This document shows, piece by piece, positions 1-64,000 of a DNA stretch of 64,000 nt (position 1 is the stretch's first letter; every line of letters starts with the position of its first letter). The notes beneath the pieces were generated by a model. It was given only the letters and a program-made list of their open reading frames with translations. It was not told the DNA's origin and ran no database searches. The position numbers and the translations under genes were made by a program. Source of the DNA: Clostridium sp. 1001271st1 H5 (GTDB lineage: Bacteria > Bacillota > Clostridia > Lachnospirales > Lachnospiraceae); NCBI RefSeq assembly GCF_005845215.1, contig NZ_SPHO01000002.1:310001-374000 (forward strand), in the 5' to 3' direction.

Positions 1-549
1 GTGGCGGAGGCTGAGAGGAGAGGACTTCCAAACATCCGCTCCATGGTGGAGGCAATCCCGGCCCTGACAACAGATAAGGCAGTGAAGCTCTTCGAGGCGT
101 TCGGGGTATTCACAAGGGCTGAGCTGGAGTCCAGGTCCGAGGTGGAATATGAGAACTATTCCAAGGCCATTAATATTGAGGCCAGAACCATGTATGACAT
201 GGCCAGCAAGTCCATTATCCCCGCAGTCATCAAGTATACCACGCAGCTGGCCGCATCCATCGGCGCTGTAAAGGGCGTATGCCAGGAAGCGGATGTGAGC
301 ACCCAGACAGAGCTGCTCTTGGAGACTTCCAGGCTGCTTGCAGAGACAAAGACAGCTCTTGCCCGTCTCTTAGAGGCAACGGAAAAGGCTTCCGCCGCTG
401 AAGGCGGCAAGGTCCAGGCCATTGCATTCCACAGAGAGGTAGTGCCTGCCATGGAGGCTCTCCGGGCTCCGGTGGATAGGCTGGAGATGATTGTGGATAA
501 GGAACTGTGGCCGATGCCCAGTTATGGGGATTTGATATTTGAGGTGTAA
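1..549 (+). CDS. glnN: Glutamine synthetase type III, C-terminal part (5' end outside window)
   Basis: This is the last 182 residues of a type III (GlnN) glutamine synthetase, which makes glutamine from glutamate, ammonia and ATP in the cytoplasm. The frame is open from base 1, so the start and the catalytic domain lie outside the window; the GTG at base 1 is not taken as a start. The recognisable part is the GSIII-specific helical tail ending in LWPMPSYGDLIFEV, a close match to the family's conserved C-terminus, with the preceding HREVVPAMEALR stretch also typical. Type III enzymes are about 700 residues, so roughly a quarter is seen. A terminator follows about 80 bases downstream. The assignment rests on the tail only, but that tail is distinctive. 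Confidence 0.88.
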   Translation: MAEAERRGLPNIRSMVEAIPALTTDKAVKLFEAFGVFTRAELESRSEVEYENYSKAINIEARTMYDMASKSIIPAVIKYTTQLAASIGAVKGVCQEADVSTQTELLLETSRLLAETKTALARLLEATEKASAAEGGKVQAIAFHREVVPAMEALRAPVDRLEMIVDKELWPMPSYGDLIFEV

Positions 550-562
550 GTCCGGAAAAACA

Positions 563-600
563 GATATCAGGGTATCATAAAAATGGATATCAGGGTATCA
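563..600. repeat. Two 15-base direct repeats, 23 bases apart, plus a half copy
   Basis: The sequence GATATCAGGGTATCA occurs at 563–577 and exactly again at 586–600. A shorter GATATCA follows at 604–610. The period of 23 bases is about two helical turns. The repeats lie just after the glutamine synthetase stop codon and before its terminator. Their function is unknown; a protein-binding site or a 3'-UTR element is possible. Confidence 0.6.
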
Positions 601-626
601 AGTGATATCACAGATAAACGGAAAAG

Positions 627-656
627 AGTCTGCCGGTCAATGGGCAGGCTTTTTTC
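627..656 (+). terminator. Intrinsic terminator after glutamine synthetase
   Basis: The arms AGTCTGCC (627–634) and GGCAGGCT (643–650) pair with one G-T wobble around an eight-base loop. A run of T follows at 650–655. It ends the glutamine synthetase transcript. Confidence 0.75.
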
Positions 657-703
657 GTATTCCGGATAGTTTTGGCTGGATGATATTTTCATTTACCGTT
701 TAC

Positions 704-731
704 TTGCATTTTTTAAATTGTGTGATATAAT
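704..731 (+). promoter_or_regulatory. Sigma-A type promoter for the licCA-like gene
   Basis: TTGCAT (704–709) and a perfect TATAAT (726–731) are separated by 16 bases. The start point would fall near 738. An in-frame ATG at 718 lies inside this promoter, which supports the downstream ATG at 796 as the true start of the next gene. Confidence 0.6.
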
Positions 732-795
732 GTTCATATATTTTTATAAAAAGATAAATTTGAACATAAACAGGCGGGGAAGCGAGGATTTCACA

Positions 796-2667
796 ATGGA
801 CAGACATGGACTTGTATGCAGGGCAGTACTGGAGCAGCCGGATATCACCCAGAGGGAGCTGGCCGGAAAGCTGGATGTCTCCCTGGGCACGGCCAATGGC
901 TTAATTAAGGAATGCCTGGCAAAGGGATATATAGGGGAGGAAAACAGCCCAAAGGGCAAGGCCAGGTGGCGGCTTATGCCGGAGGGGCAGAAGCTGTTAG
1001 ACCCATATAAGGTGGACGGCGCCCTTATTATAGCAGCCGGATTTGGCTCCCGCTTTGTACCCCTGACCTTTGAGACACCCAAAGGGCTTCTTGAGGTCTT
1101 TGGGGAGCGTATGATAGAGCGCCAGATTAAGCAGCTTCACGAAGCGGGCATCAGGAACATAACCATAGCCGTGGGATATCTGAAGGAGAAATTCGAATAC
1201 CTTATTGATAAATACGACGTGGAGCTTCTGTACAATCCTGAATATACCAGCAAGAATACCCTGACCACCATTTACCGGGCCAGGAAGGTGCTGGAAGGAC
1301 GCAACATGTACGTCCTGTCGTCGGACAACTGGATGCGGGAGAACATGTACCACGCCTATGAGTGCGGGGCCTGGTACAGCTCGGTTTTCCAGAAGGGAGA
1401 AACAAAGGAGTGGTGCCTTTGCTTCAACAAGAAGGGAAGGATAACGGATGTAAAGGTAGGAGGGCGGGACCAGTGGGTCATGTACGGTCCGGCTTATTTT
1501 TCGCGGGAATTTTCCAGGCAGTTCCTGCCTGTGCTGGAAGCCTACTATAAGACTCCGGGAACAGAACAGTTTTATTGGGAACAGGTCTATGTGGATATGC
1601 TGGAGGGGGAGGCCAGGCGGCGGCTGGAGGAGGAAAACAGCGGATTGCTGGAAGCAGCCCAGGCAGCCAGTGGTCTGGCGGCATCCGTATGGGATGAGAT
1701 AGAAATGGATGTGAACCGCCAGCCGGATGACCAGGTATATGAGTTTGAGAACCTGGAGGAGCTGCGTCTGTTCGACCCACGCTATCAGAATCATTCTGAC
1801 AATGCAGCCATGAGGCTGGTTGCAGAGGTGTTTAAGGTGCCGGAATCCCATATTAAGGACATACGCTGCCTGAAGGCAGGCATGACCAATAAGTCATTTC
1901 TTTTTAAGGTGGAGGACCGTCACTGTATCTGCCGCATACCCGGGCCGGGAACCGGGCTTCTGATTAACAGGAAACAGGAAAAAACCGTCTATGATGCCAT
2001 AGCCCCGCTGAAAATCACGGAGCATGTATTGTACATGAACGAAAAGACAGGTTATAAAATAGCAGATTACTATGAAGGAGCCAGAAATGCGGATTCAGCT
2101 GACTGGTCGGATATGGAAAAATGCATGTCCATGGTGCGCTTCCTTCACCAGTCAGGCATTACAGTGGCCCATTCCTTTGATATCCGGGAGAGAATCAGCT
2201 TTTATGAAAAGCTGTGCAGGAGCCACGGGGCCCTTTTGTTTGAAGACTATGAGGAAGTGAAGGGGTGGATGGACTGGCTCATGGATACCCTTGACAAGAT
2301 GGAACGCCCAAAATGCCTGTGTCATATTGACGCAAATGTGGATAACTTCCTTTTTTTTGAAGACGGCAGTGTAAAACTACTGGATTGGGAGTATGCAGGC
2401 ATGTGTGACCCTGTGATGGATGTATCTATGTGCGCTATTTATTCCTATTACAATGAGGAGGACATGGAACGGCTTTTCAGGATGTATCTTCAGAGGGAGC
2501 CCTCTGGGGACGAGCTGTTTGCCCTTTATGCCAATGCCGCCCTGGGAGGATTCCTGTGGTGTCTGTGGGCTGTGTACAAAAGCATTCTGGGGGATGAGTT
2601 CGGGGAATACACCATCATCATGTACCGGTATGCAAAAAAATATTATAGGAAATTACGGAAATTGTAA
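796..2667 (+). CDS. licCA: LicC–LicA-like fusion: winged helix, CTP:phosphocholine cytidylyltransferase and choline kinase
   Basis: Predicted to phosphorylate choline and activate it to CDP-choline for decorating surface polymers. Three parts are visible. Residues 1–70 form a winged helix-turn-helix (QRELAGKLDVSLGTANGLI). Residues about 75–300 form a nucleotidyltransferase with LIIAAGFGSRF, the PKGLLEVFG segment and LSSDNW. The C-terminal half is a choline/aminoglycoside kinase fold with HIDANVDNF (catalytic Asp and metal Asn) and LLDWEYAG. The ATG at 796 is chosen because it follows a purine-rich site and lies past the promoter. Fused LicCA proteins are known from Treponema denticola; the extra DNA-binding-type domain is uncommon for an enzyme. 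Two choline-binding-type proteins follow directly, which fits. No licB or licD is in the window. Ethanolamine or another alcohol remains possible as substrate. Confidence 0.8.
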   Translation: MDRHGLVCRAVLEQPDITQRELAGKLDVSLGTANGLIKECLAKGYIGEENSPKGKARWRLMPEGQKLLDPYKVDGALIIAAGFGSRFVPLTFETPKGLLEVFGERMIERQIKQLHEAGIRNITIAVGYLKEKFEYLIDKYDVELLYNPEYTSKNTLTTIYRARKVLEGRNMYVLSSDNWMRENMYHAYECGAWYSSVFQKGETKEWCLCFNKKGRITDVKVGGRDQWVMYGPAYFSREFSRQFLPVLEAYYKTPGTEQFYWEQVYVDMLEGEARRRLEEENSGLLEAAQAASGLAASVWDEIEMDVNRQPDDQVYEFENLEELRLFDPRYQNHSDNAAMRLVAEVFKVPESHIKDIRCLKAGMTNKSFLFKVEDRHCICRIPGPGTGLLINRKQEKTVYDAIAPLKITEHVLYMNEKTGYKIADYYEGARNADSADWSDMEKCMSMVRFLHQSGITVAHSFDIRERISFYEKLCRSHGALLFEDYEEVKGWMDWLMDTLDKMERPKCLCHIDANVDNFLFFEDGSVKLLDWEYAGMCDPVMDVSMCAIYSYYNEEDMERLFRMYLQREPSGDELFALYANAALGGFLWCLWAVYKSILGDEFGEYTIIMYRYAKKYYRKLRKL

Positions 2668-2697
2668 TAAATTTGTTACCAAATGAATATGGGATTG

Positions 2698-2706
2698 TGC
2701 TATAAT
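2698..2706 (+). promoter_or_regulatory. Extended -10 promoter for the cell-wall repeat protein
   Basis: TGCTATAAT is an extended -10 element (TG, one base, then TATAAT) about 70 bases before the next ATG. No good -35 is seen at 17 bases, which is common for extended -10 promoters. Confidence 0.45.
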
Positions 2707-2774
2707 CGGAGATATGTAAAAGGTTGGGGACAACTGTGTCCCTGACCGGATATACCAGGCGAGGAGGATGACAA

Positions 2775-3839
2775 ATGGGATATAAAAAGTACTGGGCAGC
2801 AATCGCGGCAGCCGGTATGATTGGGGCCATGTCATTGGGGTCTGTATTTACCAGCTATGCAGCAGACGGATGGAGCAAATCCAATGATAATTGGACGTAT
2901 ATCTATAATGGACAGACACATACAGGATGGCTTCAGACCAGCGAGGGCTGGTATTATATGGATTTATCCACGGGATATATGTCTACAGGTTTTAAGCAGA
3001 TTGACGGAAAATGGTATTTCTTCAGGCCAAACGGCCTTATGGCCATGGGATGGATTAATCCGGAGTACGGCAAGTGGTATTATCTGCTGAATGACGGCAG
3101 CATGGTAACGGGCTGGCTGAAGATTGGCAATGATTTCTACTTTATGCGGGGCAACGGAACCATGGCAACGGGCTGGCGTGAGATGGACGGCGCCTGGTAT
3201 TATTTCCAGAGCAACGGAAAGTGCGTGGTTAATTCCTGGGCACAGATTAAGGACAACTGGTACCTCTTTGGCACGGACGGTAAGATGATGACTGGCTGGG
3301 CTAAAGTGGATAACGACTATTTCTACCTGAATACGGACGGCCGGATGCTGATTGGCTGGCTGAGCGACAGCGAAGGCAACAAATATTATATGGATACAAG
3401 CAACGGCAAGATGTCCACGGGCTGGAAGCAGATTGATAATTCCTGGCATTACTTCAACAGCAACGGACATATGATGACGGGATGGATTCAGCTGGACGGC
3501 AAGTACTACTATCTGAACCCTGCCAACGAGGGTAAGATGATTGCAGGCACAACGGCTACCATTAACGGCGTGCAGTATAACTTTGACGGCAGCGGCGTAT
3601 GCCAGAATGCCAACGGCGTATCAGCCCAGACACCTGGAACTGTGAACAACAGCAGTACCGGCAGCTCCGGCAGCAGCGGCGGACCTGGTGTATCCGGTTC
3701 TTCCGGCTCCGGCATCAGCAGCGGTACTCCGGGCGGTACCGGAAACAGTACCAGCGGCCCTACCAGCAGCAATTCCAATAACAGCCCATCCGGCTCATCA
3801 ACTGCGCTTGAACCTGGACGGACAGACGGACCAGGTTGA
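2775..3839 (+). CDS. Exported choline-binding-type cell-wall repeat protein
   Basis: A secreted protein made almost wholly of cell-wall-binding repeats. Residues 1–31 are a signal peptide with likely cleavage after SYA. Residues about 32–270 hold about eleven copies of the 20-residue repeat with the aromatic pattern W-Y-Y/F, then G-x-M-x-T-GW, the family that binds choline residues on teichoic acids in Streptococcus pneumoniae. The last 75 residues are a Gly/Ser/Thr/Pro-rich low-complexity tail containing SSGGPGVSG and ending DGPG. There is no enzymatic domain, so it is probably an adhesin or a structural surface protein. The start has a strong GAGGAGG site. It lies between a LicCA-like enzyme and a lysozyme with the same repeats, which suggests a shared envelope role. 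Choline binding itself is inferred. Confidence 0.85.
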   Translation: MGYKKYWAAIAAAGMIGAMSLGSVFTSYAADGWSKSNDNWTYIYNGQTHTGWLQTSEGWYYMDLSTGYMSTGFKQIDGKWYFFRPNGLMAMGWINPEYGKWYYLLNDGSMVTGWLKIGNDFYFMRGNGTMATGWREMDGAWYYFQSNGKCVVNSWAQIKDNWYLFGTDGKMMTGWAKVDNDYFYLNTDGRMLIGWLSDSEGNKYYMDTSNGKMSTGWKQIDNSWHYFNSNGHMMTGWIQLDGKYYYLNPANEGKMIAGTTATINGVQYNFDGSGVCQNANGVSAQTPGTVNNSSTGSSGSSGGPGVSGSSGSGISSGTPGGTGNSTSGPTSSNSNNSPSGSSTALEPGRTDGPG

Positions 3840-3855
3840 TTTACAGCAGTTTAAT

Positions 3856-3900
3856 AAGGGGGGATGTGACAGCGGATGGCTGGACATCCCTTCTTTTTTT
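3856..3900 (+). terminator. Intrinsic terminator after the cell-wall repeat protein
   Basis: GGGATGT near 3861–3867 pairs with ACATCCC from 3884. A run of T follows to 3900. It separates the repeat protein from the lysozyme gene. Confidence 0.65.
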
Positions 3901-3929
3901 GAAAAATACAAAGGTATGAGGAGAAGACT

Positions 3930-5708
3930 ATGAAAAATACGACGCAGCTTATGAAACGCTGCCACGCGCTTGCCCTGGCAGGGCTTATCGGAGCAGGGAT
4001 TATCATGCCCGCAGGTACATCCCTGGCCGTGGGACCGGGGGAAACCCAGTCCCCCACGGTCATATCTCCCGTGGGACCGGGACAGAGCTCCACCGGCAGT
4101 ACGGGAACAGCCTCCGGGACAGGAAGCACCTCGGGCCAGGCTGCTGCTAATCCCAATGCATGGAAGAAGGTAAACGGCGTATACCAGATGCCGGACGGGT
4201 CCTCCATCAATAATGTACTGTTTCGCGGAATCGACGTATCCAGGTGGCAGGGGGATATTAACTGGGGCCAGGTGGCTGCGGATGACGTGTCTTTCGTCAT
4301 GCTGGGCACCCGGTCAAAGGGGGCGGTGGACCCATATTTCCACAGGAATATCCAGCAGGCCAGCGCGGCAGGCGTCAAGGTGGGCGTCTATATCTATTCC
4401 CTGGCCATGACGCCGGAGATGGCAGTGGAGGAGGCGAATTTTGTCCTCAACCTGATTCACGATTACCCGGTCTCTTATCCGGTGGCGTTTGACATGGAGG
4501 ATTCCACCCAGGGAACCCTGTCAAAGGATGAGCTGGCGGCCATTGCCAATGCATTCTGCGGGCGGATTTCAGAGGCAGGCTATTATCCGGTTATCTATGC
4601 AAATGACAACTGGCTTGCCAACAAGCTGGACATGAGCAAGATGAATTATCCTGTGTGGGTGGCGCGGTATTCTGCTAAACCGGCTTACCAGAATCCGGTA
4701 ATGTGGCAGGCGACCAGTACAGGCGCTGTAAACGGCATAAGCGGAAATGTGGATATTGATTTCCAGTTCAGGGATTTCACCTCTGTGATTCCGGCTAATA
4801 CATGGAGGACCATCAACGGCCAGACTTACTATTACCAGAACTACGTAAAGCAGAAAAATAACTGGATTCAGGATGACGGTACATGGTATTATATGAACGG
4901 GGACGGCCTGGTGTCCAGGGGCTGGCTCTCCCAGTCCGGCAAGTCCTATTATCTGGACGATACCACCGGTAAGATGGTAACCGGCTGGAAATCCGACAGC
5001 GGGAAGTGGTATTACTTCGGCAGTTCAGGCGCGCTTTCCAAGGGCTGGATTAATGATGGCGGAACCTGGTACTACAGCAACCAGGAGGGCGTGATGCAGA
5101 CCGGGTGGCTGGATGACGGCGGCCGCAGATACTTCCTGGAAGGCAATGGCGCCATGGCCAGAGGATGGACCAGCCAGAATGGAAAGTGGTATTATCTGGA
5201 CAGCTCAGGAGCGCTTTCCAGGGGCTGGATTAATGATAACGGAACCTGGTATTACAGCAGCCAGGAAGGTGTGATGCAGACCGGATGGCTGGATGATGGC
5301 GGGGAGCGGTATTATCTTAAGGGTTCCGGTGCCATGGCTACGGGCTGGCGCGAGATGGACGGGGCATGGTATTACTTTGAAGGCTCCGGGCGTATGGCCA
5401 AAGGCGTTATCGAGGTGGGCGGCCTTCACTACTATATGGACCCGTCCACAGGCCGTATGGCAACAGGCACTACGGTGGATATAGGAGGCGTTGCTTACAA
5501 TGCCGATGGAAGCGGAGTGCTCAGCCAGGTTGTCCGGGAAACGGGCAATGAGGCAGGGGACGGCCAGAATGGGAATGTCCAGAACCAGGCGCCCCAGTCT
5601 TCACAGAACGGCGGGGTATCCACCCAGGCTCCGGGTTCAGGACAGGCTGTCACAGGCTCCTCCGGAGGACCGGGCGTGGTGGTAACACCCGTGGGACCGG
5701 GACAGTAG
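3930..5708 (+). CDS. Exported GH25 lysozyme with choline-binding-type repeats
   Basis: A secreted muramidase predicted to cut the MurNAc–GlcNAc bond of peptidoglycan. Residues 1–33 are a signal peptide. Residues about 34–75 form a linker with the motif VGPGETQSPTVISPVGPG. Residues about 98–285 are the GH25 barrel, with GIDVSRWQG at the first strand and the catalytic D-x-E in FDMED (Asp188, Glu190). Residues about 295–515 are about ten aromatic cell-wall repeats. The tail is Gln/Gly/Ser-rich and ends in a GGPGVVVTPVGPG motif nearly repeating the N-terminal linker. GAGGAGAAG stands before the ATG. Pneumococcal Cpl-1-type lysins pair GH25 with the same repeats; here the signal peptide and chromosomal setting indicate a cellular autolysin rather than a phage enzyme. 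Confidence 0.9.
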   Translation: MKNTTQLMKRCHALALAGLIGAGIIMPAGTSLAVGPGETQSPTVISPVGPGQSSTGSTGTASGTGSTSGQAAANPNAWKKVNGVYQMPDGSSINNVLFRGIDVSRWQGDINWGQVAADDVSFVMLGTRSKGAVDPYFHRNIQQASAAGVKVGVYIYSLAMTPEMAVEEANFVLNLIHDYPVSYPVAFDMEDSTQGTLSKDELAAIANAFCGRISEAGYYPVIYANDNWLANKLDMSKMNYPVWVARYSAKPAYQNPVMWQATSTGAVNGISGNVDIDFQFRDFTSVIPANTWRTINGQTYYYQNYVKQKNNWIQDDGTWYYMNGDGLVSRGWLSQSGKSYYLDDTTGKMVTGWKSDSGKWYYFGSSGALSKGWINDGGTWYYSNQEGVMQTGWLDDGGRRYFLEGNGAMARGWTSQNGKWYYLDSSGALSRGWINDNGTWYYSSQEGVMQTGWLDDGGERYYLKGSGAMATGWREMDGAWYYFEGSGRMAKGVIEVGGLHYYMDPSTGRMATGTTVDIGGVAYNADGSGVLSQVVRETGNEAGDGQNGNVQNQAPQSSQNGGVSTQAPGSGQAVTGSSGGPGVVVTPVGPGQ

Positions 5709-5781
5709 GAAGCAGGCTTTAAAGATGATATAACAATTACCATATAAAATAAGTCCGATATAACATATGTACAGCAGTGCG

Positions 5782-5815
5782 GCGCCGGGAGCAGTCCCGG
5801 CGCTGTTTCCTTCTT
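5782..5815 (+). terminator. Intrinsic terminator after the GH25 gene
   Basis: GCGCCGGGA (5782–5790) and TCCCGGCGC (5795–5803) form a perfect nine-pair stem with a four-base loop. A T-rich stretch follows. Confidence 0.7.
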
Positions 5816-5926
5816 AATTATTCATTTTCAGGGACTGCGGCATGGAGTAAAAGGTAAAAGCATTTTTACATTGTCCCCGCACATATACTGGATAGATAAG
5901 GATGTGAAATAAGAGAGGGAAACAGG

Positions 5927-6655
5927 GTGAAGCTGATAAATAAGAAAAAACTCCTGGCGGCTGTATGCATAGCGGACCTTCTGCTGCTGGGCGGCCTTAT
6001 CCATGCGGTAAGAGGGGGGACGCCGGCCCATGTGTCGGCTGACGAGGGCTCCTGGGTCAGGGAGGGAGGGGACACTCTGGACCGGGCCAAGGGACTGGAA
6101 GGAAAATGCGTGGCTCTGACCTTTGACGACGGACCCAATGGGGATTACACGGAAAAACTGCTGGACGGGCTGAAAGAAAGGAATGTGAGAGCCACCTTTT
6201 TCCTTATGGGGCAGAATATAGAGGGAAATGAGGAAATTGTAAAGCGCATGAAGGCGGAGGGACATCTGATTGGAAATCACAGCTACAGCCATATACAGCT
6301 CACAAAGGCTGGTTCGGATGCGGTCTGCCAGGCCGTGGACAGGACCAGCCGGATGATTGAGGGTATTATAGGAGAACGGCCCCAGTACATGCGGCCGCCC
6401 TATGGGGACTGGAATGAGGAGCTGGAGTGCAGGGTCGGCATGACCACCGTACTTTGGTCCGTGGATTCTCTGGACTGGAAACTGCGCAATACCAACCGCA
6501 TTGTGAAACGCGTGGTGAAGGATGTGGAGGACGGGGATATCATACTGATGCATGATATTTTTCCCACTTCCGTGGAAGCTGCCCTGGAAATCGTTGACAC
6601 GCTCACGAAGCGGGGCTATACTTTTGTTACGGTGGATGAACTGCTGATTGACTGA
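5927..6655 (+). CDS. Membrane-anchored or secreted polysaccharide deacetylase (NodB/CE4 family)
   Basis: Predicted metal-dependent deacetylase of peptidoglycan or another surface polysaccharide. Residues 1–28 are a basic N-terminus followed by a hydrophobic segment, a signal peptide or anchor. The NodB domain spans about 60–240 with all CE4 motifs in order: TFDDGP (65–70), HSYSH (His118, His122, metal ligands), RPPYG (156–160), DSLDW and LMHD. The start is a GTG preceded by GAGAGGG; no better ATG exists in frame. The length of 242 residues fits PdaA-like and sporulation-type deacetylases. Its stop codon lies just before the rarA start. The position after a lysozyme supports a cell-wall role. 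The exact sugar substrate is not determined. Confidence 0.88.
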   Translation: MKLINKKKLLAAVCIADLLLLGGLIHAVRGGTPAHVSADEGSWVREGGDTLDRAKGLEGKCVALTFDDGPNGDYTEKLLDGLKERNVRATFFLMGQNIEGNEEIVKRMKAEGHLIGNHSYSHIQLTKAGSDAVCQAVDRTSRMIEGIIGERPQYMRPPYGDWNEELECRVGMTTVLWSVDSLDWKLRNTNRIVKRVVKDVEDGDIILMHDIFPTSVEAALEIVDTLTKRGYTFVTVDELLID

Positions 6656-6668
6656 GGAGAAGACGGAT

Positions 6669-7985
6669 ATGGATTTATTTGATTATATGAGAGAAAAGGA
6701 TATGGAGAAGGAGTCGCCCCTGGCGTCCAGGCTCCGTCCGAGAACCCTGGATGAGGTGGTGGGGCAGCAGCATATTGTGGGAAAGGATAAGCTGCTGTAC
6801 CGGGCCATACAGGCGGATAAGCTGGGGTCCGTTATTTTTTACGGACCTCCTGGAACCGGTAAGACTACCCTGGCCAAGGTCATTGCCAATACCACAAGTG
6901 CGGATTTCAGGCAGATTAATGCAACGGTGGCAGGGAAAAAGGACATGGAGGAAGTGGTGAAGGAGGCCAAGGACAACATCGGCATGTATGGAAGGAAGAC
7001 CATACTGTTTGTGGATGAGATTCACCGCTTTAATAAAGGACAGCAGGATTACCTTCTTCCCTTTGTGGAGGACGGGACGCTGATACTGATTGGCGCCACC
7101 ACGGAGAACCCCTATTTTGAAGTAAACGGAGCCCTTCTATCCAGGTCCAGGATATTTGAACTCAAGCCCCTGGAAAAGGACGATGTAAAGGAGCTGATTC
7201 GCAGGGCGGTTTATGACAAGGAACGGGGCATGGGTATCTACGACGCAGACATTGACGAGGATGCAGCTGATTTTCTGGCAGACACAGCCAATGGGGATGC
7301 AAGGGCTGCCCTAAATGCCGTGGAGCTGGGGGTGCTGACCACTGCAAAGGGGCCGGACGGGCGTATTCACATTGATATGGCCGTGGCCCAGGAATGCATT
7401 CAGAAAAGGGCTGTCCGGTATGACAAGAACGGGGACAACCACTATGATACCATATCCGCATTCATCAAGAGCATGCGGGGGTCAGACCCGGACGCAGCCG
7501 TATATTATCTGGCGCGGATGCTGTATGCGGGAGAAGATATCAAGTTCATAGCCAGGAGGATTATGATATGCGCTGCAGAGGATGTGGGGAACGCAGACCC
7601 TCAGGCCCTTGTGGTGGCTGTAAACGCAGCCCTGGCAGCGGAGCGTATCGGACTTCCCGAGGCCAACATTATCCTTTCCCAGGCAGTGACCTATGTGGCC
7701 ACTGCGCCCAAGAGCAATGCCGCCTGTATGGCGGTCCAGGAGGCCATGGAAGCAGTTAGGAATGAGCGGACCATGCCTGTGCCGGTCCACCTCCAGGATA
7801 AGCATTATAAGGGGGCGGCAAAGCTGGGCCATGGCGCAGGCTACCTGTATGCCCATGACTATCCCAAGCACTATGTGGAACAGCAGTATCTGCCCGGCGG
7901 AATGGAGGGAACGGTATTTTACAAACCTTCTGACAATGGATACGAGAAACAGATAAATGCGCACATGAAATGGCTTAAAAGCTGA
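6669..7985 (+). CDS. rarA: Replication-associated recombination protein A (AAA ATPase)
   Basis: RarA/MgsA is a clamp-loader-like ATPase that acts at stalled replication forks. Visible are the Walker A motif GPPGTGKTT near residue 60, Walker B with DEIHRF, and the sensor region GATTENPYFEVN. The helical C-terminal part carries YLYAHDYPKHYVEQQYLP, characteristic of the family. The ATG at 6669 is chosen over a TTG at 6648 because GAGGAGAAG sits just before it. The protein is 438 residues, the usual length. It is separated from the deacetylase stop by 13 bases and may be co-transcribed with it. Confidence 0.95.
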   Translation: MDLFDYMREKDMEKESPLASRLRPRTLDEVVGQQHIVGKDKLLYRAIQADKLGSVIFYGPPGTGKTTLAKVIANTTSADFRQINATVAGKKDMEEVVKEAKDNIGMYGRKTILFVDEIHRFNKGQQDYLLPFVEDGTLILIGATTENPYFEVNGALLSRSRIFELKPLEKDDVKELIRRAVYDKERGMGIYDADIDEDAADFLADTANGDARAALNAVELGVLTTAKGPDGRIHIDMAVAQECIQKRAVRYDKNGDNHYDTISAFIKSMRGSDPDAAVYYLARMLYAGEDIKFIARRIMICAAEDVGNADPQALVVAVNAALAAERIGLPEANIILSQAVTYVATAPKSNAACMAVQEAMEAVRNERTMPVPVHLQDKHYKGAAKLGHGAGYLYAHDYPKHYVEQQYLPGGMEGTVFYKPSDNGYEKQINAHMKWLKS

Positions 7986-8002
7986 TTTTCTCAAATTTTA
8001 AC

Positions 8003-8032
8003 TTTACAATTTCTGATATTCGTGTATATAAT
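8003..8032 (+). promoter_or_regulatory. Promoter of rho
   Basis: TTTACA (8003–8008) and TATAAT (8027–8032) are 18 bases apart. The transcript would carry a leader of about 180 bases before the rho ATG, which leaves room for autoregulation of the kind described for rho genes. Confidence 0.6.
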
Positions 8033-8050
8033 AGGGCTATACATAGATTA

Positions 8051-8077
8051 GCTGGCAGTTTTCTTAATACTGCCAGC
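8051..8077 (+). other. Perfect inverted repeat in the rho leader
   Basis: GCTGGCAGT (8051–8059) and ACTGCCAGC (8069–8077) form a perfect nine-pair hairpin about 15 bases after the predicted start point. No T run follows, so it is not a simple terminator. It may stabilise the leader or take part in regulation of rho. Confidence 0.5.
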
Positions 8078-8217
8078 AGTCTGTTAGTCCCTGAGCAATT
8101 CCCAAATCTGGAATAAACCCCGAATTTGAATGAACAGAAGATAATGTAAACATAGACAGAAGGTGTACACCGGCTTTTTTTGCGGGTGAAGAATTGATTT
8201 TAATAAGGAGAGATACT

Positions 8218-9879
8218 ATGCGTGAAAAACTGCAGACCCTGCCTCTTTCAGAGTTAAAGGAAATGGCCAAGAGCCGTGGAATTAAGGGCATTAGTTCATT
8301 GAGAAAGGCAGAAATCATTGATTTGCTCTGCGATGAGGCGGAGAAAAACCCGGAGGTAAAGCCGGCAGAGATAAAACGGGAGGAGAGGACGGAAACAGCC
8401 CGCAGCCAGGAGACGCCCCGGGGTGCGGAAGGGTCCCGCAGCCAGGAACCATACCGTTCCCAGGACCAGTCCCATGCCCCTGAACGCAGCCAGTTAAGGA
8501 GCCAGGATTATCAGGAAAACCGCAATGACAGCAGAGGAACAGATAACCGACGCCCTATTTCAAGAGGGTATGACAACAAGTACGCACAGAACAGAACCCA
8601 GTCACCCAAACCCCATGGAAATAACAGCCAGAACAGCAGCATGAGCCAGAACAGCACCCCTTCGCAGAACGAGGGAGAGCGCTTTTCCAGGGCGGACCAG
8701 AGAAATGATGCAATTGGACTTTCCGGCCAGGATATGGCCGAGCTGGACAGCGGGATTGAGGCAAACGGCATACTGGAAGTTATGCCGGACGGATTCGGAT
8801 TCATCCGCTGTGAAAATTTCCTTCCCGGTGAAAACGACGTCTACGTGGCTCCGTCCCAAATCCGCCGATTTAATCTGAAGACAGGGGATATTATAGTGGG
8901 AAACCGCAGGGTGAAGTCTGCAACAGAGAAGTTTGCAGCCCTGCTCTATATCAAGACCGTAAATGGATATTCGTTAAGCGCTACGGAGACAAGGCCCAAC
9001 TTTGAGGACCTGACCCCTATTTTTCCCAACAGGCGCCTCCATATGGAAACGCCTGGCGAGAAGAATACAGTGGCCATGCGTGTCCTGGACCTTCTGGCTC
9101 CCATAGGCAAGGGCCAGCGTGGTATGATTGTATCACCGCCCAAAGCAGGTAAGACGACTCTGCTGAAGCAGGTTGCCAAGGCTGTCACCACCAATAATCC
9201 GGACATGCATCTGATGATTCTTCTGATAGATGAGCGCCCTGAGGAGGTTACGGACATAAGGGAGGCCATTGTGGGCCCCAATGTGGAAGTTATCTATTCT
9301 ACCTTTGACGAGCTGCCGGACCGTCATAAGAGGGTATCCGAGATGGTAATTGAACGGGCCAAACGTCTGGTGGAGCACGGACGTGACGTCATTATTCTGC
9401 TGGACAGCATTACCAGGCTGGCTAGGGCATACAACCTGACCGTTGCACCCAGCGGCCGTACATTATCCGGCGGTCTGGACCCGGCGGCCCTGCATATGCC
9501 AAAGCGTTTCTTCGGTGCAGCCAGGAACATGCGCGAAGGCGGAAGCCTGACCGTTCTGGCCACGGCGCTGGTGGATACCGGAAGCCGTATGGATGATGTT
9601 GTGTATGAGGAATTTAAGGGCACCGGCAACATGGAGCTGGTGCTTGACAGGAAACTGTCTGAGAAACGAATCTTCCCGGCCATCGACATATTAAAGTCCG
9701 GTACCAGAAGGGATGACCTTCTGCTGACCAGGGAGGAAGCAGAGGCAGTGGATGTCATCCGCAAAGCCACCAATTCCCTGAAACCCGAGGATGCAGTGGA
9801 AAAGATACTTGACCTTTTCGCAAGGACCAGGAATAACAGGGAATTTGTGGAGAATGCCAAGCGGATTCGGTTTTACTAG
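8218..9879 (+). CDS. rho: Transcription termination factor Rho with a long Gln/Asn/Ser-rich insertion
   Basis: Hexameric RNA-dependent ATPase that ends transcription. Residues 1–45 are the Rho N-terminal helical domain (LPLSELKEMAKSRGI). Residues about 50–170 are an inserted, disordered, polar region whose core at about 95–152 is rich in Gln, Asn, Ser and Arg. The RNA-binding cold-shock-like domain follows from about 183 (GILEVMPDGFGFIR). The ATPase core has Walker A PPKAGKTTLL, the LIDERPEEVTD segment and the LLDSITRLARAYN motif. The ATG at 8218 follows AAGGAGAG. The 553-residue length exceeds the E. coli protein by about 130 residues, explained by the insertion. Such insertions are known in Clostridia and Actinobacteria; in C. 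botulinum the insertion can act as a prion. Confidence 0.96.
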   Translation: MREKLQTLPLSELKEMAKSRGIKGISSLRKAEIIDLLCDEAEKNPEVKPAEIKREERTETARSQETPRGAEGSRSQEPYRSQDQSHAPERSQLRSQDYQENRNDSRGTDNRRPISRGYDNKYAQNRTQSPKPHGNNSQNSSMSQNSTPSQNEGERFSRADQRNDAIGLSGQDMAELDSGIEANGILEVMPDGFGFIRCENFLPGENDVYVAPSQIRRFNLKTGDIIVGNRRVKSATEKFAALLYIKTVNGYSLSATETRPNFEDLTPIFPNRRLHMETPGEKNTVAMRVLDLLAPIGKGQRGMIVSPPKAGKTTLLKQVAKAVTTNNPDMHLMILLIDERPEEVTDIREAIVGPNVEVIYSTFDELPDRHKRVSEMVIERAKRLVEHGRDVIILLDSITRLARAYNLTVAPSGRTLSGGLDPAALHMPKRFFGAARNMREGGSLTVLATALVDTGSRMDDVVYEEFKGTGNMELVLDRKLSEKRIFPAIDILKSGTRRDDLLLTREEAEAVDVIRKATNSLKPEDAVEKILDLFARTRNNREFVENAKRIRFY

Positions 9880-9884
9880 GATTA

Positions 9885-10337
9885 TCAGGCCATGTCCCTG
9901 CGTTCCTTTAGCAGGTCGCGGATTTCAGCCAGAAGCTCTTCCTGTGTGGGACCGGCCGGGGCAGGAGCCTCCTCCTTTGCCTCTTCTTCATGGCGCAGAC
10001 GGCTGCTGATAACTGCAACTGTCTTAATCATGAAAAACATGCATACGCCGATAATGAGAAAATCCAATATATTTTGTAGGAAGCTGCCATAGAGAATGGC
10101 GGCTTCTTCCACTTCTGCCCCGTTTACCGTGGCCGCGGGATGGATGACGTATTTGAGTGTGTTGAAGCTGGCTCCGCCTGTCAGGGCGCCCAGTATGGGC
10201 ATCAGAATGTCATTGACAAGAGAGGTCACAATCTTACTGAAAGCGCCGCCGATAATGACGCCCACAGCCATGTCGATGATGTTGCCCTTGAGGATGAATG
10301 CCTTGAATTCTTTCATTACGTTGTTAATATTGCTCAT
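9885..10337 (-). CDS. mscL: Large-conductance mechanosensitive channel
   Basis: MscL opens under membrane tension to release solutes during osmotic downshock. The N-terminal amphipathic helix (MKEFKAFILKGNIIDMAVGVIIGGAF) leads into the first membrane segment; a second hydrophobic segment (NILDFLIIGVCMFFMI) is followed by a charged cytoplasmic bundle (TQEELLAEIRDLLKE). The ATG at 10337 is chosen over a TTG 15 bases upstream because a GGAGG lies eight bases before it. At 150 residues it is normal length. It is convergent with rho and its stop is only five bases from the rho stop; no terminator is visible between them. Confidence 0.95.
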   Translation of the reverse strand: MSNINNVMKEFKAFILKGNIIDMAVGVIIGGAFSKIVTSLVNDILMPILGALTGGASFNTLKYVIHPAATVNGAEVEEAAILYGSFLQNILDFLIIGVCMFFMIKTVAVISSRLRHEEEAKEEAPAPAGPTQEELLAEIRDLLKERRDMA

Positions 10338-10431
10338 TGGTAAAGCCTCCAATCATTTGTAATAACTTAAGTTTACACGAAATGCCCGCAATCTTCAAGA
10401 GAGGGGAGCCGGTTAAAGGGGATTTCCCGGC

Positions 10432-10460
10432 TTTACATTGGCTGTAGCGGGTGCTAAAAT
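10432..10460 (+). promoter_or_regulatory. Promoter of the Sua5-type gene
   Basis: TTTACA (10432–10437) and TAAAAT (10455–10460) are 17 bases apart, 46 bases before the ATG. The spacing and sequence fit a vegetative promoter. Confidence 0.6.
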
Positions 10461-10506
10461 AGACTGGACATAGAGCAGACGCCATTTAACAATCGAGGTA
10501 TGAATC

Positions 10507-11688
10507 ATGGAAACAAAAAGAATTACGATAGAAGACAGGAATCATATAAAGGATGAGGAGCTGAAGGAGGCGGCCGGCATACTGCGTTCAGGGGGCCTGG
10601 TGGCATTTCCCACGGAAACCGTATACGGCCTGGGCGGCAATGCCCTGGATGAGGATGCAGCAAGAAAAATCTATGCGGCAAAAGGAAGACCTTCCGATAA
10701 TCCCCTCATTGCCCATGTATCATGCATGGAGGAAGTGGCCCCCCTTGTAAAGGAGATACCTGAGGCAGGGCGGAAGCTGATGGAGGCTTTCTGGCCAGGT
10801 CCTCTGACCATGATATTTCCCAAGAGCGACAGGGTGCCCTACGGAACAACCGGAGGACTGGATACAGTGGCAATCCGTATGCCGGACGACCCGGTGGCGA
10901 ACCGGCTTATTGCCCTGGCCGGAGTGCCTGTGGCTGCGCCCAGCGCCAATACATCCGGCCGTCCAAGCCCCACTACGGCCGACCACGTATGGCAGGATAT
11001 GAACGGCAGGATTGAGATGATTATTGACGGGGGACCGGTGGGAATCGGGGTGGAGTCCACCATCGTGGATGTATCATCTGCGGTGCCGGCCGTTCTCAGG
11101 CCGGGAGCCATTACCATGGAAATGCTGCAGGAGGTTCTGGGGGAAGTGAGCGTGGACCCGGCTATCCTGGGTCCTCTTTCCGCAGATGTAAGGCCAAAGG
11201 CACCGGGGATGAAGTATAAGCACTATGCTCCTAAGGCAGACCTTACACTGGTGGAGCCGGAAGGCCCGGCCCGGACGGCTGGCCCGGCCCGGATGGCTGA
11301 TTCCGTGCGGACGGCTGATTCCGTGCGGATGGACGGTGCAGACCGGAATACGGCCGCCGACCAGGCAAATGGTTTAAATGAGAAGCAGCTCCAGGCCATG
11401 ATTTGCAAGGTGCAGGAGCTTGCCCGTGAGAAGCTTGAGGCAGGATACAACGTGGGAGTTATCTGTACAGATGAGTCCAGGCATTGTTACACAGATGGAA
11501 TCGTCCGCAGCATAGGCGCAAGAAAAAGCCAGGCATCTGTGGCTCATAATCTTTACGCCCTGCTCAGGGAATTTGATGATTTGGATGTGGATTACATATT
11601 TTCGGAGAGTTTCCCGCAGGACCATCTGGGGCAGGCCATAATGAACCGGCTGTCCAAGGCGGCAGGATATAAGATTGTAAAGGTATAA
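10507..11688 (+). CDS. L-threonylcarbamoyladenylate synthase, Sua5 type
   Basis: Makes threonylcarbamoyl-AMP from threonine, bicarbonate and ATP, the first step of t6A37 tRNA modification. The YrdC/TsaC domain spans about residues 12–205 and holds FPTETVYGLG, KGRPSDNPL and PSANTSGRPSPT. A Sua5-specific domain follows from about residue 285 to the end. The linker between them contains five tandem six-residue units (GPARTA, GPARMA, DSVRTA, DSVRMD, GADRNT) encoded by an 18-base DNA repeat. The linker in Sua5 normally closes over the active site, so its length may matter. The FadR-type regulator gene begins 23 bases after the stop and is probably co-transcribed. Confidence 0.93.
   Translation: METKRITIEDRNHIKDEELKEAAGILRSGGLVAFPTETVYGLGGNALDEDAARKIYAAKGRPSDNPLIAHVSCMEEVAPLVKEIPEAGRKLMEAFWPGPLTMIFPKSDRVPYGTTGGLDTVAIRMPDDPVANRLIALAGVPVAAPSANTSGRPSPTTADHVWQDMNGRIEMIIDGGPVGIGVESTIVDVSSAVPAVLRPGAITMEMLQEVLGEVSVDPAILGPLSADVRPKAPGMKYKHYAPKADLTLVEPEGPARTAGPARMADSVRTADSVRMDGADRNTAADQANGLNEKQLQAMICKVQELAREKLEAGYNVGVICTDESRHCYTDGIVRSIGARKSQASVAHNLYALLREFDDLDVDYIFSESFPQDHLGQAIMNRLSKAAGYKIVKV
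11263..11352 (+). repeat. Five tandem 18-base units inside the Sua5 linker
   Basis: Units start at 11263, 11281, 11299, 11317 and 11335. The first two differ at one base; the third and fourth are also near-identical to each other; the fifth is degenerate. Each encodes six residues, so changes in copy number keep the reading frame. Confidence 0.85.
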
Positions 11689-11711
11689 TATAATACCGGG
11701 CAGGAGGAGAC

Positions 11712-12404
11712 ATGGAAAAACAGACCTTGGGGGAGGTTGCATCCCGGAAGCTTCTGGAGATGATACATAGGGACGGCTATGCGGCCGGGGACAAGCTTCC
11801 CACGGAAGCAGAACTGGTGGAACTTCTGGGGGTTGGCCGCAATACGGTGCGGGAAGCACTGAGAATCCTTATGTCCAGAAATATCGTTACCATACGCCAG
11901 GGTTCAGGCACTTTTATTTCAGATAAGAACGGGGTGTCCGATGACCCCCTGGGGTTTGCCATGATAGAAGACCGGAGAAAACTGACAGAGGACCTGATTC
12001 AGGTGCGTGTTATGCTGGAACCCCCCATTGCAGCCCTGGCAGCTCAGAATGCCACTGCGGAGGACATCCGTGAGCTGGAGGACATACTTCTGGGGCTGGA
12101 GGAACGGATGATACGGAGAAAAGACTATTCAGACAAGGATTCGCAGTTTCATGCCCAGATTGCAAATTGTTCCCACAATCTGGTCATGACCAATCTGGTG
12201 CCGGTAATTACAGACGGCGTCCGTGTCTTTGCTGGCGCTGTCCAGGAAACAGAGTATGAACAGACACTTAAATCCCACCGCAGGATATTTGAGGCCATCC
12301 GGGATAGGAAACCCGTGGAAGCACAGCAGGCCATGTACTTTCATCTGATGTATAATGATAACCGGTATAAGGGTGAAATGGGGGATGGGGAGCAGGAAAG
12401 ATGA
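11712..12404 (+). CDS. GntR/FadR-family transcriptional regulator
   Basis: A DNA-binding metabolite sensor. Residues about 5–75 form the GntR winged helix (PTEAELVELLGVGRNTVREALRIL, then IRQGSGTFI). Residues about 90–220 form the all-helical FCD effector domain, with polar and His residues (SDKDSQFH, SHNLVM, SHRRIFEAI) of the type that bind a metal and a carboxylate effector. Length and order are normal for the FadR subgroup. It is followed by a terminator and then by a GlpA-like operon on the same strand, which it may control; FadR-type regulators often act on adjacent oxidation genes. The effector is unknown. Confidence 0.88.
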   Translation: MEKQTLGEVASRKLLEMIHRDGYAAGDKLPTEAELVELLGVGRNTVREALRILMSRNIVTIRQGSGTFISDKNGVSDDPLGFAMIEDRRKLTEDLIQVRVMLEPPIAALAAQNATAEDIRELEDILLGLEERMIRRKDYSDKDSQFHAQIANCSHNLVMTNLVPVITDGVRVFAGAVQETEYEQTLKSHRRIFEAIRDRKPVEAQQAMYFHLMYNDNRYKGEMGDGEQER

Positions 12405-12424
12405 AGTAAGGAATTCAGGAGACT

Positions 12425-12469
12425 GGTTGTGTTCTTTGTTTTGTACAGAGAACACAGCCGGCCTTTTTT
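12425..12469 (+). terminator. Intrinsic terminator after the GntR regulator
   Basis: GGTTGTGTTCTTTGT (12425–12439) pairs with ACAGAGAACACAGCC (12445–12459) through 15 positions including G-T wobbles. A run of six T follows at 12464. Confidence 0.8.
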
Positions 12470-12577
12470 ATTGCCGAATGATGGATTTAGATAACGGTGG
12501 ATTATATTTAAAATGTTAGGATAATCCCTTTTGGATATATTCATCCTATAAATATTCCTGTTTTGAGCAATTACATA

Positions 12578-12606
12578 TTGACTACACCTGGCAAATGTGG
12601 TAAAAA
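12578..12606 (+). promoter_or_regulatory. Candidate promoter of the GlpA-like operon
   Basis: TTGACT (12578–12583) and TAAAAA (12601–12606) are 17 bases apart, about 55 bases before the ATG at 12662. The -35 is good; the -10 is weaker, which would suit a regulated promoter. No clear FadR-type operator was identified. Confidence 0.4.
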
Positions 12607-12661
12607 TAAACTATATTCATGGGATGAATTTTGCCATTAATCCTTTAGGAGGAAAAGCAGG

Positions 12662-14122
12662 ATGAAACAACTGTATGACGTAATTATTATTGGCGGCGGC
12701 GTGGTGGGCAGCGCCATTGCCAGGGAGATGTCCAGGTACCGTCTTAAAATAGGCGTGTTGGAAAAGAACCTGGACGTGTGCTATGAGACCAGCGGCAGAA
12801 ATTCCGGCGTGGTCCATGGCGGGTTTGCCTATGACACCGGCTCATTGAAAGCACGGCTCTGCGTGGAGGGCAATCAATTCATGGGACAACTGGCAGAGGA
12901 GCTGGATTTTAAGTTCATCCGCTGCGGCAAGGTGCTGGTGGGCAATACGGCGGAGGATATGGAAACCCTGAAGCGGACCATACGGCAGGGAGAAGAAAAT
13001 GGTGCCTCAGGGCTGGAACTGATTGGAAAGGAGCGGCTTCATCAACTGGTACCGGCTGTGGTGGGGGAATTTGCCATGTTTTCCGCTGGCAGCGGAATCG
13101 TGGACCCATTTGGCTACACCATAGCTCTGGCTGAGAATGCCCATGCCAACGGGGTTTCCTATTATTTCGGCCATGAGGTGACAGATATACAGAGGGACAG
13201 CGAAGGCAGCTATATTATCACAACCCCAAAGGGGCAGTTTTACACCAGGTGGGTTGTGAACAGCGCAGGGCTGGGATGCGGAAAAATATCTGATATGCTG
13301 GGAATCCGCGGGTATAAGGTGATTGGCTCCAAGGGTGATTATATCATTCTGGACAAGCGCACAGGCCCCCTTCTTCCCATGCCTGTATATCCTGTTCCCA
13401 GTAATACATACATGGGAATCCATGTGACCAACACTACGGACGGCAATGTCATCATTGGTCCCAATGCAGAGCTGGTAACGGATTTTACATACTATGGAGT
13501 GCCCCGGGAAAATATGGATTACCTGGCCAGGAGCGCTTCCGGCCTGTGGCCCTGCATCCATAAAAAGGACTATATCCGCAATTATTCAGGGATTCTGCCC
13601 AAATGGGTGGACGAGGACGGGGTTATCCAGGACTTTAAGATAGAAATAAGGGATGACATTGCTCCGCACGCCATTAACCTGGTGGGCATTGAGTCGCCCG
13701 GACTCACGGCGGCAGTACCCATTGCCCGTCATGCAATCAGCCTTATGAAAGAAAGAGAGAAGCTGGCATTGAATCCGGAATTTAATCCTGTGCGCAAAGG
13801 AATTCCCCGTTTCGCAGAGATGACAAAGGAAGAGCAGGAACAGATGATCAGGCAGAATCCTGATTACGGCCAGGTGGTGTGCCGCTGCGAAAAGGTAACC
13901 AGGGCGGAAATCCTGGCAGCCATCCATAATCCATTGGGAGTGGATACCATGGCAGGAGTCAAATACAGGACGCGTTCCATGATGGGACGGTGCCAGGGCG
14001 GGTATTGCCAGATGCGTATTGCACAGATGCTGGAAGAGGAGCTGGGAAAAAAGGAAACAGAAGTAAGGTATGCCAGAAAAGATTCACAGATGTTTTTCGG
14101 CAAAGTACGGGAGGAGGCGTAG
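12662..14122 (+). CDS. FAD-dependent GlpA-like dehydrogenase with C-terminal BFD-like iron–sulfur domain
   Basis: Resembles anaerobic glycerol-3-phosphate dehydrogenase (GlpA) and related FAD enzymes such as L-2-hydroxyglutarate dehydrogenases. Residues 6–20 are the FAD-binding IIIGGGVVGSAIA motif; GRNSGVVHGGF and the region around residue 350 (NLVGIESPGLTAA) are typical of the DAO fold. The last 90 residues carry the BFD-type [2Fe-2S] motif with CRCEKVTRAE and, later, CQGGYCQ, giving four cysteines. It starts at an ATG after AGGAGG. The next two genes encode an FAD/NAD oxidoreductase and a DUF1667 protein, a trio that is common in Firmicutes, often near glycerol genes. No glycerol kinase is in the window, so the substrate could be glycerol 3-phosphate or another 2-hydroxy compound. 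Confidence 0.82.
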   Translation: MKQLYDVIIIGGGVVGSAIAREMSRYRLKIGVLEKNLDVCYETSGRNSGVVHGGFAYDTGSLKARLCVEGNQFMGQLAEELDFKFIRCGKVLVGNTAEDMETLKRTIRQGEENGASGLELIGKERLHQLVPAVVGEFAMFSAGSGIVDPFGYTIALAENAHANGVSYYFGHEVTDIQRDSEGSYIITTPKGQFYTRWVVNSAGLGCGKISDMLGIRGYKVIGSKGDYIILDKRTGPLLPMPVYPVPSNTYMGIHVTNTTDGNVIIGPNAELVTDFTYYGVPRENMDYLARSASGLWPCIHKKDYIRNYSGILPKWVDEDGVIQDFKIEIRDDIAPHAINLVGIESPGLTAAVPIARHAISLMKEREKLALNPEFNPVRKGIPRFAEMTKEEQEQMIRQNPDYGQVVCRCEKVTRAEILAAIHNPLGVDTMAGVKYRTRSMMGRCQGGYCQMRIAQMLEEELGKKETEVRYARKDSQMFFGKVREEA

Positions 14123-14125
14123 GGA

Positions 14126-15358
14126 ATGGAGATAGATGTTATCGTTGTTGGAGGCGGACCTGCCGGACTGGCTGCAGCCGTCCGGTTATACAGGAAAGGA
14201 ATCCGTAACATCTTGATTGTGGAGCGGGAAAAGCAGCTGGGGGGAATCCTCCGGCAGTGCATCCATGACGGTTTTGGGCTGACCCGTTTTAAAACCACGC
14301 TGAGCGGACCGGAATACGCCCAGAGGTTCATTGATGAGGTGGAGGAATTAGGGATTCCCTATATCGCCGATGCAACTGTGCTGGAGGTGGCGGAAAATAA
14401 GACTGTGACAGCTGCCACACGTCAGGGGCTCAAGGTCTGGAAGGCAAAATCCGTCATTCTCACCATGGGATGCAGGGAACGCACCAGAGGCGCTTTGGGA
14501 ATCCCGGGTGAGCGGCCTGCCGGTGTATTTACGGCAGGGGTTGCCCAGGCTTATATTAATCTGTACAATGTGATGCCTGCAAAGGAGGTGGTAATCCTGG
14601 GGTCCGGAGACATCGGCATGATTATGGCCCGAAGGCTAACTTTAGAAGGCGCCCATGTCCAGGCCGTGTTTGAGATTCAGCCCTATCCCAGCGGCCTGCC
14701 ACGTAATGTGGAGCAATGTCTGAACGATTACGCAGTTCCGCTGTACCTGAGCCATACGGTTACGGCTGTCCACGGGGACAACCGTCTGACAGGCGTCACG
14801 GTGTCCCGGGTGGACGAGCATTTAAGACCTATTCCGGGAACTGAAAGGGAGTATAAGTGCGATACACTGATACTTTCCGTGGGCCTGATTCCGGAAAACG
14901 AATTATCGCTGGACGCCGGCATAACCCTGGATGACAGGACAAAAGGCGCTGTGGTGGATGAGCATTTCCAGACAGATGTGGAGGGGATTTTTGCTGCCGG
15001 AAACGTGCTTCATGTCCATGATTTAGTGGATTTCGTTTCCATGGAAGCAGAGAGTCTGGCAGATTCTGCGGCAGAGTATGTGCAGAAGGGGAGCCTGCCC
15101 CCCTGCCCTATTGAGATAGGTACGGACAGCCATATTAACCATACGGTTCCGCAGCGGGTGAGCGGCACCAGGGACTTTAAGCTGTCCCTGCGGGTAAACA
15201 GCCCTTTGAAGGAATGCCGTATTGAGGTAAGACAGGACGGAGCAGTGGTGGCATCAAAGAAAATGAAGAAGGCGATACCGGCTGAAATGATTGAACTGAC
15301 TGTTAAGGCAGATAAACTGATGTCCCGGAACCGGCTGGAGGTGAGTGTTGAATGTTGA
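14126..15358 (+). CDS. FAD/NAD(P)-binding oxidoreductase of the GlpA–DUF1667 operon
   Basis: A two-dinucleotide-fold flavoprotein predicted to pass electrons between the upstream dehydrogenase and NAD(P) or another carrier. The FAD motif VVGGGPAGLAAAVRLY is at residues 5–20; a second nucleotide-binding motif, VVILGSGDIGMIMARR, lies around residue 155–170; GIFAAGNVLHVHDLVD is the C-terminal FAD-contact segment. A cysteine occurs in TMGCRERTRGA; a redox-active CxxC as in thioredoxin reductase is not evident. It starts four bases after the upstream stop, and its 3' end overlaps the DUF1667 gene by seven bases, so all three are translationally coupled. The electron acceptor is not known. Confidence 0.85.
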   Translation: MEIDVIVVGGGPAGLAAAVRLYRKGIRNILIVEREKQLGGILRQCIHDGFGLTRFKTTLSGPEYAQRFIDEVEELGIPYIADATVLEVAENKTVTAATRQGLKVWKAKSVILTMGCRERTRGALGIPGERPAGVFTAGVAQAYINLYNVMPAKEVVILGSGDIGMIMARRLTLEGAHVQAVFEIQPYPSGLPRNVEQCLNDYAVPLYLSHTVTAVHGDNRLTGVTVSRVDEHLRPIPGTEREYKCDTLILSVGLIPENELSLDAGITLDDRTKGAVVDEHFQTDVEGIFAAGNVLHVHDLVDFVSMEAESLADSAAEYVQKGSLPPCPIEIGTDSHINHTVPQRVSGTRDFKLSLRVNSPLKECRIEVRQDGAVVASKKMKKAIPAEMIELTVKADKLMSRNRLEVSVEC

Positions 15359-15738
15359 GAGAATATACATGCATTATCTGTCCCAACGGATGTGATATAA
15401 GGGCGCAGATTGAAGAACAGGAAGACGGAACCAGGCAGATTTGCTCTGTGGAAGGCGCTGCATGTCCAAAGGGAAGGGCATATGTGGAGCAGGAGGTGAC
15501 GGACCCGCAGAGGAACATTGCCACATCTGTATTGGTAAGAGGAGGCATCCTTCCGCTGGCCAGTGTGAGGCTGACAAATCCCATTCCACGGGACCGTATT
15601 TTTGATGCAATGCAGGAGATAAAGAAATGTACGCTGACTGCCCCTGTGAAAGCGGGGACCGTTGTCATCTCCCGTTTGCTGGGATATGACACGGATGTGA
15701 TTGTGACTAAGTCAGTGCCTGAGACTGGATGCAGGTAA
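15352..15738 (+). CDS. DUF1667 cysteine-rich protein
   Basis: A 128-residue protein of the DUF1667 family. The N-terminus has CIICPNGCDI and further cysteines at QICSVEGAACPKGRAYVEQE, giving a CxxC-x3-C plus two-Cys pattern suited to binding iron–sulfur or zinc. The family is found beside GlpA-like and FAD oxidoreductase genes and is probably their small redox partner; this is inferred from context, as no activity is established to my knowledge. The ATG overlaps the end of the oxidoreductase gene. Confidence 0.85.
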   Translation: MLREYTCIICPNGCDIRAQIEEQEDGTRQICSVEGAACPKGRAYVEQEVTDPQRNIATSVLVRGGILPLASVRLTNPIPRDRIFDAMQEIKKCTLTAPVKAGTVVISRLLGYDTDVIVTKSVPETGCR

Positions 15739-15809
15739 GGTTAGCGCTGAGGCTGTAAAAGTAAACCGCCCCGCGGCAGCCGCGGCACCGCCATATTCAC
15801 CTAACTTTG

Positions 15810-15838
15810 TTGATTAAATAAGCGCGGAATGTTATAAT
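15810..15838 (+). promoter_or_regulatory. Promoter of the dCMP deaminase operon
   Basis: TTGATT (15810–15815) and a perfect TATAAT (15833–15838) are 17 bases apart, 40 bases before the ATG. Confidence 0.65.
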
Positions 15839-15878
15839 CCATTCACAGACAGAGGAAAAAAGATAAAGGAGGAAAAAG

Positions 15879-16373
15879 ATGACAGGAAAACGCGCTGATT
15901 ATATAACATGGGACGAATATTTCATGGGGGTGGCCCTGCTGTCGGGCAGACGTTCCAAGGACCCCAGTACCCAGGTGGGAGCCTGTATTGTCAGCCAGGA
16001 CAATAAGATTCTGTCCATGGGCTACAATGGCTTTCCAAAGGGGTGTTCGGACGACGAATTTCCCTGGGGCAAGGAAAACGAGAAAGAGGACCCTTATAAT
16101 TCCAAATATTTCTACTCCACACACAGTGAGTTAAATGCTATCCTTAATTACAGAGGCGGAAGCCTGGAGGGAAGCAAGCTCTACGTAACCCTGTTCCCCT
16201 GCAATGAGTGCGCCAAGGCCATTATCCAGGCCGGAATCAAGACCATTGTATTCAGGGAGGATAAATATGCGGACACGCCGGCGGTAAAGGCGTCCAAGCG
16301 CATGCTGAACGCAGCAGGCGTGCGCTATTATCAATACCAGTCAACAGGCCATAAAATTGAGCTAGAGGTATAG
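15879..16373 (+). CDS. Deoxycytidylate (dCMP) deaminase, ComEB family
   Basis: Converts dCMP to dUMP, feeding thymidylate synthesis. The zinc site is visible as THSELNAIL (His ligand and catalytic Glu) and PCNECAKAI (two Cys ligands). The N-terminal segment DEYFMGVALLSGRRSKDPSTQVGA is typical of the family. At 164 residues it is full length. AAGGAGG precedes the ATG. The radical SAM gene starts four bases after its stop, so the two form an operon. Confidence 0.92.
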   Translation: MTGKRADYITWDEYFMGVALLSGRRSKDPSTQVGACIVSQDNKILSMGYNGFPKGCSDDEFPWGKENEKEDPYNSKYFYSTHSELNAILNYRGGSLEGSKLYVTLFPCNECAKAIIQAGIKTIVFREDKYADTPAVKASKRMLNAAGVRYYQYQSTGHKIELEV

Positions 16374-16377
16374 TCCC

Positions 16378-18165
16378 ATGAAAATACTGCTGGCGGCTGT
16401 CAATGCTAAATATATACATTCCAATCTGGGGATTTACAGCCTGAAGGCCTATGCAGACCAGGCTTTTGAAGCAGGAGGAGAGGGCTTTGCCGTCCCGTCT
16501 GTTGAATTGGCTGAATATACCATCAACCATCAATTGGATTTGATTCTCCAGGATATATACAGAAGGGAACCGGACGTAATCGCCTTTTCCTGCTATATCT
16601 GGAATATAGAATATATCCGATATCTGGCTGCGGACTTAGGAAAAATACTGCCGGATGTCCCCATATGGCTGGGAGGGCCGGAGGTATCCTTTGACGCAGA
16701 AGGGGTGCTTCGCAGTATGCCGGAGGTAACCGGCATCATGAAGGGGGAGGGAGAGGAAACCTTTGCACAGCTGACCGGATATTATGTGGATAAGTGGGCC
16801 GGAAAAGAGGGCGGCAGTGGAAAACGCCGGGTAAACGGACAAGCCGGCCTGGAGAATATACCAGGACTTGCCTTCCGTCTTCCAGAGGGTTCGCTGGCAG
16901 ACACCGGCATCCGTCCGGCCATGGATATGAGCCGGATTCCCTTTCCTTATAAGCATATGGACATAAAGGAATTGGAGCACCGCATTATTTACTATGAGAG
17001 CAGCAGGGGCTGTCCCTTTTCCTGCAGCTACTGTCTGTCCTCCATTGATAAAAGCGTACGGTTCAGAAGCCTGGAGCTGGTGTTTGATGAGCTGTCCTGT
17101 TTTCTGGAGGCCAGGGTGCCCCAGGTAAAATTTGTGGACAGGACCTTTAACTGCAATAAAAAACATGCCATGGCCATATGGCAGTTTATCCGCAGGCAGG
17201 ATAACGGGGTGACTAATTTCCATTTTGAGATTGCAGCTGACCTTCTGGATGAGGAGGAAATAGAACTCCTGGGACAGATGCGCCCCGGCCTGGTACAGTT
17301 GGAGATTGGCGTCCAGTCCACGAATCCGGCCACACTTAAGACCATACGCCGCAAGACTGATATCGGCGGGATACGCCGTATTACCGGTACAATCAACAGG
17401 GGACATAATGTCCACCAGCATCTGGACCTGATTGCAGGTCTGCCCCATGAGAACCTGGAATGTTTCCGGCATTCATTCAACCAGGTATATTCCATGGAGC
17501 CGGAACAGCTCCAGCTGGGATTTTTGAAGGTGCTGAAGGGCTCTTATATGGAAGAAATGGCATCCTCCTATGAGCTGAGATACTCCTCCAGGCCGCCCTA
17601 TGAGGTCCTTTCCACCAGATGGCTGTCTTACCGCGACATTCTGGAACTGAAGGGCGTGGAGGACATGGTGGAGGTGTATTATAACAGCAGACAGTTTGTC
17701 CATACCCTGACTGCGCTTGCGGCAAGATACGGCTCACCCTATGAGATGTTTCTGGATATGGCTGCATTTTACCGTGAAAACCGTCTTGCCGGCATCAGTC
17801 ACAGCCGGATAGCCAGATACGAGATACTTTACAGTATCATAGCCAGGCATGAGGCAGCGCAGAGGGATGCTTCTGTTATGGAAATGTTCAGGGACCTCCT
17901 TATGTATGACCTGTATCTCAGGGAAAATGTGAAAAGCCGTCCCTCCTTTGCACGCGACCAGAGTCCCTATAAACAGGCTGTCCGGGCGTTTTTCCAGAGG
18001 GAGGAGGAATCGCCCCGGTACCTTATGGATTATGAGGGGTATGATTCCAGGCAGATGAGTAAAATGGCCCATATTGAGGCCATGGGCGACGGAAGCCTGG
18101 TGCTGTTTGATTACAGGCACAGGGACCCGCTGACCTATAATGCAAGGGCAGACAGGGTACAGTGA
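16378..18165 (+). CDS. B12-binding-domain radical SAM protein, DUF4080 type
   Basis: A radical SAM enzyme of unknown substrate. Residues 1–140 form the cobalamin-binding-type Rossmann domain (MKILLAAVNAKYIHSN; PIWLGGPEVSFD). The radical SAM core begins near residue 205 with CPFSCSYCLSS, the CxxxCxxC motif that holds the 4Fe-4S cluster and SAM. The region near 310–350 (QLEIGVQSTNPATLKTIRR and HLDLIAGLP) is typical of the family. The C-terminal 200 residues match the DUF4080 extension. The canonical B12 ligand motif DxHxxG is not evident, which is usual for this group. The pairing with dCMP deaminase may be coincidental. Confidence 0.85.
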   Translation: MKILLAAVNAKYIHSNLGIYSLKAYADQAFEAGGEGFAVPSVELAEYTINHQLDLILQDIYRREPDVIAFSCYIWNIEYIRYLAADLGKILPDVPIWLGGPEVSFDAEGVLRSMPEVTGIMKGEGEETFAQLTGYYVDKWAGKEGGSGKRRVNGQAGLENIPGLAFRLPEGSLADTGIRPAMDMSRIPFPYKHMDIKELEHRIIYYESSRGCPFSCSYCLSSIDKSVRFRSLELVFDELSCFLEARVPQVKFVDRTFNCNKKHAMAIWQFIRRQDNGVTNFHFEIAADLLDEEEIELLGQMRPGLVQLEIGVQSTNPATLKTIRRKTDIGGIRRITGTINRGHNVHQHLDLIAGLPHENLECFRHSFNQVYSMEPEQLQLGFLKVLKGSYMEEMASSYELRYSSRPPYEVLSTRWLSYRDILELKGVEDMVEVYYNSRQFVHTLTALAARYGSPYEMFLDMAAFYRENRLAGISHSRIARYEILYSIIARHEAAQRDASVMEMFRDLLMYDLYLRENVKSRPSFARDQSPYKQAVRAFFQREEESPRYLMDYEGYDSRQMSKMAHIEAMGDGSLVLFDYRHRDPLTYNARADRVQ

Positions 18166-18221
18166 CAGAGATTTAGATGTTGTAAATACAACGAAAATGT
18201 TGCCATGAAAGGATTGGATAT

Positions 18222-18917
18222 ATGCAGCAAGACACCATTACAGATAAACCAGGGAACGGAAAAAAAGCTGGCAGGGAGACAAAAGCAGAACAGGCAGCCC
18301 GCATTGAACGTATTCTGGCTGCACTGGACCGGGAATACGGTACGGAATACCGGTGTTACCTGAATCATGAGACTCCCTGGCAGCTGCTGATTGCGGTCAT
18401 CATGAGCGCACAGTGCACAGATGCCAGGGTGAATATCGTCACAGCTGATTTATTCCGGAAATACGATACCCTGGAGAAGTTTGCCGCGGCGGATTTAAAG
18501 GAACTGGAGCAGGATATCCATTCCATTGGGTTTTATCACATGAAAGCGAAGAATATCATCGCCTGCTGCCGGGACCTGGTGGAACGGTTTGGGGGAGAGG
18601 TGCCCGGGACCATAGAGGAACTGACCTCCCTGGCCGGCGTTGGACGCAAGACAGCCAATGTCATACGGGGGAACATATACAATGAACCAAGTATTGTGGT
18701 GGACACCCATGTGAAGCGCATATCCAGGAAGCTGGGCCTTACAAAAGAGCAGGAGCCGGAAAAGATTGAATACGACCTGATGAAGGTGCTGCCAAAGGAC
18801 CACTGGATTCTGTGGAATATACATATCATAACCCTGGGCCGCACCATCTGCATTGCGAGACGCCCTAAATGCCGGGATTGTTTCCTGCGGGAGGAATGTC
18901 CGGGCAGGGAAGACTAG
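18222..18917 (+). CDS. nth: Endonuclease III (DNA glycosylase/AP lyase)
   Basis: Removes oxidised pyrimidines from DNA and cuts at abasic sites. The helix-hairpin-helix LTSLAGVGRKTANVI contains the catalytic Lys, and VVDTHVKRIS supplies the catalytic Asp. The C-terminal 4Fe-4S motif C-x6-C-x2-C-x5-C is intact (CIARRPKCRDCFLREEC). The N-terminus has about 20 extra polar residues before the conserved core. At 231 residues it is normal. It is convergent with the YesN gene; the stops lie ten bases apart. Confidence 0.95.
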   Translation: MQQDTITDKPGNGKKAGRETKAEQAARIERILAALDREYGTEYRCYLNHETPWQLLIAVIMSAQCTDARVNIVTADLFRKYDTLEKFAAADLKELEQDIHSIGFYHMKAKNIIACCRDLVERFGGEVPGTIEELTSLAGVGRKTANVIRGNIYNEPSIVVDTHVKRISRKLGLTKEQEPEKIEYDLMKVLPKDHWILWNIHIITLGRTICIARRPKCRDCFLREECPGRED

Positions 18918-18927
18918 AGCAATCCCC

Positions 18928-20490
18928 TTACCTCCGGCTTTGGAACTCCGAAGGCGACTTTCCATAATATCGTTTGAATGCGGCGCTGAAATAGGCCGCA
19001 TTTTCATATCCCACCCTGGATGAAATCTCATACATTTTCATATTGGTATTTTCCAGCAGTCCCCTGGCCTTTTCCATCCGTATCTTTATCAGATAATCCG
19101 TAAATGTGATGCCTGTTTCGCTCTTAAACACTGTGCTGAAATAGGAGGTGCTTAAACAGACCGCCCCGGCCACCTCCTCAATGGAAAAGGAGGAGGACAT
19201 GTAGTGGTTCTGGATGTACAGGATGGCCTGGTCTATGAGCCTTCCGTAACGGCTTTTATTGATGCGGATGCTGTCGCATATTTTGAACAGGTTCAGCTTC
19301 AGGTTTTCAATGTTGGATTCCAGGGTGCCTTCGGCGGCCACCTTCTTAAATTCCTCAATGGGATTGCGGAATATGTCCTGAAGATTGATTCCGGATTCAC
19401 CTAGTTCCTTCATCAGATGGGTATAGAAGCTTCCCAGGGAAAATGTCATATACAGATAGCTTTCGCTTCCCTTCTGATAGAGCCACGTCTTTAACTTCTC
19501 CAGCTCCTGGGTAATCCCTTCTTTATTCTGCTCCTTGATGAAAGTAATGAGCCGGGTATCCGGGATGGGGTATCCATGGCTGTCCTCCGGCCCCTTGCAG
19601 ATATAGGACTCCACTTCCTCGTAAAAGATATCTGCGTTGGAGCCCTTGATAAAATGCAGCTTGCATGCCTCATGGCAGGTTTTCACGCTTTTGTGGAGCC
19701 TGTGGATTCCCTGGACAATGCTGCCCGAAGCAATGCTCACATCACAATAGCTTCCTTCGTAGGGAAACTGTCTGCGTATGGAGTCCACCAGGATTCTGCG
19801 CTGTACGCTCAGCTCCATTCCGGACCGGGCGGTGAGACAGACGCTGTAGCTGTACTGATGGGATTCCAGCAAATAAAGGCTGTCCTTAAGCAGAATCTGG
19901 TTCAGGGCTGAAAACCTGCGCTCTGAGGCGTACCGGATGTCGTCGGACAGCTTGCTTAGGCTGTGCTCGTCCAGCTCCACCTGTATGTAACAGCACCACG
20001 AACCAGGCTCCAAATCCAGTTCAGTCCACACGCTGTCCCCCTCTGCTGCCGCTGTTTCCTGGACCGCCATGTTGCGCAGCAGCTGGGTGGCCATCAGGCG
20101 CTTGTCGTGGTGGAACTGCTGGCAGTGGGAGACTGCATTGGACAGAATCCGGTTCATGGCCTCCAGGTCAATGGGTTTCAGTATGTAATCCAGGGCCCGC
20201 AGATGCATGGCTGTCCTGGCATATTCAAAGTCATCATAGGCGCTGATAATGAGAATCACGATATTGGGGTTTAAGTCCTTTGCCAGCCCGGACAGCTCCA
20301 GTCCATCAATATATGGCATACGGATGTCGGTGATAAGGATGTCGGGGGGATTAGCCTTCATCTGGTTCCAGGCATCCTGCCCGTCGGCAGCAGTACCGGA
20401 GAGACAGATACCCAGCCCCTCCCAGTCAATCTGACGGGACAGGCCTTCCAGTATGATTTCATTGTCATCACAGAGCATTGCCTGGAACAT
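18928..20490 (-). CDS. YesN-type response regulator with AraC DNA-binding domain
   Basis: Transcription factor of a two-component system. Residues 1–120 are the receiver, with DDNE, the phosphoacceptor Asp in DIRMP and a KP near residue 105. The middle part is a helical linker. The last 100 residues form two AraC helix-turn-helix motifs (SIEEVAGAVCLSTSYFSTVFK; YEISSRVGYENAAYFSAAFKRYYG). Start: an ATG at 20499 lies directly against the AAAGGAG site, so the second ATG at 20490, at proper spacing, is preferred. It overlaps the kinase gene by 23 bases. The likely target is the divergent ABC transporter operon starting at 24281. Confidence 0.9.
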   Translation of the reverse strand: MFQAMLCDDNEIILEGLSRQIDWEGLGICLSGTAADGQDAWNQMKANPPDILITDIRMPYIDGLELSGLAKDLNPNIVILIISAYDDFEYARTAMHLRALDYILKPIDLEAMNRILSNAVSHCQQFHHDKRLMATQLLRNMAVQETAAAEGDSVWTELDLEPGSWCCYIQVELDEHSLSKLSDDIRYASERRFSALNQILLKDSLYLLESHQYSYSVCLTARSGMELSVQRRILVDSIRRQFPYEGSYCDVSIASGSIVQGIHRLHKSVKTCHEACKLHFIKGSNADIFYEEVESYICKGPEDSHGYPIPDTRLITFIKEQNKEGITQELEKLKTWLYQKGSESYLYMTFSLGSFYTHLMKELGESGINLQDIFRNPIEEFKKVAAEGTLESNIENLKLNLFKICDSIRINKSRYGRLIDQAILYIQNHYMSSSFSIEEVAGAVCLSTSYFSTVFKSETGITFTDYLIKIRMEKARGLLENTNMKMYEISSRVGYENAAYFSAAFKRYYGKSPSEFQSRR

Positions 20491-22279
20491 ATGTATCATC
20501 TCCTTTCAGTTTTGGAATCCTTACAGTTACCTCGGTGCCAAAATCCTGCTCCGACGTGATGGTAATGCCGTAGCTGCTTCCAAAGAGGATATGGACCCGC
20601 TCATTGACATTGTAGAGCCCGTACCCTGAGTCCCTCCGGTCCGGGTGGGCAGTTGTGTCCAGCTGCCTCAGCAGGCCATCCAGGGTAACACGGTCCATGC
20701 CCCTGCTGATATCCTGTACGGACAGCACAAGGCTGTCCTCGTCCTCGTAAATGCGGACCTGTATAAAGACCTTCTGCCCCGGCATGGGCACTGCGTGGGC
20801 AATGGCATTTTCAGCCAGAGGCTGTAAGAGCAGCTTAAGGGTACGGTAGGAATACAGAACAGGGTCGCATTCAATGGCATATTCGAATTTCTTGCTGTAA
20901 ATCATATTGGTGATGAACAGGTAGCTGCTTATGTGCCGCAGCTCTTCTTCTATGGTGATGATTTCATTTCCCTTGCTGAGGGAAATCTTAAACAGCGTGG
21001 ACAGCTCGTTGAGCATTTTTTCCGCGTCCCTGTTTTTGTCCATCCTCAGCAGCCACATGACGGAATCCAGGGAATTGTAGAGAAAATGGGGCTGTATCTG
21101 GGCCTGGAGGGCCTTTAGCTCTGAATTCTTAAGCTTTTTCTGCTCCTCGTAAATCTGGTTGATAAGCTTCTGAATCCGTTCCAGCATCTGGTTGAAATTT
21201 TTGCCCAGCCGTCCGAATTCATCGGAGGAGTGATAGGTGTAGCGGACAGAGAAATCCCCGTTTTCCACATCCTCCATCATTCGGTAGAGAATCTGCACTG
21301 GCTTGTATACGGACTGGGATATGAGCATGGCCGCATACAGGGAGGAAAAGGCAATAATCAGAAGAAGCAGCATGACAATATGGGTGATGTCCTTGCTGTT
21401 CTGGGTCAGGAATCCCCGGTCTATGATGCCTGCAATCCGCCAGTTGGAATTCATCAGGGTACGGCTCACCACCAGGTACCCGCTGTCAGGCACAACCATG
21501 GATTTTCCCACGGCAGAGCCGGTGGATTCCAGAATATGGGATACCAGGCTGGGAGAGATATCAATGGGATAGTGAAGGTCGTTGCCTGCATTGGAGCGGA
21601 ACAGGATGCCGCCCTCCTGGTCAATGATGCAGATGACCCCGTTGTTGAGGCTGTGCTTGATTTTCTCAGTAATGGCGTCCTCCTTGATGTCGGCCGCCAC
21701 AATACCGTTAACCATACCGGAAGCCTTGTCCACCACCGGCTGACCCACGGTAATAAAGTTGTCACTGATGGAGCTGCGGACAATGAAGCTGCCTTCGTGG
21801 GAAGGGAACCAGGTGGCCTCCTCGCTGCCTGCTATGGTTTTGTACCAGGTAGTTTCCCTCTGGTCCTCTGATTTGAAGGAGTAGTAGTTGGATTTGTAAC
21901 GCCCCCCGTTCTGGCCGAATACATACACCCCGAAGATATCCTTGCGGTAGGTGGAGATGGAGGCCAGTTCCATGCTGCCCGCCAGGTCATTGGAATACTG
22001 GTCGCGGATGGAGTCAAAATCCATGCGCAGGTATTTCTGCATCTTGATGTCGCCGGTCAGCATGCCGCAGAGACTCCAGGCATCGCCCAGCAGACTGTCA
22101 ATATCATCACAGACCAGGTCAATGGTTTCGATGGAGGACTTTTCCGTCATGTTAATGATGAAATTGGTATAGAGATGATAGGCGGCAATCCCCACCAGGA
22201 GCACAGGGATGCAGGACAGTGTTACAAAGGAAATCAGCAGTTTCCTGCGGAATGAAAGCTGTCGGAAGAATTTTTTCAT
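20468..22279 (-). CDS. YesM-type sensor histidine kinase
   Basis: Membrane kinase partner of the YesN regulator. A transmembrane segment near residues 16–38 precedes an extracellular sensor domain of about 240 residues; a second segment lies near 285–305 and leads into HAMP. The His_kinase domain has QPHFLYNSLDSVMW with the phosphoacceptor His, and the ATPase has LLQPLAENAIAHAV and GYGLYNVNERV. The ATG at 22279 is chosen over an upstream TTG because AAAGGAAA lies at suitable spacing. It sits between the anchored binding protein and the regulator in one minus-strand operon. The organisation resembles the XylFII–LytS–YesN xylose sensor of Clostridium beijerinckii, where a membrane-bound binding protein controls the kinase. 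Confidence 0.9.
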   Translation of the reverse strand: MKKFFRQLSFRRKLLISFVTLSCIPVLLVGIAAYHLYTNFIINMTEKSSIETIDLVCDDIDSLLGDAWSLCGMLTGDIKMQKYLRMDFDSIRDQYSNDLAGSMELASISTYRKDIFGVYVFGQNGGRYKSNYYSFKSEDQRETTWYKTIAGSEEATWFPSHEGSFIVRSSISDNFITVGQPVVDKASGMVNGIVAADIKEDAITEKIKHSLNNGVICIIDQEGGILFRSNAGNDLHYPIDISPSLVSHILESTGSAVGKSMVVPDSGYLVVSRTLMNSNWRIAGIIDRGFLTQNSKDITHIVMLLLLIIAFSSLYAAMLISQSVYKPVQILYRMMEDVENGDFSVRYTYHSSDEFGRLGKNFNQMLERIQKLINQIYEEQKKLKNSELKALQAQIQPHFLYNSLDSVMWLLRMDKNRDAEKMLNELSTLFKISLSKGNEIITIEEELRHISSYLFITNMIYSKKFEYAIECDPVLYSYRTLKLLLQPLAENAIAHAVPMPGQKVFIQVRIYEDEDSLVLSVQDISRGMDRVTLDGLLRQLDTTAHPDRRDSGYGLYNVNERVHILFGSSYGITITSEQDFGTEVTVRIPKLKGDDTYVPGNAL

Positions 22280-22330
22280 GAATCCCGTTTCCTTTCCGGT
22301 ATTACATAGCAACCGTTCTAAGGGCTGCTA

Positions 22331-23377
22331 TTAATAAGCGGTGAGCGCATACTCGGCCGCATTCTCAGCCGTGATGATTTGATAGGGAATCATAACCATG
22401 GGAAAGGGCTTGCAGTCACGTTCCATCTGCTGAATCAGGAAGGCTGCGATGAATCCCCAGCGGGGGTTGCTCTCCACCGTGCCCAGATATTCCCCGGCAA
22501 TGATGGCCTTGCACACATCCTGGATGCCGTTGATGGACACAATGGCGATTTCCCCAGGCGGCAGCCCGGCCACCTTGATGGCCTGGAGGGCTCCCAGACC
22601 GTCCTCATCGCTGTGGGCAAAGACAGCGTCTATGGTCTGGCCCCGGTTGGCAGCTTTGATAAGGGCGTTTTCCATTGCTTTTTGGGCTGTTACACGGTCA
22701 AAATTACCGTATTCCACATCAATGATTTCCATGTTGGGATACTGCATAAGGGCCTGATGGAATCCCTTTGAACGTGCCTGGGCTCCGGGCGAGCTTTCGG
22801 TGCCGTAGATTTCCACGATGCGGCAGGGCTGATTCCCGAATTTATCCGCCAGAAGACCGGCGCAAATCTGCCCCTCCTTCAGATAGTCTGCGGAAATAAG
22901 GGACACATAGTAGCTCTGGTCAATGGTTTCAGCTGACTGGTCTATGAGGATGACGGGAATGCCTGCATCCTTGGCGTCCTGGAGCACCGGGGTCAGGGCC
23001 GACAGGTCCGCAGGCACGATAACCAGATAGTCCACTCCTTCCCGAATCAGGCTGCGTATATCCTCCAGCTGCCACTGGACGGAATAGTCCTCAGGCTCGT
23101 GGTAGATAAAGTCCATCCCATTGGGAATCAGGGCCTCGCGGAAACTGTTGATTTGGGCGGTTCTCCATGGATTGTCGGTTTCTATCTGGGAAAATCCCAC
23201 ATGGAGGCCGGAGCTGTCAGCCGGCTCCGGCTCCCAGTTTACAGCCTGGTTGGAGGTGTCATACAGGGTTATTCCCAGGATAATGCATAGGGAGCAGATG
23301 ATAAGGAGACACCAGTGTTTTTTAAGCAGTGACTTGAACCGTGTCTTAAAATGCAGCATAAACCGTGACATAGGCAT
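22331..23377 (-). CDS. Membrane-anchored sugar-binding protein, probable sensor partner of YesM
   Basis: A ribose/galactose-binding-protein fold (Peripla_BP_4) carried on an uncleaved N-terminal membrane anchor (CLLIICSLCIILGITLY) rather than a standard lipobox. The sugar-binding fold follows: HVGFSQIETDNPWRTAQI, then LVIVPADLSALTPVLQDAKDAGIPVILID, and later AVFAHSDEDGLGALQAIK, all typical of the family. The ATG at 23377 overlaps the TGA of the upstream cyclase gene by one base, indicating coupling. There are no permease genes on this strand and the kinase gene follows directly, so a sensing rather than transport role is inferred. A separate transport-type binding protein exists in the divergent operon. 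Confidence 0.8.
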   Translation of the reverse strand: MPMSRFMLHFKTRFKSLLKKHWCLLIICSLCIILGITLYDTSNQAVNWEPEPADSSGLHVGFSQIETDNPWRTAQINSFREALIPNGMDFIYHEPEDYSVQWQLEDIRSLIREGVDYLVIVPADLSALTPVLQDAKDAGIPVILIDQSAETIDQSYYVSLISADYLKEGQICAGLLADKFGNQPCRIVEIYGTESSPGAQARSKGFHQALMQYPNMEIIDVEYGNFDRVTAQKAMENALIKAANRGQTIDAVFAHSDEDGLGALQAIKVAGLPPGEIAIVSINGIQDVCKAIIAGEYLGTVESNPRWGFIAAFLIQQMERDCKPFPMVMIPYQIITAENAAEYALTAY

Positions 23378-24045
23378 CAGTACTCCGCCCACATGGTAAC
23401 CGGTGAACTGTCAATGCCTTCAATTATCAAAGGGATGGCGGCTGCCTTTCTCAGAAAACCGGACGGGAGCCCTTCCATATTCACATCCTCAATGATACAG
23501 ATGTAGTGGTTGTGGTACATGCCGAGCATGGTCTGATGGGCCAGGTCGCCGTCCTCTGTGTCGCTGTAGGAGGCCAGTGATACAAAGTCCAGGGCCACTG
23601 CCTTCAGATGGCTCATGCGGTCCTGAAGGTATGCGGCCAGCTGGCTGCTGACAGCGGGACCGTTGTGTTCATAGACCTCAGGCTTTTCACTGCGGTATTT
23701 CCAGAAGCCGGTGCGGATTAAAAGCAAATCAGCGTCTTTTATGTCCTCACTGTGGGAAATCAGGTCCTCAGGCATGACCTTTTCTCCCGGTTCCTTTGGT
23801 ATGTCCAGAAGCAGGGGCCTGTGAAAGAAAAAATGCTCAAAGGGAACCTGGTCCAGGGAAATGCCCTTTCCGTAAAAATGCATGGGTCCGTCCAGATGGG
23901 TTCCGTAGTGGTTGAACAGATGGATGGTACAGGTGTTGGCCGTGTCGCCTCCGGCAATGGAGGTATGCGGTTCCAGGCTGAATGTGGGGTTGCCGGGCCA
24001 GGTGGGCTGCCCCTGTTTTATGGGATACGATAACAACTGATACAT
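23377..24045 (-). CDS. Cyclase-family metal-dependent hydrolase (kynurenine-formamidase-like)
   Basis: Member of the PF04199 family, which includes kynurenine formamidase and isatin hydrolase. The metal-binding HxGTHxDxPxH motif is present as HYGTHLDGPMHF near residue 75–85. Other family features include LLIRTGFW and a late LIIEGID. The ATG at 24045 is chosen because AAGGAGGG lies just before it; further in-frame codons upstream lack a site. It is the first gene of the minus-strand operon, ahead of the sensor genes. In this setting it may open a lactone or amide ring of the imported compound, but the substrate is unknown. Confidence 0.82.
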   Translation of the reverse strand: MYQLLSYPIKQGQPTWPGNPTFSLEPHTSIAGGDTANTCTIHLFNHYGTHLDGPMHFYGKGISLDQVPFEHFFFHRPLLLDIPKEPGEKVMPEDLISHSEDIKDADLLLIRTGFWKYRSEKPEVYEHNGPAVSSQLAAYLQDRMSHLKAVALDFVSLASYSDTEDGDLAHQTMLGMYHNHYICIIEDVNMEGLPSGFLRKAAAIPLIIEGIDSSPVTMWAEY

Positions 24046-24201
24046 AAAATCCCTCCTTACGATAAAGATATCATCCGAATGCAACAGTTCAGTCATGTAC
24101 GGCTGGACTGATATCATTAAATCACGATTTACAGGGAGCGTCAATAAGATAGGATGAAATCAAAACATATTCCAATCAAATCATATATACATAAAAATAT
24201 G

Positions 24202-24220
24202 GTCATAGTATACTAATGAC
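24202..24220. promoter_or_regulatory. Palindrome in the divergent control region (operator candidate)
   Basis: A perfect ten-base palindrome TAGTATACTA (24206–24215) is flanked by GTCA and, one base further on, TGAC. It lies in the 235-base gap between the divergent cyclase and amidohydrolase operons. This is a reasonable place for a regulator to act on both. Part of it (TATACT) could also serve as a -10 element for the plus-strand operon. Confidence 0.4.
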
Positions 24221-24280
24221 ATCCGAAAAACAGTGCTGTTAAAGTGCAATATACACAAACATACAGGTAGGGGGAGTTAG

Positions 24281-25192
24281 ATGGATGTAATTGATATTCA
24301 TGCCCACATATACGAACGGGTGGCGGGAATCACCCAGGGACAGCCCATGTCCTCCGCTAATCTGGGGCGGGTTTTTATAGGAAATGGGGAAGTGCAGTTT
24401 TTGCCTCCCTCCTTTGAACAGACCCGCAGTACGGCGGAAATGCTCATCGCCTACATGGACTGGTGCGGCATTGAGAAAGCAGTTCTCATGCCCAATCCCT
24501 ATTACGGATACCACAACCGGTATTTTGCGGAGAGCGTCAAACAGTATCCGGACCGGTTGAGAGGCGTGGCGCTGGTTGACATAATGAAAGGACAGAAGGC
24601 TGCCAGCGAACTGGCATCCATCTATGACCAGGGAATTCTGTTTGGTTTTAAGGTGGAGGTGGACAGCACCTTCCAGTGCGCTCCGGGAACCCGCCTTTCG
24701 GATTCCGGGCTGGCCCCTGTGTGGGACTGCTGCAACCAATACCGGCAGCCGGTGTTCATCCACATGTTCCGCACAGAGGATATTGGGGACGTGGGTTTCC
24801 TGGCCTCAGCCTATCCCAATATCAGCTTTGTCCTGTGCCATATGGGGGCGGACGCCTGTTTTAAGAAGGGGATGCCTGAATCCAATTACAGGGAAGTGCT
24901 TAACCTGGTAAAGAACCATTCCAATGTTTACATCGACACCTCCACCGTACCCGTGTATTTTGATGAGGAATACCCCTGGCCCTCTTCCGTGGAAATCATA
25001 GAGGCCTGTTACCGCCATGCGGGACCGGAGAAAATGATGTGGGCTTCGGATTATCCGGGCATGCTGAACCATGGGACCATGAGGCAGCTGATTCATCTGG
25101 TGGAGAAGCACTGCAGCCATATACCGGAGTCCCACCGGCAGATGATTATGGCGGACAACGCCAGACGTTTGTTCTTTGACAGTCAGAAGTAA
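24281..25192 (+). CDS. Amidohydrolase-2 family hydrolase
   Basis: A TIM-barrel metal-dependent hydrolase or decarboxylase. The N-terminal metal motif DIHAHIYE is at residues 5–12. A further His lies in QPVFIHMF, another in VLCHMG, and the catalytic Asp near the end in MMWASDYPG, followed by NARRLF. Relatives include sugar-lactone hydrolases (fuconolactonase-like) and decarboxylases of the amidohydrolase-2 family. The ATG follows AGGTAGGGGGAG. It is the first gene of the plus-strand operon with the ABC importer. A lactone or cyclic sugar-acid substrate is plausible from context; this is inference. Confidence 0.82.
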   Translation: MDVIDIHAHIYERVAGITQGQPMSSANLGRVFIGNGEVQFLPPSFEQTRSTAEMLIAYMDWCGIEKAVLMPNPYYGYHNRYFAESVKQYPDRLRGVALVDIMKGQKAASELASIYDQGILFGFKVEVDSTFQCAPGTRLSDSGLAPVWDCCNQYRQPVFIHMFRTEDIGDVGFLASAYPNISFVLCHMGADACFKKGMPESNYREVLNLVKNHSNVYIDTSTVPVYFDEEYPWPSSVEIIEACYRHAGPEKMMWASDYPGMLNHGTMRQLIHLVEKHCSHIPESHRQMIMADNARRLFFDSQK

Positions 25193-25243
25193 CTCCCGTA
25201 TAACGGGTATTATTTTAGAAAGAAAAAAAGGAGAAGATGAATT

Positions 25244-26371
25244 ATGAGAAAAATGTTTACAGTAGGTTTGGCAGCAGTAATGGCAATGGGCCTGTGCGCC
25301 TGCGGTTCGCAGAAAGCAGCGGAGACAACGGCAGCGCCTGCAGCGGCAGAGACCACAGCAGCAGCGGCCCAGGAGGAAAAGAAAGAAGAGAAGGAGGAGG
25401 CCACACAGGCCCAGGCTTCGTCTGAGGCAGCCGGCGGGGAAGGATATGTGGTGGCCCTGTGCAACTATTCCATCGGCAACTCATGGAGGGCCCAGATGGA
25501 GCAGGAGTTTGTGGCTGAGGCGGAAAAGCTGAAGGCAGAGGGAGTGGTAAGCGAATACTACATCACCAATTCCAATGAGGATATCAACAAGCAGATTAGC
25601 GACATGCAGGATTTGATTACAAAGAAGGTGGACGCCATTGTCATCACGGCTGCTTCCCCCACGGCCCTGGCACCTGTGGTAGAAGAGGCAACCGAGGCTG
25701 GAATCAAGGTTGTTTCCTTTGACAACGTGGTAGAGACAGACGAGCAGGTTGCCACGGTAGGTATAGATGAGAAGGAATTCGGCCGTATCGGTGCAGAGTG
25801 GCTGGTGGACAAGCTGGAAGGCAAGGGCAAGATTGTGGTTCTGAACGGTATCGCGGGAACAGCCACCGACTCCCTGCGCTGGGGCGGTGCTGAGGAGGTG
25901 TTCAAACAGTATCCCGATATTGAGATTCTGGGCTCCGCTAACGCATCCTGGGACTATGCACAGGGCAAGGCTGCCATGGAATCCATGTTGTCCGCTTATC
26001 CGGAAATCGACGGCGTGTGGTCACAGGGCGGCGCCATGACACAGGGGGCAATTGATGCATTCATAGCAGCTGGCCGTGACCTGGTTCCCATGACAAGCGA
26101 GGGCAACAATGGCGCTATCCGCGCATGGATTGAGAACAAGGATAAGGGGCTGTCCTGTATAGCGCCTTCCAATCCCACCTATACCAGCGCCGAGGCTCTG
26201 CGCGTTGTCATCAAAGCCTTAAACGGCGAGGAAATCCCGGAGAACGTGGTCATGGATATTGAGACTGTAACAGAAGAAAACGTAGACCAGTATTACCGTG
26301 CGGATATGCCAGACAGCTTCTGGGTACTTACAGAGCTGGACGATGCGACTCTTCAGAAGCTTTACAAGTAG
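25244..26371 (+). CDS. Ribose-type ABC transporter substrate-binding lipoprotein
   Basis: Extracellular binding protein of the importer encoded downstream. Residues 1–20 are a lipoprotein signal with the lipobox LCAC just before GSQKAAE. A Glu/Ala/Thr-rich linker runs to about residue 65. The mature fold starts at YVVALCNYSIGNSWRAQM and includes DAIVITAASPTALAPVVEEATEAGIKVVSFDN and GVWSQGGAMTQGAI, characteristic of the Peripla_BP_4 sugar family. AAAGGAG precedes the ATG. A hairpin with a T run lies between this gene and the ATPase, which should keep binding-protein mRNA more abundant than the rest. Confidence 0.9.
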   Translation: MRKMFTVGLAAVMAMGLCACGSQKAAETTAAPAAAETTAAAAQEEKKEEKEEATQAQASSEAAGGEGYVVALCNYSIGNSWRAQMEQEFVAEAEKLKAEGVVSEYYITNSNEDINKQISDMQDLITKKVDAIVITAASPTALAPVVEEATEAGIKVVSFDNVVETDEQVATVGIDEKEFGRIGAEWLVDKLEGKGKIVVLNGIAGTATDSLRWGGAEEVFKQYPDIEILGSANASWDYAQGKAAMESMLSAYPEIDGVWSQGGAMTQGAIDAFIAAGRDLVPMTSEGNNGAIRAWIENKDKGLSCIAPSNPTYTSAEALRVVIKALNGEEIPENVVMDIETVTEENVDQYYRADMPDSFWVLTELDDATLQKLYK

Positions 26372-26397
26372 TCAGGCGCAGTAACTGGGGATTATGG

Positions 26398-26424
26398 ACA
26401 GGCCGATGGAAATCGGCCTGTTTT
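26398..26424 (+). terminator. Intra-operon attenuator or terminator after the binding-protein gene
   Basis: ACAGGCCGAT (26398–26407) and ATCGGCCTGT (26412–26421) form a perfect ten-pair stem with a GGAA loop, followed by a short T run. It lies in the 98-base gap between the binding-protein and ATPase genes and probably causes partial termination. Confidence 0.7.
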
Positions 26425-26469
26425 CCACATAAGGACCATGTCTGTTCCGGAGAGAGAAGGAGGTTAACA

Positions 26470-27996
26470 GTGGCTGAAGAGATTTTAAAAATGGTCAATA
26501 TAACAAAACGGTTTGCCGGAATAACGGCCCTGGACCGTGTACAGTTTTCCTGCAACAAGGGGGAAGTCCATGTGCTGGCCGGGGAAAACGGGGCCGGAAA
26601 GAGCACCATACTTAAGATTCTGGCAGGAATCCATGAGGCGGATGAAGGGGAAATATATTTCCACGGCAAAAAGGTGGTTATCCGCAATCCTGAGCAGTCC
26701 CAGAAACTGGGAATCGCCATGGTGTTCCAGGAGCTGACCCTGGTGGGGGAAATGACGGTCTGGGAGAATATCTACCTGAACCAGGAGCCGGTTACCTGTC
26801 TGGGGAGAATCAACAGAAAGGAAATCAAAAAGCGCATTCAGGAGGCCATGGACCGCTATGGAATCCATATTGACCCGGATGCCGTGGTAGAAAGCCTGCC
26901 GGTAGCTGAACAGCAGATGGCGGAAATCCTTAAGATTCTGGTCAGGGACCCGGAGCTGATTATCCTGGACGAGCCCACATCCGCATTGGCCAAGAAGGAG
27001 GTAAAGCAGCTGTATCAGATTATCCACAACCTGATTGCAGACGGAAAGACCATTATCTTTATTTCCCACCGCCTGGAGGAGCTGTTTGAGCTGGGCGACC
27101 GGATTACCGTATTCAAGGACGGATGCTACATAGGGACCAGAAACATGGACGAGATAAATGAGGATGATTTAATACGGATGATGGTAGGGCGTTCCCTGAA
27201 CAATGTATTTCCGCCGCCCGTATGTGAAGTGGATGAAAGCCAGGTTATCTTTGAGGTAAAGAACCTGGCGGATGCAGGCCATAAGCTGAACCGGGTCAGC
27301 TTTCAGGTACATAGGGGGGAGATACTGGGGGTGGCCGGACTGCAGGGACACGGACAGACAGAGCTGCTTAATTCCATCAGCGGACTCTATCCCCTGTCTG
27401 AGGGGGAAATGATTGTAAATGGCAAACAGGTAAACATAAGAAACGCAGGCCAGGCCATTGCAAACGGAATCGCCCTGGTGCCCTCGGACCGGAAGAACCA
27501 GGGACTGATGCTGGAACTTTCCAACCGTCACAACCTGTCCGTATCCAGCATGAAAAAACGAATGAAGGGCTGCTTCATTGACAAAAAGGCGGAGCAGGCA
27601 TTCAGCGAATCCATGACAGCAAAGCTCTCCATTAAAATGGGAGGTCTGGACCTGCCTGTATCCAGCCTGTCAGGGGGGAACCAGCAAAAGGTGGTCCTTG
27701 GCAAGGAGCTGGCAACAGAGCCCAAGGTCATCCTCTTTGACGAGCCCACCCGCGGCATTGATGTGGAGGCAAAACGGGAATTCTATCAAATCATGCATGA
27801 TCTGGCGGCCCAGGGAGTGGCCGTTGTCATGAATTCCAGCGACATGATGGAGGTAATCGGCATGAGCAGCCGGGTGATTGTCATGTACGAGGGCAGGATA
27901 TCCGGTATCCTGGAAAAAGCGGAGCTGACAGAAGAACGAATCATGCAGCTTGGCATGGGACTTGAAAAGAACAGAAAGGAAGGTGAGGAAGCGTGA
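26470..27996 (+). CDS. Sugar ABC transporter ATPase with two nucleotide-binding domains
   Basis: Energises the ribose-type importer. Domain 1 (about residues 1–240) has Walker A GENGAGKST, the Q-loop in MVFQELTLV, a divergent signature LPVAEQQ and Walker B LIILDEPTSAL. Domain 2 (about 255–500) lacks a normal Walker A (GLQGHGQTE) but has a full signature LSGGNQQK and Walker B VILFDEPTRGID. This asymmetry is standard for RbsA/MglA proteins. The start is GTG with GAAGGAGG before it. The stop overlaps the first permease start by four bases (GTGA). Confidence 0.93.
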   Translation: MAEEILKMVNITKRFAGITALDRVQFSCNKGEVHVLAGENGAGKSTILKILAGIHEADEGEIYFHGKKVVIRNPEQSQKLGIAMVFQELTLVGEMTVWENIYLNQEPVTCLGRINRKEIKKRIQEAMDRYGIHIDPDAVVESLPVAEQQMAEILKILVRDPELIILDEPTSALAKKEVKQLYQIIHNLIADGKTIIFISHRLEELFELGDRITVFKDGCYIGTRNMDEINEDDLIRMMVGRSLNNVFPPPVCEVDESQVIFEVKNLADAGHKLNRVSFQVHRGEILGVAGLQGHGQTELLNSISGLYPLSEGEMIVNGKQVNIRNAGQAIANGIALVPSDRKNQGLMLELSNRHNLSVSSMKKRMKGCFIDKKAEQAFSESMTAKLSIKMGGLDLPVSSLSGGNQQKVVLGKELATEPKVILFDEPTRGIDVEAKREFYQIMHDLAAQGVAVVMNSSDMMEVIGMSSRVIVMYEGRISGILEKAELTEERIMQLGMGLEKNRKEGEEA

Positions 27997-28943
27997 AAGG
28001 CGGACTGAATAAGAATTTCTGGCATAAACACGGGCATACAGTCATCATATATGTGTTCCTGGCAGCGCTCATGGTTTTTGTAAGCGCATTTAATAAGGAC
28101 TTTTTCACCCTGGGGAATTTTAAGAACCTTCTGCGTTCCTCCTTTCCTCTGCTGATGGCTGCCCTGGGGCAGACACTGATTATACTCACAGGGGGCATTG
28201 ACCTGTCACTGGGAGGAATCGTGGCGCTGTGCAATGTGGTCTGCGTTCTGGCCATGAACCCGGATTCTGCCTGGGGTTTTATCCCTGCCCTTGGGGCGGC
28301 GGCAGCAGTGGGACTGGCCTGCGGGGCTGTAAACGGGGCTCTCGTCACAAAAGGACGCCTGGCGCCCATCATTGTAACCATAGCAACCACAGCTGTGTTT
28401 GACGGCATGGCGCTGCTGCTTATGCCCAATCCGGGAGGCAGTGTGCACAAGGCCTTTGCCAGGTTCCTGACCAGAGGATTCTCCGGAGCCGTACCCTTTC
28501 TGCTGTTCCTTGTCATTCTCTGCCTGGTGCGCAGTCTCGCCAACACCACTCCCTACGGTAAGGCCCTGAGGGCCATTGGAGGCAGTGAAAATGCAGCCTA
28601 TTCCACAGGTATCCGGGTGGGAAGAATAAAATTCCGGGCCTATTGTCTGGCCGGGCTCCTGTGCGCCATGGCAGGAATCTTCCTGAGCGCACAGATGAAT
28701 TCAGCCGATGCCACCATAGGAAAAAATTATGCCATGAATGCCATCACTGCCACGGTGGTGGGCGGAACAGCCATGACAGGCGCAGTGGGGGACCCCCTGG
28801 GAACCATAGCAGGCGTGTTCATCATTTCCATTATCAACAATATGCTGAACCTGTTTGGCGTTTCTTCATTTTACCAGTTCATATGCCAGGGTCTGATACT
28901 GATTGCAGCCCTGTCGCTGAGCGCGCTGCATAAGAAGCGTTAG
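27993..28943 (+). CDS. Sugar ABC transporter permease (RbsC family), first subunit
   Basis: A multi-span membrane protein of the BPD_transp_2 family. Family hallmarks include ALGQTLIILTGGIDLSLGG, RVGRIKFRAYCLAGLLCAMAG-type segments and TVVGGTAMTGAVGDPLGT. At 316 residues it is full length. It begins with GTG, coupled to the ATPase gene by a four-base overlap. A second, different permease follows after 49 bases, so the channel is probably a heterodimer, as in Lsr- and Ytf-type importers. Confidence 0.92.
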   Translation: MKGGLNKNFWHKHGHTVIIYVFLAALMVFVSAFNKDFFTLGNFKNLLRSSFPLLMAALGQTLIILTGGIDLSLGGIVALCNVVCVLAMNPDSAWGFIPALGAAAAVGLACGAVNGALVTKGRLAPIIVTIATTAVFDGMALLLMPNPGGSVHKAFARFLTRGFSGAVPFLLFLVILCLVRSLANTTPYGKALRAIGGSENAAYSTGIRVGRIKFRAYCLAGLLCAMAGIFLSAQMNSADATIGKNYAMNAITATVVGGTAMTGAVGDPLGTIAGVFIISIINNMLNLFGVSSFYQFICQGLILIAALSLSALHKKR

Positions 28944-28992
28944 AGCAGCATACGGGACTCATTTTAAGTATAGAAAGGTAAGGTGAAAGAAA

Positions 28993-29973
28993 GTGGGAGA
29001 AGAAAAGAGCAGACAGGCATCCAATATACAGTTCATCAAGAAAAATGCAGGCAGTTCCCAGGTCATGGTTTATGTTATACTGGTGGTATTACTGCTGGCA
29101 GCCCAGATTCTGTCCCCGGGTTATCTAAAGCCCACGCATGTGGCAGGAATCCTGAGACTGGCGTCCTTTATGGGCATTGCTGCAATCGGACAGAACCTGA
29201 CCATACTGACAGGCGGAATCGATTTATCCATTGCCAATACCATCACCTTTGCAAATGTGATTGCAGCCCAAATCATGATGGGGCGGGATGAAAACCTGCT
29301 CGCTGCGCTGCTGTCAGTGATTGCCATGGGCGTGGTGGTGGGATTTATCAACGGGGTGGGAATCCACTGGCTTAAGATACCGCCCTTTATCATGACACTG
29401 GGCGTGGGTACGGTCATCCAGGGGGTATTCCTCATATACACAAAAGGTGCCCCAAAAGGGAATGCGTCCCCTCTTCTGAAGGCCATCTGCGGGCAGAGCT
29501 TCATAGGCATCCTGTCCGGTATTGTGGTCATATGGGCTGTCATGGCAGCCGTAACCATAGTGCTGCTGCGGAATACGCCCTATGGAAGGAAGATATATTC
29601 CGTGGGTACCAATGAGCAGGCAGCCAGGTTTTCAGGAATCCATACCGGGCGGGTGACGTTTTCCGTGTACCTGATATCAGCCGTCATAGCGGCTGTCTCC
29701 GGTTTCTTTCTTGTGGGTTACACGGGAACCAGCTTCCTGGACGTGGGAACCAGTTATAACACAAAGACCATAGCGGCCGTTATCATCGGAGGAACAGCCA
29801 TTACCGGAGGAAAGGGCGGATACATCGGCACCATAGCAGGCGCGGTCATTATGACCATACTGGATGATTTCCTGACCATTGTCAATATTCCGGAAGCAGG
29901 ACGCCAGATTATGCAGGGCGTCATCATCGTACTGCTGGTACTTATATACAGCAGGGAAAAGCATAAGAAGTAG
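28993..29973 (+). CDS. Sugar ABC transporter permease (RbsC family), second subunit
   Basis: Second membrane subunit of the importer, related to but distinct from the first. It has IGQNLTILTGGIDLSIANT, the cytoplasmic loop TPYGRKIYSVGTNEQAARFSG and a late IIGGTAITGGKGGYIGT motif, all typical of RbsC/XylH-type permeases. The start is GTG after AGGTGAAAG. The 326-residue length is normal. The LarA-family gene starts 14 bases after its stop and appears to be in the same transcript. Confidence 0.92.
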   Translation: MGEEKSRQASNIQFIKKNAGSSQVMVYVILVVLLLAAQILSPGYLKPTHVAGILRLASFMGIAAIGQNLTILTGGIDLSIANTITFANVIAAQIMMGRDENLLAALLSVIAMGVVVGFINGVGIHWLKIPPFIMTLGVGTVIQGVFLIYTKGAPKGNASPLLKAICGQSFIGILSGIVVIWAVMAAVTIVLLRNTPYGRKIYSVGTNEQAARFSGIHTGRVTFSVYLISAVIAAVSGFFLVGYTGTSFLDVGTSYNTKTIAAVIIGGTAITGGKGGYIGTIAGAVIMTILDDFLTIVNIPEAGRQIMQGVIIVLLVLIYSREKHKK

Positions 29974-29986
29974 GGGGTGTTCATAT

Positions 29987-31267
29987 ATGCTGAAACACAT
30001 AGCTGAATTCAGCGCACAGACAGAGTCGGGGGAGCTTACCCCCGAACAGGCGGAGGATGTGCTGGACCGTATGCTGGAAGGACTTCCAAAAGCCGGGCGG
30101 ATTCTCCTGGTTCCGCCGGATATCACCCGCTGCTATTCCTATGGCGGCGTCATTACCTCCTATCTGTATCACAGGCTCCGCATGGAGGCCGATGTCCGCA
30201 TCATGCCTGCCGTGGGAACTCACAGGGCCATGAGCCGGGAAGAACAGATACGGTTTTTCGGGGAGGATATACCGGAGGACGTTTTTTGTTACCACGACTG
30301 GAGGAAGGACGCGGTATATATCGGCACAGTGCCCGGCGATTACTGCAGCAGGGTGTCCGGAGGCAGGTACCGGCGGGATATCGGGGTGGAGGTAAACCAC
30401 TGCGTGGTGGACGGCAGCTTTGACCTGATACTGTCCATTGGCCAGGTGGTGCCCCATGAGGTCATCGGCATGTCCAACTACACCAAGAACATACTGGTGG
30501 GCCTGGGAGGACGGCCCATGATTAACGGCACCCATATGCTGGGCGCGCTCTGCAATCTGGAAACCATCATGGGAAATACGGATACGCCGGTGAGGGCAAT
30601 TTTTGATTATGGTGAAGAGCATTTCCTTGAGAATGTACCGTTGGCATATATTCTGACCGTTGCGTCGGAACAGGAGGGGAGGACCGCCCTTCACGGCCTC
30701 TTTACCGGTGCCTCCAGGCAGGTATATGAACATGCGGCGGCTTTGGCAGGCAGACGCTGTATCAGACAGGTGGAACGCCGGGCAAAAAAGGTGGTGGCTT
30801 ATCTGGAGCCGGAAGAATTTTCCACCACCTGGGTGGGAAACAAGGCCATTTACCGCACCCGGATGATGATTGAGGACGGCGGTGAACTGCTGGTCATTGC
30901 ACCGGGGATAAAGGGCTTTGGCGAGAACCCGGAGGTGGATGGGCTCATACGCCGTTACGGGTATAAGGGTACGCCTTATACCATGGAGCTGATGGAAAAT
31001 GGAGCGTTCCCCGACTCCGCCATGGTGCCGGCCCATATGATACACAGCTCCTCAGAAGGCAGATTCCGGATTACCTATGCAGTGAATCCGGACAATGTGA
31101 CCGGAGAGGAGATAGGGCAGGTTGGATATGGATTCATGGATGTGAAGGAGGCGCTTAAGCGGTATCCGGTTTCAGAGATGGAAGACGGATGGCAGACAAT
31201 GGAGGATGGGGAAGAGGTTTATGTGGTGAAGGCGCCGGCTTTAGGGTTGTGGAGGGTTATGGCATAA
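29987..31267 (+). CDS. LarA-family nickel-pincer racemase/epimerase, copy 1
   Basis: Predicted racemase or epimerase of a 2-hydroxy acid. LarA from Lactiplantibacillus plantarum carries its nickel-pincer cofactor on Lys184, with His108, His174 and His200 at the active site. Here His157, Lys167 and His183 keep the same 10- and 16-residue spacing, and Arg48 (PPDITR) and His79 (GTHR) match the substrate Arg and catalytic His. The ATG at 29987 follows TAGGGGG; longer readings run back into the permease gene. At 426 residues the length is normal. It ends the ABC operon, so it probably acts on the imported compound or its product, for example a sugar acid. larB, larC and larE, needed to make the cofactor, are not in the window. 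Confidence 0.82.
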   Translation: MLKHIAEFSAQTESGELTPEQAEDVLDRMLEGLPKAGRILLVPPDITRCYSYGGVITSYLYHRLRMEADVRIMPAVGTHRAMSREEQIRFFGEDIPEDVFCYHDWRKDAVYIGTVPGDYCSRVSGGRYRRDIGVEVNHCVVDGSFDLILSIGQVVPHEVIGMSNYTKNILVGLGGRPMINGTHMLGALCNLETIMGNTDTPVRAIFDYGEEHFLENVPLAYILTVASEQEGRTALHGLFTGASRQVYEHAAALAGRRCIRQVERRAKKVVAYLEPEEFSTTWVGNKAIYRTRMMIEDGGELLVIAPGIKGFGENPEVDGLIRRYGYKGTPYTMELMENGAFPDSAMVPAHMIHSSSEGRFRITYAVNPDNVTGEEIGQVGYGFMDVKEALKRYPVSEMEDGWQTMEDGEEVYVVKAPALGLWRVMA

Positions 31268-31277
31268 GGGGGTTCGT

Positions 31278-31367
31278 CCGCAAAGCGGGACAGGACGGGC
31301 AGCCGGGACAGGGACTGGTTACGGACAAGTCTCTGTCCCGGCTGCCTGTCCTGTCCCGCTTTGCGGG
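31278..31367. repeat. Long imperfect inverted repeat (about 35-base arms, 20-base loop)
   Basis: The left arm (31278–31312) and right arm (31333–31367) are complementary over about 34 positions with one internal mismatch. Both contain the block AAAGCGGGACAGGAC or its complement. There is no T run right after it, so it is more than a usual terminator, though it may end the ABC–larA transcript. It occupies most of the first 100 bases of a 318-base gap (31268–31585); the rest of the gap is AT-rich and holds only a doubtful 61-codon frame. It could be a copy of a dispersed palindromic element. Confidence 0.8.
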
Positions 31368-31403
31368 CTGTGTCCTCCGGCCATAAGGGGAGAAATTAAT
31401 CTT

Positions 31404-31589
31404 ATGTTGCTTTATTCTATTATTTCCAGTTCCATTTCCGCTGTAAGTGTAGTAGAATGGGTCATAAATATGAGGATTGATTTGAAATATGGTTTATTTG
31501 GCCTGCGGTGTTTACTCAGGTGGATGAAGATTTTCAGAAGCATGGAGATAGTTGGAAATACGATGACTTTTAGAAAGAGGAAGATATGA
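31404..31589 (+). CDS. Doubtful 61-codon open frame before the exonuclease gene
   Basis: The frame starts with ATG 11 bases after GGGGAG and its TGA overlaps the next ATG in an ATGA arrangement. This would suit a translationally coupled leader. The translated sequence is not recognised and the DNA is AT-rich and unlike neighbouring genes, so it may simply be untranslated leader. Confidence 0.22.
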   Translation: MLLYSIISSSISAVSVVEWVINMRIDLKYGLFGLRCLLRWMKIFRSMEIVGNTMTFRKRKI

Positions 31590-32323
31590 CGAATTCATAC
31601 ATAGCCCTGGACCTGGAGACTACGGGGCTGGAGGCCAGGGTGGAGAAGATTACGGAGATTGCTGCTTTGAAGGTGGTGGAGGGCTGTGTGGAGGAACGGT
31701 TTGTTTCTCTGGTGAACCCAATGCGGCAGCTGGGTGAGAGGATTACTGAGCTGACCGGGATTACGGACCATATGGTGAAGGATGCACCTGTGATTGAGGA
31801 TGTGATTGGGGATGTGGTGCGGTTTTGCGGGGATTTGCCTTTGCTGGGGCATAATATATTATTTGATTATGGTTTCCTGAAACGGGCTGCAGTGAACAGC
31901 GGGCTGGAGTTTGACCGGGAGGGGATAGATACCCTTGGTATCTGCCGGCTGTTTATGCCGGCTGCTTTGAAACGGAATCTGACCTGCGCCTGCTCCTTTT
32001 ACGGGGTTTCACAGTCCGCGGCCCACCGGGCCCTGGCGGATGCGGAGGCGGCCCATGGGCTGTATCAGGCGATGATGGCCCGCCATGGCATGGAGCATCC
32101 GGAGGCTTTTGCGGCGAAACCCTTGATTTATAAGGCAAAAAGAGAGCAGCCGGCCACAAAAAGGCAAAAAGAATACTTGCACGATTTGTTAAAATGTCAT
32201 AGAATAGACGTAACTGTGCAGATAGACGCCATGAACCGCAGCGAGGTGTCGCGGATGATTGACAATATTATCTCCCAGTACGGACGGATGACAAGAAGAA
32301 TATCCGGGGAACAGGAAGACTAA
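31586..32323 (+). CDS. DnaQ-like 3'-5' exonuclease (DEDDh family) with a C-terminal helical extension
   Basis: A DNA-proofreading-type exonuclease. The DEDDh residues are visible: ALDLETTGLE (Asp, Glu), GHNILFDYGFL (Asp) and AHRALADAEA (His and Asp). The last 60 residues contain ATKRQKEYLHDLLKCHRI and an MNRSEVSRMIDNII helix, similar to small helical domains appended to such proteins in Firmicutes. GAAAGAGGAAG precedes the ATG. It is a stand-alone protein of 245 residues rather than part of DNA polymerase; its role may be repair or RNA/DNA trimming. Confidence 0.88.
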   Translation: MTNSYIALDLETTGLEARVEKITEIAALKVVEGCVEERFVSLVNPMRQLGERITELTGITDHMVKDAPVIEDVIGDVVRFCGDLPLLGHNILFDYGFLKRAAVNSGLEFDREGIDTLGICRLFMPAALKRNLTCACSFYGVSQSAAHRALADAEAAHGLYQAMMARHGMEHPEAFAAKPLIYKAKREQPATKRQKEYLHDLLKCHRIDVTVQIDAMNRSEVSRMIDNIISQYGRMTRRISGEQED

Positions 32324-32366
32324 AGAAGAGATTCTGAGGCATATTATTAAAAGAGGTGAATGTACA

Positions 32367-32477
32367 ATGCTTAATATGAGAGATCCAAGGACCAAGAAAA
32401 TCATTTCCACCATCATTGTTGTTGTATTAGTGTTGGCGATGATTGTGCCTATGGCCTTAAGCGCACTTATGTATTAA
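32367..32477 (+). CDS. 36-residue single-span membrane peptide
   Basis: A short frame beginning MLNMRDPRTKKII and continuing into a run of about 20 hydrophobic residues (IIVVVLVLAMIVPMALSAL). The basic N-terminus and one membrane span imply an inner-side N-terminus. AAGAGGTG stands nine bases before the ATG. The gene lies in the 183-base gap between the exonuclease and the VanW-type gene, same strand, 29 bases ahead of the latter. I do not recognise the family; the clear ribosome site and clean hydrophobic profile argue that it is real. Confidence 0.6.
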   Translation: MLNMRDPRTKKIISTIIVVVLVLAMIVPMALSALMY

Positions 32478-32506
32478 TTGCATTACAGTTTGAAAGAGGA
32501 GAATTT

Positions 32507-34072
32507 ATGAGAAATCGTATCGGAAATGCCGGCCTGACAGCGGCCATCAGTATGGCGCTGCTTGCGGCATTTCCAGTGATTGCCTGGGCGGCGCCTGTGC
32601 TGCCGGCCGGGATAACCGCAGGCAGCCAGAGCCTGGCCGGAATGACGGCCGAGGAGGCGAAGGCAGCGGTCCAGGAATATGTGGACGGCCTGGCGGCCCA
32701 GTCAGTGACCCTTAGTGTGGATGGACAGGATGTGGCTACCACGGCGGGGGAGCTGGGCTTTCACTGGATTAACACAGACGCAGTTGATGAGGCGGCCAGC
32801 CAGTATGCCGGCGGCAGCCTGATTAAACAGTACATGATTGAAAAAGAGTTGGCGGCAGCGCCCGTGGAGATTGAACTGGAGACAGAAGTGGATTCTGCGA
32901 AGGTAAAGGCTTTTGTGGATACCCAGTGCCAGGGAATCACGGCGGAGCCCCAGAATGCATCTATAACCAGAGAAAATGGACAGTTTGTCATTACAGACTC
33001 AGTACCCGGACGGGTGGTTGACGTGGCGGGGACAGAGGCAGCCCTTAACCAGGCGCTGGAGGGCGGACTGGACCAGCCCATAGAGGTAACAGCCCAGGTA
33101 ACAGAGGAACAGCCGGCCATTACCAGCGATGCCCTGGCCACCATACAGGATGTGCTGGGCACCTATACAACTGATTTCAGCAGCAGCGGCGCAGCCCGCT
33201 CCACCAACCTGGCAGTAGGCGCGGCTAAGATTAACGGCCATGTGCTCATGCCCGGGGATGTCCTGTCCGGCTATGAATGCCTGCAGCCTTTTACCACAGC
33301 CAATGGGTATAAGACAGCGGCGGCTTATGAGAACGGCCAGGTCGTGGACAGCATCGGCGGGGGCGTGTGCCAGCTGGCTACCACACTGTATAACGCTTCC
33401 CTGGAAGCAGAGGTGGAGATTGTCCAGAGACAGAACCACTCCATGATTGTCACGTATGTGAAACCATCCAGGGACGCGGCCATTGCAGGCACATACAAGG
33501 ATATTAAGATAAAGAACAATTACAGCACCCCTATTTACGTGGAAGGGTATACCTCCGGCAGGAAGCTTACCTTCACCATATACGGCAAGGAGACCAGACC
33601 CGCTAACCGGAAGGTGGAATACGTGTCTGAAACCCTGGGAAGCACCAGTCCGGGCGAGCCCCAGCTCATTGTGGACAATGCCCTGGCTCCGGGAGCAAGG
33701 GTCAAGGTCCAGTCCTCCCATACAGGACTCCGGTCCAGATTATGGAAGGTAGTGACCGTGGACGGCGTGGAGCAGGAGAGGACCCTGCTGAACAAGGACA
33801 CCTACAATGCCTCCAAGGCCATTTACCGGGTAGGCCCCGACCTGCCGGTAGCATTGCCCATTGTGCCGGATGTGACGGCGCCTGTGGATACGGCTCCGTC
33901 GGAGACAGCACCGGTAACCGGTGTGGATGGAGGCCCGGGTGTGACGCAGCCGGCTCCTGAACCGGCTCCGGCTCCCCAAGCAAGTCCGGCTCCGGCAGCG
34001 GACCCTGCACCGGCGGCAAACCCTGCGCCGGCTGACGGCGGACCCACGGTCACTCCTGTGGAGGGACCGTAA
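32507..34072 (+). CDS. Exported VanW/YoaR-family protein with peptidoglycan-binding-4 domain and Pro/Ala tail
   Basis: A secreted or surface protein. Residues 1–27 form a signal peptide ending near AWA. Residues about 35–210 hold the YoaR-like region (TAEEAKAAVQEYVDGLA; later TTDFSSSGAARSTNLAVGAAKINGHVLMPGD). The VanW domain follows with SIGGGVCQLATTLYNASLEA and NHSMIVTYVKPSRDAAI. A G5-like segment lies near residue 370–440. The final 80 residues are Pro/Ala-rich with GGPGVTQP and end GGPTVTPVEGP, echoing the tail of the GH25 lysozyme. The biochemical role of VanW proteins is not settled; a cell-wall link is likely. Its stop overlaps the next start (TAATG). Confidence 0.85.
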   Translation: MRNRIGNAGLTAAISMALLAAFPVIAWAAPVLPAGITAGSQSLAGMTAEEAKAAVQEYVDGLAAQSVTLSVDGQDVATTAGELGFHWINTDAVDEAASQYAGGSLIKQYMIEKELAAAPVEIELETEVDSAKVKAFVDTQCQGITAEPQNASITRENGQFVITDSVPGRVVDVAGTEAALNQALEGGLDQPIEVTAQVTEEQPAITSDALATIQDVLGTYTTDFSSSGAARSTNLAVGAAKINGHVLMPGDVLSGYECLQPFTTANGYKTAAAYENGQVVDSIGGGVCQLATTLYNASLEAEVEIVQRQNHSMIVTYVKPSRDAAIAGTYKDIKIKNNYSTPIYVEGYTSGRKLTFTIYGKETRPANRKVEYVSETLGSTSPGEPQLIVDNALAPGARVKVQSSHTGLRSRLWKVVTVDGVEQERTLLNKDTYNASKAIYRVGPDLPVALPIVPDVTAPVDTAPSETAPVTGVDGGPGVTQPAPEPAPAPQASPAPAADPAPAANPAPADGGPTVTPVEGP

Positions 34073-34665
34073 TGCGGACGGCCGGACAGGGACCAGGCGG
34101 ATTCGAAAAGCGCGGCGGCTTCATGATGCCGGGGCAGGATTTGGTGATGGCTGGTTATACCGGATTTGCAGGGACCGTAAAGATAGGGGAAGAAAAGCGG
34201 GATATTCTGACGGCGCGCTTTTCACCTGTGTTCTTAAGGTGCCTGGAAGAAGCGGAGCCATACTCCGTGGAACAATGGATAAAAGGTGGGCAGAAGGAGG
34301 AGCCCTGCTCCTTCACTGCTTACGAGTATGCAGGAGAGGGCGGCGTATTAGCTGCCCTTTGGAATTTATCAGGGATATTTAACGCGGGAATCGATGTGGA
34401 CCTCAGGTGTATGCCCATGCGGCAGGTCACGGTGGAGGTGTGCGAGCTGTTTGAACTGAATCCCTACCGGCTGTACAGCGGAAACTGTGCCATTCTGGCT
34501 GCGGACAGAGGCGGACAGCTGGTGAGAAGGCTAAGGGCAGAGGGGATTCCTGCAGACGTCATCGGAAGTGTGGCGGAGGGAAATGTAAGACAGATACGCC
34601 ATGGCCAGGAGGGAGCTGGATTTCTGGAACGGCCCCAGCCCGATGAACTGGCAAAGATACTATAA
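34072..34665 (+). CDS. AIR-synthase/HypE-like protein, C-terminal domain only
   Basis: About 197 residues, of which the last 110 match the C-terminal domain of the PurM/HypE superfamily (GGVLAALWNLSGIFNAGIDVD, then PMRQVTVEVCELFELNPYRLYSG). The N-terminal ATP-binding domain of normal family members (about 330 residues) is largely absent, and the metal-binding Asp-rich motifs were not seen. It is translationally coupled to the VanW gene (TAATG); an alternative start at 34123 would remove 17 poorly conserved residues. Such short relatives may act as partners or sensors. I do not assign an activity. Confidence 0.65.
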   Translation: MRTAGQGPGGFEKRGGFMMPGQDLVMAGYTGFAGTVKIGEEKRDILTARFSPVFLRCLEEAEPYSVEQWIKGGQKEEPCSFTAYEYAGEGGVLAALWNLSGIFNAGIDVDLRCMPMRQVTVEVCELFELNPYRLYSGNCAILAADRGGQLVRRLRAEGIPADVIGSVAEGNVRQIRHGQEGAGFLERPQPDELAKIL

Positions 34666-34714
34666 AACAGGTTAAGAAGCCATGCAGACATGGAAGGATG
34701 GAGGATGATATATC

Positions 34715-35197
34715 ATGAGAGAAAAGATACTTGCGGTTATTGAGAAAAACAGCAGAATTGACCTTAAGGACCTGGCCGTACTGTTGGGAGAGAGCGAAAT
34801 AGCGGTGGCCAACGAGATAGCGGAGATGGAGAAGGAGCACATTATCTGCGGATACCACACACTGATTAACTGGGATAATACCAGCGAGGAAAAGGTAGTG
34901 GCTTTAATCGAGGTAAAGGTGACGCCTCAGAGGGGCATGGGCTTTGACAAGATAGCGGAGCGCATTTACCAGTACAGCGAGGTGGATTCCGTGTACCTTA
35001 TGAGCGGCGCCTACGACTTCACCGTGTTAATCGAAGGCAGGACCATGCGCCAGATTGCCCAGTTCGTATCCGACAAGCTGGGTCCCATGGAATCTGTTTT
35101 GAGCACTGCAACCCATTTCGTATTGAAAAAATACAAAGACCACGGCACCATTATCAGTGAACAGGTGCAGGATGAAAGGATGCTGATTACCCCATGA
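34715..35197 (+). CDS. Lrp/AsnC-family regulator
   Basis: An amino-acid-responsive transcription factor. Residues 1–50 form the helix-turn-helix (RIDLKDLAVLLGESEIAVANEI), and residues about 65–150 form the RAM effector domain (VALIEVKVTPQRGMGFDKIAERI; YLMSGAYDFTVLIEG). Its stop overlaps the aminotransferase start by four bases (ATGA), so the two are coupled, and it probably tunes the aminotransferase in response to an amino acid. Confidence 0.9.
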   Translation: MREKILAVIEKNSRIDLKDLAVLLGESEIAVANEIAEMEKEHIICGYHTLINWDNTSEEKVVALIEVKVTPQRGMGFDKIAERIYQYSEVDSVYLMSGAYDFTVLIEGRTMRQIAQFVSDKLGPMESVLSTATHFVLKKYKDHGTIISEQVQDERMLITP

Positions 35198-36366
35198 GAA
35201 ACCCATTATCCGATAAAATTGTAAAGATACCGCCGTCCGGTATCCGTAAATTCTTTGATATTGTAAGCGAGATGAAGGACGCCATCTCCCTGGGCGTGGG
35301 CGAGCCTGATTTTGAGACGCCCTGGCACATCCGCGAGGAGGGCATTTATTCCCTGGAAAAGGGCCGTACCTTCTACACCTCCAATGCCGGCTTAAAGCCT
35401 TTAAAGGTGGAGATATGCGAATATTTAAAGCGCAGATGCGGGGTTACATATGACCCGGACCAGGAGATACTGGTGACGGTAGGCGGAAGCGAGGCCATTG
35501 ACATTGCCATGCGCGCCATGTTAAATGAAGGGGATGAGGTATTGATTCCCCAGCCCAGCTATGTGTCCTATATGCCGTGTGTCACCCTGGCGGACGGCGT
35601 GCCTGTGACCATTGAGCTGGAGGAAAAGGACCAGTTCAAGCTGACCCCGGAAAAGCTTTTGGAGAAGATTACAGACAGGACCAAGATTCTCGTTCTCCCC
35701 TTCCCCAACAACCCCACGGGTGCCATCATGGAAAAAGAGGAACTGGAAGAAATTGCAAAAATAGTCCTGGAAAAGGACTTGTTCGTGATATCCGATGAAA
35801 TTTATTCCGAACTGACATACAACGGGAAACGCCATGTGACCATTGCCTCCTTCCCGGGCATGAAGGAACGGACCGTGCTCATCAATGGCTTCTCCAAGGC
35901 CTATGCCATGACGGGCTGGCGTCTGGGATATGCCGCTGCTCCCCATATTATCCTGGAGCAGATGCTTAAGATTCACCAGTACGCAATCATGTGCGCTCCT
36001 ACCACCAGCCAGTATGCTGCTGTCTCCGCCATGAAGAACGGGGACCCGGATGTGTCCATGATGCGGGAATCCTACAATCAGCGCAGGCGTTTCCTTCTCC
36101 ATGCCTATGAGGAGATGGGGCTTACCTGTTTTGAGCCAATGGGAGCATTTTATACCTTCCCCAATATCAGCCGTTTTGGCATGACTTCTGAAGAATTCGC
36201 CACCCGGTTCCTGGAAGAGGAAAAGGTAGCCGTGGTGCCGGGCACTGCATTTGGTGACTGCGGAGAGGGATTTGTCAGGGTTTCCTACGCCTACTCCCTG
36301 GATAACCTGAAAGAGGCCCTGGGGCGCATGGCAAGGTTTGTAAAGAGACTGGACGGCAGGGAATAG
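35194..36366 (+). CDS. PLP-dependent class I/II aminotransferase
   Basis: Cytoplasmic aminotransferase of the PatA/AspC-like group. Landmarks: LGVGEPDFETP, FPNNPTGAIM, ISDEIYSELTY (Asp contacting the pyridine ring) and the PLP lysine in NGFSKAYAMTGWRLGY, then VRVSYAYSLDNL with the carboxylate-binding Arg. At 390 residues it is full length. Regulator–aminotransferase coupling of this kind is common in Clostridia. Likely substrates are aspartate or aromatic amino acids, but specificity cannot be read from sequence. Confidence 0.92.
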   Translation: MRNPLSDKIVKIPPSGIRKFFDIVSEMKDAISLGVGEPDFETPWHIREEGIYSLEKGRTFYTSNAGLKPLKVEICEYLKRRCGVTYDPDQEILVTVGGSEAIDIAMRAMLNEGDEVLIPQPSYVSYMPCVTLADGVPVTIELEEKDQFKLTPEKLLEKITDRTKILVLPFPNNPTGAIMEKEELEEIAKIVLEKDLFVISDEIYSELTYNGKRHVTIASFPGMKERTVLINGFSKAYAMTGWRLGYAAAPHIILEQMLKIHQYAIMCAPTTSQYAAVSAMKNGDPDVSMMRESYNQRRRFLLHAYEEMGLTCFEPMGAFYTFPNISRFGMTSEEFATRFLEEEKVAVVPGTAFGDCGEGFVRVSYAYSLDNLKEALGRMARFVKRLDGRE

Positions 36367-36385
36367 CGGAAAGAGGCAGCATACC

Positions 36386-36892
36386 ATGATGAATATTGTA
36401 CTTTTAGAACCGGAGATGCCCTCCAATACCGGCAATATCGGCCGCACCTGCGTGGCCACCAAGACCAGGCTCCATCTCATCGAGCCCCTGGGTTTTAAGC
36501 TCAACGAAAAGGCGTTAAAGAGGGCCGGACTGGACTACTGGGACAAACTGGACGTGACTGTGTACAGCGATTACGGGGACTTCCTGGAGCGCAATCCCCA
36601 GGCCCGGGGCAGCATGTATTTTGCCACCACCAAAGCCCACAGGGTGTATTCCGACGTGTCCTACGGTCCGGACTGTTATCTCATGTTCGGCAAGGAAAGC
36701 GCCGGCATCCCGGAGGAGATACTGGTGGACAATGAGGACCGCTGCATCCGGATTCCCATGTGGGGCGATATACGCTCCCTGAATCTGTCCAATTCAGCAG
36801 CCATTGTGCTGTATGAGGCGTTGAGACAGAATGGGTTTGAGAAGCTGGAGCTGAACGGCCGTCTTCACCATCTGCACTGGAAGGATGAATAG
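36386..36892 (+). CDS. trmL: tRNA (cytidine/uridine-34 2'-O)-methyltransferase
   Basis: SPOUT-fold methyltransferase that modifies the wobble position of tRNA-Leu. Hallmarks are LLEPEMPSNTGNIGRTCVAT, LMFGKESAGIPEEIL and IPMWGDIRSLNLSNSAAIVLYEALR, the knot-forming motifs. The start could be 36386 or the next ATG three bases later. A terminator follows and separates this gene from the convergent catabolic operon. Confidence 0.95.
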   Translation: MMNIVLLEPEMPSNTGNIGRTCVATKTRLHLIEPLGFKLNEKALKRAGLDYWDKLDVTVYSDYGDFLERNPQARGSMYFATTKAHRVYSDVSYGPDCYLMFGKESAGIPEEILVDNEDRCIRIPMWGDIRSLNLSNSAAIVLYEALRQNGFEKLELNGRLHHLHWKDE

Positions 36893-36926
36893 GCATCGAT
36901 GGTTATTAGATTAGTGATAATACAAG

Positions 36927-36973
36927 AGTACCCCTGGAGCGGATGAGAATTCGCTGCTCCAAGGGTACTTTTT
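36927..36973. terminator. Intrinsic terminator between trmL and the convergent hyuB gene
   Basis: AGTACCCCTGGAGC (36927–36940) pairs with GCTCCAAGGGTACT (36956–36969) over 14 positions with one mismatch. A T run follows the right arm on the plus strand. It lies at the left border of the 37–56 kb catabolic island. Confidence 0.75.
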
Positions 36974-37052
36974 AGATTTGTTTGGGAAGTGCTGCTGTTC
37001 CAGGCACAAGACATATGGTCATATCTTTTAATAACAAGAAGATATATGCCGA

Positions 37053-38816
37053 TTAACTCTCTTTTTCATAGACATGCTCAGCACGAATTTTATCTGTTAA
37101 AGCTTCATCAATAGAGTAATGCCGGTCCTTTTTCCGGATTACTACCCCATAACAATCCCTTGCGCGTTCAATTGAAATCAGTTCTTCACGCACATCTTTC
37201 AGGACTTTCTGAGGGTCGCGCGTGAAGGGATCTCCCCAACCGCCTGCGCCGGGAGTTATGATGGTCACGATTGTATCCGTATCCACAGGAAGCGTCATTT
37301 TTGAGTAAGCCAATTCTCTGACAACCTTATCAGGAGTCTGAAGAATGCAGTGTGATGTACCTCCTCCCATTCCGCCATAGACGCCCCAAGGATGCTTCGC
37401 CATACGGTCCGTACTTAAGGTGAGAGTGGTTTTGGTGCTTAGAACCTGTATACATCTGCGCATTCCAAGCCCGCCACGGAAACGTCCGGCACCGTCCGTG
37501 TCCGGCTCGAGAGAGTTGGAACGGACCATAAGAGGATAGGTCATCTCAATGACTTCGGCAGGTGCATTGCGCGTGTTAGTCATATGTGTCTGCACTGCAT
37601 CCATTCCATCCAGTGTCTTCATTGCGCCCTGACCTCCGGCATATGTCTCAATGTAGTTATAGAGGTTGCCACGGCTATCCGTGCCTCCAATATTAAAGAG
37701 GCTGGTGACGCCATTGGATGCTGCGGCCGAACGCTCGGGAGCCGCTTTATAGAGAGCGCCCATTAGGACATCCACAACTTTTGGTGCAGTTATGATGGTT
37801 GAATTTGCAATCGCTGCTGGGGCCTTACAGTTTATTACGCTGCCATAGGGGGCTTTCACTGTAATCGGACGATATGTACCAATATTGGGTGGCAGACCTG
37901 GGTCCACTAAAACTTTGACTACATAATAACATGCAGACCTGGTGCAAGCAATATTACTATTGAATGAATCATCCACCTGTGGGTCAGTTCCTTCAAAATC
38001 AAAAAGGATTCCGTCATTGTCAATGATGGTTTTGACCTTAATTTTTACAAGGGGTGGGGTACGTTCCGTACCTTCAATGTAATCTTCATAGGTATATATA
38101 CCGTGAGGTAAAGCTTTCAAACCTTCGCGCATACGCTTTTCGGAATAATCAAATTGCGCTTCAATATAGTTCTGTAGACTTGCCACCCCATATTGTCCGC
38201 ACATTTCCTTCAGCCGCTTGGCCCCCACGTTATTGCAAGCCATCTGAGCATGAAGATCTCCCCGTACTTCCGTACTTGTACGCACATTTTGCACAATGAA
38301 TGAGAGAAGTTCCTCATCTACAATCCCCTTTTTAACAATTTTAAGAGGTGGAATCTGTAAGCCTTCCTGATATATTTCTCTAAGGCCTGACGCCATGCTG
38401 CCGGGAGCATATCCGCCAAGGTCAGAATGATGGGCCATGTTGGCTGCTATGAATTCTATTGTTCCATTGACGAATACAGGAGTTAATAATAAGATATCGT
38501 TTAAGTGGCCTGGACCTACAGGATAAGGTACGTTAAATATTATATGGTCTCCCTCGTCTAAATCATCAAGGGACATCTGTTGGAATACATAGTCCAAAGC
38601 TGAGGGCATTATGCCAAGGTGTATCGGACAGCCCAGCTCTGTCTGTGAGATAACCTCAAGATTCTTTGTATATATAGCGCAAGAACAGTCTCGGCGGTCC
38701 TTGATATTAGTAGAATAGGCGGTACGAATCAATGCCAGGTTCATTTCATCGGTTATTGAATACAGCGCATTCATGATAACCTGCAGGGTAATCATATCAA
38801 CATTTTTGCGGTTCAT
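37053..38816 (-). CDS. hyuB: Hydantoinase B / 5-oxoprolinase family subunit
   Basis: Second subunit of an ATP-dependent ring-opening enzyme (N-methylhydantoinase, 5-oxoprolinase or acetophenone-carboxylase type). Hallmarks include GHLNDILLLTPVF, AHHSDLGGYAPGSM, RFRGGLGMRR and TPGAGGWGDPF near the C-terminus, all typical of HyuB. The ATG at 38816 follows GGAAGGAG and overlaps the hyuA end by 20 bases, so the subunits are coupled. At 587 residues it is full length. It is the last gene of the eight-gene minus-strand operon that starts at 47088. Confidence 0.9.
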   Translation of the reverse strand: MNRKNVDMITLQVIMNALYSITDEMNLALIRTAYSTNIKDRRDCSCAIYTKNLEVISQTELGCPIHLGIMPSALDYVFQQMSLDDLDEGDHIIFNVPYPVGPGHLNDILLLTPVFVNGTIEFIAANMAHHSDLGGYAPGSMASGLREIYQEGLQIPPLKIVKKGIVDEELLSFIVQNVRTSTEVRGDLHAQMACNNVGAKRLKEMCGQYGVASLQNYIEAQFDYSEKRMREGLKALPHGIYTYEDYIEGTERTPPLVKIKVKTIIDNDGILFDFEGTDPQVDDSFNSNIACTRSACYYVVKVLVDPGLPPNIGTYRPITVKAPYGSVINCKAPAAIANSTIITAPKVVDVLMGALYKAAPERSAAASNGVTSLFNIGGTDSRGNLYNYIETYAGGQGAMKTLDGMDAVQTHMTNTRNAPAEVIEMTYPLMVRSNSLEPDTDGAGRFRGGLGMRRCIQVLSTKTTLTLSTDRMAKHPWGVYGGMGGGTSHCILQTPDKVVRELAYSKMTLPVDTDTIVTIITPGAGGWGDPFTRDPQKVLKDVREELISIERARDCYGVVIRKKDRHYSIDEALTDKIRAEHVYEKES

Positions 38817-40875
38817 TTGTGTACTCCTTCCGTTGTTCAATGATTAAATTACGGTATTTATCTACGATGGCATCATAGCCTTCAAAAAGGACTGTGGTGG
38901 AATCTGCCTGCTCTACAATGGCCGGGGAGAAAATTTTGTTGCCATGGCGCAATTTCCGGCGGTCATATATATTTATTTCTTTATATGTACCATCCATATA
39001 TACCCGTCGCATTCCTTTTATAGCAGCACTACAGTCCTCGCCTACATAAGGTTCTTCTGCAAGTTTAGGTTTACTAAGCAAACCGATGGCAGTTAAACGG
39101 ATATTGACAATCTCCACAAATTCATCTTCCATTGCATAGCCATATTTATCCTTGTGAGTATTGCTGTAATCACGACAAATTGTGCGCAGGTCCTCAGCGG
39201 AGTACTGGTCGATATTAGGTATAGACAATTCCAGTTCATAGCCCTGTCCCTTATAGCGCAGGTCAGCGGAGCGATGGAATATGATATCATTTTCATGAAC
39301 ATGTTCTTCCACAAGTTGCATAAGCGCCCCTTGTTCCATTTGGGCATATTCTTTACTGAGTGCGGCAGAGTCCAGATTCCACAGATTATGAAGAAAGGTC
39401 TTTGAATAATCATGACGGAAGTCTGCCATTAGAAGACCCAGCGCGCAGTTAACACCAGGTGCTTCAGGCACAATTAGTTTCTGTATATTCATCTGTTTTG
39501 CCAGAGCTACTGCATGGACAGGGCCTGCACCTCCGAAGCAAACTAACGCAAACTTTCGGGCGTCATGGCCTCGTTCAACAGACACCATGCGGATTCCACG
39601 CACCATGGTGGCGTTTACGACCTTGAGGATTCCTTCAGCAGCCTCCTCAACGGTTAAATCCATTGGTTTTGCAATATGTTCATAGATTGCTTTTTTTGCG
39701 CCCTCTATATCCAGTCCCATATCACCGTTGGCAAAGAATTCGGGGTTTAGATAACCAAGCACTGCGTTGGCGTCGCTTACAGTCGGCCTTGTACCACCGC
39801 GCATATAGCAGACAGGTCCAGGGTCTGCACCGGCGCTCTCAGGGCCAACCTGCAGCGCACCGCCTGCGTCAACCCATGCTATGCTGCCGCCGCCAGCTCC
39901 CAGAGTCTTAATATCAATCATTGGAACCTTTATGATATGACCATCTATATCGCTTTCCACAGTATAAGAGGGTTTGCCGCCGCTGGCAAGGGAAACATCA
40001 AAGCTGGTGCCTCCCATGTCTACCGTGATGATATCTTCAATGTCAATCATCTTTGCTGTTACGAGACCACCAAGCAAACCGGCCGCCGGACCGGAAAGAA
40101 CTGTCTGGACGCTTTTTTTGCTGGCTTCCTGGCTGGTAGCTACGCCGCCGTTGGATTGCATGATATGTAAATCTGACTGAATGCCCATTTTTTTGATTTC
40201 TTTTTGTATTTTTCCAAGATATTGTTCAATTATGGGCATTACATAAGCATTGATGACTGTAGTGCTGCTTCTCTCATACTCCTTATACTCAGGAAGGGTT
40301 TCGCAGGAAAGACAGACGCGTAGTTCGGGAGCAGTTTCTTTCAATATATCCCGAATACGGAGTTCATGGGAAGGATTCGCATAAGAATGGAGTAAACAGA
40401 CTGCCACAATTCCAATGCCCTCATCCACCAGGATTTTAGCTATTTTGCGAACTTCTTCCTCATCAAGGGGGACCTGTACCTCGCCGGTATAGAGCATACG
40501 CTCATCTACTTCGAAACGATACTCCCGCGCAATAAAGGAATCAGGACGACGTGAAAAGTAATCATATAATTTTGGGCGGGACTGCCTTGCAATATGCAGA
40601 ACATCACGGAATCCCTTTGTGGTAATAAGCGCAGTTGGTACACCCTTGCGCTCGATTAGTGCATTTGTGGCGACCGTTGTTCCATGTATAAGAAAGTCTA
40701 CCTGACTCAGGTCCACATCATACATATCAACAATCTTATTAATCCCATTGATAACGGCCTTATTAGGTGCTTGCGGTACAGACGGGGTTTTGGTGAGGTT
40801 GATGGTGCCTTTCGCCTCATCAATCACCACCACATCTGTAAATGTACCGCCTACGTCAATGCCAAGTCTTACCAT
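38797..40875 (-). CDS. hyuA: Hydantoinase A / 5-oxoprolinase family subunit
   Basis: ATP-binding subunit of the ring-opening enzyme, with an actin-like ATPase fold. The phosphate loop GIDVGGTFTDVVVID is at residues 4–18; DFLIHGTTVATNALIERKG, DMGGTSFDVSLASGG and VCFGGAGPVHAVALAKQM follow. The ATG at 40875 is chosen; an upstream TTG lies against the AAAGGAG site that serves this ATG. At 692 residues it is full length. Characterised relatives hydrolyse hydantoins or 5-oxoproline using ATP, or carboxylate ketones. Here it lies with a TRAP transporter and aconitase X, so a cyclic amide such as a 5-oxoproline derivative is plausible but unproven. Confidence 0.9.
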   Translation of the reverse strand: MVRLGIDVGGTFTDVVVIDEAKGTINLTKTPSVPQAPNKAVINGINKIVDMYDVDLSQVDFLIHGTTVATNALIERKGVPTALITTKGFRDVLHIARQSRPKLYDYFSRRPDSFIAREYRFEVDERMLYTGEVQVPLDEEEVRKIAKILVDEGIGIVAVCLLHSYANPSHELRIRDILKETAPELRVCLSCETLPEYKEYERSSTTVINAYVMPIIEQYLGKIQKEIKKMGIQSDLHIMQSNGGVATSQEASKKSVQTVLSGPAAGLLGGLVTAKMIDIEDIITVDMGGTSFDVSLASGGKPSYTVESDIDGHIIKVPMIDIKTLGAGGGSIAWVDAGGALQVGPESAGADPGPVCYMRGGTRPTVSDANAVLGYLNPEFFANGDMGLDIEGAKKAIYEHIAKPMDLTVEEAAEGILKVVNATMVRGIRMVSVERGHDARKFALVCFGGAGPVHAVALAKQMNIQKLIVPEAPGVNCALGLLMADFRHDYSKTFLHNLWNLDSAALSKEYAQMEQGALMQLVEEHVHENDIIFHRSADLRYKGQGYELELSIPNIDQYSAEDLRTICRDYSNTHKDKYGYAMEDEFVEIVNIRLTAIGLLSKPKLAEEPYVGEDCSAAIKGMRRVYMDGTYKEINIYDRRKLRHGNKIFSPAIVEQADSTTVLFEGYDAIVDKYRNLIIEQRKEYTNEPQKC

Positions 40876-40925
40876 GTTTACCTTTACTCCTTTCAAATTA
40901 ATATTAGTTGGAATTTTATTTTATG

Positions 40926-42257
40926 TTACATTGTGCCGGGCAGCCAGGTGGCAAGCTCCGGGAACAGGTAAAGAACGAAGACATATATTAACATTATAAA
41001 GAAATATGGCAAAGAGCCTCTTATTACCTGACCAAGGGTAAAACCATCCGGACTTTCAGGATTGGGATAGTTCTGAGCGATTCCGTGAATTACAAACAGA
41101 TTCATGCCGATTGGAGGCGTTAGGCAGGCCACCTGAGCCATAACTACAAAAAATACTGCAAACCACAGCGGGTCAAACCCAAATGCAATAATAGCCGGGT
41201 AGAGAACGGGCATTGTCAGATAGAGCATGCAGGCAGACTCCATCAAACATCCAAGTACCAGATAAATCCCAATACAGATTAGGAAAAACCCAAATTTCGT
41301 GAGGTTTAGTGAAAGCAACCATTCGGTAACGGAGCGGTTGATACCAGTATTGACCAGAAGATAATTGTATACCTGGGCGCTGACAATGATGAGCATCAGA
41401 ACAGCTGTGGTTTTACCTGCACTAATCATAGAATCACGCAGCATTTTCCATGAAAAAGAACGATTGATAATTGCAAAGAAACAGGCCACAGCCGTTCCCA
41501 CGGCTGCTACCTCCGTCGGAGTGGCAATACCACCGTAGAGACAGCCAAATATGGTAACCATCAGCAGAATCATAGGCAGGATGTCGGGAATTGCCCGCAG
41601 TTTCTCTTTGCCGGTAGCTGCTTCAGGCGCAGGGGTTAGCCCTTTTTTTATAGTGCACCGGATACCAATGTAGAAAATGAATATTAAGGCAAGAAGAAAG
41701 CCGGGCACTACACCTGCCATAAACAGTTTGGTTACGGAGCCATTTGTCAGTGTACCGTAGATAATGAGGGGTATACTGGGAGGGATGAGAAGACCAAGGG
41801 TGCCGCCGGATGCAAGAGAACCAAAAAGCATTTCTGAGTTATACCTGCGCTTTGTCATTTCCGGTATCGATACCGACCCGATTGCCGCAGCTGTAGCTAT
41901 TGCAGATCCGCTTATAGCAGCAAAAAATGCGGTGGCAGCGATATTAGACTGCAGAAGTCCTCCTGGCAGTTTTCCAATGAGTTTGGCCAGGCCGCGGTAA
42001 AATTTTGCGCTGATGTCAGCGCGAAGTACAATCTCGCCCATGAGTACAAAGAGGGGGATTGCCGTCATCGTATAGCTGATTGAGTTGTTCCAGACAATGG
42101 AACCGATAGCTGTCATGGCTGCTGCAGAGGTAGGTTTACCAAAGATAAGAAGTCCGATAACACCTGCCGTACCAAGAGCGAAAGCTACCCACTCACCGAT
42201 GAAGAAAAGAGCGAATAATATGACCATAGTGAGGATAAATGTTACTGCCCAAGACAT
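40926..42257 (-). CDS. TRAP transporter large membrane subunit (DctM)
   Basis: Twelve-span permease of a Na+-coupled TRAP carrier for organic acids. Family segments include FALGTAGVIGLLIFGKPTSA, PLFVLMGEIVLRADIS, GLLIPPSIPLIIYGTLT and TPPIGMNLFVIHGIAQ. At 443 residues it is full length. Its ATG overlaps the small-subunit stop by one base (TAATG), and AAAGGAGG precedes it. With DctQ and DctP it forms a complete three-part importer. Confidence 0.93.
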   Translation of the reverse strand: MSWAVTFILTMVILFALFFIGEWVAFALGTAGVIGLLIFGKPTSAAAMTAIGSIVWNNSISYTMTAIPLFVLMGEIVLRADISAKFYRGLAKLIGKLPGGLLQSNIAATAFFAAISGSAIATAAAIGSVSIPEMTKRRYNSEMLFGSLASGGTLGLLIPPSIPLIIYGTLTNGSVTKLFMAGVVPGFLLALIFIFYIGIRCTIKKGLTPAPEAATGKEKLRAIPDILPMILLMVTIFGCLYGGIATPTEVAAVGTAVACFFAIINRSFSWKMLRDSMISAGKTTAVLMLIIVSAQVYNYLLVNTGINRSVTEWLLSLNLTKFGFFLICIGIYLVLGCLMESACMLYLTMPVLYPAIIAFGFDPLWFAVFFVVMAQVACLTPPIGMNLFVIHGIAQNYPNPESPDGFTLGQVIRGSLPYFFIMLIYVFVLYLFPELATWLPGTM

Positions 42258-42835
42258 TATTTTTTATCCTCCTTTACTATGCTTAATTGCTCGATTATCT
42301 CTTTTTCTGTTGCAGACTTCTCTTCCTTCAGCAAAATCTTTCCGGTCGTTTTCAAAAAGTCCCGTCCGGTGAGAACGGTCAGACACAGGAATAGAATTAA
42401 ACTCCCAAGAGGTATAAACAGTTGCGGAATCCACAGCGGTGTCTTAATGAAGCTTACAGAACGTGCACTGTTGACAAGAGATTTGTACATATAGTCAAAG
42501 GTGTACTTGAATAGAATTACGGTATAACACAGCACTACCAAATCAATGAAAATATCCAGGAAACATCTGAGTTTTAGAGGGAATCTGTTATATAGGATAT
42601 CGATACGGACGATTGCGCCCTCCTGAAGGGCATAGGCTGAAGCAAGGAAAAAGCCGCCTGCCATAAGATAGCCGGAAATCTCATCCGAAACCATGGTAGA
42701 GCTGTTGAAAAATGTACGAAGCACCACTTCTGTGAATACCAGCAGAAACATCAGTACCAGCATGAATCCGCCGATATAGGCGCCGGCGTATGTTATTTTA
42801 CGAACAAGCTTTTCATAGGAGTACCAAAGTTGCAT
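42257..42835 (-). CDS. TRAP transporter small membrane subunit (DctQ)
   Basis: Four-span partner of DctM. Hydrophobic segments are visible near residues 15–37, 50–70, 90–115 and 135–160; VFTEVVLRTFFNSSTMVSDEISGYLMAGG is the conserved first part of the family, quoted here by its key residues E-V-V-L-R and W/S-E-I. AAGGAGTG precedes the ATG. At 192 residues the length is normal. Confidence 0.88.
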   Translation of the reverse strand: MQLWYSYEKLVRKITYAGAYIGGFMLVLMFLLVFTEVVLRTFFNSSTMVSDEISGYLMAGGFFLASAYALQEGAIVRIDILYNRFPLKLRCFLDIFIDLVVLCYTVILFKYTFDYMYKSLVNSARSVSFIKTPLWIPQLFIPLGSLILFLCLTVLTGRDFLKTTGKILLKEEKSATEKEIIEQLSIVKEDKK

Positions 42836-42879
42836 TTTAAAATCACTCCTTTCGATAGTTGCAGGAGTTGTGAAGCCTG

Positions 42880-43974
42880 CTAGTTTGTATTGACTTTATT
42901 GATGGCCTCCAGGGCGGCTTCAAGCGCTAATTTTACATCGCCGCTGATAGAAGTTTTATAGGATTCAATGACAGCCGCTGCGGCTTGTTTACTTTTCTGC
43001 ATTTCTTCTTCCGTAGGCTTAATCATCAGCACATCGCCTTCTTTCTCGGCACGTTCAAGATATTCGGCATCTACCTTCGGCATTATTTCACGGCAGCGGG
43101 TTTCCAGGTCGGTAAAGCATTCCATCATGGTTGCCCGCAGGTCCTCGGGAAGGGAGTTAAGGGCATCCTCGCTGGCTAAAATGTACTGAATGCCAGGCCC
43201 GTAGTTTGCCAAATAACACCAGTCCAGAGGTTCATGGAGATGGGAGTCAACTATGCCCATGGCGGAGGTAATAAGAGTGTCAAATATTCCGCGGTTAAGC
43301 GCATCCGGTACTTCTGCCCAGGTAAGAGCAATGGGAGTTCCTTTGAACTGCAGTACAAAATCGCTCTGGGTGCTGGCAAGTGTCCTTACTTTATGGCCTG
43401 CAAGGTCCTCAAACCCGCTCATTGGCGTACCTGTTCCCCAGATATACTGGCCGGGATACATAAAGAAACCCACCTCGGTAACACCGTATGTTTCGTGGAG
43501 ATATTTGCCCATATACGGGCGTATAGCAGTGTCGCAGGCAATTGCCTCATCCAAATTGGTTACAAGATAGGGCAGCATGGGAATTTCTGTAAACTCACAC
43601 TGGCCGCCCGCATAGCCGCCGTTGATGCTGCACAACTGTACGCCTCCGTCAGCCATGACCTGGATAATTTCATTGCCGGAGAAGGGAAGTTCGCCCTGGC
43701 TCTGGACCGTTATTTTGACGCGGCCACCGGTTTTTTCAAGAACATCTTCAGCCCATACCTTTTCCAGCTTTGGTATAGTAGACTCGCTGGTCATGTAATC
43801 AAACATAATCCATTCATAAATCTGACCATCATCAGTAGTTTTCGCTTCGTCTGTTTTTTCTTCGCTCTGCTTTTCGCTGGTCTTTGTGTTGGCGCCGCCT
43901 GAGCTGGAGCAACCGGCTAGGGCTAATATCACTAACAATAGAGATGCAGACAGTACAGAATGTCTTATTCGCAT
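42880..43974 (-). CDS. TRAP transporter solute-binding lipoprotein (DctP)
   Basis: Extracellular receptor of the TRAP importer. Residues 1–22 are a lipoprotein signal with lipobox LAGC. A Ser/Lys/Glu linker runs to about residue 50. The binding fold starts at YEWIMFDYM and contains KVRTLASTQSDFVLQFKGTPIALTWAEVPDAL, the region that holds the conserved ligand Arg (VRT) and the small-residue hinge. LEPLDW-like and AEKEG helices follow. At 364 residues it is full length. DctP proteins bind carboxylates through that Arg, so the ligand is probably an organic acid or amino-acid derivative. A 200-base gap precedes it; nothing else was recognised there. Confidence 0.9.
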   Translation of the reverse strand: MRIRHSVLSASLLLVILALAGCSSSGGANTKTSEKQSEEKTDEAKTTDDGQIYEWIMFDYMTSESTIPKLEKVWAEDVLEKTGGRVKITVQSQGELPFSGNEIIQVMADGGVQLCSINGGYAGGQCEFTEIPMLPYLVTNLDEAIACDTAIRPYMGKYLHETYGVTEVGFFMYPGQYIWGTGTPMSGFEDLAGHKVRTLASTQSDFVLQFKGTPIALTWAEVPDALNRGIFDTLITSAMGIVDSHLHEPLDWCYLANYGPGIQYILASEDALNSLPEDLRATMMECFTDLETRCREIMPKVDAEYLERAEKEGDVLMIKPTEEEMQKSKQAAAAVIESYKTSISGDVKLALEAALEAINKVNTN

Positions 43975-44174
43975 TTTTTAACCTCCTTATCATAATCATA
44001 CATTTTGGGTTTGTTTTTAATACAATACAGAATTTATATCCAAGTGCGTGAAGCAGAGAATCCATTAAGGGATAAAATTGTTATATGTCCCTGCTGTTAT
44101 GGTTGTATCTCTGCTTCACTATACACAAATTACTGTATGCAGCTTTCAAAACAAATTTTGCTTATTTTGGTATA

Positions 44175-44657
44175 TTAAATGTCAGTATTTGCATTGTTCC
44201 TCTTCAGTATCTCAACCGTGCCGTTCCCTCCATCTACGCGGATATAGTCTCCCGTCTTGATTATGGTGAGGGGATTTATGTTTGTAAAATCGCATACGCA
44301 AGGTGTTTCAGTACTGGTAACTGCACCGCCTATGCGGCTGTCCATGTGCAGCACCACCCATGCGGCTGGAGCAAAACCGGACAACTTAGCAGATTTGAAA
44401 TGTGCTGAAAATCCGTTTGAACCTTTACCCCCGGGAAGCACCAGAATACAATCCTTGATGCATATGCCTGCATGGGGATTACCTGGCTCATAAATAACAC
44501 CATCCTTATCTCCGATACCACCGCTGTTACCTGATATGCCTTTGGGACAGACGATAGCAGTTCCTTGGGCAACACCTGGAAAAGCTCCACGGCCCTGTAA
44601 AATTGTGTTTTTCGTATATTTCCCCCTTACTTGAGTCAGACATTCCACTTGCCGCAT
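44175..44657 (-). CDS. Aconitase X small (swivel) subunit, DUF126
   Basis: Small subunit of a two-polypeptide aconitase X hydro-lyase. Landmarks are KNTILQGRGAFPGVAQGTAIV, the PKGISGNSGGIGDKDGVI segment and ILVLPGGKGSNGFSAHF, which correspond to the mobile domain and its active-site Ser loop. It overlaps the large-subunit gene by 22 bases. The start is uncertain: the ATG at 44657 has a weak site, while a good TAAGGGGG lies slightly downstream with no standard start codon after it. Known aconitase X enzymes include cis-3-hydroxy-L-proline dehydratase in bacteria and phosphomevalonate dehydratase in archaea. Confidence 0.82.
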   Translation of the reverse strand: MRQVECLTQVRGKYTKNTILQGRGAFPGVAQGTAIVCPKGISGNSGGIGDKDGVIYEPGNPHAGICIKDCILVLPGGKGSNGFSAHFKSAKLSGFAPAAWVVLHMDSRIGGAVTSTETPCVCDFTNINPLTIIKTGDYIRVDGGNGTVEILKRNNANTDI

Positions 44658-45913
44658 AAAGCAGAATTAATACAATCGTCAATGGTTCCATAAAATATCT
44701 TTGCTTTTGTCTGGTTCCGCAGATTATGTGCCTGTTTAGCGCTGTTGACAAGGATAGATTTAGCATGACCATGGCTTTGAGCTCGCATAACCAGGGGACA
44801 AGTGCTGTTAAGAAGATGACCGCCACTGCGCTCAATGAATTCCTGATAACCATTTAGTTTTGCCAGAGCTTGAACTGAGTAGTCTGTCCATATCCAGAGC
44901 TCGAGATTTTCGGATATTTTTTTCCCATTCAAACGATTTGCGATATAAGCTACTTCTTCCAGGCTCAGATGGGGGCAGCCAATTGTGACTAAGTCAATGG
45001 AACTGCCATTGTCATCACACAGCATCTTTACCGATTGGTCGAATTCTTCCTGTGTAAGATTCACGGAAATCACTGGTTTATGCCCGCCTAAGGCGTCTTC
45101 CTGGTTTCTGGCTTCTGGAGTCAGCCCGTCAATATGGCAAATCTCTGCTGGACTGGGAACGGCGAGAGAGGCAAAGCATTGCTTTAGTTTAGTCATATTT
45201 GGCCTGTGGTAGTTTCCTGTGAGGAAAGGGCGGCCGCCAGGAGAAAGAAGGCGTCCCACTGTGTAGCCAATTACGTCCCAGTCAAAGGTGGTTTCGGACG
45301 GACAGCTTATATTAAATATATCGGTGGCATAACGCATTTCTTTGCAATGCATACCCCACAACGGAGTATATCCGGTTATAGCTGCACAGATTGCGGTTTC
45401 CACACCGTCACTGTTTCCATATGCCCCCATGATAGAGTTGCTGACAACGGCATTACTGGATTCATTGGTCACAAAATGTTCGCCGTGCAGCGGTAACCAT
45501 CCACTGTAATAGGGAGTACATGTGTTGACTGTAGTTACGCCATATTTCCTCATATATGCAAGAATCCAGTTGTTTAATTCAAATTTGTCATGGGGCATAT
45601 GAGTTACAACGTTATCGAAAAGATCAAAGGGCACGGAATCACTGATAGTAATGCAATCATGGCAGAATTGTTCTATTGGCAGTGTCTTATCGCTGTTCAA
45701 GATAAAACGGCTGAAATCTGATAGATAACTATCCTTGGTAAGATTTGGCTGCCAATGTTGGGCGCCAATACAGATTGTTGCTCGTTCTACCTTGCAGAGT
45801 TCCTCTGCACCAAGGACTTTGGCATAGTTTACAATCATCTCCATAGCCTTTTGTTTAAATTCGCCTTGTCTGCCATCTAGTATTTCTTGTTCTTGTTTTT
45901 TTAATTTTACCAT
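44636..45913 (-). CDS. Aconitase X large (catalytic) subunit, DUF521
   Basis: Catalytic subunit of a dehydratase. Cysteines typical of the family's iron site are visible in NTCTPYY (Cys132), IGCPHLSLEE and NSTCPL. The segment that usually reads close to NSVLGARTNREG is here NSIMGAYGNSDG (159–170), so the expected Arg–Thr pair is missing. This may mean a changed substrate. At 425 residues the length matches two-subunit forms. The ATG at 45913 follows AAGGAT. Bacterial relatives dehydrate cis-3-hydroxy-L-proline to a pyrroline carboxylate, which an ornithine-cyclodeaminase-family reductase then converts to proline; the gene upstream encodes exactly such a reductase fold. Confidence 0.82.
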   Translation of the reverse strand: MVKLKKQEQEILDGRQGEFKQKAMEMIVNYAKVLGAEELCKVERATICIGAQHWQPNLTKDSYLSDFSRFILNSDKTLPIEQFCHDCITISDSVPFDLFDNVVTHMPHDKFELNNWILAYMRKYGVTTVNTCTPYYSGWLPLHGEHFVTNESSNAVVSNSIMGAYGNSDGVETAICAAITGYTPLWGMHCKEMRYATDIFNISCPSETTFDWDVIGYTVGRLLSPGGRPFLTGNYHRPNMTKLKQCFASLAVPSPAEICHIDGLTPEARNQEDALGGHKPVISVNLTQEEFDQSVKMLCDDNGSSIDLVTIGCPHLSLEEVAYIANRLNGKKISENLELWIWTDYSVQALAKLNGYQEFIERSGGHLLNSTCPLVMRAQSHGHAKSILVNSAKQAHNLRNQTKAKIFYGTIDDCINSALCGKWNV

Positions 45914-45957
45914 GGCTATTTATCCTTACCATTAGAACTTAAAAACCAGGAGAAATT

Positions 45958-47088
45958 TTATTTTAGCCAATACTGTTTATCCCAGAAAGTCAAAATTTGT
46001 CCTATATTCTCCTTATTGGCACGCTCAAGAATCTTTTTCCCCCAGGCAACATCCTCTACAGCCATACCACTGGTAATGAAGATGATTTTATCATCCGGAT
46101 TTACTCTGGCCGGTGCATTGCCAATTATGACATCTCCTACGCTTTTGATAGTGTCTCCGGATAGCTTGCCCTTATAAACTGCGTCAATAACTGGAGCAGA
46201 AGGGGCCCAGGACAGGATTTCATCGCGGATGCCTTCCCGTGGGTAATCCATTTCGTGAATGAATGCCTGATGCAGTTTCCAGTTATCTGCATAGATACTG
46301 CAATCATTAATCCAGTCTTCATTAATAAACTCGGCAGCTCCGGTCAGGCATAGTAATGCTCCCTTTTTGAGATGATTCGTATTAATGGCCGGCAGTTTTT
46401 CACCTGAAGCTGCAATATGTACGATGTCCATATCTTTTACTGCATCTTCCATAGTGTGTACAATGACTCCTTCAATACCGATTTCTTTTTCTGCATACTG
46501 CAAAAATTTTTCAGAAGCACTCTCAAATACATCATAAATGTAAACCCGTTTTAGTGTCTTGACAGCGGCAGAGATTCCCAAGAGAGCAGTCTTACCTACC
46601 ATACCTGCGCCAATAATACCTAATGTTTCTGCGCCACTGCGCGCCAAGTATTTTGACGCTACGCCAGGAACCGCGCCAGTCCGCATCTGGCTTAACAGAT
46701 TGCCCGACATGAATGCCAAGGGCTTTACATTATCGGGGTCATTGAGGATAACCGAATGGATGGATCTGGGCAGACCTATCTCGCGGTTGGCGATGTTGGA
46801 ACCATACCACTTCTCTCCACATATGTGATAATCCCCTCCCAGATACGCAACCATGGCCATAAAACGACGGTCAGGACCGGCAACTGGCATCCGTGGCCCC
46901 CTTGGTTTTGGCGGAAACCAAATGAGATGCCCATGGTCGTTCTCACTGGGTCCGCCCATAAGGTAGTCGCCCTTTGCAATCAGAGCAAAGGAATCGCTTA
47001 CTGCTTCCAGACACCCGTCCATGTCCATAACACCAGCTTTAATCATATCTGGCTCAGACAGAAACCTTAACCGTACACTTACATCCAT
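45958..47088 (-). CDS. Ornithine cyclodeaminase / mu-crystallin family NAD(P)-dependent oxidoreductase
   Basis: First gene of the minus-strand catabolic operon. The Rossmann motif GIIGAGMVGKTAL is near residue 155–168, followed by YIYDVFESASEKFL. The N-terminal half has FLSEPDMIKAGVMDMDGCL, GPDRRFMAMVAYLGG and KWYGSNIANREIGLPRS. As far as I recall, these features are shared with clostridial proteins auto-named tyramine oxidase subunit B, a subgroup of this family. Characterised members are ornithine cyclodeaminase, alanine dehydrogenase and pyrroline-2-carboxylate reductase. AAAGGAG precedes the ATG. Beside aconitase X, reduction of a cyclic or linear imine is the most likely reaction; the substrate is unknown. 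Confidence 0.82.
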   Translation of the reverse strand: MDVSVRLRFLSEPDMIKAGVMDMDGCLEAVSDSFALIAKGDYLMGGPSENDHGHLIWFPPKPRGPRMPVAGPDRRFMAMVAYLGGDYHICGEKWYGSNIANREIGLPRSIHSVILNDPDNVKPLAFMSGNLLSQMRTGAVPGVASKYLARSGAETLGIIGAGMVGKTALLGISAAVKTLKRVYIYDVFESASEKFLQYAEKEIGIEGVIVHTMEDAVKDMDIVHIAASGEKLPAINTNHLKKGALLCLTGAAEFINEDWINDCSIYADNWKLHQAFIHEMDYPREGIRDEILSWAPSAPVIDAVYKGKLSGDTIKSVGDVIIGNAPARVNPDDKIIFITSGMAVEDVAWGKKILERANKENIGQILTFWDKQYWLK

Positions 47089-47412
47089 AATAACTATCTC
47101 CTTTCTATATATGGGCGGTCCCGGTAATTCTGAGCTTCCCGAACCGCCATTTTTGGGTTCATTTTTAATGTTTACTAATTATTGGTCAGCATATACTATG
47201 AAGCAAATTAATAGGGGGGTGAAAAATGTATAAAATTAGGAAATGGGGAGGAGCTGTATGGTAAAATGAAAAGAAACATTTTGAAGTGTCTGTAACCTAC
47301 TTTTATATTGATTTTATAGCAAATGAACACTATAATCAAATATAAATAATTGAAAGTTATTATAAATATAAATAAATATTTTTTTATATCAGAAAGAAGG
47401 GGGCTGGGTATA
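47089..47412. promoter_or_regulatory. Divergent control region between the minus operon and the LysR gene (324 bases)
   Basis: An AT-rich gap with no convincing gene. It holds the promoter for the LysR gene and must hold the promoter for the minus-strand operon. LysR proteins usually bind such divergent regions at T-N11-A sites; several AT-rich candidates exist but none stands out by eye. Confidence 0.55.
47308..47336 (+). promoter_or_regulatory. Promoter of the LysR gene
   Basis: TTGATT (47308–47313) and a perfect TATAAT (47331–47336) are 17 bases apart, about 77 bases before the ATG. Confidence 0.65.
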
Positions 47413-48381
47413 ATGTTTCGTATATTCCATTATCTTGATGCAGTTTGTAAAGAGCAAAGCTTTTCTAAGGCTGCACAACGGCTTTATATTTCACAGCCTT
47501 CACTTAGCATCACGATTAGAAATTTTGAAAATGAAATCGGTATTCAGCTATTTGACCGCAGCAGCTTTCCTATCCAACTTACGGATGTTGGAGTGGTGTA
47601 TATGGAAGGTGTTCAGAGAATATTAGCAATCGAACATGAACTGGAAGCTTATATTGATGATATTACTGAATTGAAATCAGGCAAACTTATTTTAGGTGCA
47701 GCTCATCTATTTGCAAGCTACCTTATACCAAGGTTTATTGCACAGTTTTCTGAGAAATATCCACAGCTTGAAATTCAATTGAAGGAGGCAGATATGTTCA
47801 CTTTGCAAAACCTTCTTTTAAAGGGGGAAGTGGATATTATTATTGAAAGCGGTGAATTTGATGATGCTTTGTTTAAGGCTGTTCCACTATATAAGGAACA
47901 AACTCTTTTGGCGGTACCTTTAAGCGACCCAATTAATCTGTCTTTGGGGAGTTTTAGGCTAAGCGTTCAGGATGTTTTATCCAATCGACATATAGACGAA
48001 AGCGTGCCTTGCGTATCCTTTGTTGCATTCAGTAAGAGGCGCTTTCTGATATTGGAGAAGGGTCATGACATGCGCAATCGTCTGCTCCAGGCATGTAGGG
48101 AGAATGGTTTTGAACCGCAAATCTGCATGGTTATTAATCAGTTGATGACAGCGTATAATATGGTGGAACAGCAGATGGCTGTTTCATTTGTTTCGGATAC
48201 AATTGTTAAATTGTGCGGTAAGAAGGAGAATGTCGCATTTTATAAGATTCCGCAATCTGTTAGGAATATTAACCTAATTTACAGCAAGAATCGGTATGCT
48301 ACCAAAGCGATGCAGGAATTTATCAACTTTGTGACTACTATCAGTAAGTGTGGGATTGATTCCCTGCTAAAAAAAGAATAA
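47413..48381 (+). CDS. LysR-family transcriptional regulator
   Basis: Likely regulator of the two divergent catabolic operons. Residues 1–60 are the winged helix (AAQRLYISQPSLSITIRNFENEI within it), and residues about 85–300 the periplasmic-binding-like effector domain (KLILGAAHLFASYLIPRFIAQF). The ATG at 47413 is chosen because AAGGGGGC precedes it and the upstream residues do not fit the family. The DNA is AT-rich: 22 of 60 bases are G or C at 47521–47580. Position and direction are classic for LysR control of both flanks. The co-inducer is unknown. Confidence 0.9.
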   Translation: MFRIFHYLDAVCKEQSFSKAAQRLYISQPSLSITIRNFENEIGIQLFDRSSFPIQLTDVGVVYMEGVQRILAIEHELEAYIDDITELKSGKLILGAAHLFASYLIPRFIAQFSEKYPQLEIQLKEADMFTLQNLLLKGEVDIIIESGEFDDALFKAVPLYKEQTLLAVPLSDPINLSLGSFRLSVQDVLSNRHIDESVPCVSFVAFSKRRFLILEKGHDMRNRLLQACRENGFEPQICMVINQLMTAYNMVEQQMAVSFVSDTIVKLCGKKENVAFYKIPQSVRNINLIYSKNRYATKAMQEFINFVTTISKCGIDSLLKKE

Positions 48382-48414
48382 TAGTAACCATTCGATTGAT
48401 AAGACGGATGGAGT

Positions 48415-48471
48415 AAAAGCAACCCTTTGTATAGAATGATGATTCCACCAAATATAGGCGGTTGCTTTTTT
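48415..48471 (+). terminator. Intrinsic terminator after the LysR gene
   Basis: AAAAGCAACC (48415–48424) pairs with GGTTGCTTTT (48460–48469), and the T run continues to 48471. The loop is long at 35 bases, so efficiency is uncertain. It lies before the promoter of the next operon. Confidence 0.5.
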
Positions 48472-48521
48472 GTTGCACTACTATATTTATTTATTTAAAT
48501 ATTATTATTATTTTTATATAT

Positions 48522-48550
48522 TTGACCGTATAGAATGTCGCCTATATAAT
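48522..48550 (+). promoter_or_regulatory. Promoter of the korDABC–sucCD–larA–malic enzyme operon
   Basis: TTGACC (48522–48527) and a perfect TATAAT (48545–48550) are 17 bases apart. The leader to the ferredoxin ATG is about 120 bases. This is among the best promoter matches in the window. Confidence 0.7.
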
Positions 48551-48674
48551 CAAGTTAAAATAACGTACGTATTTTTCAGCACCTATGTAAACCTCTATAG
48601 TGTGACTTATAACATGGCATCTCAGTGAAGTAAATACGATATGGTTGTCAAAAGCGGCAAAAAAGGAGGCCAAG

Positions 48675-48881
48675 ATGACGTGTCATTTTAAGATTTTGTT
48701 AAATGAAAAATGGTGTAAAGATTGTGGGATTTGTGCTGCATATTGCCCAAAGACGGTACTGGTAATAAACGAAATGAAGAAGCTTATTGTTGCGGGAGAG
48801 GAAAAATGTATTGGCTGTGGATTGTGTGAATTTAGGTGTCCGGACATGGCTATTACAGTTGAAAAGAGGGAGGTCAAATAA
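48675..48881 (+). CDS. korD: Ferredoxin-type subunit of 2-oxoacid:ferredoxin oxidoreductase
   Basis: A 68-residue protein with two 4Fe-4S motifs, CKDCGICAAYCP and CIGCGLCEFRCP, which hold the electron-carrying clusters of the delta subunit. The ATG at 48675 follows AAAAGGAGG; an upstream TTG is not favoured. It is the first gene of the plus-strand operon, three bases ahead of the alpha subunit. Confidence 0.92.
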   Translation: MTCHFKILLNEKWCKDCGICAAYCPKTVLVINEMKKLIVAGEEKCIGCGLCEFRCPDMAITVEKREVK

Positions 48882-48883
48882 GA

Positions 48884-50017
48884 ATGGGTAAGAATCAGCT
48901 TCTACAGGGGAATGAGGTATGTGCATTGGCTGCGATAAATAGTGGTGTCAAATTCTCAGCCGGATATCCCATAACACCCTCATCAGAAATCATTGAAGTA
49001 TTGTCGGCTAAGTTACCGGATGCCGGTGGAAAATTTATCCAGATGGAGGATGAACTTGCCAGTATGGGAGCCATTGTCGGCGCTTCCGTTATGGGCGTTA
49101 AATCTATTACAGTAACAAGCGGTCCTGGTTTTGATCTTATGCAGGAAAATCTGGCATTTGCTGCTATGGCAGAGATTCCCTGTGTGGTGGTTGATGTTCA
49201 ACGCAGCGGTCCCAGCACGGGAGGGGCTACTAATCCATCGCAGGGGGACTTGATGCAGGTAAAGTATGGGAGGTCAGCGGATACCTCGGTTATTGCTCTT
49301 TACCCTAATTCAGTGAAAGAAATCTATCAGATGACGATAGAGGCATTTAATATGTCAGAGACATACATGACTCCTGTAGTTCTGCTAATGGATGAGATAA
49401 TCGGACATTTAAGAGAGAGTATCTGTATGGATGACTATTCGGATATTAAGCTCGTCACACGTAAACTTCCGGTATGTGATTCGAAAGATTACCATCCATA
49501 TGCTACAGATGAAACCGGAATTGTAAAATTGATGCCATTTGGAAACAAAGAAGGTTTTCATTATGTAATAAATGGAATGCATCATACGGAAGACGGCATG
49601 CCAAACATCAGCCCGGTTAATACAAGGAAAACAATTTCGCGGATTAATGATAAGATTGACCGCTATGAAAGGGATATCTGGCGCTGGGAAGAAAAGAATG
49701 TAAAGGACGCAGAGATTTTGATTGTTGCATGCGGCGCGGCTTCACGTTCAGCAGCCGAAGCTGCCGATATCGCACGGAAAAAAGGGAAAGGTGTAGGCGT
49801 ATTCAGACCTATAAGCATCTGGCCGTTTCCAATTGAACCATTCAGGATAGCAGCCAAGGGTGTAAAGAAGATAATTGTACCTGAAATGAACCGGGGGCAG
49901 TTGGTTCACATTATAAAAGAAAATACTCCTGAAACCATTGAAGTGGTGTCGATACAGCACTATGACGGTACTGCCATAATGCCTGAACATATTCTTAAAG
50001 CGCTGGAGGAAAACTAA
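48884..50017 (+). CDS. korA: 2-oxoacid:ferredoxin oxidoreductase alpha subunit
   Basis: Subunit that binds CoA-side substrate in the oxidation of a 2-oxoacid to an acyl-CoA, with reduction of ferredoxin. Hallmarks: AINSGVKFSAGYPITPSSEI, FIQMEDELASMGAIVGASVMG, SGPGFDLMQENLAFA and SGPSTGGATNPSQGD, all of the KorA group. At 377 residues it is full length. Its stop directly abuts the beta start. In a KorDABC arrangement followed by SucCD, 2-oxoglutarate is the most likely substrate, though branched or other 2-oxoacids cannot be excluded. Confidence 0.9.
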   Translation: MGKNQLLQGNEVCALAAINSGVKFSAGYPITPSSEIIEVLSAKLPDAGGKFIQMEDELASMGAIVGASVMGVKSITVTSGPGFDLMQENLAFAAMAEIPCVVVDVQRSGPSTGGATNPSQGDLMQVKYGRSADTSVIALYPNSVKEIYQMTIEAFNMSETYMTPVVLLMDEIIGHLRESICMDDYSDIKLVTRKLPVCDSKDYHPYATDETGIVKLMPFGNKEGFHYVINGMHHTEDGMPNISPVNTRKTISRINDKIDRYERDIWRWEEKNVKDAEILIVACGAASRSAAEAADIARKKGKGVGVFRPISIWPFPIEPFRIAAKGVKKIIVPEMNRGQLVHIIKENTPETIEVVSIQHYDGTAIMPEHILKALEEN

Positions 50018-50827
50018 ATGAGTATGCATGATTATATAAAAGAGAAAGAATTTCCTTTGTTTATCTGTCCAGGGTGCACCCATGGAACTGTGACGAACGC
50101 GTTTCTTCATGTAGCAAGTCAGATGAATCTGGATAAAAATAATACGGTTCTTGTTTCTGCAATCGGATGTGCCGGCCGCATTCCTGTTTTTCTTGATTTT
50201 AATGTGTTGCGGGTCACCCATGGCAGAGCCCTTGCCTTTGCTACAGGGGTAAAGTTGGCAAAACCGGAAGTGAAGGTGATTGTGTTCATGGGGGATGGAG
50301 ATGCCGTAGCAATTGGTGGAAATCATTTTATACATGCGGCAAGGAGAAATATCGACCTTACTGCTGTGGTGTGCAGAAACGAGATTTATGGAATGACTGG
50401 AGGCCAGTATGCGCCCACCACGCCTATGGGCTGCAAAGCGGTGACAGCTCCTTATGGTATGTTGGAACCCACCTTTGATGTATGCGATTTGGCAGCAGGA
50501 GCCGGCGCCACCTATGTGGCGCGCTGTGATGCATATCATGTAATTCACCTTCAGAAGACATTGAAAAAAGCGATGGACCATAAAGGTTTTTCTATGGTTG
50601 AGGTGGTTACCAGTTGTCCGACTCAGTTTGGACGCAGAAATAAGATGCCTGACCCGGTTGATATGCTGAACGACATAAAAAATTCTTCAATCATGAAAGA
50701 AGAAGCCGAAAAGCTAAGTAAGGAAGAATTGGATGGAAAAAACGTAATCGGTGAATTTGTAAACATAGCCAGGCCGGAGTTGTGTGATTCATTTATGAAA
50801 CTGGTGGAACGGCGCAAATCAAAATAA
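50018..50827 (+). CDS. korB: 2-oxoacid:ferredoxin oxidoreductase beta subunit
   Basis: Thiamine-diphosphate-binding subunit. CPGCTHG near residue 15 and IGCAGR are typical of the group; the TPP motif is GDGDAVAIGGNHFIHAARRN followed by NEIYGMTGGQYAPTTP. SCPTQFGRRN near residue 205 is conserved. At 269 residues the length is normal. It starts with no gap after korA and is followed by korC after 14 bases. Confidence 0.93.
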   Translation: MSMHDYIKEKEFPLFICPGCTHGTVTNAFLHVASQMNLDKNNTVLVSAIGCAGRIPVFLDFNVLRVTHGRALAFATGVKLAKPEVKVIVFMGDGDAVAIGGNHFIHAARRNIDLTAVVCRNEIYGMTGGQYAPTTPMGCKAVTAPYGMLEPTFDVCDLAAGAGATYVARCDAYHVIHLQKTLKKAMDHKGFSMVEVVTSCPTQFGRRNKMPDPVDMLNDIKNSSIMKEEAEKLSKEELDGKNVIGEFVNIARPELCDSFMKLVERRKSK

Positions 50828-50841
50828 AGGGGTAGTCGAAT

Positions 50842-51399
50842 ATGGATAACAGTGAACGTATTTATGAAATATGTCTTGGCGGTATCGGTGGACAGGGCGT
50901 CATGCTTATGGCCAAGATAATGGGGGAAGCGTTGTCAAATGACGGATACAATGTCCTGCAGACACAGGCCCACGGAATTGAAGCAAGGGGTGGAATTTCA
51001 TATGGAGAGGTTTTATATGGCCATGGTGAGATAAACAGACTTTGTGTTACAAAACCAGATATACTGCTTGCCCTCAGCGAATCTGCCTTATCTGCGTATG
51101 CCGGTAAGGTGCCGGAAAATGGATATATCTTTTATGATACTTATATGATAAAGGATGAATACAGGGATAACCTGCACAAGATTTATGGAGCGCCCTTTAC
51201 TGAAATAGCAATCAAAGAGCTGGGGAGCGCCATATACGCCAATTTAATCGCCATGGGATTTATCAATGGGATTACAAAAATCATAAATCCTGTTATTCTG
51301 CAGGGGGCTTTGCAGGTATGTGTTAAATCAAACAAGAAAAATAACTGTAAGGCATTGCAGCGCGGCTATGAAGAAGTAAAAAAATATAATGCAGAATGA
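50842..51399 (+). CDS. korC: 2-oxoacid:ferredoxin oxidoreductase gamma subunit
   Basis: The gamma subunit completes the four-part enzyme. It opens with ICLGGIGGQGVMLMAKIMGEAL and contains TQAHGIEARGGISYGEVLYG, both diagnostic. At 185 residues it is full length. AAAGGGG precedes the ATG. The sucC-like gene follows after 28 bases. Confidence 0.93.
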   Translation: MDNSERIYEICLGGIGGQGVMLMAKIMGEALSNDGYNVLQTQAHGIEARGGISYGEVLYGHGEINRLCVTKPDILLALSESALSAYAGKVPENGYIFYDTYMIKDEYRDNLHKIYGAPFTEIAIKELGSAIYANLIAMGFINGITKIINPVILQGALQVCVKSNKKNNCKALQRGYEEVKKYNAE

Positions 51400-51427
51400 G
51401 GTTTCTGCGTGTGATTGAGGTGAAAAT

Positions 51428-52573
51428 ATGAAGTTGTTTGAATATCAGGGAAAATGTCTCTTTTCAAACTACGGATTGAGAGTACCTGAGGGCGAGGTTC
51501 TTTTTTCTGCGGATGAAATAGAAGAAAAGACAGAAGGTATCAAATTCCCGGCCATGGTTAAAGCCCAGATTCTCGCCGGAGGCAGAGGAAAAGCCGGAGG
51601 CGTAGTACGCGTAAATAATGCAGAACAGCTAAATGACCAAGTGGCCGGAATGCTGGGCAGAGAGATAAAAGGCAAAACAGTGGACGCTGTTTTAATCGAA
51701 CAGATGGTGGACTTTATCGACGAATATTATATTTCCATTACAATGGATGTACGGTCAAGGATGCCGATGATTATGTTCAGTGCCTGCGGAGGTGTGGATA
51801 TAGAACAGGTCGCAGCGTCAAATCCTGAAAAGATAGTAAGAGTAATTATTGATCCACTAATCGGAGCCCAGTCATTCCATGTAGAGAAAATGTGTACAAT
51901 ATCCGGAATAACGGATAAGAACATTAAGAGATACCTTATGGATGTCGTTTCAAAGTTATATAAATTGTATATAGAATATGATGCCATGGTAGTTGAGATA
52001 AATCCTCTCATGATTCTTTCCGACCATACAATCATAGCTGCAGATGCAAAGGTTGAAATTGACGACAGCGCAGTTGCCAGACACAATGATATTAAGGAAT
52101 GGAAAGCAATGCTTAAGATGGATCCTTTGGTAAAAGAAGGGTCGGAGGCCCACTTGTTGTATATCGATGTTGACTCTGAGGGAAATGTGGGTGTCATAAG
52201 TAACGGCTCCGGTATGGTTATGACTTGCGTAGACTGGATTGCACATGTGGGCGGAAAGGTGGCCTGTGGGCTTGATTTGGGGGGAGGAGCAACATCCGAC
52301 CGTGTAGCTAAGGCCGTAGAATTAGTAGCTAAAAATAAGCGTGTCAAGACTATATTGATAAGTATATTTGGCGGAATAACCCGATGCAATGAGATATCGG
52401 AAGGAATACTAAGGGCAACTGCCGAAATGAAGCCGGCCATACCTATTGTAGTAAAACTTGACGGAACTAATAAGGAAGAAGGCATGGCGATTTTGACAAA
52501 CGCCAATAACAAAGATGTCCGGATTGCAAAGGATATTAAAGAGGCTGCTTTAAAGGCAATGCTGCTGCAGTAG
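51428..52573 (+). CDS. sucC: Succinyl-CoA synthetase beta-like subunit (ATP-grasp)
   Basis: Nucleotide- and acid-binding subunit of an ADP-forming acyl-CoA ligase that turns an acyl-CoA into the acid plus ATP. MKLFEYQGKCLFSNYGLRVP, MVKAQILAGGRGKAGGV, the ATP-grasp Glu in MVVEINPLMI and ISIFGGITRCNEISEGI are typical of SucC. At 381 residues it is full length. Following KorDABC, it would capture the energy of succinyl-CoA; relatives also use malate, itaconate or other acids. Confidence 0.88.
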   Translation: MKLFEYQGKCLFSNYGLRVPEGEVLFSADEIEEKTEGIKFPAMVKAQILAGGRGKAGGVVRVNNAEQLNDQVAGMLGREIKGKTVDAVLIEQMVDFIDEYYISITMDVRSRMPMIMFSACGGVDIEQVAASNPEKIVRVIIDPLIGAQSFHVEKMCTISGITDKNIKRYLMDVVSKLYKLYIEYDAMVVEINPLMILSDHTIIAADAKVEIDDSAVARHNDIKEWKAMLKMDPLVKEGSEAHLLYIDVDSEGNVGVISNGSGMVMTCVDWIAHVGGKVACGLDLGGGATSDRVAKAVELVAKNKRVKTILISIFGGITRCNEISEGILRATAEMKPAIPIVVKLDGTNKEEGMAILTNANNKDVRIAKDIKEAALKAMLLQ

Positions 52574-52600
52574 CATACAGACGAAACGGAGGTACAGGTA

Positions 52601-53473
52601 GTGAGCATTCTGGTTGATAAAAATACCCGCCTTATTGTTCAGGGAATAACCGGCAGGGAGGGTACCTTTCACGCGCGGCGGATGGTCGAATATGGCACAA
52701 ATGTGGTTGCAGGCGTTACACCAGGTAAGGGAGGAACATTGATTGATGATATTCCGGTTTTTAACTCTGTCGAAGAGGCTGTCAGGGAAACCGGGGCCAA
52801 CGCTTCTATTTTGTTTGTTCCTGCTCTGGGAACACTCAGCGGAATAACGGAGGCTATCTCAGCCGGGATTAAATTGGTGGTTACAATTGCCGAAGGCGTA
52901 CCTGTAAAGGATATGCGTATGATATATCACCTCAACCGCATAATGCCGGATCTTACTGTGATAGGCCCCAATACATTCGGGCTTATCTCACCGGGGGAGT
53001 GTAAGGTGGGTTTTATGGATGGACGTATCTATACCAGAGGACCGGTAGGTCTAATGTCGAGAAGCGCCACCAATTCATATGAAACGGTCAACGAAATGAC
53101 AAAGCAGGGAATCGGACAATCCACCTGCATTGGTGTAGGGGGAGATATCATCCCCGGTAGTTCATTTGCGAAATTGCTTCCGTTGTTTGAGAAAGATGAT
53201 GAGACGAAGGCAGTTGTAATGATTGGGGAGATAGGTGGCTGCGATGAAGAAATGGCGGCGGAATACATTAAAAATCAGATGTCAAAGCCGGTTGTTGCAT
53301 ATATTGCAGGCCGCAACGCCCCTAAGGGAAAGGTAATGGGGCATGCAGGTGCCATAGTGGGAATGGATGGTGTAGGCAGTGCTCAGTCTAAGATAAAAGC
53401 TTTAACTGAAGCAGGGGTACATATTGCGGAAAGCCCGGGTGAGATTGTAGAAATAATCAAGGGATTGGTTTAA
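52601..53473 (+). CDS. sucD: Succinyl-CoA synthetase alpha-like subunit
   Basis: CoA-binding, phospho-His subunit of the ligase. TRLIVQGITGREGTFHARRM is the N-terminal CoA-binding part, and GHAGAIVGMDG contains the catalytic His. The conserved loop that normally reads SRSGTLTYE is SRSATNSYE here, and GPNTPG is GPNTFG, so the acyl- and CoA-binding loops differ from standard SucD. The start is a GTG after GGAGG. At 290 residues it is full length. The acid substrate may therefore differ from succinate. Confidence 0.85.
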   Translation: MSILVDKNTRLIVQGITGREGTFHARRMVEYGTNVVAGVTPGKGGTLIDDIPVFNSVEEAVRETGANASILFVPALGTLSGITEAISAGIKLVVTIAEGVPVKDMRMIYHLNRIMPDLTVIGPNTFGLISPGECKVGFMDGRIYTRGPVGLMSRSATNSYETVNEMTKQGIGQSTCIGVGGDIIPGSSFAKLLPLFEKDDETKAVVMIGEIGGCDEEMAAEYIKNQMSKPVVAYIAGRNAPKGKVMGHAGAIVGMDGVGSAQSKIKALTEAGVHIAESPGEIVEIIKGLV

Positions 53474-53553
53474 TCTGAAATGAGGCTTTGTGGCTGCTTC
53501 TGAAAACTATTTGATTAATGGGTGATTTGAAATAGGGGCAGGGAGAGAATGTT

Positions 53554-54810
53554 ATGAAGATAGAGGTTGGATTCGGTAGCGGAACGCAGTCACTGGAGAT
53601 GGATAACAGTAATTTACTGGGAATACTGCTGCCAGACACAAGCATGGAAATGGAAAACGAGGAGGTGATAGTTAGAAACGCAATGGAGCATCCTATTGGC
53701 TCGCATAGACTTAGTAAAATTGTGTATTCGGGTCAAACAGTTGCGGTTGTCACAAGCGATATAACAAGGCCCGTACCCAGTAAATTGCTATTGCCCTTTG
53801 TTCTAAATGAACTAAACGCAGGCGGTGTTAGGGATGAAGATATAACTGTGGTTTTTGCACTGGGAATCCACAGAAAGCACACGGAAGAGGAACAGCGCAG
53901 ATTGGTGGGTGACGATATATTTGATAGGGTCAGATGTATGGACGGCGATAAGGATGACTGCGTGGACTTGGGAGTTACAAGCCGTGGGACACCGGTAAAT
54001 ATTACCAGGATTGTAGCTGAAGCAGATGTCAGAGTTTGTCTCGGTAATATTGAGTTTCACTATTTTGCAGGTTATTCCGGGGGAGCAAAGGCCATAATGC
54101 CCGGTGTATCTGACAGAAATGCCATTCAGAAAAATCACAGGCTAATGGTAATGCCTGAAGCCTGCGCCGGACGAATAGAAGGAAATCCCATTCGCCAAGA
54201 CATTGAGGAGGCAGCCGCTATCTGCGGTGTGGATTTCATATTGAATGTGATATTGGACGAGCATAAAAGAATTGTCGGCGCTGTGGCTGGAAATGTAACA
54301 GATGCCCACAGAAAAGGATGCTTAATACTGGACAGTATGTATAGCTGCAGGATGGACAGAAAAGCTGATATCGTAATTGTTTCCCAGGGCGGCACCCCGA
54401 AGGACATCAATTTGTATCAGACACAAAAGGCTTTGGATAACGCCAAAAATGCAGTGCGAGACGGTGGTATTATTATTCTGGTGGGTTCATGCAAGGAAGG
54501 ATTTGGCGAGAAAGTATTTGAAGAATGGATGCTAACCAGCCCATCGCCGGAATATATGATTGAGCGTATAAGCCGGGACTTTCAGCTTGGGGGACACAAG
54601 GCGGCGTCTATTGCCATGGTACTGGTCCGTGCCAGAATCTATTTGGTTTCTGATATGGATAAAGATACTGTAAAGCGTATTTTTATGGAACCATTTATGT
54701 CAGTACAGGAAGCTTACAATGCCGCTCTGAAGGAAATGGGAAAAGATGCGCAGGTATTGGTAATACCATATGGTGGGTCTACACTGCCATGCCTAATGAA
54801 TGACAATTGA
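53554..54810 (+). CDS. LarA-family nickel-pincer racemase/epimerase, copy 2
   Basis: Predicted 2-hydroxy-acid racemase. Against L. plantarum LarA, His169, Lys179 and His195 keep the exact 10- and 16-residue spacing of His174, Lys184 and His200; Arg72 (TSDITRPVP) and His106 (GIHRKHT) also match. NPIRQDIEEAA is a further family motif. At 418 residues it is full length. GGGAGAG precedes the ATG. It sits 15 bases ahead of malic enzyme, so conversion of D-malate or another 2-hydroxy acid to the L form for the next enzyme is plausible; malate and hydroxyglutarate racemases are known within this family. It is not a close twin of copy 1. Confidence 0.85.
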   Translation: MKIEVGFGSGTQSLEMDNSNLLGILLPDTSMEMENEEVIVRNAMEHPIGSHRLSKIVYSGQTVAVVTSDITRPVPSKLLLPFVLNELNAGGVRDEDITVVFALGIHRKHTEEEQRRLVGDDIFDRVRCMDGDKDDCVDLGVTSRGTPVNITRIVAEADVRVCLGNIEFHYFAGYSGGAKAIMPGVSDRNAIQKNHRLMVMPEACAGRIEGNPIRQDIEEAAAICGVDFILNVILDEHKRIVGAVAGNVTDAHRKGCLILDSMYSCRMDRKADIVIVSQGGTPKDINLYQTQKALDNAKNAVRDGGIIILVGSCKEGFGEKVFEEWMLTSPSPEYMIERISRDFQLGGHKAASIAMVLVRARIYLVSDMDKDTVKRIFMEPFMSVQEAYNAALKEMGKDAQVLVIPYGGSTLPCLMNDN

Positions 54811-54825
54811 AAAAGGAGACAGTTT

Positions 54826-55998
54826 ATGGATTATGCAAAAGAAAGTCTTAGATTGCATGGGGAATGGAAAGGAAAAATAGAGGTTGTGGCTACTGTGCCT
54901 GTAGAGACTAAGGATGATTTGTCCTTGGCTTATACTCCCGGTGTAGCCCAGCCCTGCCTGGAGATACAGAAGAACATTGATAAGAGCTATGAACTGACCC
55001 GAAGGCATAATATATGCGCTGTCATAACCGATGGAACTGCAGTATTGGGACTGGGTGATATTGGTCCTGAAGCTGGTATGCCTGTTATGGAGGGTAAGTG
55101 CGTGTTATTTAAAACATTTGGTGATGTGGATGCTTTTCCACTTTGTGTGAAGACAAAGGATGTAGACGAATTCGTAAATACGGTTTACAATATTTCCGGC
55201 TCCTTCGGTGGTATCAACCTTGAGGACATCTCTGCTCCCCGATGCTTCGAGATAGAGCAAAAGCTCAAGGAAAAGTGTGATATTCCCATCTTCCATGATG
55301 ATCAGCATGGCACTGCCGTTATTACGTTAGCTGGCCTTATAAATGCGCTTAAGATAGTGGGAAAGAAAAAAGAAAATGTTAAAATTGTGATTTCCGGTGC
55401 TGGTGCAGCAGCGGTATCTATTACAAAGCTTCTGCTCTCCGCGGGATTCGAAGATATCATAATGTGCGACCGAAAGGGGGCAATCTGTTCCGGACGGGAA
55501 GGCCTTAACTGGATTAAGGAAGAAATGGCAAAGAAGACTAATTTAAAATCAAGGAAAGGGTCCCTGGCTGAAATGTTGGTAAACGCCGATGTATTTATCG
55601 GTGTGTCTGCGCCGGGAGTGGTGACTACCGATATAGTTAAGACCATGGCAAAGGATGCTATTATCTTTGCATGTGCAAACCCCACTCCTGAAATTTTTCC
55701 GGATGATGCCAGGGCGGGCGGTGCGGCAGTAATTTCTACCGGGCGCAGCGATTTTCCCAATCAGATTAACAATGTTCTTGCTTTTCCAGGTATTTTCCGC
55801 GGTACGTTTGATGTTCGGGCAAGCGACATCAATGAAGAGATGAAAATGGCTGCTGCTATGGCGTTGGCTAATTTGATTACAGATGAGGAACTCTCTCCAG
55901 ATTATATTATCCCCAAGGCGTTTGATAAACGTGTGGGGCCTGCTGTGGCAAAGGCTGTTGCAGAAGCTGCCCGCAGAACAGGTGTTGCCAGAATTTGA
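54826..55998 (+). CDS. NAD(P)-dependent malic enzyme, short bacterial type
   Basis: Oxidative decarboxylation of malate to pyruvate and CO2. The signature LAYTPGVAQPC, catalytic segment NICAVITDGTAVLGLGDIG, FHDDQHGTAV with metal-binding acids, and the NAD-binding ISGAGAAAVSITKLLL are all present. At 390 residues it matches the small, NAD-preferring bacterial enzymes. AAAAGGAG precedes the ATG. It is the last gene of the eight-gene operon and is followed by a terminator. Confidence 0.94.
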   Translation: MDYAKESLRLHGEWKGKIEVVATVPVETKDDLSLAYTPGVAQPCLEIQKNIDKSYELTRRHNICAVITDGTAVLGLGDIGPEAGMPVMEGKCVLFKTFGDVDAFPLCVKTKDVDEFVNTVYNISGSFGGINLEDISAPRCFEIEQKLKEKCDIPIFHDDQHGTAVITLAGLINALKIVGKKKENVKIVISGAGAAAVSITKLLLSAGFEDIIMCDRKGAICSGREGLNWIKEEMAKKTNLKSRKGSLAEMLVNADVFIGVSAPGVVTTDIVKTMAKDAIIFACANPTPEIFPDDARAGGAAVISTGRSDFPNQINNVLAFPGIFRGTFDVRASDINEEMKMAAAMALANLITDEELSPDYIIPKAFDKRVGPAVAKAVAEAARRTGVARI

Positions 55999-56069
55999 TG
56001 TTATATGAAAGGGTAATCCCATACACATGGTTTACCGTATGTGAAAAATATGTATGTCATGGTATACTG

Positions 56070-56129
56070 AAAAGGAACTGGAAAAATGGAGTTAGGTCAC
56101 CAACTCCACTTTTTCACAGCTTCCTTTTT
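56070..56129. terminator. Intrinsic terminator at the right end of the catabolic island
   Basis: A nested stem joins AAAAAGGAACTG-side bases with the CTTCCTTTTT side and, inside, AAAAATGGAGTT with AACTCCACTTTTT. A T run ends it. The structure could work in both directions, serving malic enzyme and the convergent GPH transporter gene. Confidence 0.75.
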
Positions 56130-56164
56130 AGTATGCTGTTTACAATCGTTTTTTTACAGCAGAC

Positions 56165-57508
56165 TTATTGCCCGGCCCCGGACCTTCTCTCCGCCAGGTC
56201 CCTGGAAATCTGAGGATATATCTTATCAATATTGGTAAACATGATGATTACCAGGCCCACTGCAAACAGGGCAAAGGGAGCTGCCGTAAACAGGATTTTG
56301 ATAGCTGATACGGTTTCGGCTGTCTGGGCAGCCAGCTTTCCGTTATAGTTTCCCCAGGCCAGCCCCCATCCGACGATAGCAGAGCCAAGCCCGGCCCCTA
56401 CCTTCATGCCGAAGCTGGTGGCGGAATTGGTAAGGCCGTCAATGCGGACCCCGGTTTTCCATTCGCCGTAGTCAATCACATCCGCTACCAGGGCAAACAG
56501 GCCCGCTGTATGGGGGATGCCGCCGATTCCCAGCAGTACCAGGCCCGCAACAGCGGTGGTCAGGGAGGCAGGGGTCAGGGCCATGACGGCAACTCCTGCC
56601 ATCTCCAGAATATAGCCCAGGACCAGACTCTTCCACTTGCCCATCATCCGGGTAATCTGGGGATAGAGAAGGTTTCCAATCATTTTGGGAAGGATGAAGC
56701 ATAGGGTCAGGGTTCCCATGAGGCCGGCGTTGCCAAGGACATCCCTTGCATAGAAGATGCGCAGGCCGTTGTTGACTCCAAGAGCCGTATAATTTATGAC
56801 AAAAATCAGGGTGACGAATACGAAATACTTATTCCTGAACAATAACCTGAAAGACTGCCCCACAGGAATCTTTTTTTCATTTTTTCCGGCTGCGCCTGTG
56901 ATGGAGCGCTCTTTTGTAAAGAAGAAGGTTATGAGCAGCAGAACCACCGCAATGGCGCCAAAGGCCACAGCCATCCCATTCCATCCAAACCGTTCCACCA
57001 GATTCATGGTATTGTAGTTGATGACCAGCACAACGCCCATGGTGCAGAAGAAACGCAGGGAGCTCATAAGAACCCGGTCCTTTGGGTCAGGTGCTGTCAG
57101 GGACAGAAGCGTGTTGTAGGAAAGGTTGCAGGCTGTGTATATAACGGCAGCCATAAGGGTATATGTAACAGCTGCATATGCAATCTTTCCGCTGCCGCTC
57201 AGGGAGCCGGGTACGTTAAACAGAAGGACCAGACCCAGGCCCATGGGAACGGCGGACCAGAGGACCCATGGACGGGCTTTTCCCCAGCGGGTCCGGGTCC
57301 TGTCAATGACAGCCCCCATACCCAGGTCTGTTATCCCGTCAAGCAGCCTGGTCAGCAGCATGATGGTGCCTATGACGGCGGCGCTGATGCCCACGCTGTC
57401 CGTGTAATATAATGTAAGGAATGAACCAATGGTGGTCCATACAAAATTGCAGCCTCCGTCGCCAACGGCAAAGGCAAGTTTTTCCCATAAGGATGGTTTG
57501 TTTTCCAT
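56165..57508 (-). CDS. GPH-family glycoside:cation symporter
   Basis: Twelve-span sugar symporter of the glycoside–pentoside–hexuronide family. LTRLLDGITDLGMGAVIDRTRTRWGKARPW is the conserved loop between segments 2 and 3, with its Asp residues and R-WGKARPW ending. Further hydrophobic segments run through the protein. At 447 residues it is normal. AGGGGGAT precedes the ATG. It is the third gene of the minus-strand operon after the AraC regulator and the GH3 enzyme, so it most likely imports beta-glucosides. Confidence 0.9.
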   Translation of the reverse strand: MENKPSLWEKLAFAVGDGGCNFVWTTIGSFLTLYYTDSVGISAAVIGTIMLLTRLLDGITDLGMGAVIDRTRTRWGKARPWVLWSAVPMGLGLVLLFNVPGSLSGSGKIAYAAVTYTLMAAVIYTACNLSYNTLLSLTAPDPKDRVLMSSLRFFCTMGVVLVINYNTMNLVERFGWNGMAVAFGAIAVVLLLITFFFTKERSITGAAGKNEKKIPVGQSFRLLFRNKYFVFVTLIFVINYTALGVNNGLRIFYARDVLGNAGLMGTLTLCFILPKMIGNLLYPQITRMMGKWKSLVLGYILEMAGVAVMALTPASLTTAVAGLVLLGIGGIPHTAGLFALVADVIDYGEWKTGVRIDGLTNSATSFGMKVGAGLGSAIVGWGLAWGNYNGKLAAQTAETVSAIKILFTAAPFALFAVGLVIIMFTNIDKIYPQISRDLAERRSGAGQ

Positions 57509-57520
57509 CTTTTTATCCCC

Positions 57521-59584
57521 CTATATTGTAATGGTAGTCATGAGCAGGTCTTCCGGCGCGCTGCTGGTGCCCATGTAAATCTCATATTCCATGTGCTCTG
57601 TCTCAAAGGCATCTGTCTCTTCATTAAACCATGCCAGTTCATCCACGGGACAGGAGATGATGACGGTTCTCTTTTCGCTTTGCTGGAGGCTGACCCGCTT
57701 AAATCCTTTTAATGTCCTGACAGGACGGTCCACCTTTGACTGTGAAAAGCCCACATACATCTGCAGGACCTCTGTTCCCTCCCTGTCCCCGGTGTTCTTC
57801 ACATCGCAGCAGGCGTATACCAGGCCGCCGGCTGTCCAGGCTTTTATATGGTCCGCTGAAAAGGTGGTATAGGACAATCCGAATCCGTAGGGAACAGCGG
57901 GACGTATGCCCTCCTTGTCCAGTTTCCGGTATCCATGGTAATAGTCATAATACTGGCTGGTTCCGTTCCAGTCCACGGCCGGAAGCTGGTCCTCCCGTTC
58001 CGGTATGACAAAGGGCAGCTTTCCGCTGGGATTTACATCCCCGTAAATGATTTCCCCCAGGGCTGTTCCGCCTTCCATGCCCGGGTAATATCCCATGAGA
58101 ATGGATGATACAGAGTCCTTCCAGCTGTCCAGCATAATCATGTTGCCTCCAATAAGGACCGCCACGGAGTTTTTATTGGCAGGACCGGCTGCCTCAATCA
58201 GTTTCCGGTCTGCGTCGTGAAGTCCCAGTCCGTTCCTCCTGTCACCGCCCACTGCCCCGGTGTATACATCCTTCTTGTCCTCAGCCACATACTCGCCTTC
58301 ATCGTTAAAATCGTATCCCACCACAAAGATAACTGCATCAGCCTCCTCTGCCAGGCGCCGGCTGTGCTCCAGATTGCTGCCCTCATAGCAGATGACCTCT
58401 GTTTTCGGGGATGCCGCGGCAATTCCCCGGACCGCTGTGACCACATAGGGAGGGTATACCTGGCTGGAGCCCCTGTCACCTGTATTTTCCTTCTGGGCCA
58501 GCCGTCCCAGGACAACCACCTGCCTGGTGGATTTTTTGTCCAGGGGAAGCACATGGTTCTGGTTCTTAATCAGGGTGATTCCCTCCCTGGCAGATTCCAG
58601 GGCAAGCCTTGTGTGATTCCTGCATCCAATCACACTGGGCCTTACATGCTCCTTTTTATCTTCAAATGCCAATAGGGTGCGGACGATACGAAGGGCGGCA
58701 TCGTCAATCCTGTCTTCATCCACCAGGCCTTCCTTGACCGCGTTTACCAGGTTCTGGCCGAAGTATTTGGTGACGCACATCTCCATGGTCTGTCCTCCGT
58801 TGGCAGCTTCCGCCGTATCCTTTACGCCCCAAACGAAATCGCTCATAATAAAGCCGTCAAAGCCCCACTCCTCCTTCAGGACCCGGTTCAACAGATATCC
58901 GTTGTGGCCGCACATGGTACCCTTGTAAAGATTATAGGAACTCATGACTGCCCCGGCTCCCTGGTCAATGCATTTTTTAAAATGGGGAAGGAAGACCTCC
59001 CGCTCCGTCCTCTTGGTGCAGTCCACATTTACCTTGAAACGGGCGTTTTCCATCTGGTTGAAGGCAAAATGCTTGACACATGCAATGACGCCCTTTTTCT
59101 GTATGCCCCGCACAAGGGCAGCGCCCATCTCGCCCAGATGGAAGGAGTCTTCGCCGTATGTTTCCTGGCTTCTGCCCCAGCCCGGGTTGTAGGGAAGGTT
59201 GATGCACACGCCGGCGGACAGGTTTCCGCCGTAGGCCAGGACCTCCTCTGCCATGGCAGCGCCGATTTCTTCCTCCAAGTCAATGTCAAAGGCAGCGCCC
59301 CGCAGCATGGACACCGGAAAACAGGTGCTTTTGCCGTTGCCGCAGACAACGCCCCTTGGACCGTCGCAGAAAAGGACGGCGGGGATTCCCTTTTCCGGGA
59401 TACCTCCCGCGGGATAGGGAAACTGATTATAGTGCTCTTTTGTTTTCTTCTTGATTGCTCCCCTTACTTCCTCGAACGTCATGGAACCGCTCATTAAGGA
59501 GACCTTTTCTTCCAGGGTTAAGGAATCCACGATGTGCCGGGCCCTGTCCGTGCAGGCCAGCCTTTCTTCCTTGCTGTAATCCAT
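57521..59584 (-). CDS. GH3 family beta-glucosidase
   Basis: Cytoplasmic glycosidase (no signal peptide seen) that should release glucose, or xylose, from imported beta-glycosides. The N-terminal barrel has LTLEEKVSLMSGS, CDGPRGV and the nucleophile Asp in GFDGFIMSDFVWG. The second domain contains EGITLIKNQNHVLPLD and VIFVVGYDFNDEGE, and the C-terminal fibronectin-III-like domain begins near residue 590. At 687 residues it is typical. The ATG overlaps the regulator's stop by one base, and GGAGGAACAGG precedes it. It lies in one operon with the regulator and the transporter. Confidence 0.92.
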   Translation of the reverse strand: MDYSKEERLACTDRARHIVDSLTLEEKVSLMSGSMTFEEVRGAIKKKTKEHYNQFPYPAGGIPEKGIPAVLFCDGPRGVVCGNGKSTCFPVSMLRGAAFDIDLEEEIGAAMAEEVLAYGGNLSAGVCINLPYNPGWGRSQETYGEDSFHLGEMGAALVRGIQKKGVIACVKHFAFNQMENARFKVNVDCTKRTEREVFLPHFKKCIDQGAGAVMSSYNLYKGTMCGHNGYLLNRVLKEEWGFDGFIMSDFVWGVKDTAEAANGGQTMEMCVTKYFGQNLVNAVKEGLVDEDRIDDAALRIVRTLLAFEDKKEHVRPSVIGCRNHTRLALESAREGITLIKNQNHVLPLDKKSTRQVVVLGRLAQKENTGDRGSSQVYPPYVVTAVRGIAAASPKTEVICYEGSNLEHSRRLAEEADAVIFVVGYDFNDEGEYVAEDKKDVYTGAVGGDRRNGLGLHDADRKLIEAAGPANKNSVAVLIGGNMIMLDSWKDSVSSILMGYYPGMEGGTALGEIIYGDVNPSGKLPFVIPEREDQLPAVDWNGTSQYYDYYHGYRKLDKEGIRPAVPYGFGLSYTTFSADHIKAWTAGGLVYACCDVKNTGDREGTEVLQMYVGFSQSKVDRPVRTLKGFKRVSLQQSEKRTVIISCPVDELAWFNEETDAFETEHMEYEIYMGTSSAPEDLLMTTITI

Positions 59585-60510
59585 TATTCCTGTTCCTCCA
59601 GTATTTCCAATATTATTGTCTCAGCCTCATATTCTTCAAAGTCCAGATAGCCTTTCAGGACGCCGCTGTCCCTCTGTTCAATGCCTTTCTGCCGGTATTC
59701 CCTGGGAGTCAGTCCTGTGTTCTGGCGGAAAATCCGGTAAAATGTGTTTTCAGAGCCAAATCCGCATTCATCTATGATACAGTTCATGTTTTTCTCCGTG
59801 TGTTTGAGAAGCTTCTTGGCCTTATCCACCTTCAGCGTGTCAACCATATCCTTTACCGACATGCCCACATGGTTTTTAAGATAACGGTGCACGGTTTTGC
59901 TGCTCATACCAATTTCCCTGCACAGGTGCGTTAAGACGTCCCGGTCCTCCACATGTTCCCTGAGATAGTCGATGATATCCATCAGCAGGGTAATGTCATG
60001 GTCGGACTGTTCGGTCTGGATGCTCATGTCATACTCTGCGTATTCAAACAGGTCGGCAATCAGGGCATATACCTCGGCCCGCACACGGTAGTATGTTTTT
60101 TCGTCCTTTTTAAGGGAACCCAGCACGATTCCTGCTGCTCTTCTGACAAAATGCAGATACCCGCCTTTCACGGGCAGTTCATCGGTCACACTGTTTAAAT
60201 AGAAGCGGTAGAAGACGGACTCACCCTTTTCGTTTTTAAACAATGCAGGGTCCAGCTGAAGGACCATGCAAAGGTTGTCACCCTGTTCGCACTGGATTTC
60301 ATGAACCACCTTGGAATTGATTAATATGATATCGTTCTTTTTAAGGACCAGTACCCTGGAGTTGACCCTGACCGTGATGCTTCCTTTCAGAACTGCCAGC
60401 AGTTCATATTCGTAGTGCCAGTGAAAGCTGCTGCTCTGGATGGATGCCACAAATGCATTGACCGGATATTTCGTTTCAAATTCCACTGTTTCAAAAATAT
60501 ATGAGCTCAT
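59584..60510 (-). CDS. AraC-family regulator of the beta-glucoside operon
   Basis: An N-terminal cupin-like sensing domain (residues about 15–100, with SSFHWHYEYELLAVLKGS) is joined to two C-terminal AraC helix-turn-helix motifs (LTHLCREIGMSSKTVHRYLKNH; IIDECGFGSENTFYRIFRQ). At 308 residues it is full length. It is the first gene of its operon and so probably regulates itself together with the GH3 and transporter genes. A perfect palindrome lies just upstream at 60532–60545. Confidence 0.9.
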   Translation of the reverse strand: MSSYIFETVEFETKYPVNAFVASIQSSSFHWHYEYELLAVLKGSITVRVNSRVLVLKKNDIILINSKVVHEIQCEQGDNLCMVLQLDPALFKNEKGESVFYRFYLNSVTDELPVKGGYLHFVRRAAGIVLGSLKKDEKTYYRVRAEVYALIADLFEYAEYDMSIQTEQSDHDITLLMDIIDYLREHVEDRDVLTHLCREIGMSSKTVHRYLKNHVGMSVKDMVDTLKVDKAKKLLKHTEKNMNCIIDECGFGSENTFYRIFRQNTGLTPREYRQKGIEQRDSGVLKGYLDFEEYEAETIILEILEEQE

Positions 60511-60531
60511 GATTCATTCCTTTGTGTGCCT

Positions 60532-60545
60532 TGTAAATATTTACA
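60532..60545. promoter_or_regulatory. Perfect 14-base palindrome at the AraC operon start point
   Basis: TGTAAATATTTACA is fully symmetric. A minus-strand TATAAT lies at 60551–60556, so the palindrome falls at the expected transcription start and before the ribosome site. This is a typical place for a repressor. The 289-base gap 60511–60799 otherwise shows no gene. Confidence 0.55.
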
Positions 60546-60799
60546 GGATTATTATAGCGCTTTTTCAGAAGCGTTGTTGTCATTTTCGCGTTTCTTTACT
60601 GTCATATCAGGACATTCTGGCATGATGATGCCCGGATTGCGGATATGGTTTGTACATTATATACAAAGCGGGGAATAGGGCCGGTCCGCCATTTCTCCTG
60701 TCATAAACAACCAAATCTTTACATACCCTAGAAGTAGCTGAAACGGCAGCTTCCCGTTTCGACTAAATGTGATGGGATAAGAGTGTGGAGGGGTTGTGG

Positions 60800-61948
60800 A
60801 TGAACGAGAAGTACGTGGAAGCCTTAGAACAGTATGATATGGAAGTAAGAGCCGTGAGAAAAGGCCGCGGCTCCTGGATTTGCGAGACAGACCAGGGCTG
60901 CAGGCTTTTAAAGGAATACCGTGGGACAGCCAGGCGTCTGGAGTTTGAGGACGAGGTCCTGGGACGGCTGGATACCAGGGGAAGCCTGAGGGCTGACCGG
61001 TACCTGAGAAACAGGGAAGGCGGCCTGATGACCGTGACCAGCGACGGCACCAGATACATATTAAAGGACTGGTTTTTGGACCGGGAATGCAATATAAAAG
61101 ACGGATATGAAATACGCCAGGCCCTGTCCAGGCTGGCCATGCTGCACAGTCAGCTGCGAACGATTGAGTTTAAGGAGGAGTGGAGCATGGGCTCCATTCT
61201 CTCCGGCCCTTTGGAAGAAGAGCTGGAGCGCCATAACCGGGAAATGCAGCGGGCCAGGAACTATATCAGGTCCAAACGCAAAAAATCGGAATTTGAGCTG
61301 TGCGTTATCGGCAGCTATCAAATGTTTTACGACCAGGCCCTGGAAGCAGTACAGGGCATACGGGAGCTGTGGCCCGGCGCTGCCGGACTTCCGGCAGAGG
61401 GCGGCGGACAGTACGAAAGCGGACAGTACGAAAGCGGGCAGTACGGTGCCGGGAAATGCCTGAAGCTGGGGCAATACCAGGAGGACCAGGATGCCCTGGA
61501 AGCAGCGGAGGTCCAGCCGCCTGTCAAACAGGACAGGAAGCCCCTGTACCTGTGCCATGGGGACCTGGACCAGCACCATGTGCTCATGGGAGGCGGCTAT
61601 ACGGCCATCATTGAGTACAACCGGATGCACTTGGGAATACAGATATCGGACCTGTACCGGTTCATGCGCAAGGTTATGGAGAAGCACGGGTGGAATCTGG
61701 ACCTGGGCCTGTCCATGCTGGATTCCTATGAAAGGGTGCTGCCCATGGAGCCGAAGGAGAGGGTGTGTCTGTACTACCTGTTCCTTTATCCTGAAAAATA
61801 CTGGAAACAGCTGAACTTTTACTACAACGCCAACAAGGCCTGGATACCGGCCCGCAACACAGATAAACTGCGGGGTCTGGAGGAACAGCAGCAGGCCAGG
61901 AACAGCTTCCTGAGACGCCTGAAAGCGGACTGCGAAGGCTGTGTCTGA
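60800..61948 (+). CDS. CotS-family spore coat protein with a degenerate kinase motif
   Basis: Related to CotS/CotI spore coat proteins, which share the aminoglycoside/choline kinase fold. CHGDLDQHHVLMGGG holds the catalytic-loop Asp, but the metal-binding Asn seen in active kinases is replaced, and the later Asp of the usual IDF/IDW motif is Glu in IIEYNR. Catalysis is therefore doubtful. A low-complexity insert near residues 200–230 contains three five-residue repeats (GQYES, GQYES, GQYGA). The ATG at 60800 follows GGAGGGG; a GTG at 60785 is less likely. At 382 residues it is slightly long because of the insert. It marks the organism as a spore former. Confidence 0.82.
   Translation: MNEKYVEALEQYDMEVRAVRKGRGSWICETDQGCRLLKEYRGTARRLEFEDEVLGRLDTRGSLRADRYLRNREGGLMTVTSDGTRYILKDWFLDRECNIKDGYEIRQALSRLAMLHSQLRTIEFKEEWSMGSILSGPLEEELERHNREMQRARNYIRSKRKKSEFELCVIGSYQMFYDQALEAVQGIRELWPGAAGLPAEGGGQYESGQYESGQYGAGKCLKLGQYQEDQDALEAAEVQPPVKQDRKPLYLCHGDLDQHHVLMGGGYTAIIEYNRMHLGIQISDLYRFMRKVMEKHGWNLDLGLSMLDSYERVLPMEPKERVCLYYLFLYPEKYWKQLNFYYNANKAWIPARNTDKLRGLEEQQQARNSFLRRLKADCEGCV
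61406..61450 (+). repeat. Three 15-base tandem repeats inside the CotS-like gene
   Basis: The units begin at 61406, 61421 and 61436. The first two are identical (GGACAGTACGAAAGC) and the third has diverged. Each encodes five residues, so the frame is kept. Confidence 0.85.
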
Positions 61949-62102
61949 CGAAAAATAATGGAGGGTTGTACTTCCTTTTTCTGGTTTGATATAGTATAAT
62001 CTTAATCAGAAAATACGCTGCGGACCGGCCTGTTACGGCAGCGCCACAGCGGGAATGCCGGCATGTCATGCAGGGAATATCACATTCAGGAGGGAGTATA
62101 AA

Positions 62103-63839
62103 ATGAAAGATTACATGAAGATATACCAGGAATGGTTATCAAACCCCTATTTTGATGAGGACACAAAAGCAGAACTTCGCGCCATTGAAGGCGACGAGAA
62201 TGAGATTAAAGAGCGTTTTTATATGGATCTGGAGTTCGGAACAGCAGGACTGCGCGGTGTCATCGGCGCCGGCATCAACCGGATGAATATCTATGTGGTG
62301 AGACGCGCCACCCAGGGCCTTGCCAACTACATTATCAAGCAGGGCGGAGCAGATAAGGGGGTGGCCATTGCATACGACTCCCGCCATATGTCGCCGGAAT
62401 TTGCCATGGAGGCAGCCATGACCCTGGCAGCCAACGGCATCAAGGCATATAAGTTTGAGTCCCTGCGCCCCACTCCCGAGCTGTCCTTTGCAGTGCGCGA
62501 ACTGGGATGCATTGCCGGCATCAACATTACGGCCAGCCATAATCCGCCTGAGTACAACGGATACAAGGTATACTGGGAGGACGGCGCCCAGTTCACGCCG
62601 CCTCATGACAAGGGCGTGACAGAGGAAGTTCTGGCCATAGAGGACCTGTCCACGGTAAAGACCACAGACCAGGCATCTGCTGCTGCGGCAGGCAAGTACG
62701 AGGTCATCGGCAAGGAAATCGACGATAAGTACATTGCCCAGGTCAAGGCCCAGGTGGTGAACCAGAAGGCCATTGATGAGATGCAGGACCAGATTAGCAT
62801 TGTGTACACCCCGCTTCACGGCACAGGCAACATCCCGGCCAGAAGAGTGATGGAGGAACTGGGCTTTACCCATGTATATGTAGTACCTGAGCAGGAACTG
62901 CCGGACGGCGACTTCCCCACGGTGAGCTATCCCAACCCGGAAGCAGCGGAAGCATTTGCCCTTGGCCTTAAGCTGGCCCGGGAAAAGAATGCGGACTTGG
63001 TTCTGGCTACAGACCCGGATGCGGACCGGCTGGGCGTATATGTGAAGGATGCCGGGTCAGGGGAATACATTCCGCTGACAGGCAACATGTCCGGCTCTCT
63101 TTTGTGCGAATACGTGCTGAGCCAGAAAAAGGCGGCAGGCATGATTCCGGAGGACGGCCAGGTTATCAAATCCATTGTTTCCACCAACCTGATTGATGCA
63201 GTGGCAAAGGAATACGGCTGTGAGCTGATTGAAGTGCTGACCGGTTTCAAGTGGATTGGGCAGCAGGTATTAAAGAACGAGAAGACAGGCCATGGCACCT
63301 ATCTCTTCGGTATGGAGGAGAGCTACGGATGCCTGATTGGCACTTATGCCCGTGACAAGGACGCTATTTCCGCTACAGCAGCCCTTTGCGAGGCAGCTGC
63401 TTACTACAAGCAGAAGGGCATGACCCTGTGGGATGCCATGGTTGCCATGTATGAGAAGTACGGCTATTACAAGGATGCTGTTAAGTCCATCGGCTTATCC
63501 GGTATTGAGGGCCTGGCTAAGATTCAGTCCATCATGGAGACGCTGAGAAACAACACGCCGGAAGAGGTAGGCGGCTACAAGGTAGTATCCGCCAGGGACT
63601 ATAAGCTGGATACCATAAAGGATATGGCAACCCAGGAAGTAAAACCCACAGGCCTTCCGTCCTCCAATGTGCTGTATTATGATTTAAACGACGGCGCCTG
63701 GATTTGCGTAAGACCGTCCGGCACAGAGCCTAAGATTAAGTTCTACTACGGTATCAAGGGCAGCTCCATGGAGGATGCCGACGCCAGGTCTGAGGCGCTG
63801 GGCGCAGCTGTGATGGCCATGGTGGATAAGATGATGTAG
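62103..63839 (+). CDS. pgcA: Phosphoglucomutase/phosphomannomutase
   Basis: Alpha-D-phosphohexomutase that interconverts glucose 1- and 6-phosphate, supplying UDP-glucose and glycogen or envelope synthesis. The phosphoserine loop is ITASHNPPEYNGYKVY, the metal loop DPDADRLGVYV, the sugar loop GMEESYG and the phosphate-binding RPSGTEPKIKFYYG near the end. The ATG at 62103 follows AGGAGGGAG; upstream in-frame codons lack a site. At 578 residues it is the length of Gram-positive PgcA. The stop is at 63839. Confidence 0.95.
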   Translation: MKDYMKIYQEWLSNPYFDEDTKAELRAIEGDENEIKERFYMDLEFGTAGLRGVIGAGINRMNIYVVRRATQGLANYIIKQGGADKGVAIAYDSRHMSPEFAMEAAMTLAANGIKAYKFESLRPTPELSFAVRELGCIAGINITASHNPPEYNGYKVYWEDGAQFTPPHDKGVTEEVLAIEDLSTVKTTDQASAAAAGKYEVIGKEIDDKYIAQVKAQVVNQKAIDEMQDQISIVYTPLHGTGNIPARRVMEELGFTHVYVVPEQELPDGDFPTVSYPNPEAAEAFALGLKLAREKNADLVLATDPDADRLGVYVKDAGSGEYIPLTGNMSGSLLCEYVLSQKKAAGMIPEDGQVIKSIVSTNLIDAVAKEYGCELIEVLTGFKWIGQQVLKNEKTGHGTYLFGMEESYGCLIGTYARDKDAISATAALCEAAAYYKQKGMTLWDAMVAMYEKYGYYKDAVKSIGLSGIEGLAKIQSIMETLRNNTPEEVGGYKVVSARDYKLDTIKDMATQEVKPTGLPSSNVLYYDLNDGAWICVRPSGTEPKIKFYYGIKGSSMEDADARSEALGAAVMAMVDKMM

Positions 63840-64000
63840 GGCATCATTGCCTGTAAAGGCACCATGAACGTAGTGCGAGCGAAACGTGAAAGTATTGAGA
63901 AGGAACCAGAACCATGAAGGCATAACAAAATAGTTATGACAGAATTATAAAAAGGGCTGCCGCCCGGTGAACGCAGGCCATCCGCATGCAGATACAGCTG
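63840..64000. other. Non-coding end of window
   Basis: The last 161 bases hold no recognisable gene. A small TGCC/GGCA hairpin near 63850 lacks a T run. An AT-rich TTATAAAAA stretch near 63943 could be part of the next gene's promoter, but this is not supported further. Confidence 0.5.

Follow-up and report, generated by a model that had tools for sequence, protein, structure and literature searches.

The 64,000-nt stretch of DNA analyzed here (the window) carries a 19.3-kb block of 17 genes, bounded by the stop codons of TrmL and MFS_2 (Table 1). A minus-strand operon runs from an OCD-family oxidoreductase through aconitase X (AcnX) and a TRAP importer to HyuAB, and a plus-strand operon holds KorDABC, SucCD, LarA and malic enzyme. 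An earlier sequence-only reading had placed 16 catabolic and transport genes plus a LysR gene at these positions, and this gene content was confirmed, with each defining Pfam domain over its curated cut-off and KorD instead read from the sequence. The same reading had both operons diverging around LysR; the minus operon does so, but LysR itself lies on the plus strand, the same strand as the Kor operon, with a 293-bp gap between LysR and KorD. Terminators had been expected at both borders and were located as hairpins at 36924-36972 and 56080-56115. The former was unlisted by the terminator scan; its folding energy is -29.8 kcal/mol (z -6.95) for the plus strand and -25.4 kcal/mol for the minus strand, and on neither strand did any of 200 shuffles equal it.

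Table 1. Features of the inserted block, in order of position in the window
Feature	Position	Strand	Basis
Inserted island	36893..56164		empty-site homology in G695, G696, G703; GC shift
Terminator hairpin between TrmL and HyuB	36924..36972		folding vs shuffles
HyuB, hydantoinase B / oxoprolinase-type subunit	37053..38840	-	PF02538 (Hydantoinase_B) 578 bits
HyuA, hydantoinase A / oxoprolinase-type ATPase subunit	38797..40896	-	PF01968, PF05378, PF19278; true start probably ~40875
DctM, TRAP large permease	40926..42257	-	PF06808; TIGR00786 326 bits, cut-off 268
DctQ, TRAP small permease	42257..42835	-	PF04290; no NCBIfam match
DctP, TRAP solute-binding protein	42880..43974	-	PF03480; best solved relatives 4n4u, 2pfy
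AcnX small (swivel) subunit	44175..44657	-	PF01989 52.5 bits (cut-off 27); aligns with TkAcnX small subunit 7cnr_B
AcnX large subunit	44636..45913	-	PF04412 323 bits (cut-off 31.5); aligned with 7cnr, 7cnp
OCD/mu-crystallin family oxidoreductase, first minus-operon gene	45958..47088	-	PF02423 (OCD_Mu_crystall)
Predicted lysR promoter, TTGATT-N17-TATAAT	47308..47336	+	scan; overlaps minus-operon promoter
Predicted minus-operon promoter, TTGATT-N17-TAAAAT	47311..47339	-	scan; conserved in sister L064
AT-rich element 5' of minus-operon promoter, candidate LysR operator	47336..47379	-	inverted match to 48483-48525; common motif
LysR-family regulator	47350..48381	+	PF00126, PF03466; likely ATG start 47413
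Matching AT-rich element 5' of korD, candidate LysR operator	48483..48525	+	common motif
Predicted plus-operon promoter, TTGACC-N17-TATAAT	48522..48550	+	11/12, top of scan
KorD, ferredoxin	48675..48881	+	68 aa, two CxxCxxCxxxC (4Fe-4S) motifs; 88% in sister
KorA, 2-oxoacid:ferredoxin oxidoreductase alpha	48884..50017	+	PF01855 (POR_N), PF17147; NF006412 475, cut-off 411
KorB, TPP-binding beta subunit	50018..50827	+	PF02775 (TPP_enzyme_C)
KorC, gamma subunit	50842..51399	+	PF01558 (POR)
SucC, succinyl-CoA ligase-type beta	51428..52573	+	PRK00696 393, cut-off 370; ATP-grasp_2/Ligase_CoA
SucD, succinyl-CoA ligase-type alpha	52601..53473	+	PRK05678 378.5, cut-off 336; CoA_binding/Ligase_CoA
LarA, nickel-dependent malate racemase, LarAH6 type	53554..54810	+	NF052593 equivalog 583, cut-off 500; Lar_N/LarA_C
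Malic enzyme, last plus-operon gene	54826..55998	+	PF00390, PF03949
Terminator hairpin 3' of malic enzyme	56080..56115	+	-14.5 kcal/mol, z -4.0; scan and folding

Borders and linkage of the two operons

TrmL is present in 17 of 17 genus genomes, the window genome counted, and three congeners (G695, G703 and G696, the last with a shortened copy) have an empty TrmL-MFS site. The MFS gene beyond the island in the window is the gene directly after TrmL in these three, and homology to the empty sites ends at 36892-36895, approximately at the TrmL stop, and restarts at 56165. GC content drops from 0.523 in the remainder of the window to 0.442 within the island. Judged by these comparisons, the 19.3-kb block is a single insertion and more than a chance grouping of genes. 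No direct repeat of at least 14 nt was found within either of two border stretches, and no tRNA gene in the 64,000-nt window; a caveat is the 8.5% estimated contamination of the window genome.

A close orthologue was found in only one species, here termed the sister (L064), whose AcnX is 81% identical; HyuA at E <= 1e-150 occurs in 2 of 17 genus genomes, the window genome counted. The sister also has the plus operon, with matched pieces at 76-96%. Its two operons lie on two contigs whose ends have a common stretch inside one extra repetitive gene, and they are probably still adjacent. The sister TrmL is followed by a different gene, which places its island elsewhere in the genome, and the island GC is 0.52 there versus 0.44 in the window. 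A check of operon linkage, run in part, found both operons present in the one close relative and no plus-operon match of this kind at 55 remoter AcnX loci: SucC, SucD, malic enzyme and HyuB had no match at 55 of 56 AcnX loci (the sister's excepted), where AcnX is at most 53% identical to the window's and several contigs are short. SucC (E <= 1e-50) occurs at 8 places in 6 of 299 family genomes, and within loci spanning ~1.5 kb each side Kor adjoins it only in the window and at a second place in the window genome (G000:C28), where a second AcnX lies 5.5 kb from Kor-SucCD. Of the six SucC genomes, four also belong to the 22 in this family sample that have AcnX (hypergeometric 3e-4), which is weak support for linkage: one of the four is the window genome, while the other three have the genes on different contigs or ~180 kb apart and carry AcnX relatives of low identity.

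Both operon promoters contain a mirrored sequence of ~80 nt, and positions 47299-47384 are 90% identical in the sister. A matrix built from the minus-operon promoter was run over both strands of the window; its best non-self match was the KorD promoter (23.1 vs 13.8), at a score reached by 5 of 5000 shuffles. However, this match sits in AT-rich DNA, four other positions (two of them mutual copies) score as high among 3.56 million positions in all loci collected, and the pair in the sister is the weaker one (109 of 2000 shuffles, versus 8 of 2000 for the window pair). The promoter comparison thus gives modest support to joint control of both operons by LysR. The earlier proposal that the two operons act as one unit gains from their joint presence in the sister, elsewhere in its genome, and from the common promoter sequence.

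Aconitase X and the predicted ring-opening enzymes

The large AcnX subunit retains the cluster cysteines C132, C313 and C372 and the catalytic E151, S152 and K393, and the general-base Ser is present in the swivel GS motif. With an OCD-family partner, this fold and these generic catalytic residues are shared with the hydroxyproline system, for which PMC5144071 and PMC8184944 describe a pathway using both enzyme families; the sequence-only reading had hinted at conversion of cis-3-hydroxy-L-proline to proline. That hint did not survive comparison with the characterised enzyme, as the ring- and nitrogen-binding residues are replaced (W35->S, T72->G, D203->C, N294->S, Y534->N), whereas two Firmicutes AcnX controls from hydroxyproline-type loci (L062, L063) keep D203, N294 and Y534. 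In the tree, where window AcnX and AtAcnX have long branches, AtAcnX groups with both controls (100/98) and window AcnX falls in a separate clade (100/100). Against the pyrroline-carboxylate reductase model (cut-off 322) the OCD-family enzyme gives 76 bits, Pfam detects neither a HypD nor a proline-racemase domain in the island's genes, and the TRAP, HyuAB and Kor/Suc context also differs. On the AcnX residues and tree we rejected this substrate, and the conversion to proline is very improbable.

The phosphate-binding set of the archaeal enzyme, a mevalonate 5-phosphate dehydratase (TkAcnX G48-V49-S50/N53/N79), is likewise missing: window AcnX has CIGAQHW opposite Tk residues 47-53, and D in place of N79. 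Bacterial AcnX types IIc-IIf are similar to window AcnX in being two-subunit enzymes in which the landmark residues for both of the known activities are missing, and are given as uncharacterised in Watanabe et al. 2021 (PMC8184944). A function for the window's AcnX branch was not found described in open-licence literature; a paper naming both aconitase X and MttB (PMC9635834) has the former in its reference list only. Among the 56 loci of AcnX relatives, 36 have at least one MttB, aromatic-amino-acid-lyase-type or imine-handling gene, which ties the wider AcnX clade here to MttB methyltransferases (23 loci) and C=N enzymes. Octopine-dehydrogenase-family genes occur at 7 and OCD genes at 6 of these loci (the sister's among the 6), and a RidA, OCD or octopine-dehydrogenase-family gene is nearby in 19, favoring an imine step. 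This AcnX has neither landmark set and belongs to a compact pathway, probably co-regulated, whose importer can be screened for its ligand; an open question of the enzyme family thereby becomes directly testable.

The OCD-family enzyme barely passes NF004848/PRK06199 (364.6, cut-off 362). The NCBIfam name of its subfamily, 'tyramine oxidase subunit B', was not found as a phrase in the literature and was not adopted as a function. Its best solved relative is 4m54 (118 bits), which we take to be SbnB, an enzyme that releases 2-oxoglutarate. HyuA has as solved relatives 7hk5 (533 bits), the 5-oxoprolinase 6yra (434) and acetophenone/acetone carboxylases (at most 318), and HyuB is closest to 7hk5, an N-methylhydantoinase, and 6yra; on the HyuA scores, a carboxylase function for HyuAB was set aside. 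The two-part architecture and closest solved relatives are those of ATP-dependent 5-oxoprolinase, N-methylhydantoinase and caprolactamase, but the window proteins fall below every specific equivalog cut-off, matching in NCBIfam only caprolactamase (646 and 282 of 1000) and acetophenone carboxylase models. DctP is remotely related to 2pfy, its second-best solved relative (64 bits), with an aligned Arg in the GHKVR/GTRFR stretch; 2pfy is presumably one of two Bordetella DctPs crystallised with pyroglutamate. Together, the HyuAB and DctP relationships favor a ring-amide substrate, and the loss from AcnX of the Asp partner of the proline nitrogen fits a neutral amide nitrogen.

A candidate pathway and competing explanations

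KorA passes the generic alpha model NF006412, and the 2-oxoglutarate-specific equivalogs failed for both alpha (NF007206, 357/579) and beta (NF007207, 261/364). Of the succinyl-CoA ligase models, TIGR01019 was passed and TIGR01016 just missed (370.8 vs 375.55). LarA is a predicted malate racemase by its curated model; its best solved relative is Mar2 6d6z (420 bits, the next 236), and the cofactor maturation gene LarC is in the window genome (G000:C19, E 1.6e-140). D-malate is therefore probably an intermediate.

The individual enzyme families are known, and from them we infer a substrate and an order of steps. TRAP would import a five-membered-ring amide carboxylate resembling 5-oxoproline, probably with a beta-hydroxyl, and HyuAB would spend ATP to open the ring, yielding an amino acid of the glutamate type. 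Either before or after this opening, AcnX would remove water across C2-C3 to give an enamine or imine, and the OCD-family enzyme may act on the C=N bond so that a 2-oxo acid results. KorDABC and CoA would convert this to an acyl-CoA and reduced ferredoxin, and SucCD would free the acid and recover ATP. D-malate would be the released acid or a side-branch product, racemised by LarA and converted to pyruvate by malic enzyme. The earlier idea that a carboxylated ring compound is carried anaerobically through acyl-CoA to pyruvate is reasonable in general, apart from its cis-3-hydroxyproline hint, and its statement that no described pathway combines all these parts agrees with our search of open-licence papers, which found none. 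No single gene proves the substrate, and ectoine/hydroxyectoine, hercynine/ergothioneine, opine and nicotinate-type substrates are singled out by no island gene. Taken jointly, a horizontally acquired catabolic unit, probably with one LysR in control, and this ring-acid pathway form our best explanation, held tentatively at somewhat below an even chance. Such a pathway could expose a ring acid fermented by anaerobic, perhaps intestinal, bacteria.

The competing explanations overlap with each other and with this one, and their likelihoods need not sum to one. Of these, a plain glutamate route is possible though doubtful: Kor and SucCD would convert 2-oxoglutarate to succinate, with LarA and malic enzyme only salvaging D-malate. 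Passage of succinate--CoA ligase models by SucC and SucD, the 5-oxoprolinase-like HyuAB and the OCD relationship to 4m54 (SbnB, with its 2-oxoglutarate release) are consistent with it, but KorA is under the 2-oxoglutarate synthase equivalog cut-off, and the final two genes of the row, for the racemase and malic enzyme, would be left unlinked to the rest. Somewhat less probable is that a minus operon for a ring compound and a general 2-oxo acid/D-malate module were merely co-acquired. KorABC-SucCD without AcnX nearby adjoins a D-2-hydroxyacid dehydrogenase in L210, and L209 has, judged by eye, a comparable set; of 16 other LarA loci examined, four (L176, L177, L179, L182) have a malic enzyme gene within 1.5 kb of LarA, and the pair also occurs at G692:C2 = G701:C2; and SucC and malic enzyme are at 0 of 55 AcnX loci besides the sister's. 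Set against this separation are the presence of both operons, relocated, in two species whose islands differ in GC, their common promoter sequence, and the second AcnX array with Kor-SucCD in the window genome. It is unlikely that the substrate is an N-substituted amino acid of opine or betaine type, from which the OCD-family enzyme would release an amine and a 2-oxo acid, with HyuAB acting on a cyclised form. The MttB, octopine-dehydrogenase-family and OCD neighbors of AcnX relatives speak for it, as does a tandem OCD pair in G180, beyond which 249 sampled phylum genomes gave no further OCD match at E <= 1e-60; the pair adjoins genes identified by eye as FAD-oxidoreductase and ABC-importer genes. 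Yet the island itself has no MttB or opine-type gene, and the TRAP carboxylate importer and HyuAB point to a ring acid.

Known arrangements resemble parts of the plus operon. The LarAH6/Mar2 and malic enzyme pair has in common with the window a LarA that passes the curated model and an adjoining malic enzyme, but the window pair is also joined to KorDABC-SucCD and, across LysR, to the AcnX operon. A module converting a 2-oxo acid to an acid and ATP lies near carboxylate-transporter-type genes, as in the window, in L209/L210 (KorABC-SucCD) and at G000:C28 (L052; AcnX-RraA-DASS-Kor-SucCD), and differs upstream in having a D-2-hydroxyacid dehydrogenase, or a different AcnX and two RraA-type genes.

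A more specific form of our preferred ring-acid pathway, a new anaerobic route that we consider rather improbable, would pass from a hydroxylated 5-oxoproline-type acid through 4-hydroxyglutamate and (R)-4-hydroxy-2-oxoglutarate to malyl-CoA (KorDABC), D-malate and ATP (SucCD), and then through LarA and malic enzyme to pyruvate, with AcnX dehydrating a new substrate class. 2-oxoglutarate dehydrogenase oxidises 4-hydroxy-2-oxoglutarate to malyl-CoA, and succinyl-CoA synthetases can use malate. SucC is closer to the succinate model than to the malate model (393 vs 295 bits), so the malyl-CoA route is not favored by sequence. No joint mention of malate racemase and 2-oxoglutarate ferredoxin oxidoreductase was found in the literature; malate racemase and malyl-CoA both occur in a review (PMC8307300), and 4-hydroxy-2-oxoglutarate is mentioned along with malyl-CoA elsewhere in the literature. 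A 4R center emerging as D-malate would explain why the gene row places a malate racemase after SucCD and before malic enzyme.

Insertion beside TrmL and its counterpart in a sister species

All genes that the sequence-only reading had assigned to the island were recovered in place (by Pfam, and for KorD by reading the sequence and its translation), with a hairpin at each border where it had put terminators. TrmL, the left neighbour of the island, is present in 17/17 genomes of the genus. In the 16 genomes other than that of the window it adjoins the MFS gene from the island's right side (three genomes; in full in G703 and G695, shortened in G696), the gene found at 60785 of the window (11), another gene (one) or a contig end (one). 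At the DNA level the match with the three empty sites breaks off at about 36892 and restarts at 56165, and therefore 19.3 kb were gained at the TrmL-MFS site; on these alignments the island is a single insertion. The genome is a 6.5-Mb assembly with an estimated contamination of 8.5%. GC content of the island is 0.442 against 0.523 for the rest of the window, and third-position GC is 0.36-0.51 in 16 island genes (KorD left out) versus 0.63-0.73 in five flanking genes. No border repeats were found at the island ends and no tRNA genes in the window, nor was an integrase seen by eye among the listed window proteins.

Gene order, predicted promoters and related loci
Feature	Location	Strand	Content
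Minus operon	window	minus	HyuB, HyuA, DctM, DctQ, DctP, AcnX small, AcnX large, OCD
Plus-strand genes	window	plus	LysR, then KorD-A-B-C, SucC-D, LarA, malic enzyme
Predicted minus-operon promoter	-35 at 47339	minus	
Predicted KorD promoter	-35 at 48522	plus	
Extra gene at UC5.1-1D2 contig ends	L128 1-1366 with L064 1-368		repetitive; InlB-type and choline-binding repeats
Tandem AcnX pair, Blautia parvula	L087 8369-11718		two AcnX types
Tandem OCD-family genes	L215 8954-11298	minus	42% and 35% to window OCD
One-strand array, contig of window genome	G000:C28 4800-24700 (L052)		second, different AcnX; another KorDABC-SucCD set; two RraA-type genes; sodium/sulfate-symporter-family carrier
Phylum-level SucC locus	L210 4585-12167		KorABC-SucCD with D-2-hydroxyacid dehydrogenase (Pfam)
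Weak LarA match	window 29879-31267	plus	E 5.4e-6
LarA homologue (55%)	L130 9924-12350	minus	within unusually long 808-aa open frame

HyuA occurs at E <= 1e-150 in 2 of the 17 genus genomes, that of the window and Clostridia bacterium UC5.1-1D2, which was also recovered independently (as L064) in the search for AcnX relatives. In UC5.1-1D2, LysR and the entire minus operon lie at one contig end and the entire plus operon at another. The two ends have a repetitive stretch in common (about 50 letters at the extreme ends, with one gap), a 39-letter word of which is absent from every other locus compared; because of this repeat the operons, although on separate contigs, are probably adjacent, with one gene separating LysR from KorD. 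The choline-binding-repeat gene appears to sit between lysR and korD. The proposal of one island is strengthened by the single insertion and by the apparent presence of both operons together in the sister species. Matched protein pieces of the two copies are mostly 76-96% identical, with a DctP piece at 67% and an AcnX piece with a broken frame at 45% over 110 residues (whole AcnX 81% by tblastn); identity at the DNA level is 78%. TrmL of UC5.1-1D2 is followed by the equivalent of the gene at 60785, the island lying elsewhere with a GC of 0.52, near the 0.50-0.51 of its flanks. By site and GC, the two copies thus differ in recent history.

Matching AT-rich elements lie in mirrored orientation upstream of both predicted promoters. 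When the 64 kb were scanned on both strands with a matrix built from the minus-operon promoters of the window and UC5.1-1D2, the KorD promoter was the top match after self (23.1 vs 13.8 for the next). Dinucleotide shuffles of the KorD-side intergenic region scored as well in 5 of 5000 cases, and of the 3.56 million positions in all loci compared, four others equalled the score. In pairwise alignments of the two promoters, the score was reached by 8/2000 shuffles for the window and 109/2000 for UC5.1-1D2. These matches offer modest evidence that both operons are under joint control.

The island AcnX and its relatives

The island AcnX keeps the cluster cysteines as well as the Glu, Ser and Lys, and should therefore be catalytically active. 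The hint that it acts on cis-3-hydroxyproline fails at the sequence level. Compared with residues around this ligand in the solved enzyme (a published list), five are replaced: Trp35->Ser, Thr72->Gly, Asp203->Cys, Asn294->Ser and Tyr534->Asn. Asp203, Asn294 and Tyr534 are kept in two Firmicutes AcnX from loci of hydroxyproline type, one (L062) adjoining a proline-racemase-family gene (403 bits, cut-off 540, in the trans-3-hydroxyproline dehydratase model) and the other (L063) adjoining HypD (1369 bits, cut-off 1100). Both group with the characterised AtAcnX at 100/98, and the window AcnX falls in another clade at 100/100, the terminal branches of window AcnX and AtAcnX both being long. On residues and tree, this substrate is highly unlikely. 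UC5.1-1D2 apart, the closest relatives found share at most 53% identity; AcnX types IIc-IIf, which lack landmark residues, are described by Watanabe et al. (PMC8184944), where their characterisation is called for.

Raw counts of neighbours were made within 6 kb at 56 AcnX loci (UC5.1-1D2 included; L112 and L119 outside the main clade). They include MttB (23 loci), DctM and aromatic amino acid lyases (10 each), RidA (8), and octopine-dehydrogenase-family genes, BCCT and SSF (7 each), for all of which except DctM a single representative was identified by Pfam, as well as OCD (6). RidA, OCD or octopine dehydrogenase occurs at 19 loci, and at least one of these, MttB or a lyase at 36; the 20 with none include several short contigs. 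HyuB was found only in the UC5.1-1D2 locus among the 56. These neighbourhoods suggest that a C=N or C-N step on amino compounds is their common theme.

Tandem AcnX pairs also occur in L095/L051 (uncultured Lachnospiraceae bacterium) and L082, with MttB or aromatic-amino-acid-lyase-like genes nearby, as in Blautia parvula; the L051 pair likewise combines two AcnX types and is followed by histidine-degradation-like genes (by eye). The OCD pair of L215 adjoins genes for an ABC importer and an FAD oxidoreductase, by eye like opine oxidase subunits.

A candidate pathway

The nearest solved relative of the OCD enzyme is 4m54, presumably SbnB, followed by pyrroline-carboxylate reductase and alanine dehydrogenase; those of HyuAB are N-methylhydantoinase and 5-oxoprolinase. 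DctP has 4n4u and 2pfy as its best solved relatives, the latter of which we take to be one of two Bordetella DctPs with bound pyroglutamate. Two such proteins were crystallised with this ligand, according to a review. LarA scores 583 bits (cut-off 500) in the curated LarAH6 malate racemase model and has Mar2 as its closest solved relative, and LarC is present in the window genome; in the paper on the LarA group, a malic enzyme gene nearby is taken to point to malate racemase.

The island parts are compatible with a scheme in which a five-membered ring amide acid would be imported by TRAP and opened by HyuAB at the expense of ATP, while AcnX would remove water and the OCD enzyme would act on a C=N bond, giving a 2-oxo acid. 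Kor and SucCD would convert this to an acid with gain of ATP and reduced ferredoxin, and D-malate would yield pyruvate. Sequence supports the enzyme classes for the steps past the 2-oxo acid; the substrate, the step order of the minus operon and the SucCD-LarA link are what we infer. The SucC models do not favour a bolder version that uses every gene, from 4-hydroxy-2-oxoglutarate through malyl-CoA to D-malate (succinate 393 vs malate 295 bits), and both SucC and SucD fit succinate ligase models. The candidate import-to-pyruvate pathway is now narrow enough for direct testing.

SucC was found at E <= 1e-50 at 8 places in 6 genomes among 299 of the family. Kor adjoins both places of the window genome (island and G000:C28) and was absent within 1.5 kb on each side of the six others, five of which adjoin aldehyde dehydrogenase-like genes (by eye). 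Outside the family, 398 genomes of the phylum gave three more close SucC: L209 and L210 have Kor nearby without AcnX nearby, and the gene calls of L211 hold no clear Kor or SucC gene. L210 also carries, by eye, a second D-2-hydroxyacid dehydrogenase-like gene, a GntR-like gene and a TctA-like gene, possibly a hydroxy-acid fermentation unit. The weak LarA match in the window comes after sugar-ABC-transporter-like genes starting near 25.2 kb, and the LarA homologue of L130 adjoins an isopropylmalate-dehydratase large subunit-like gene (both by eye).
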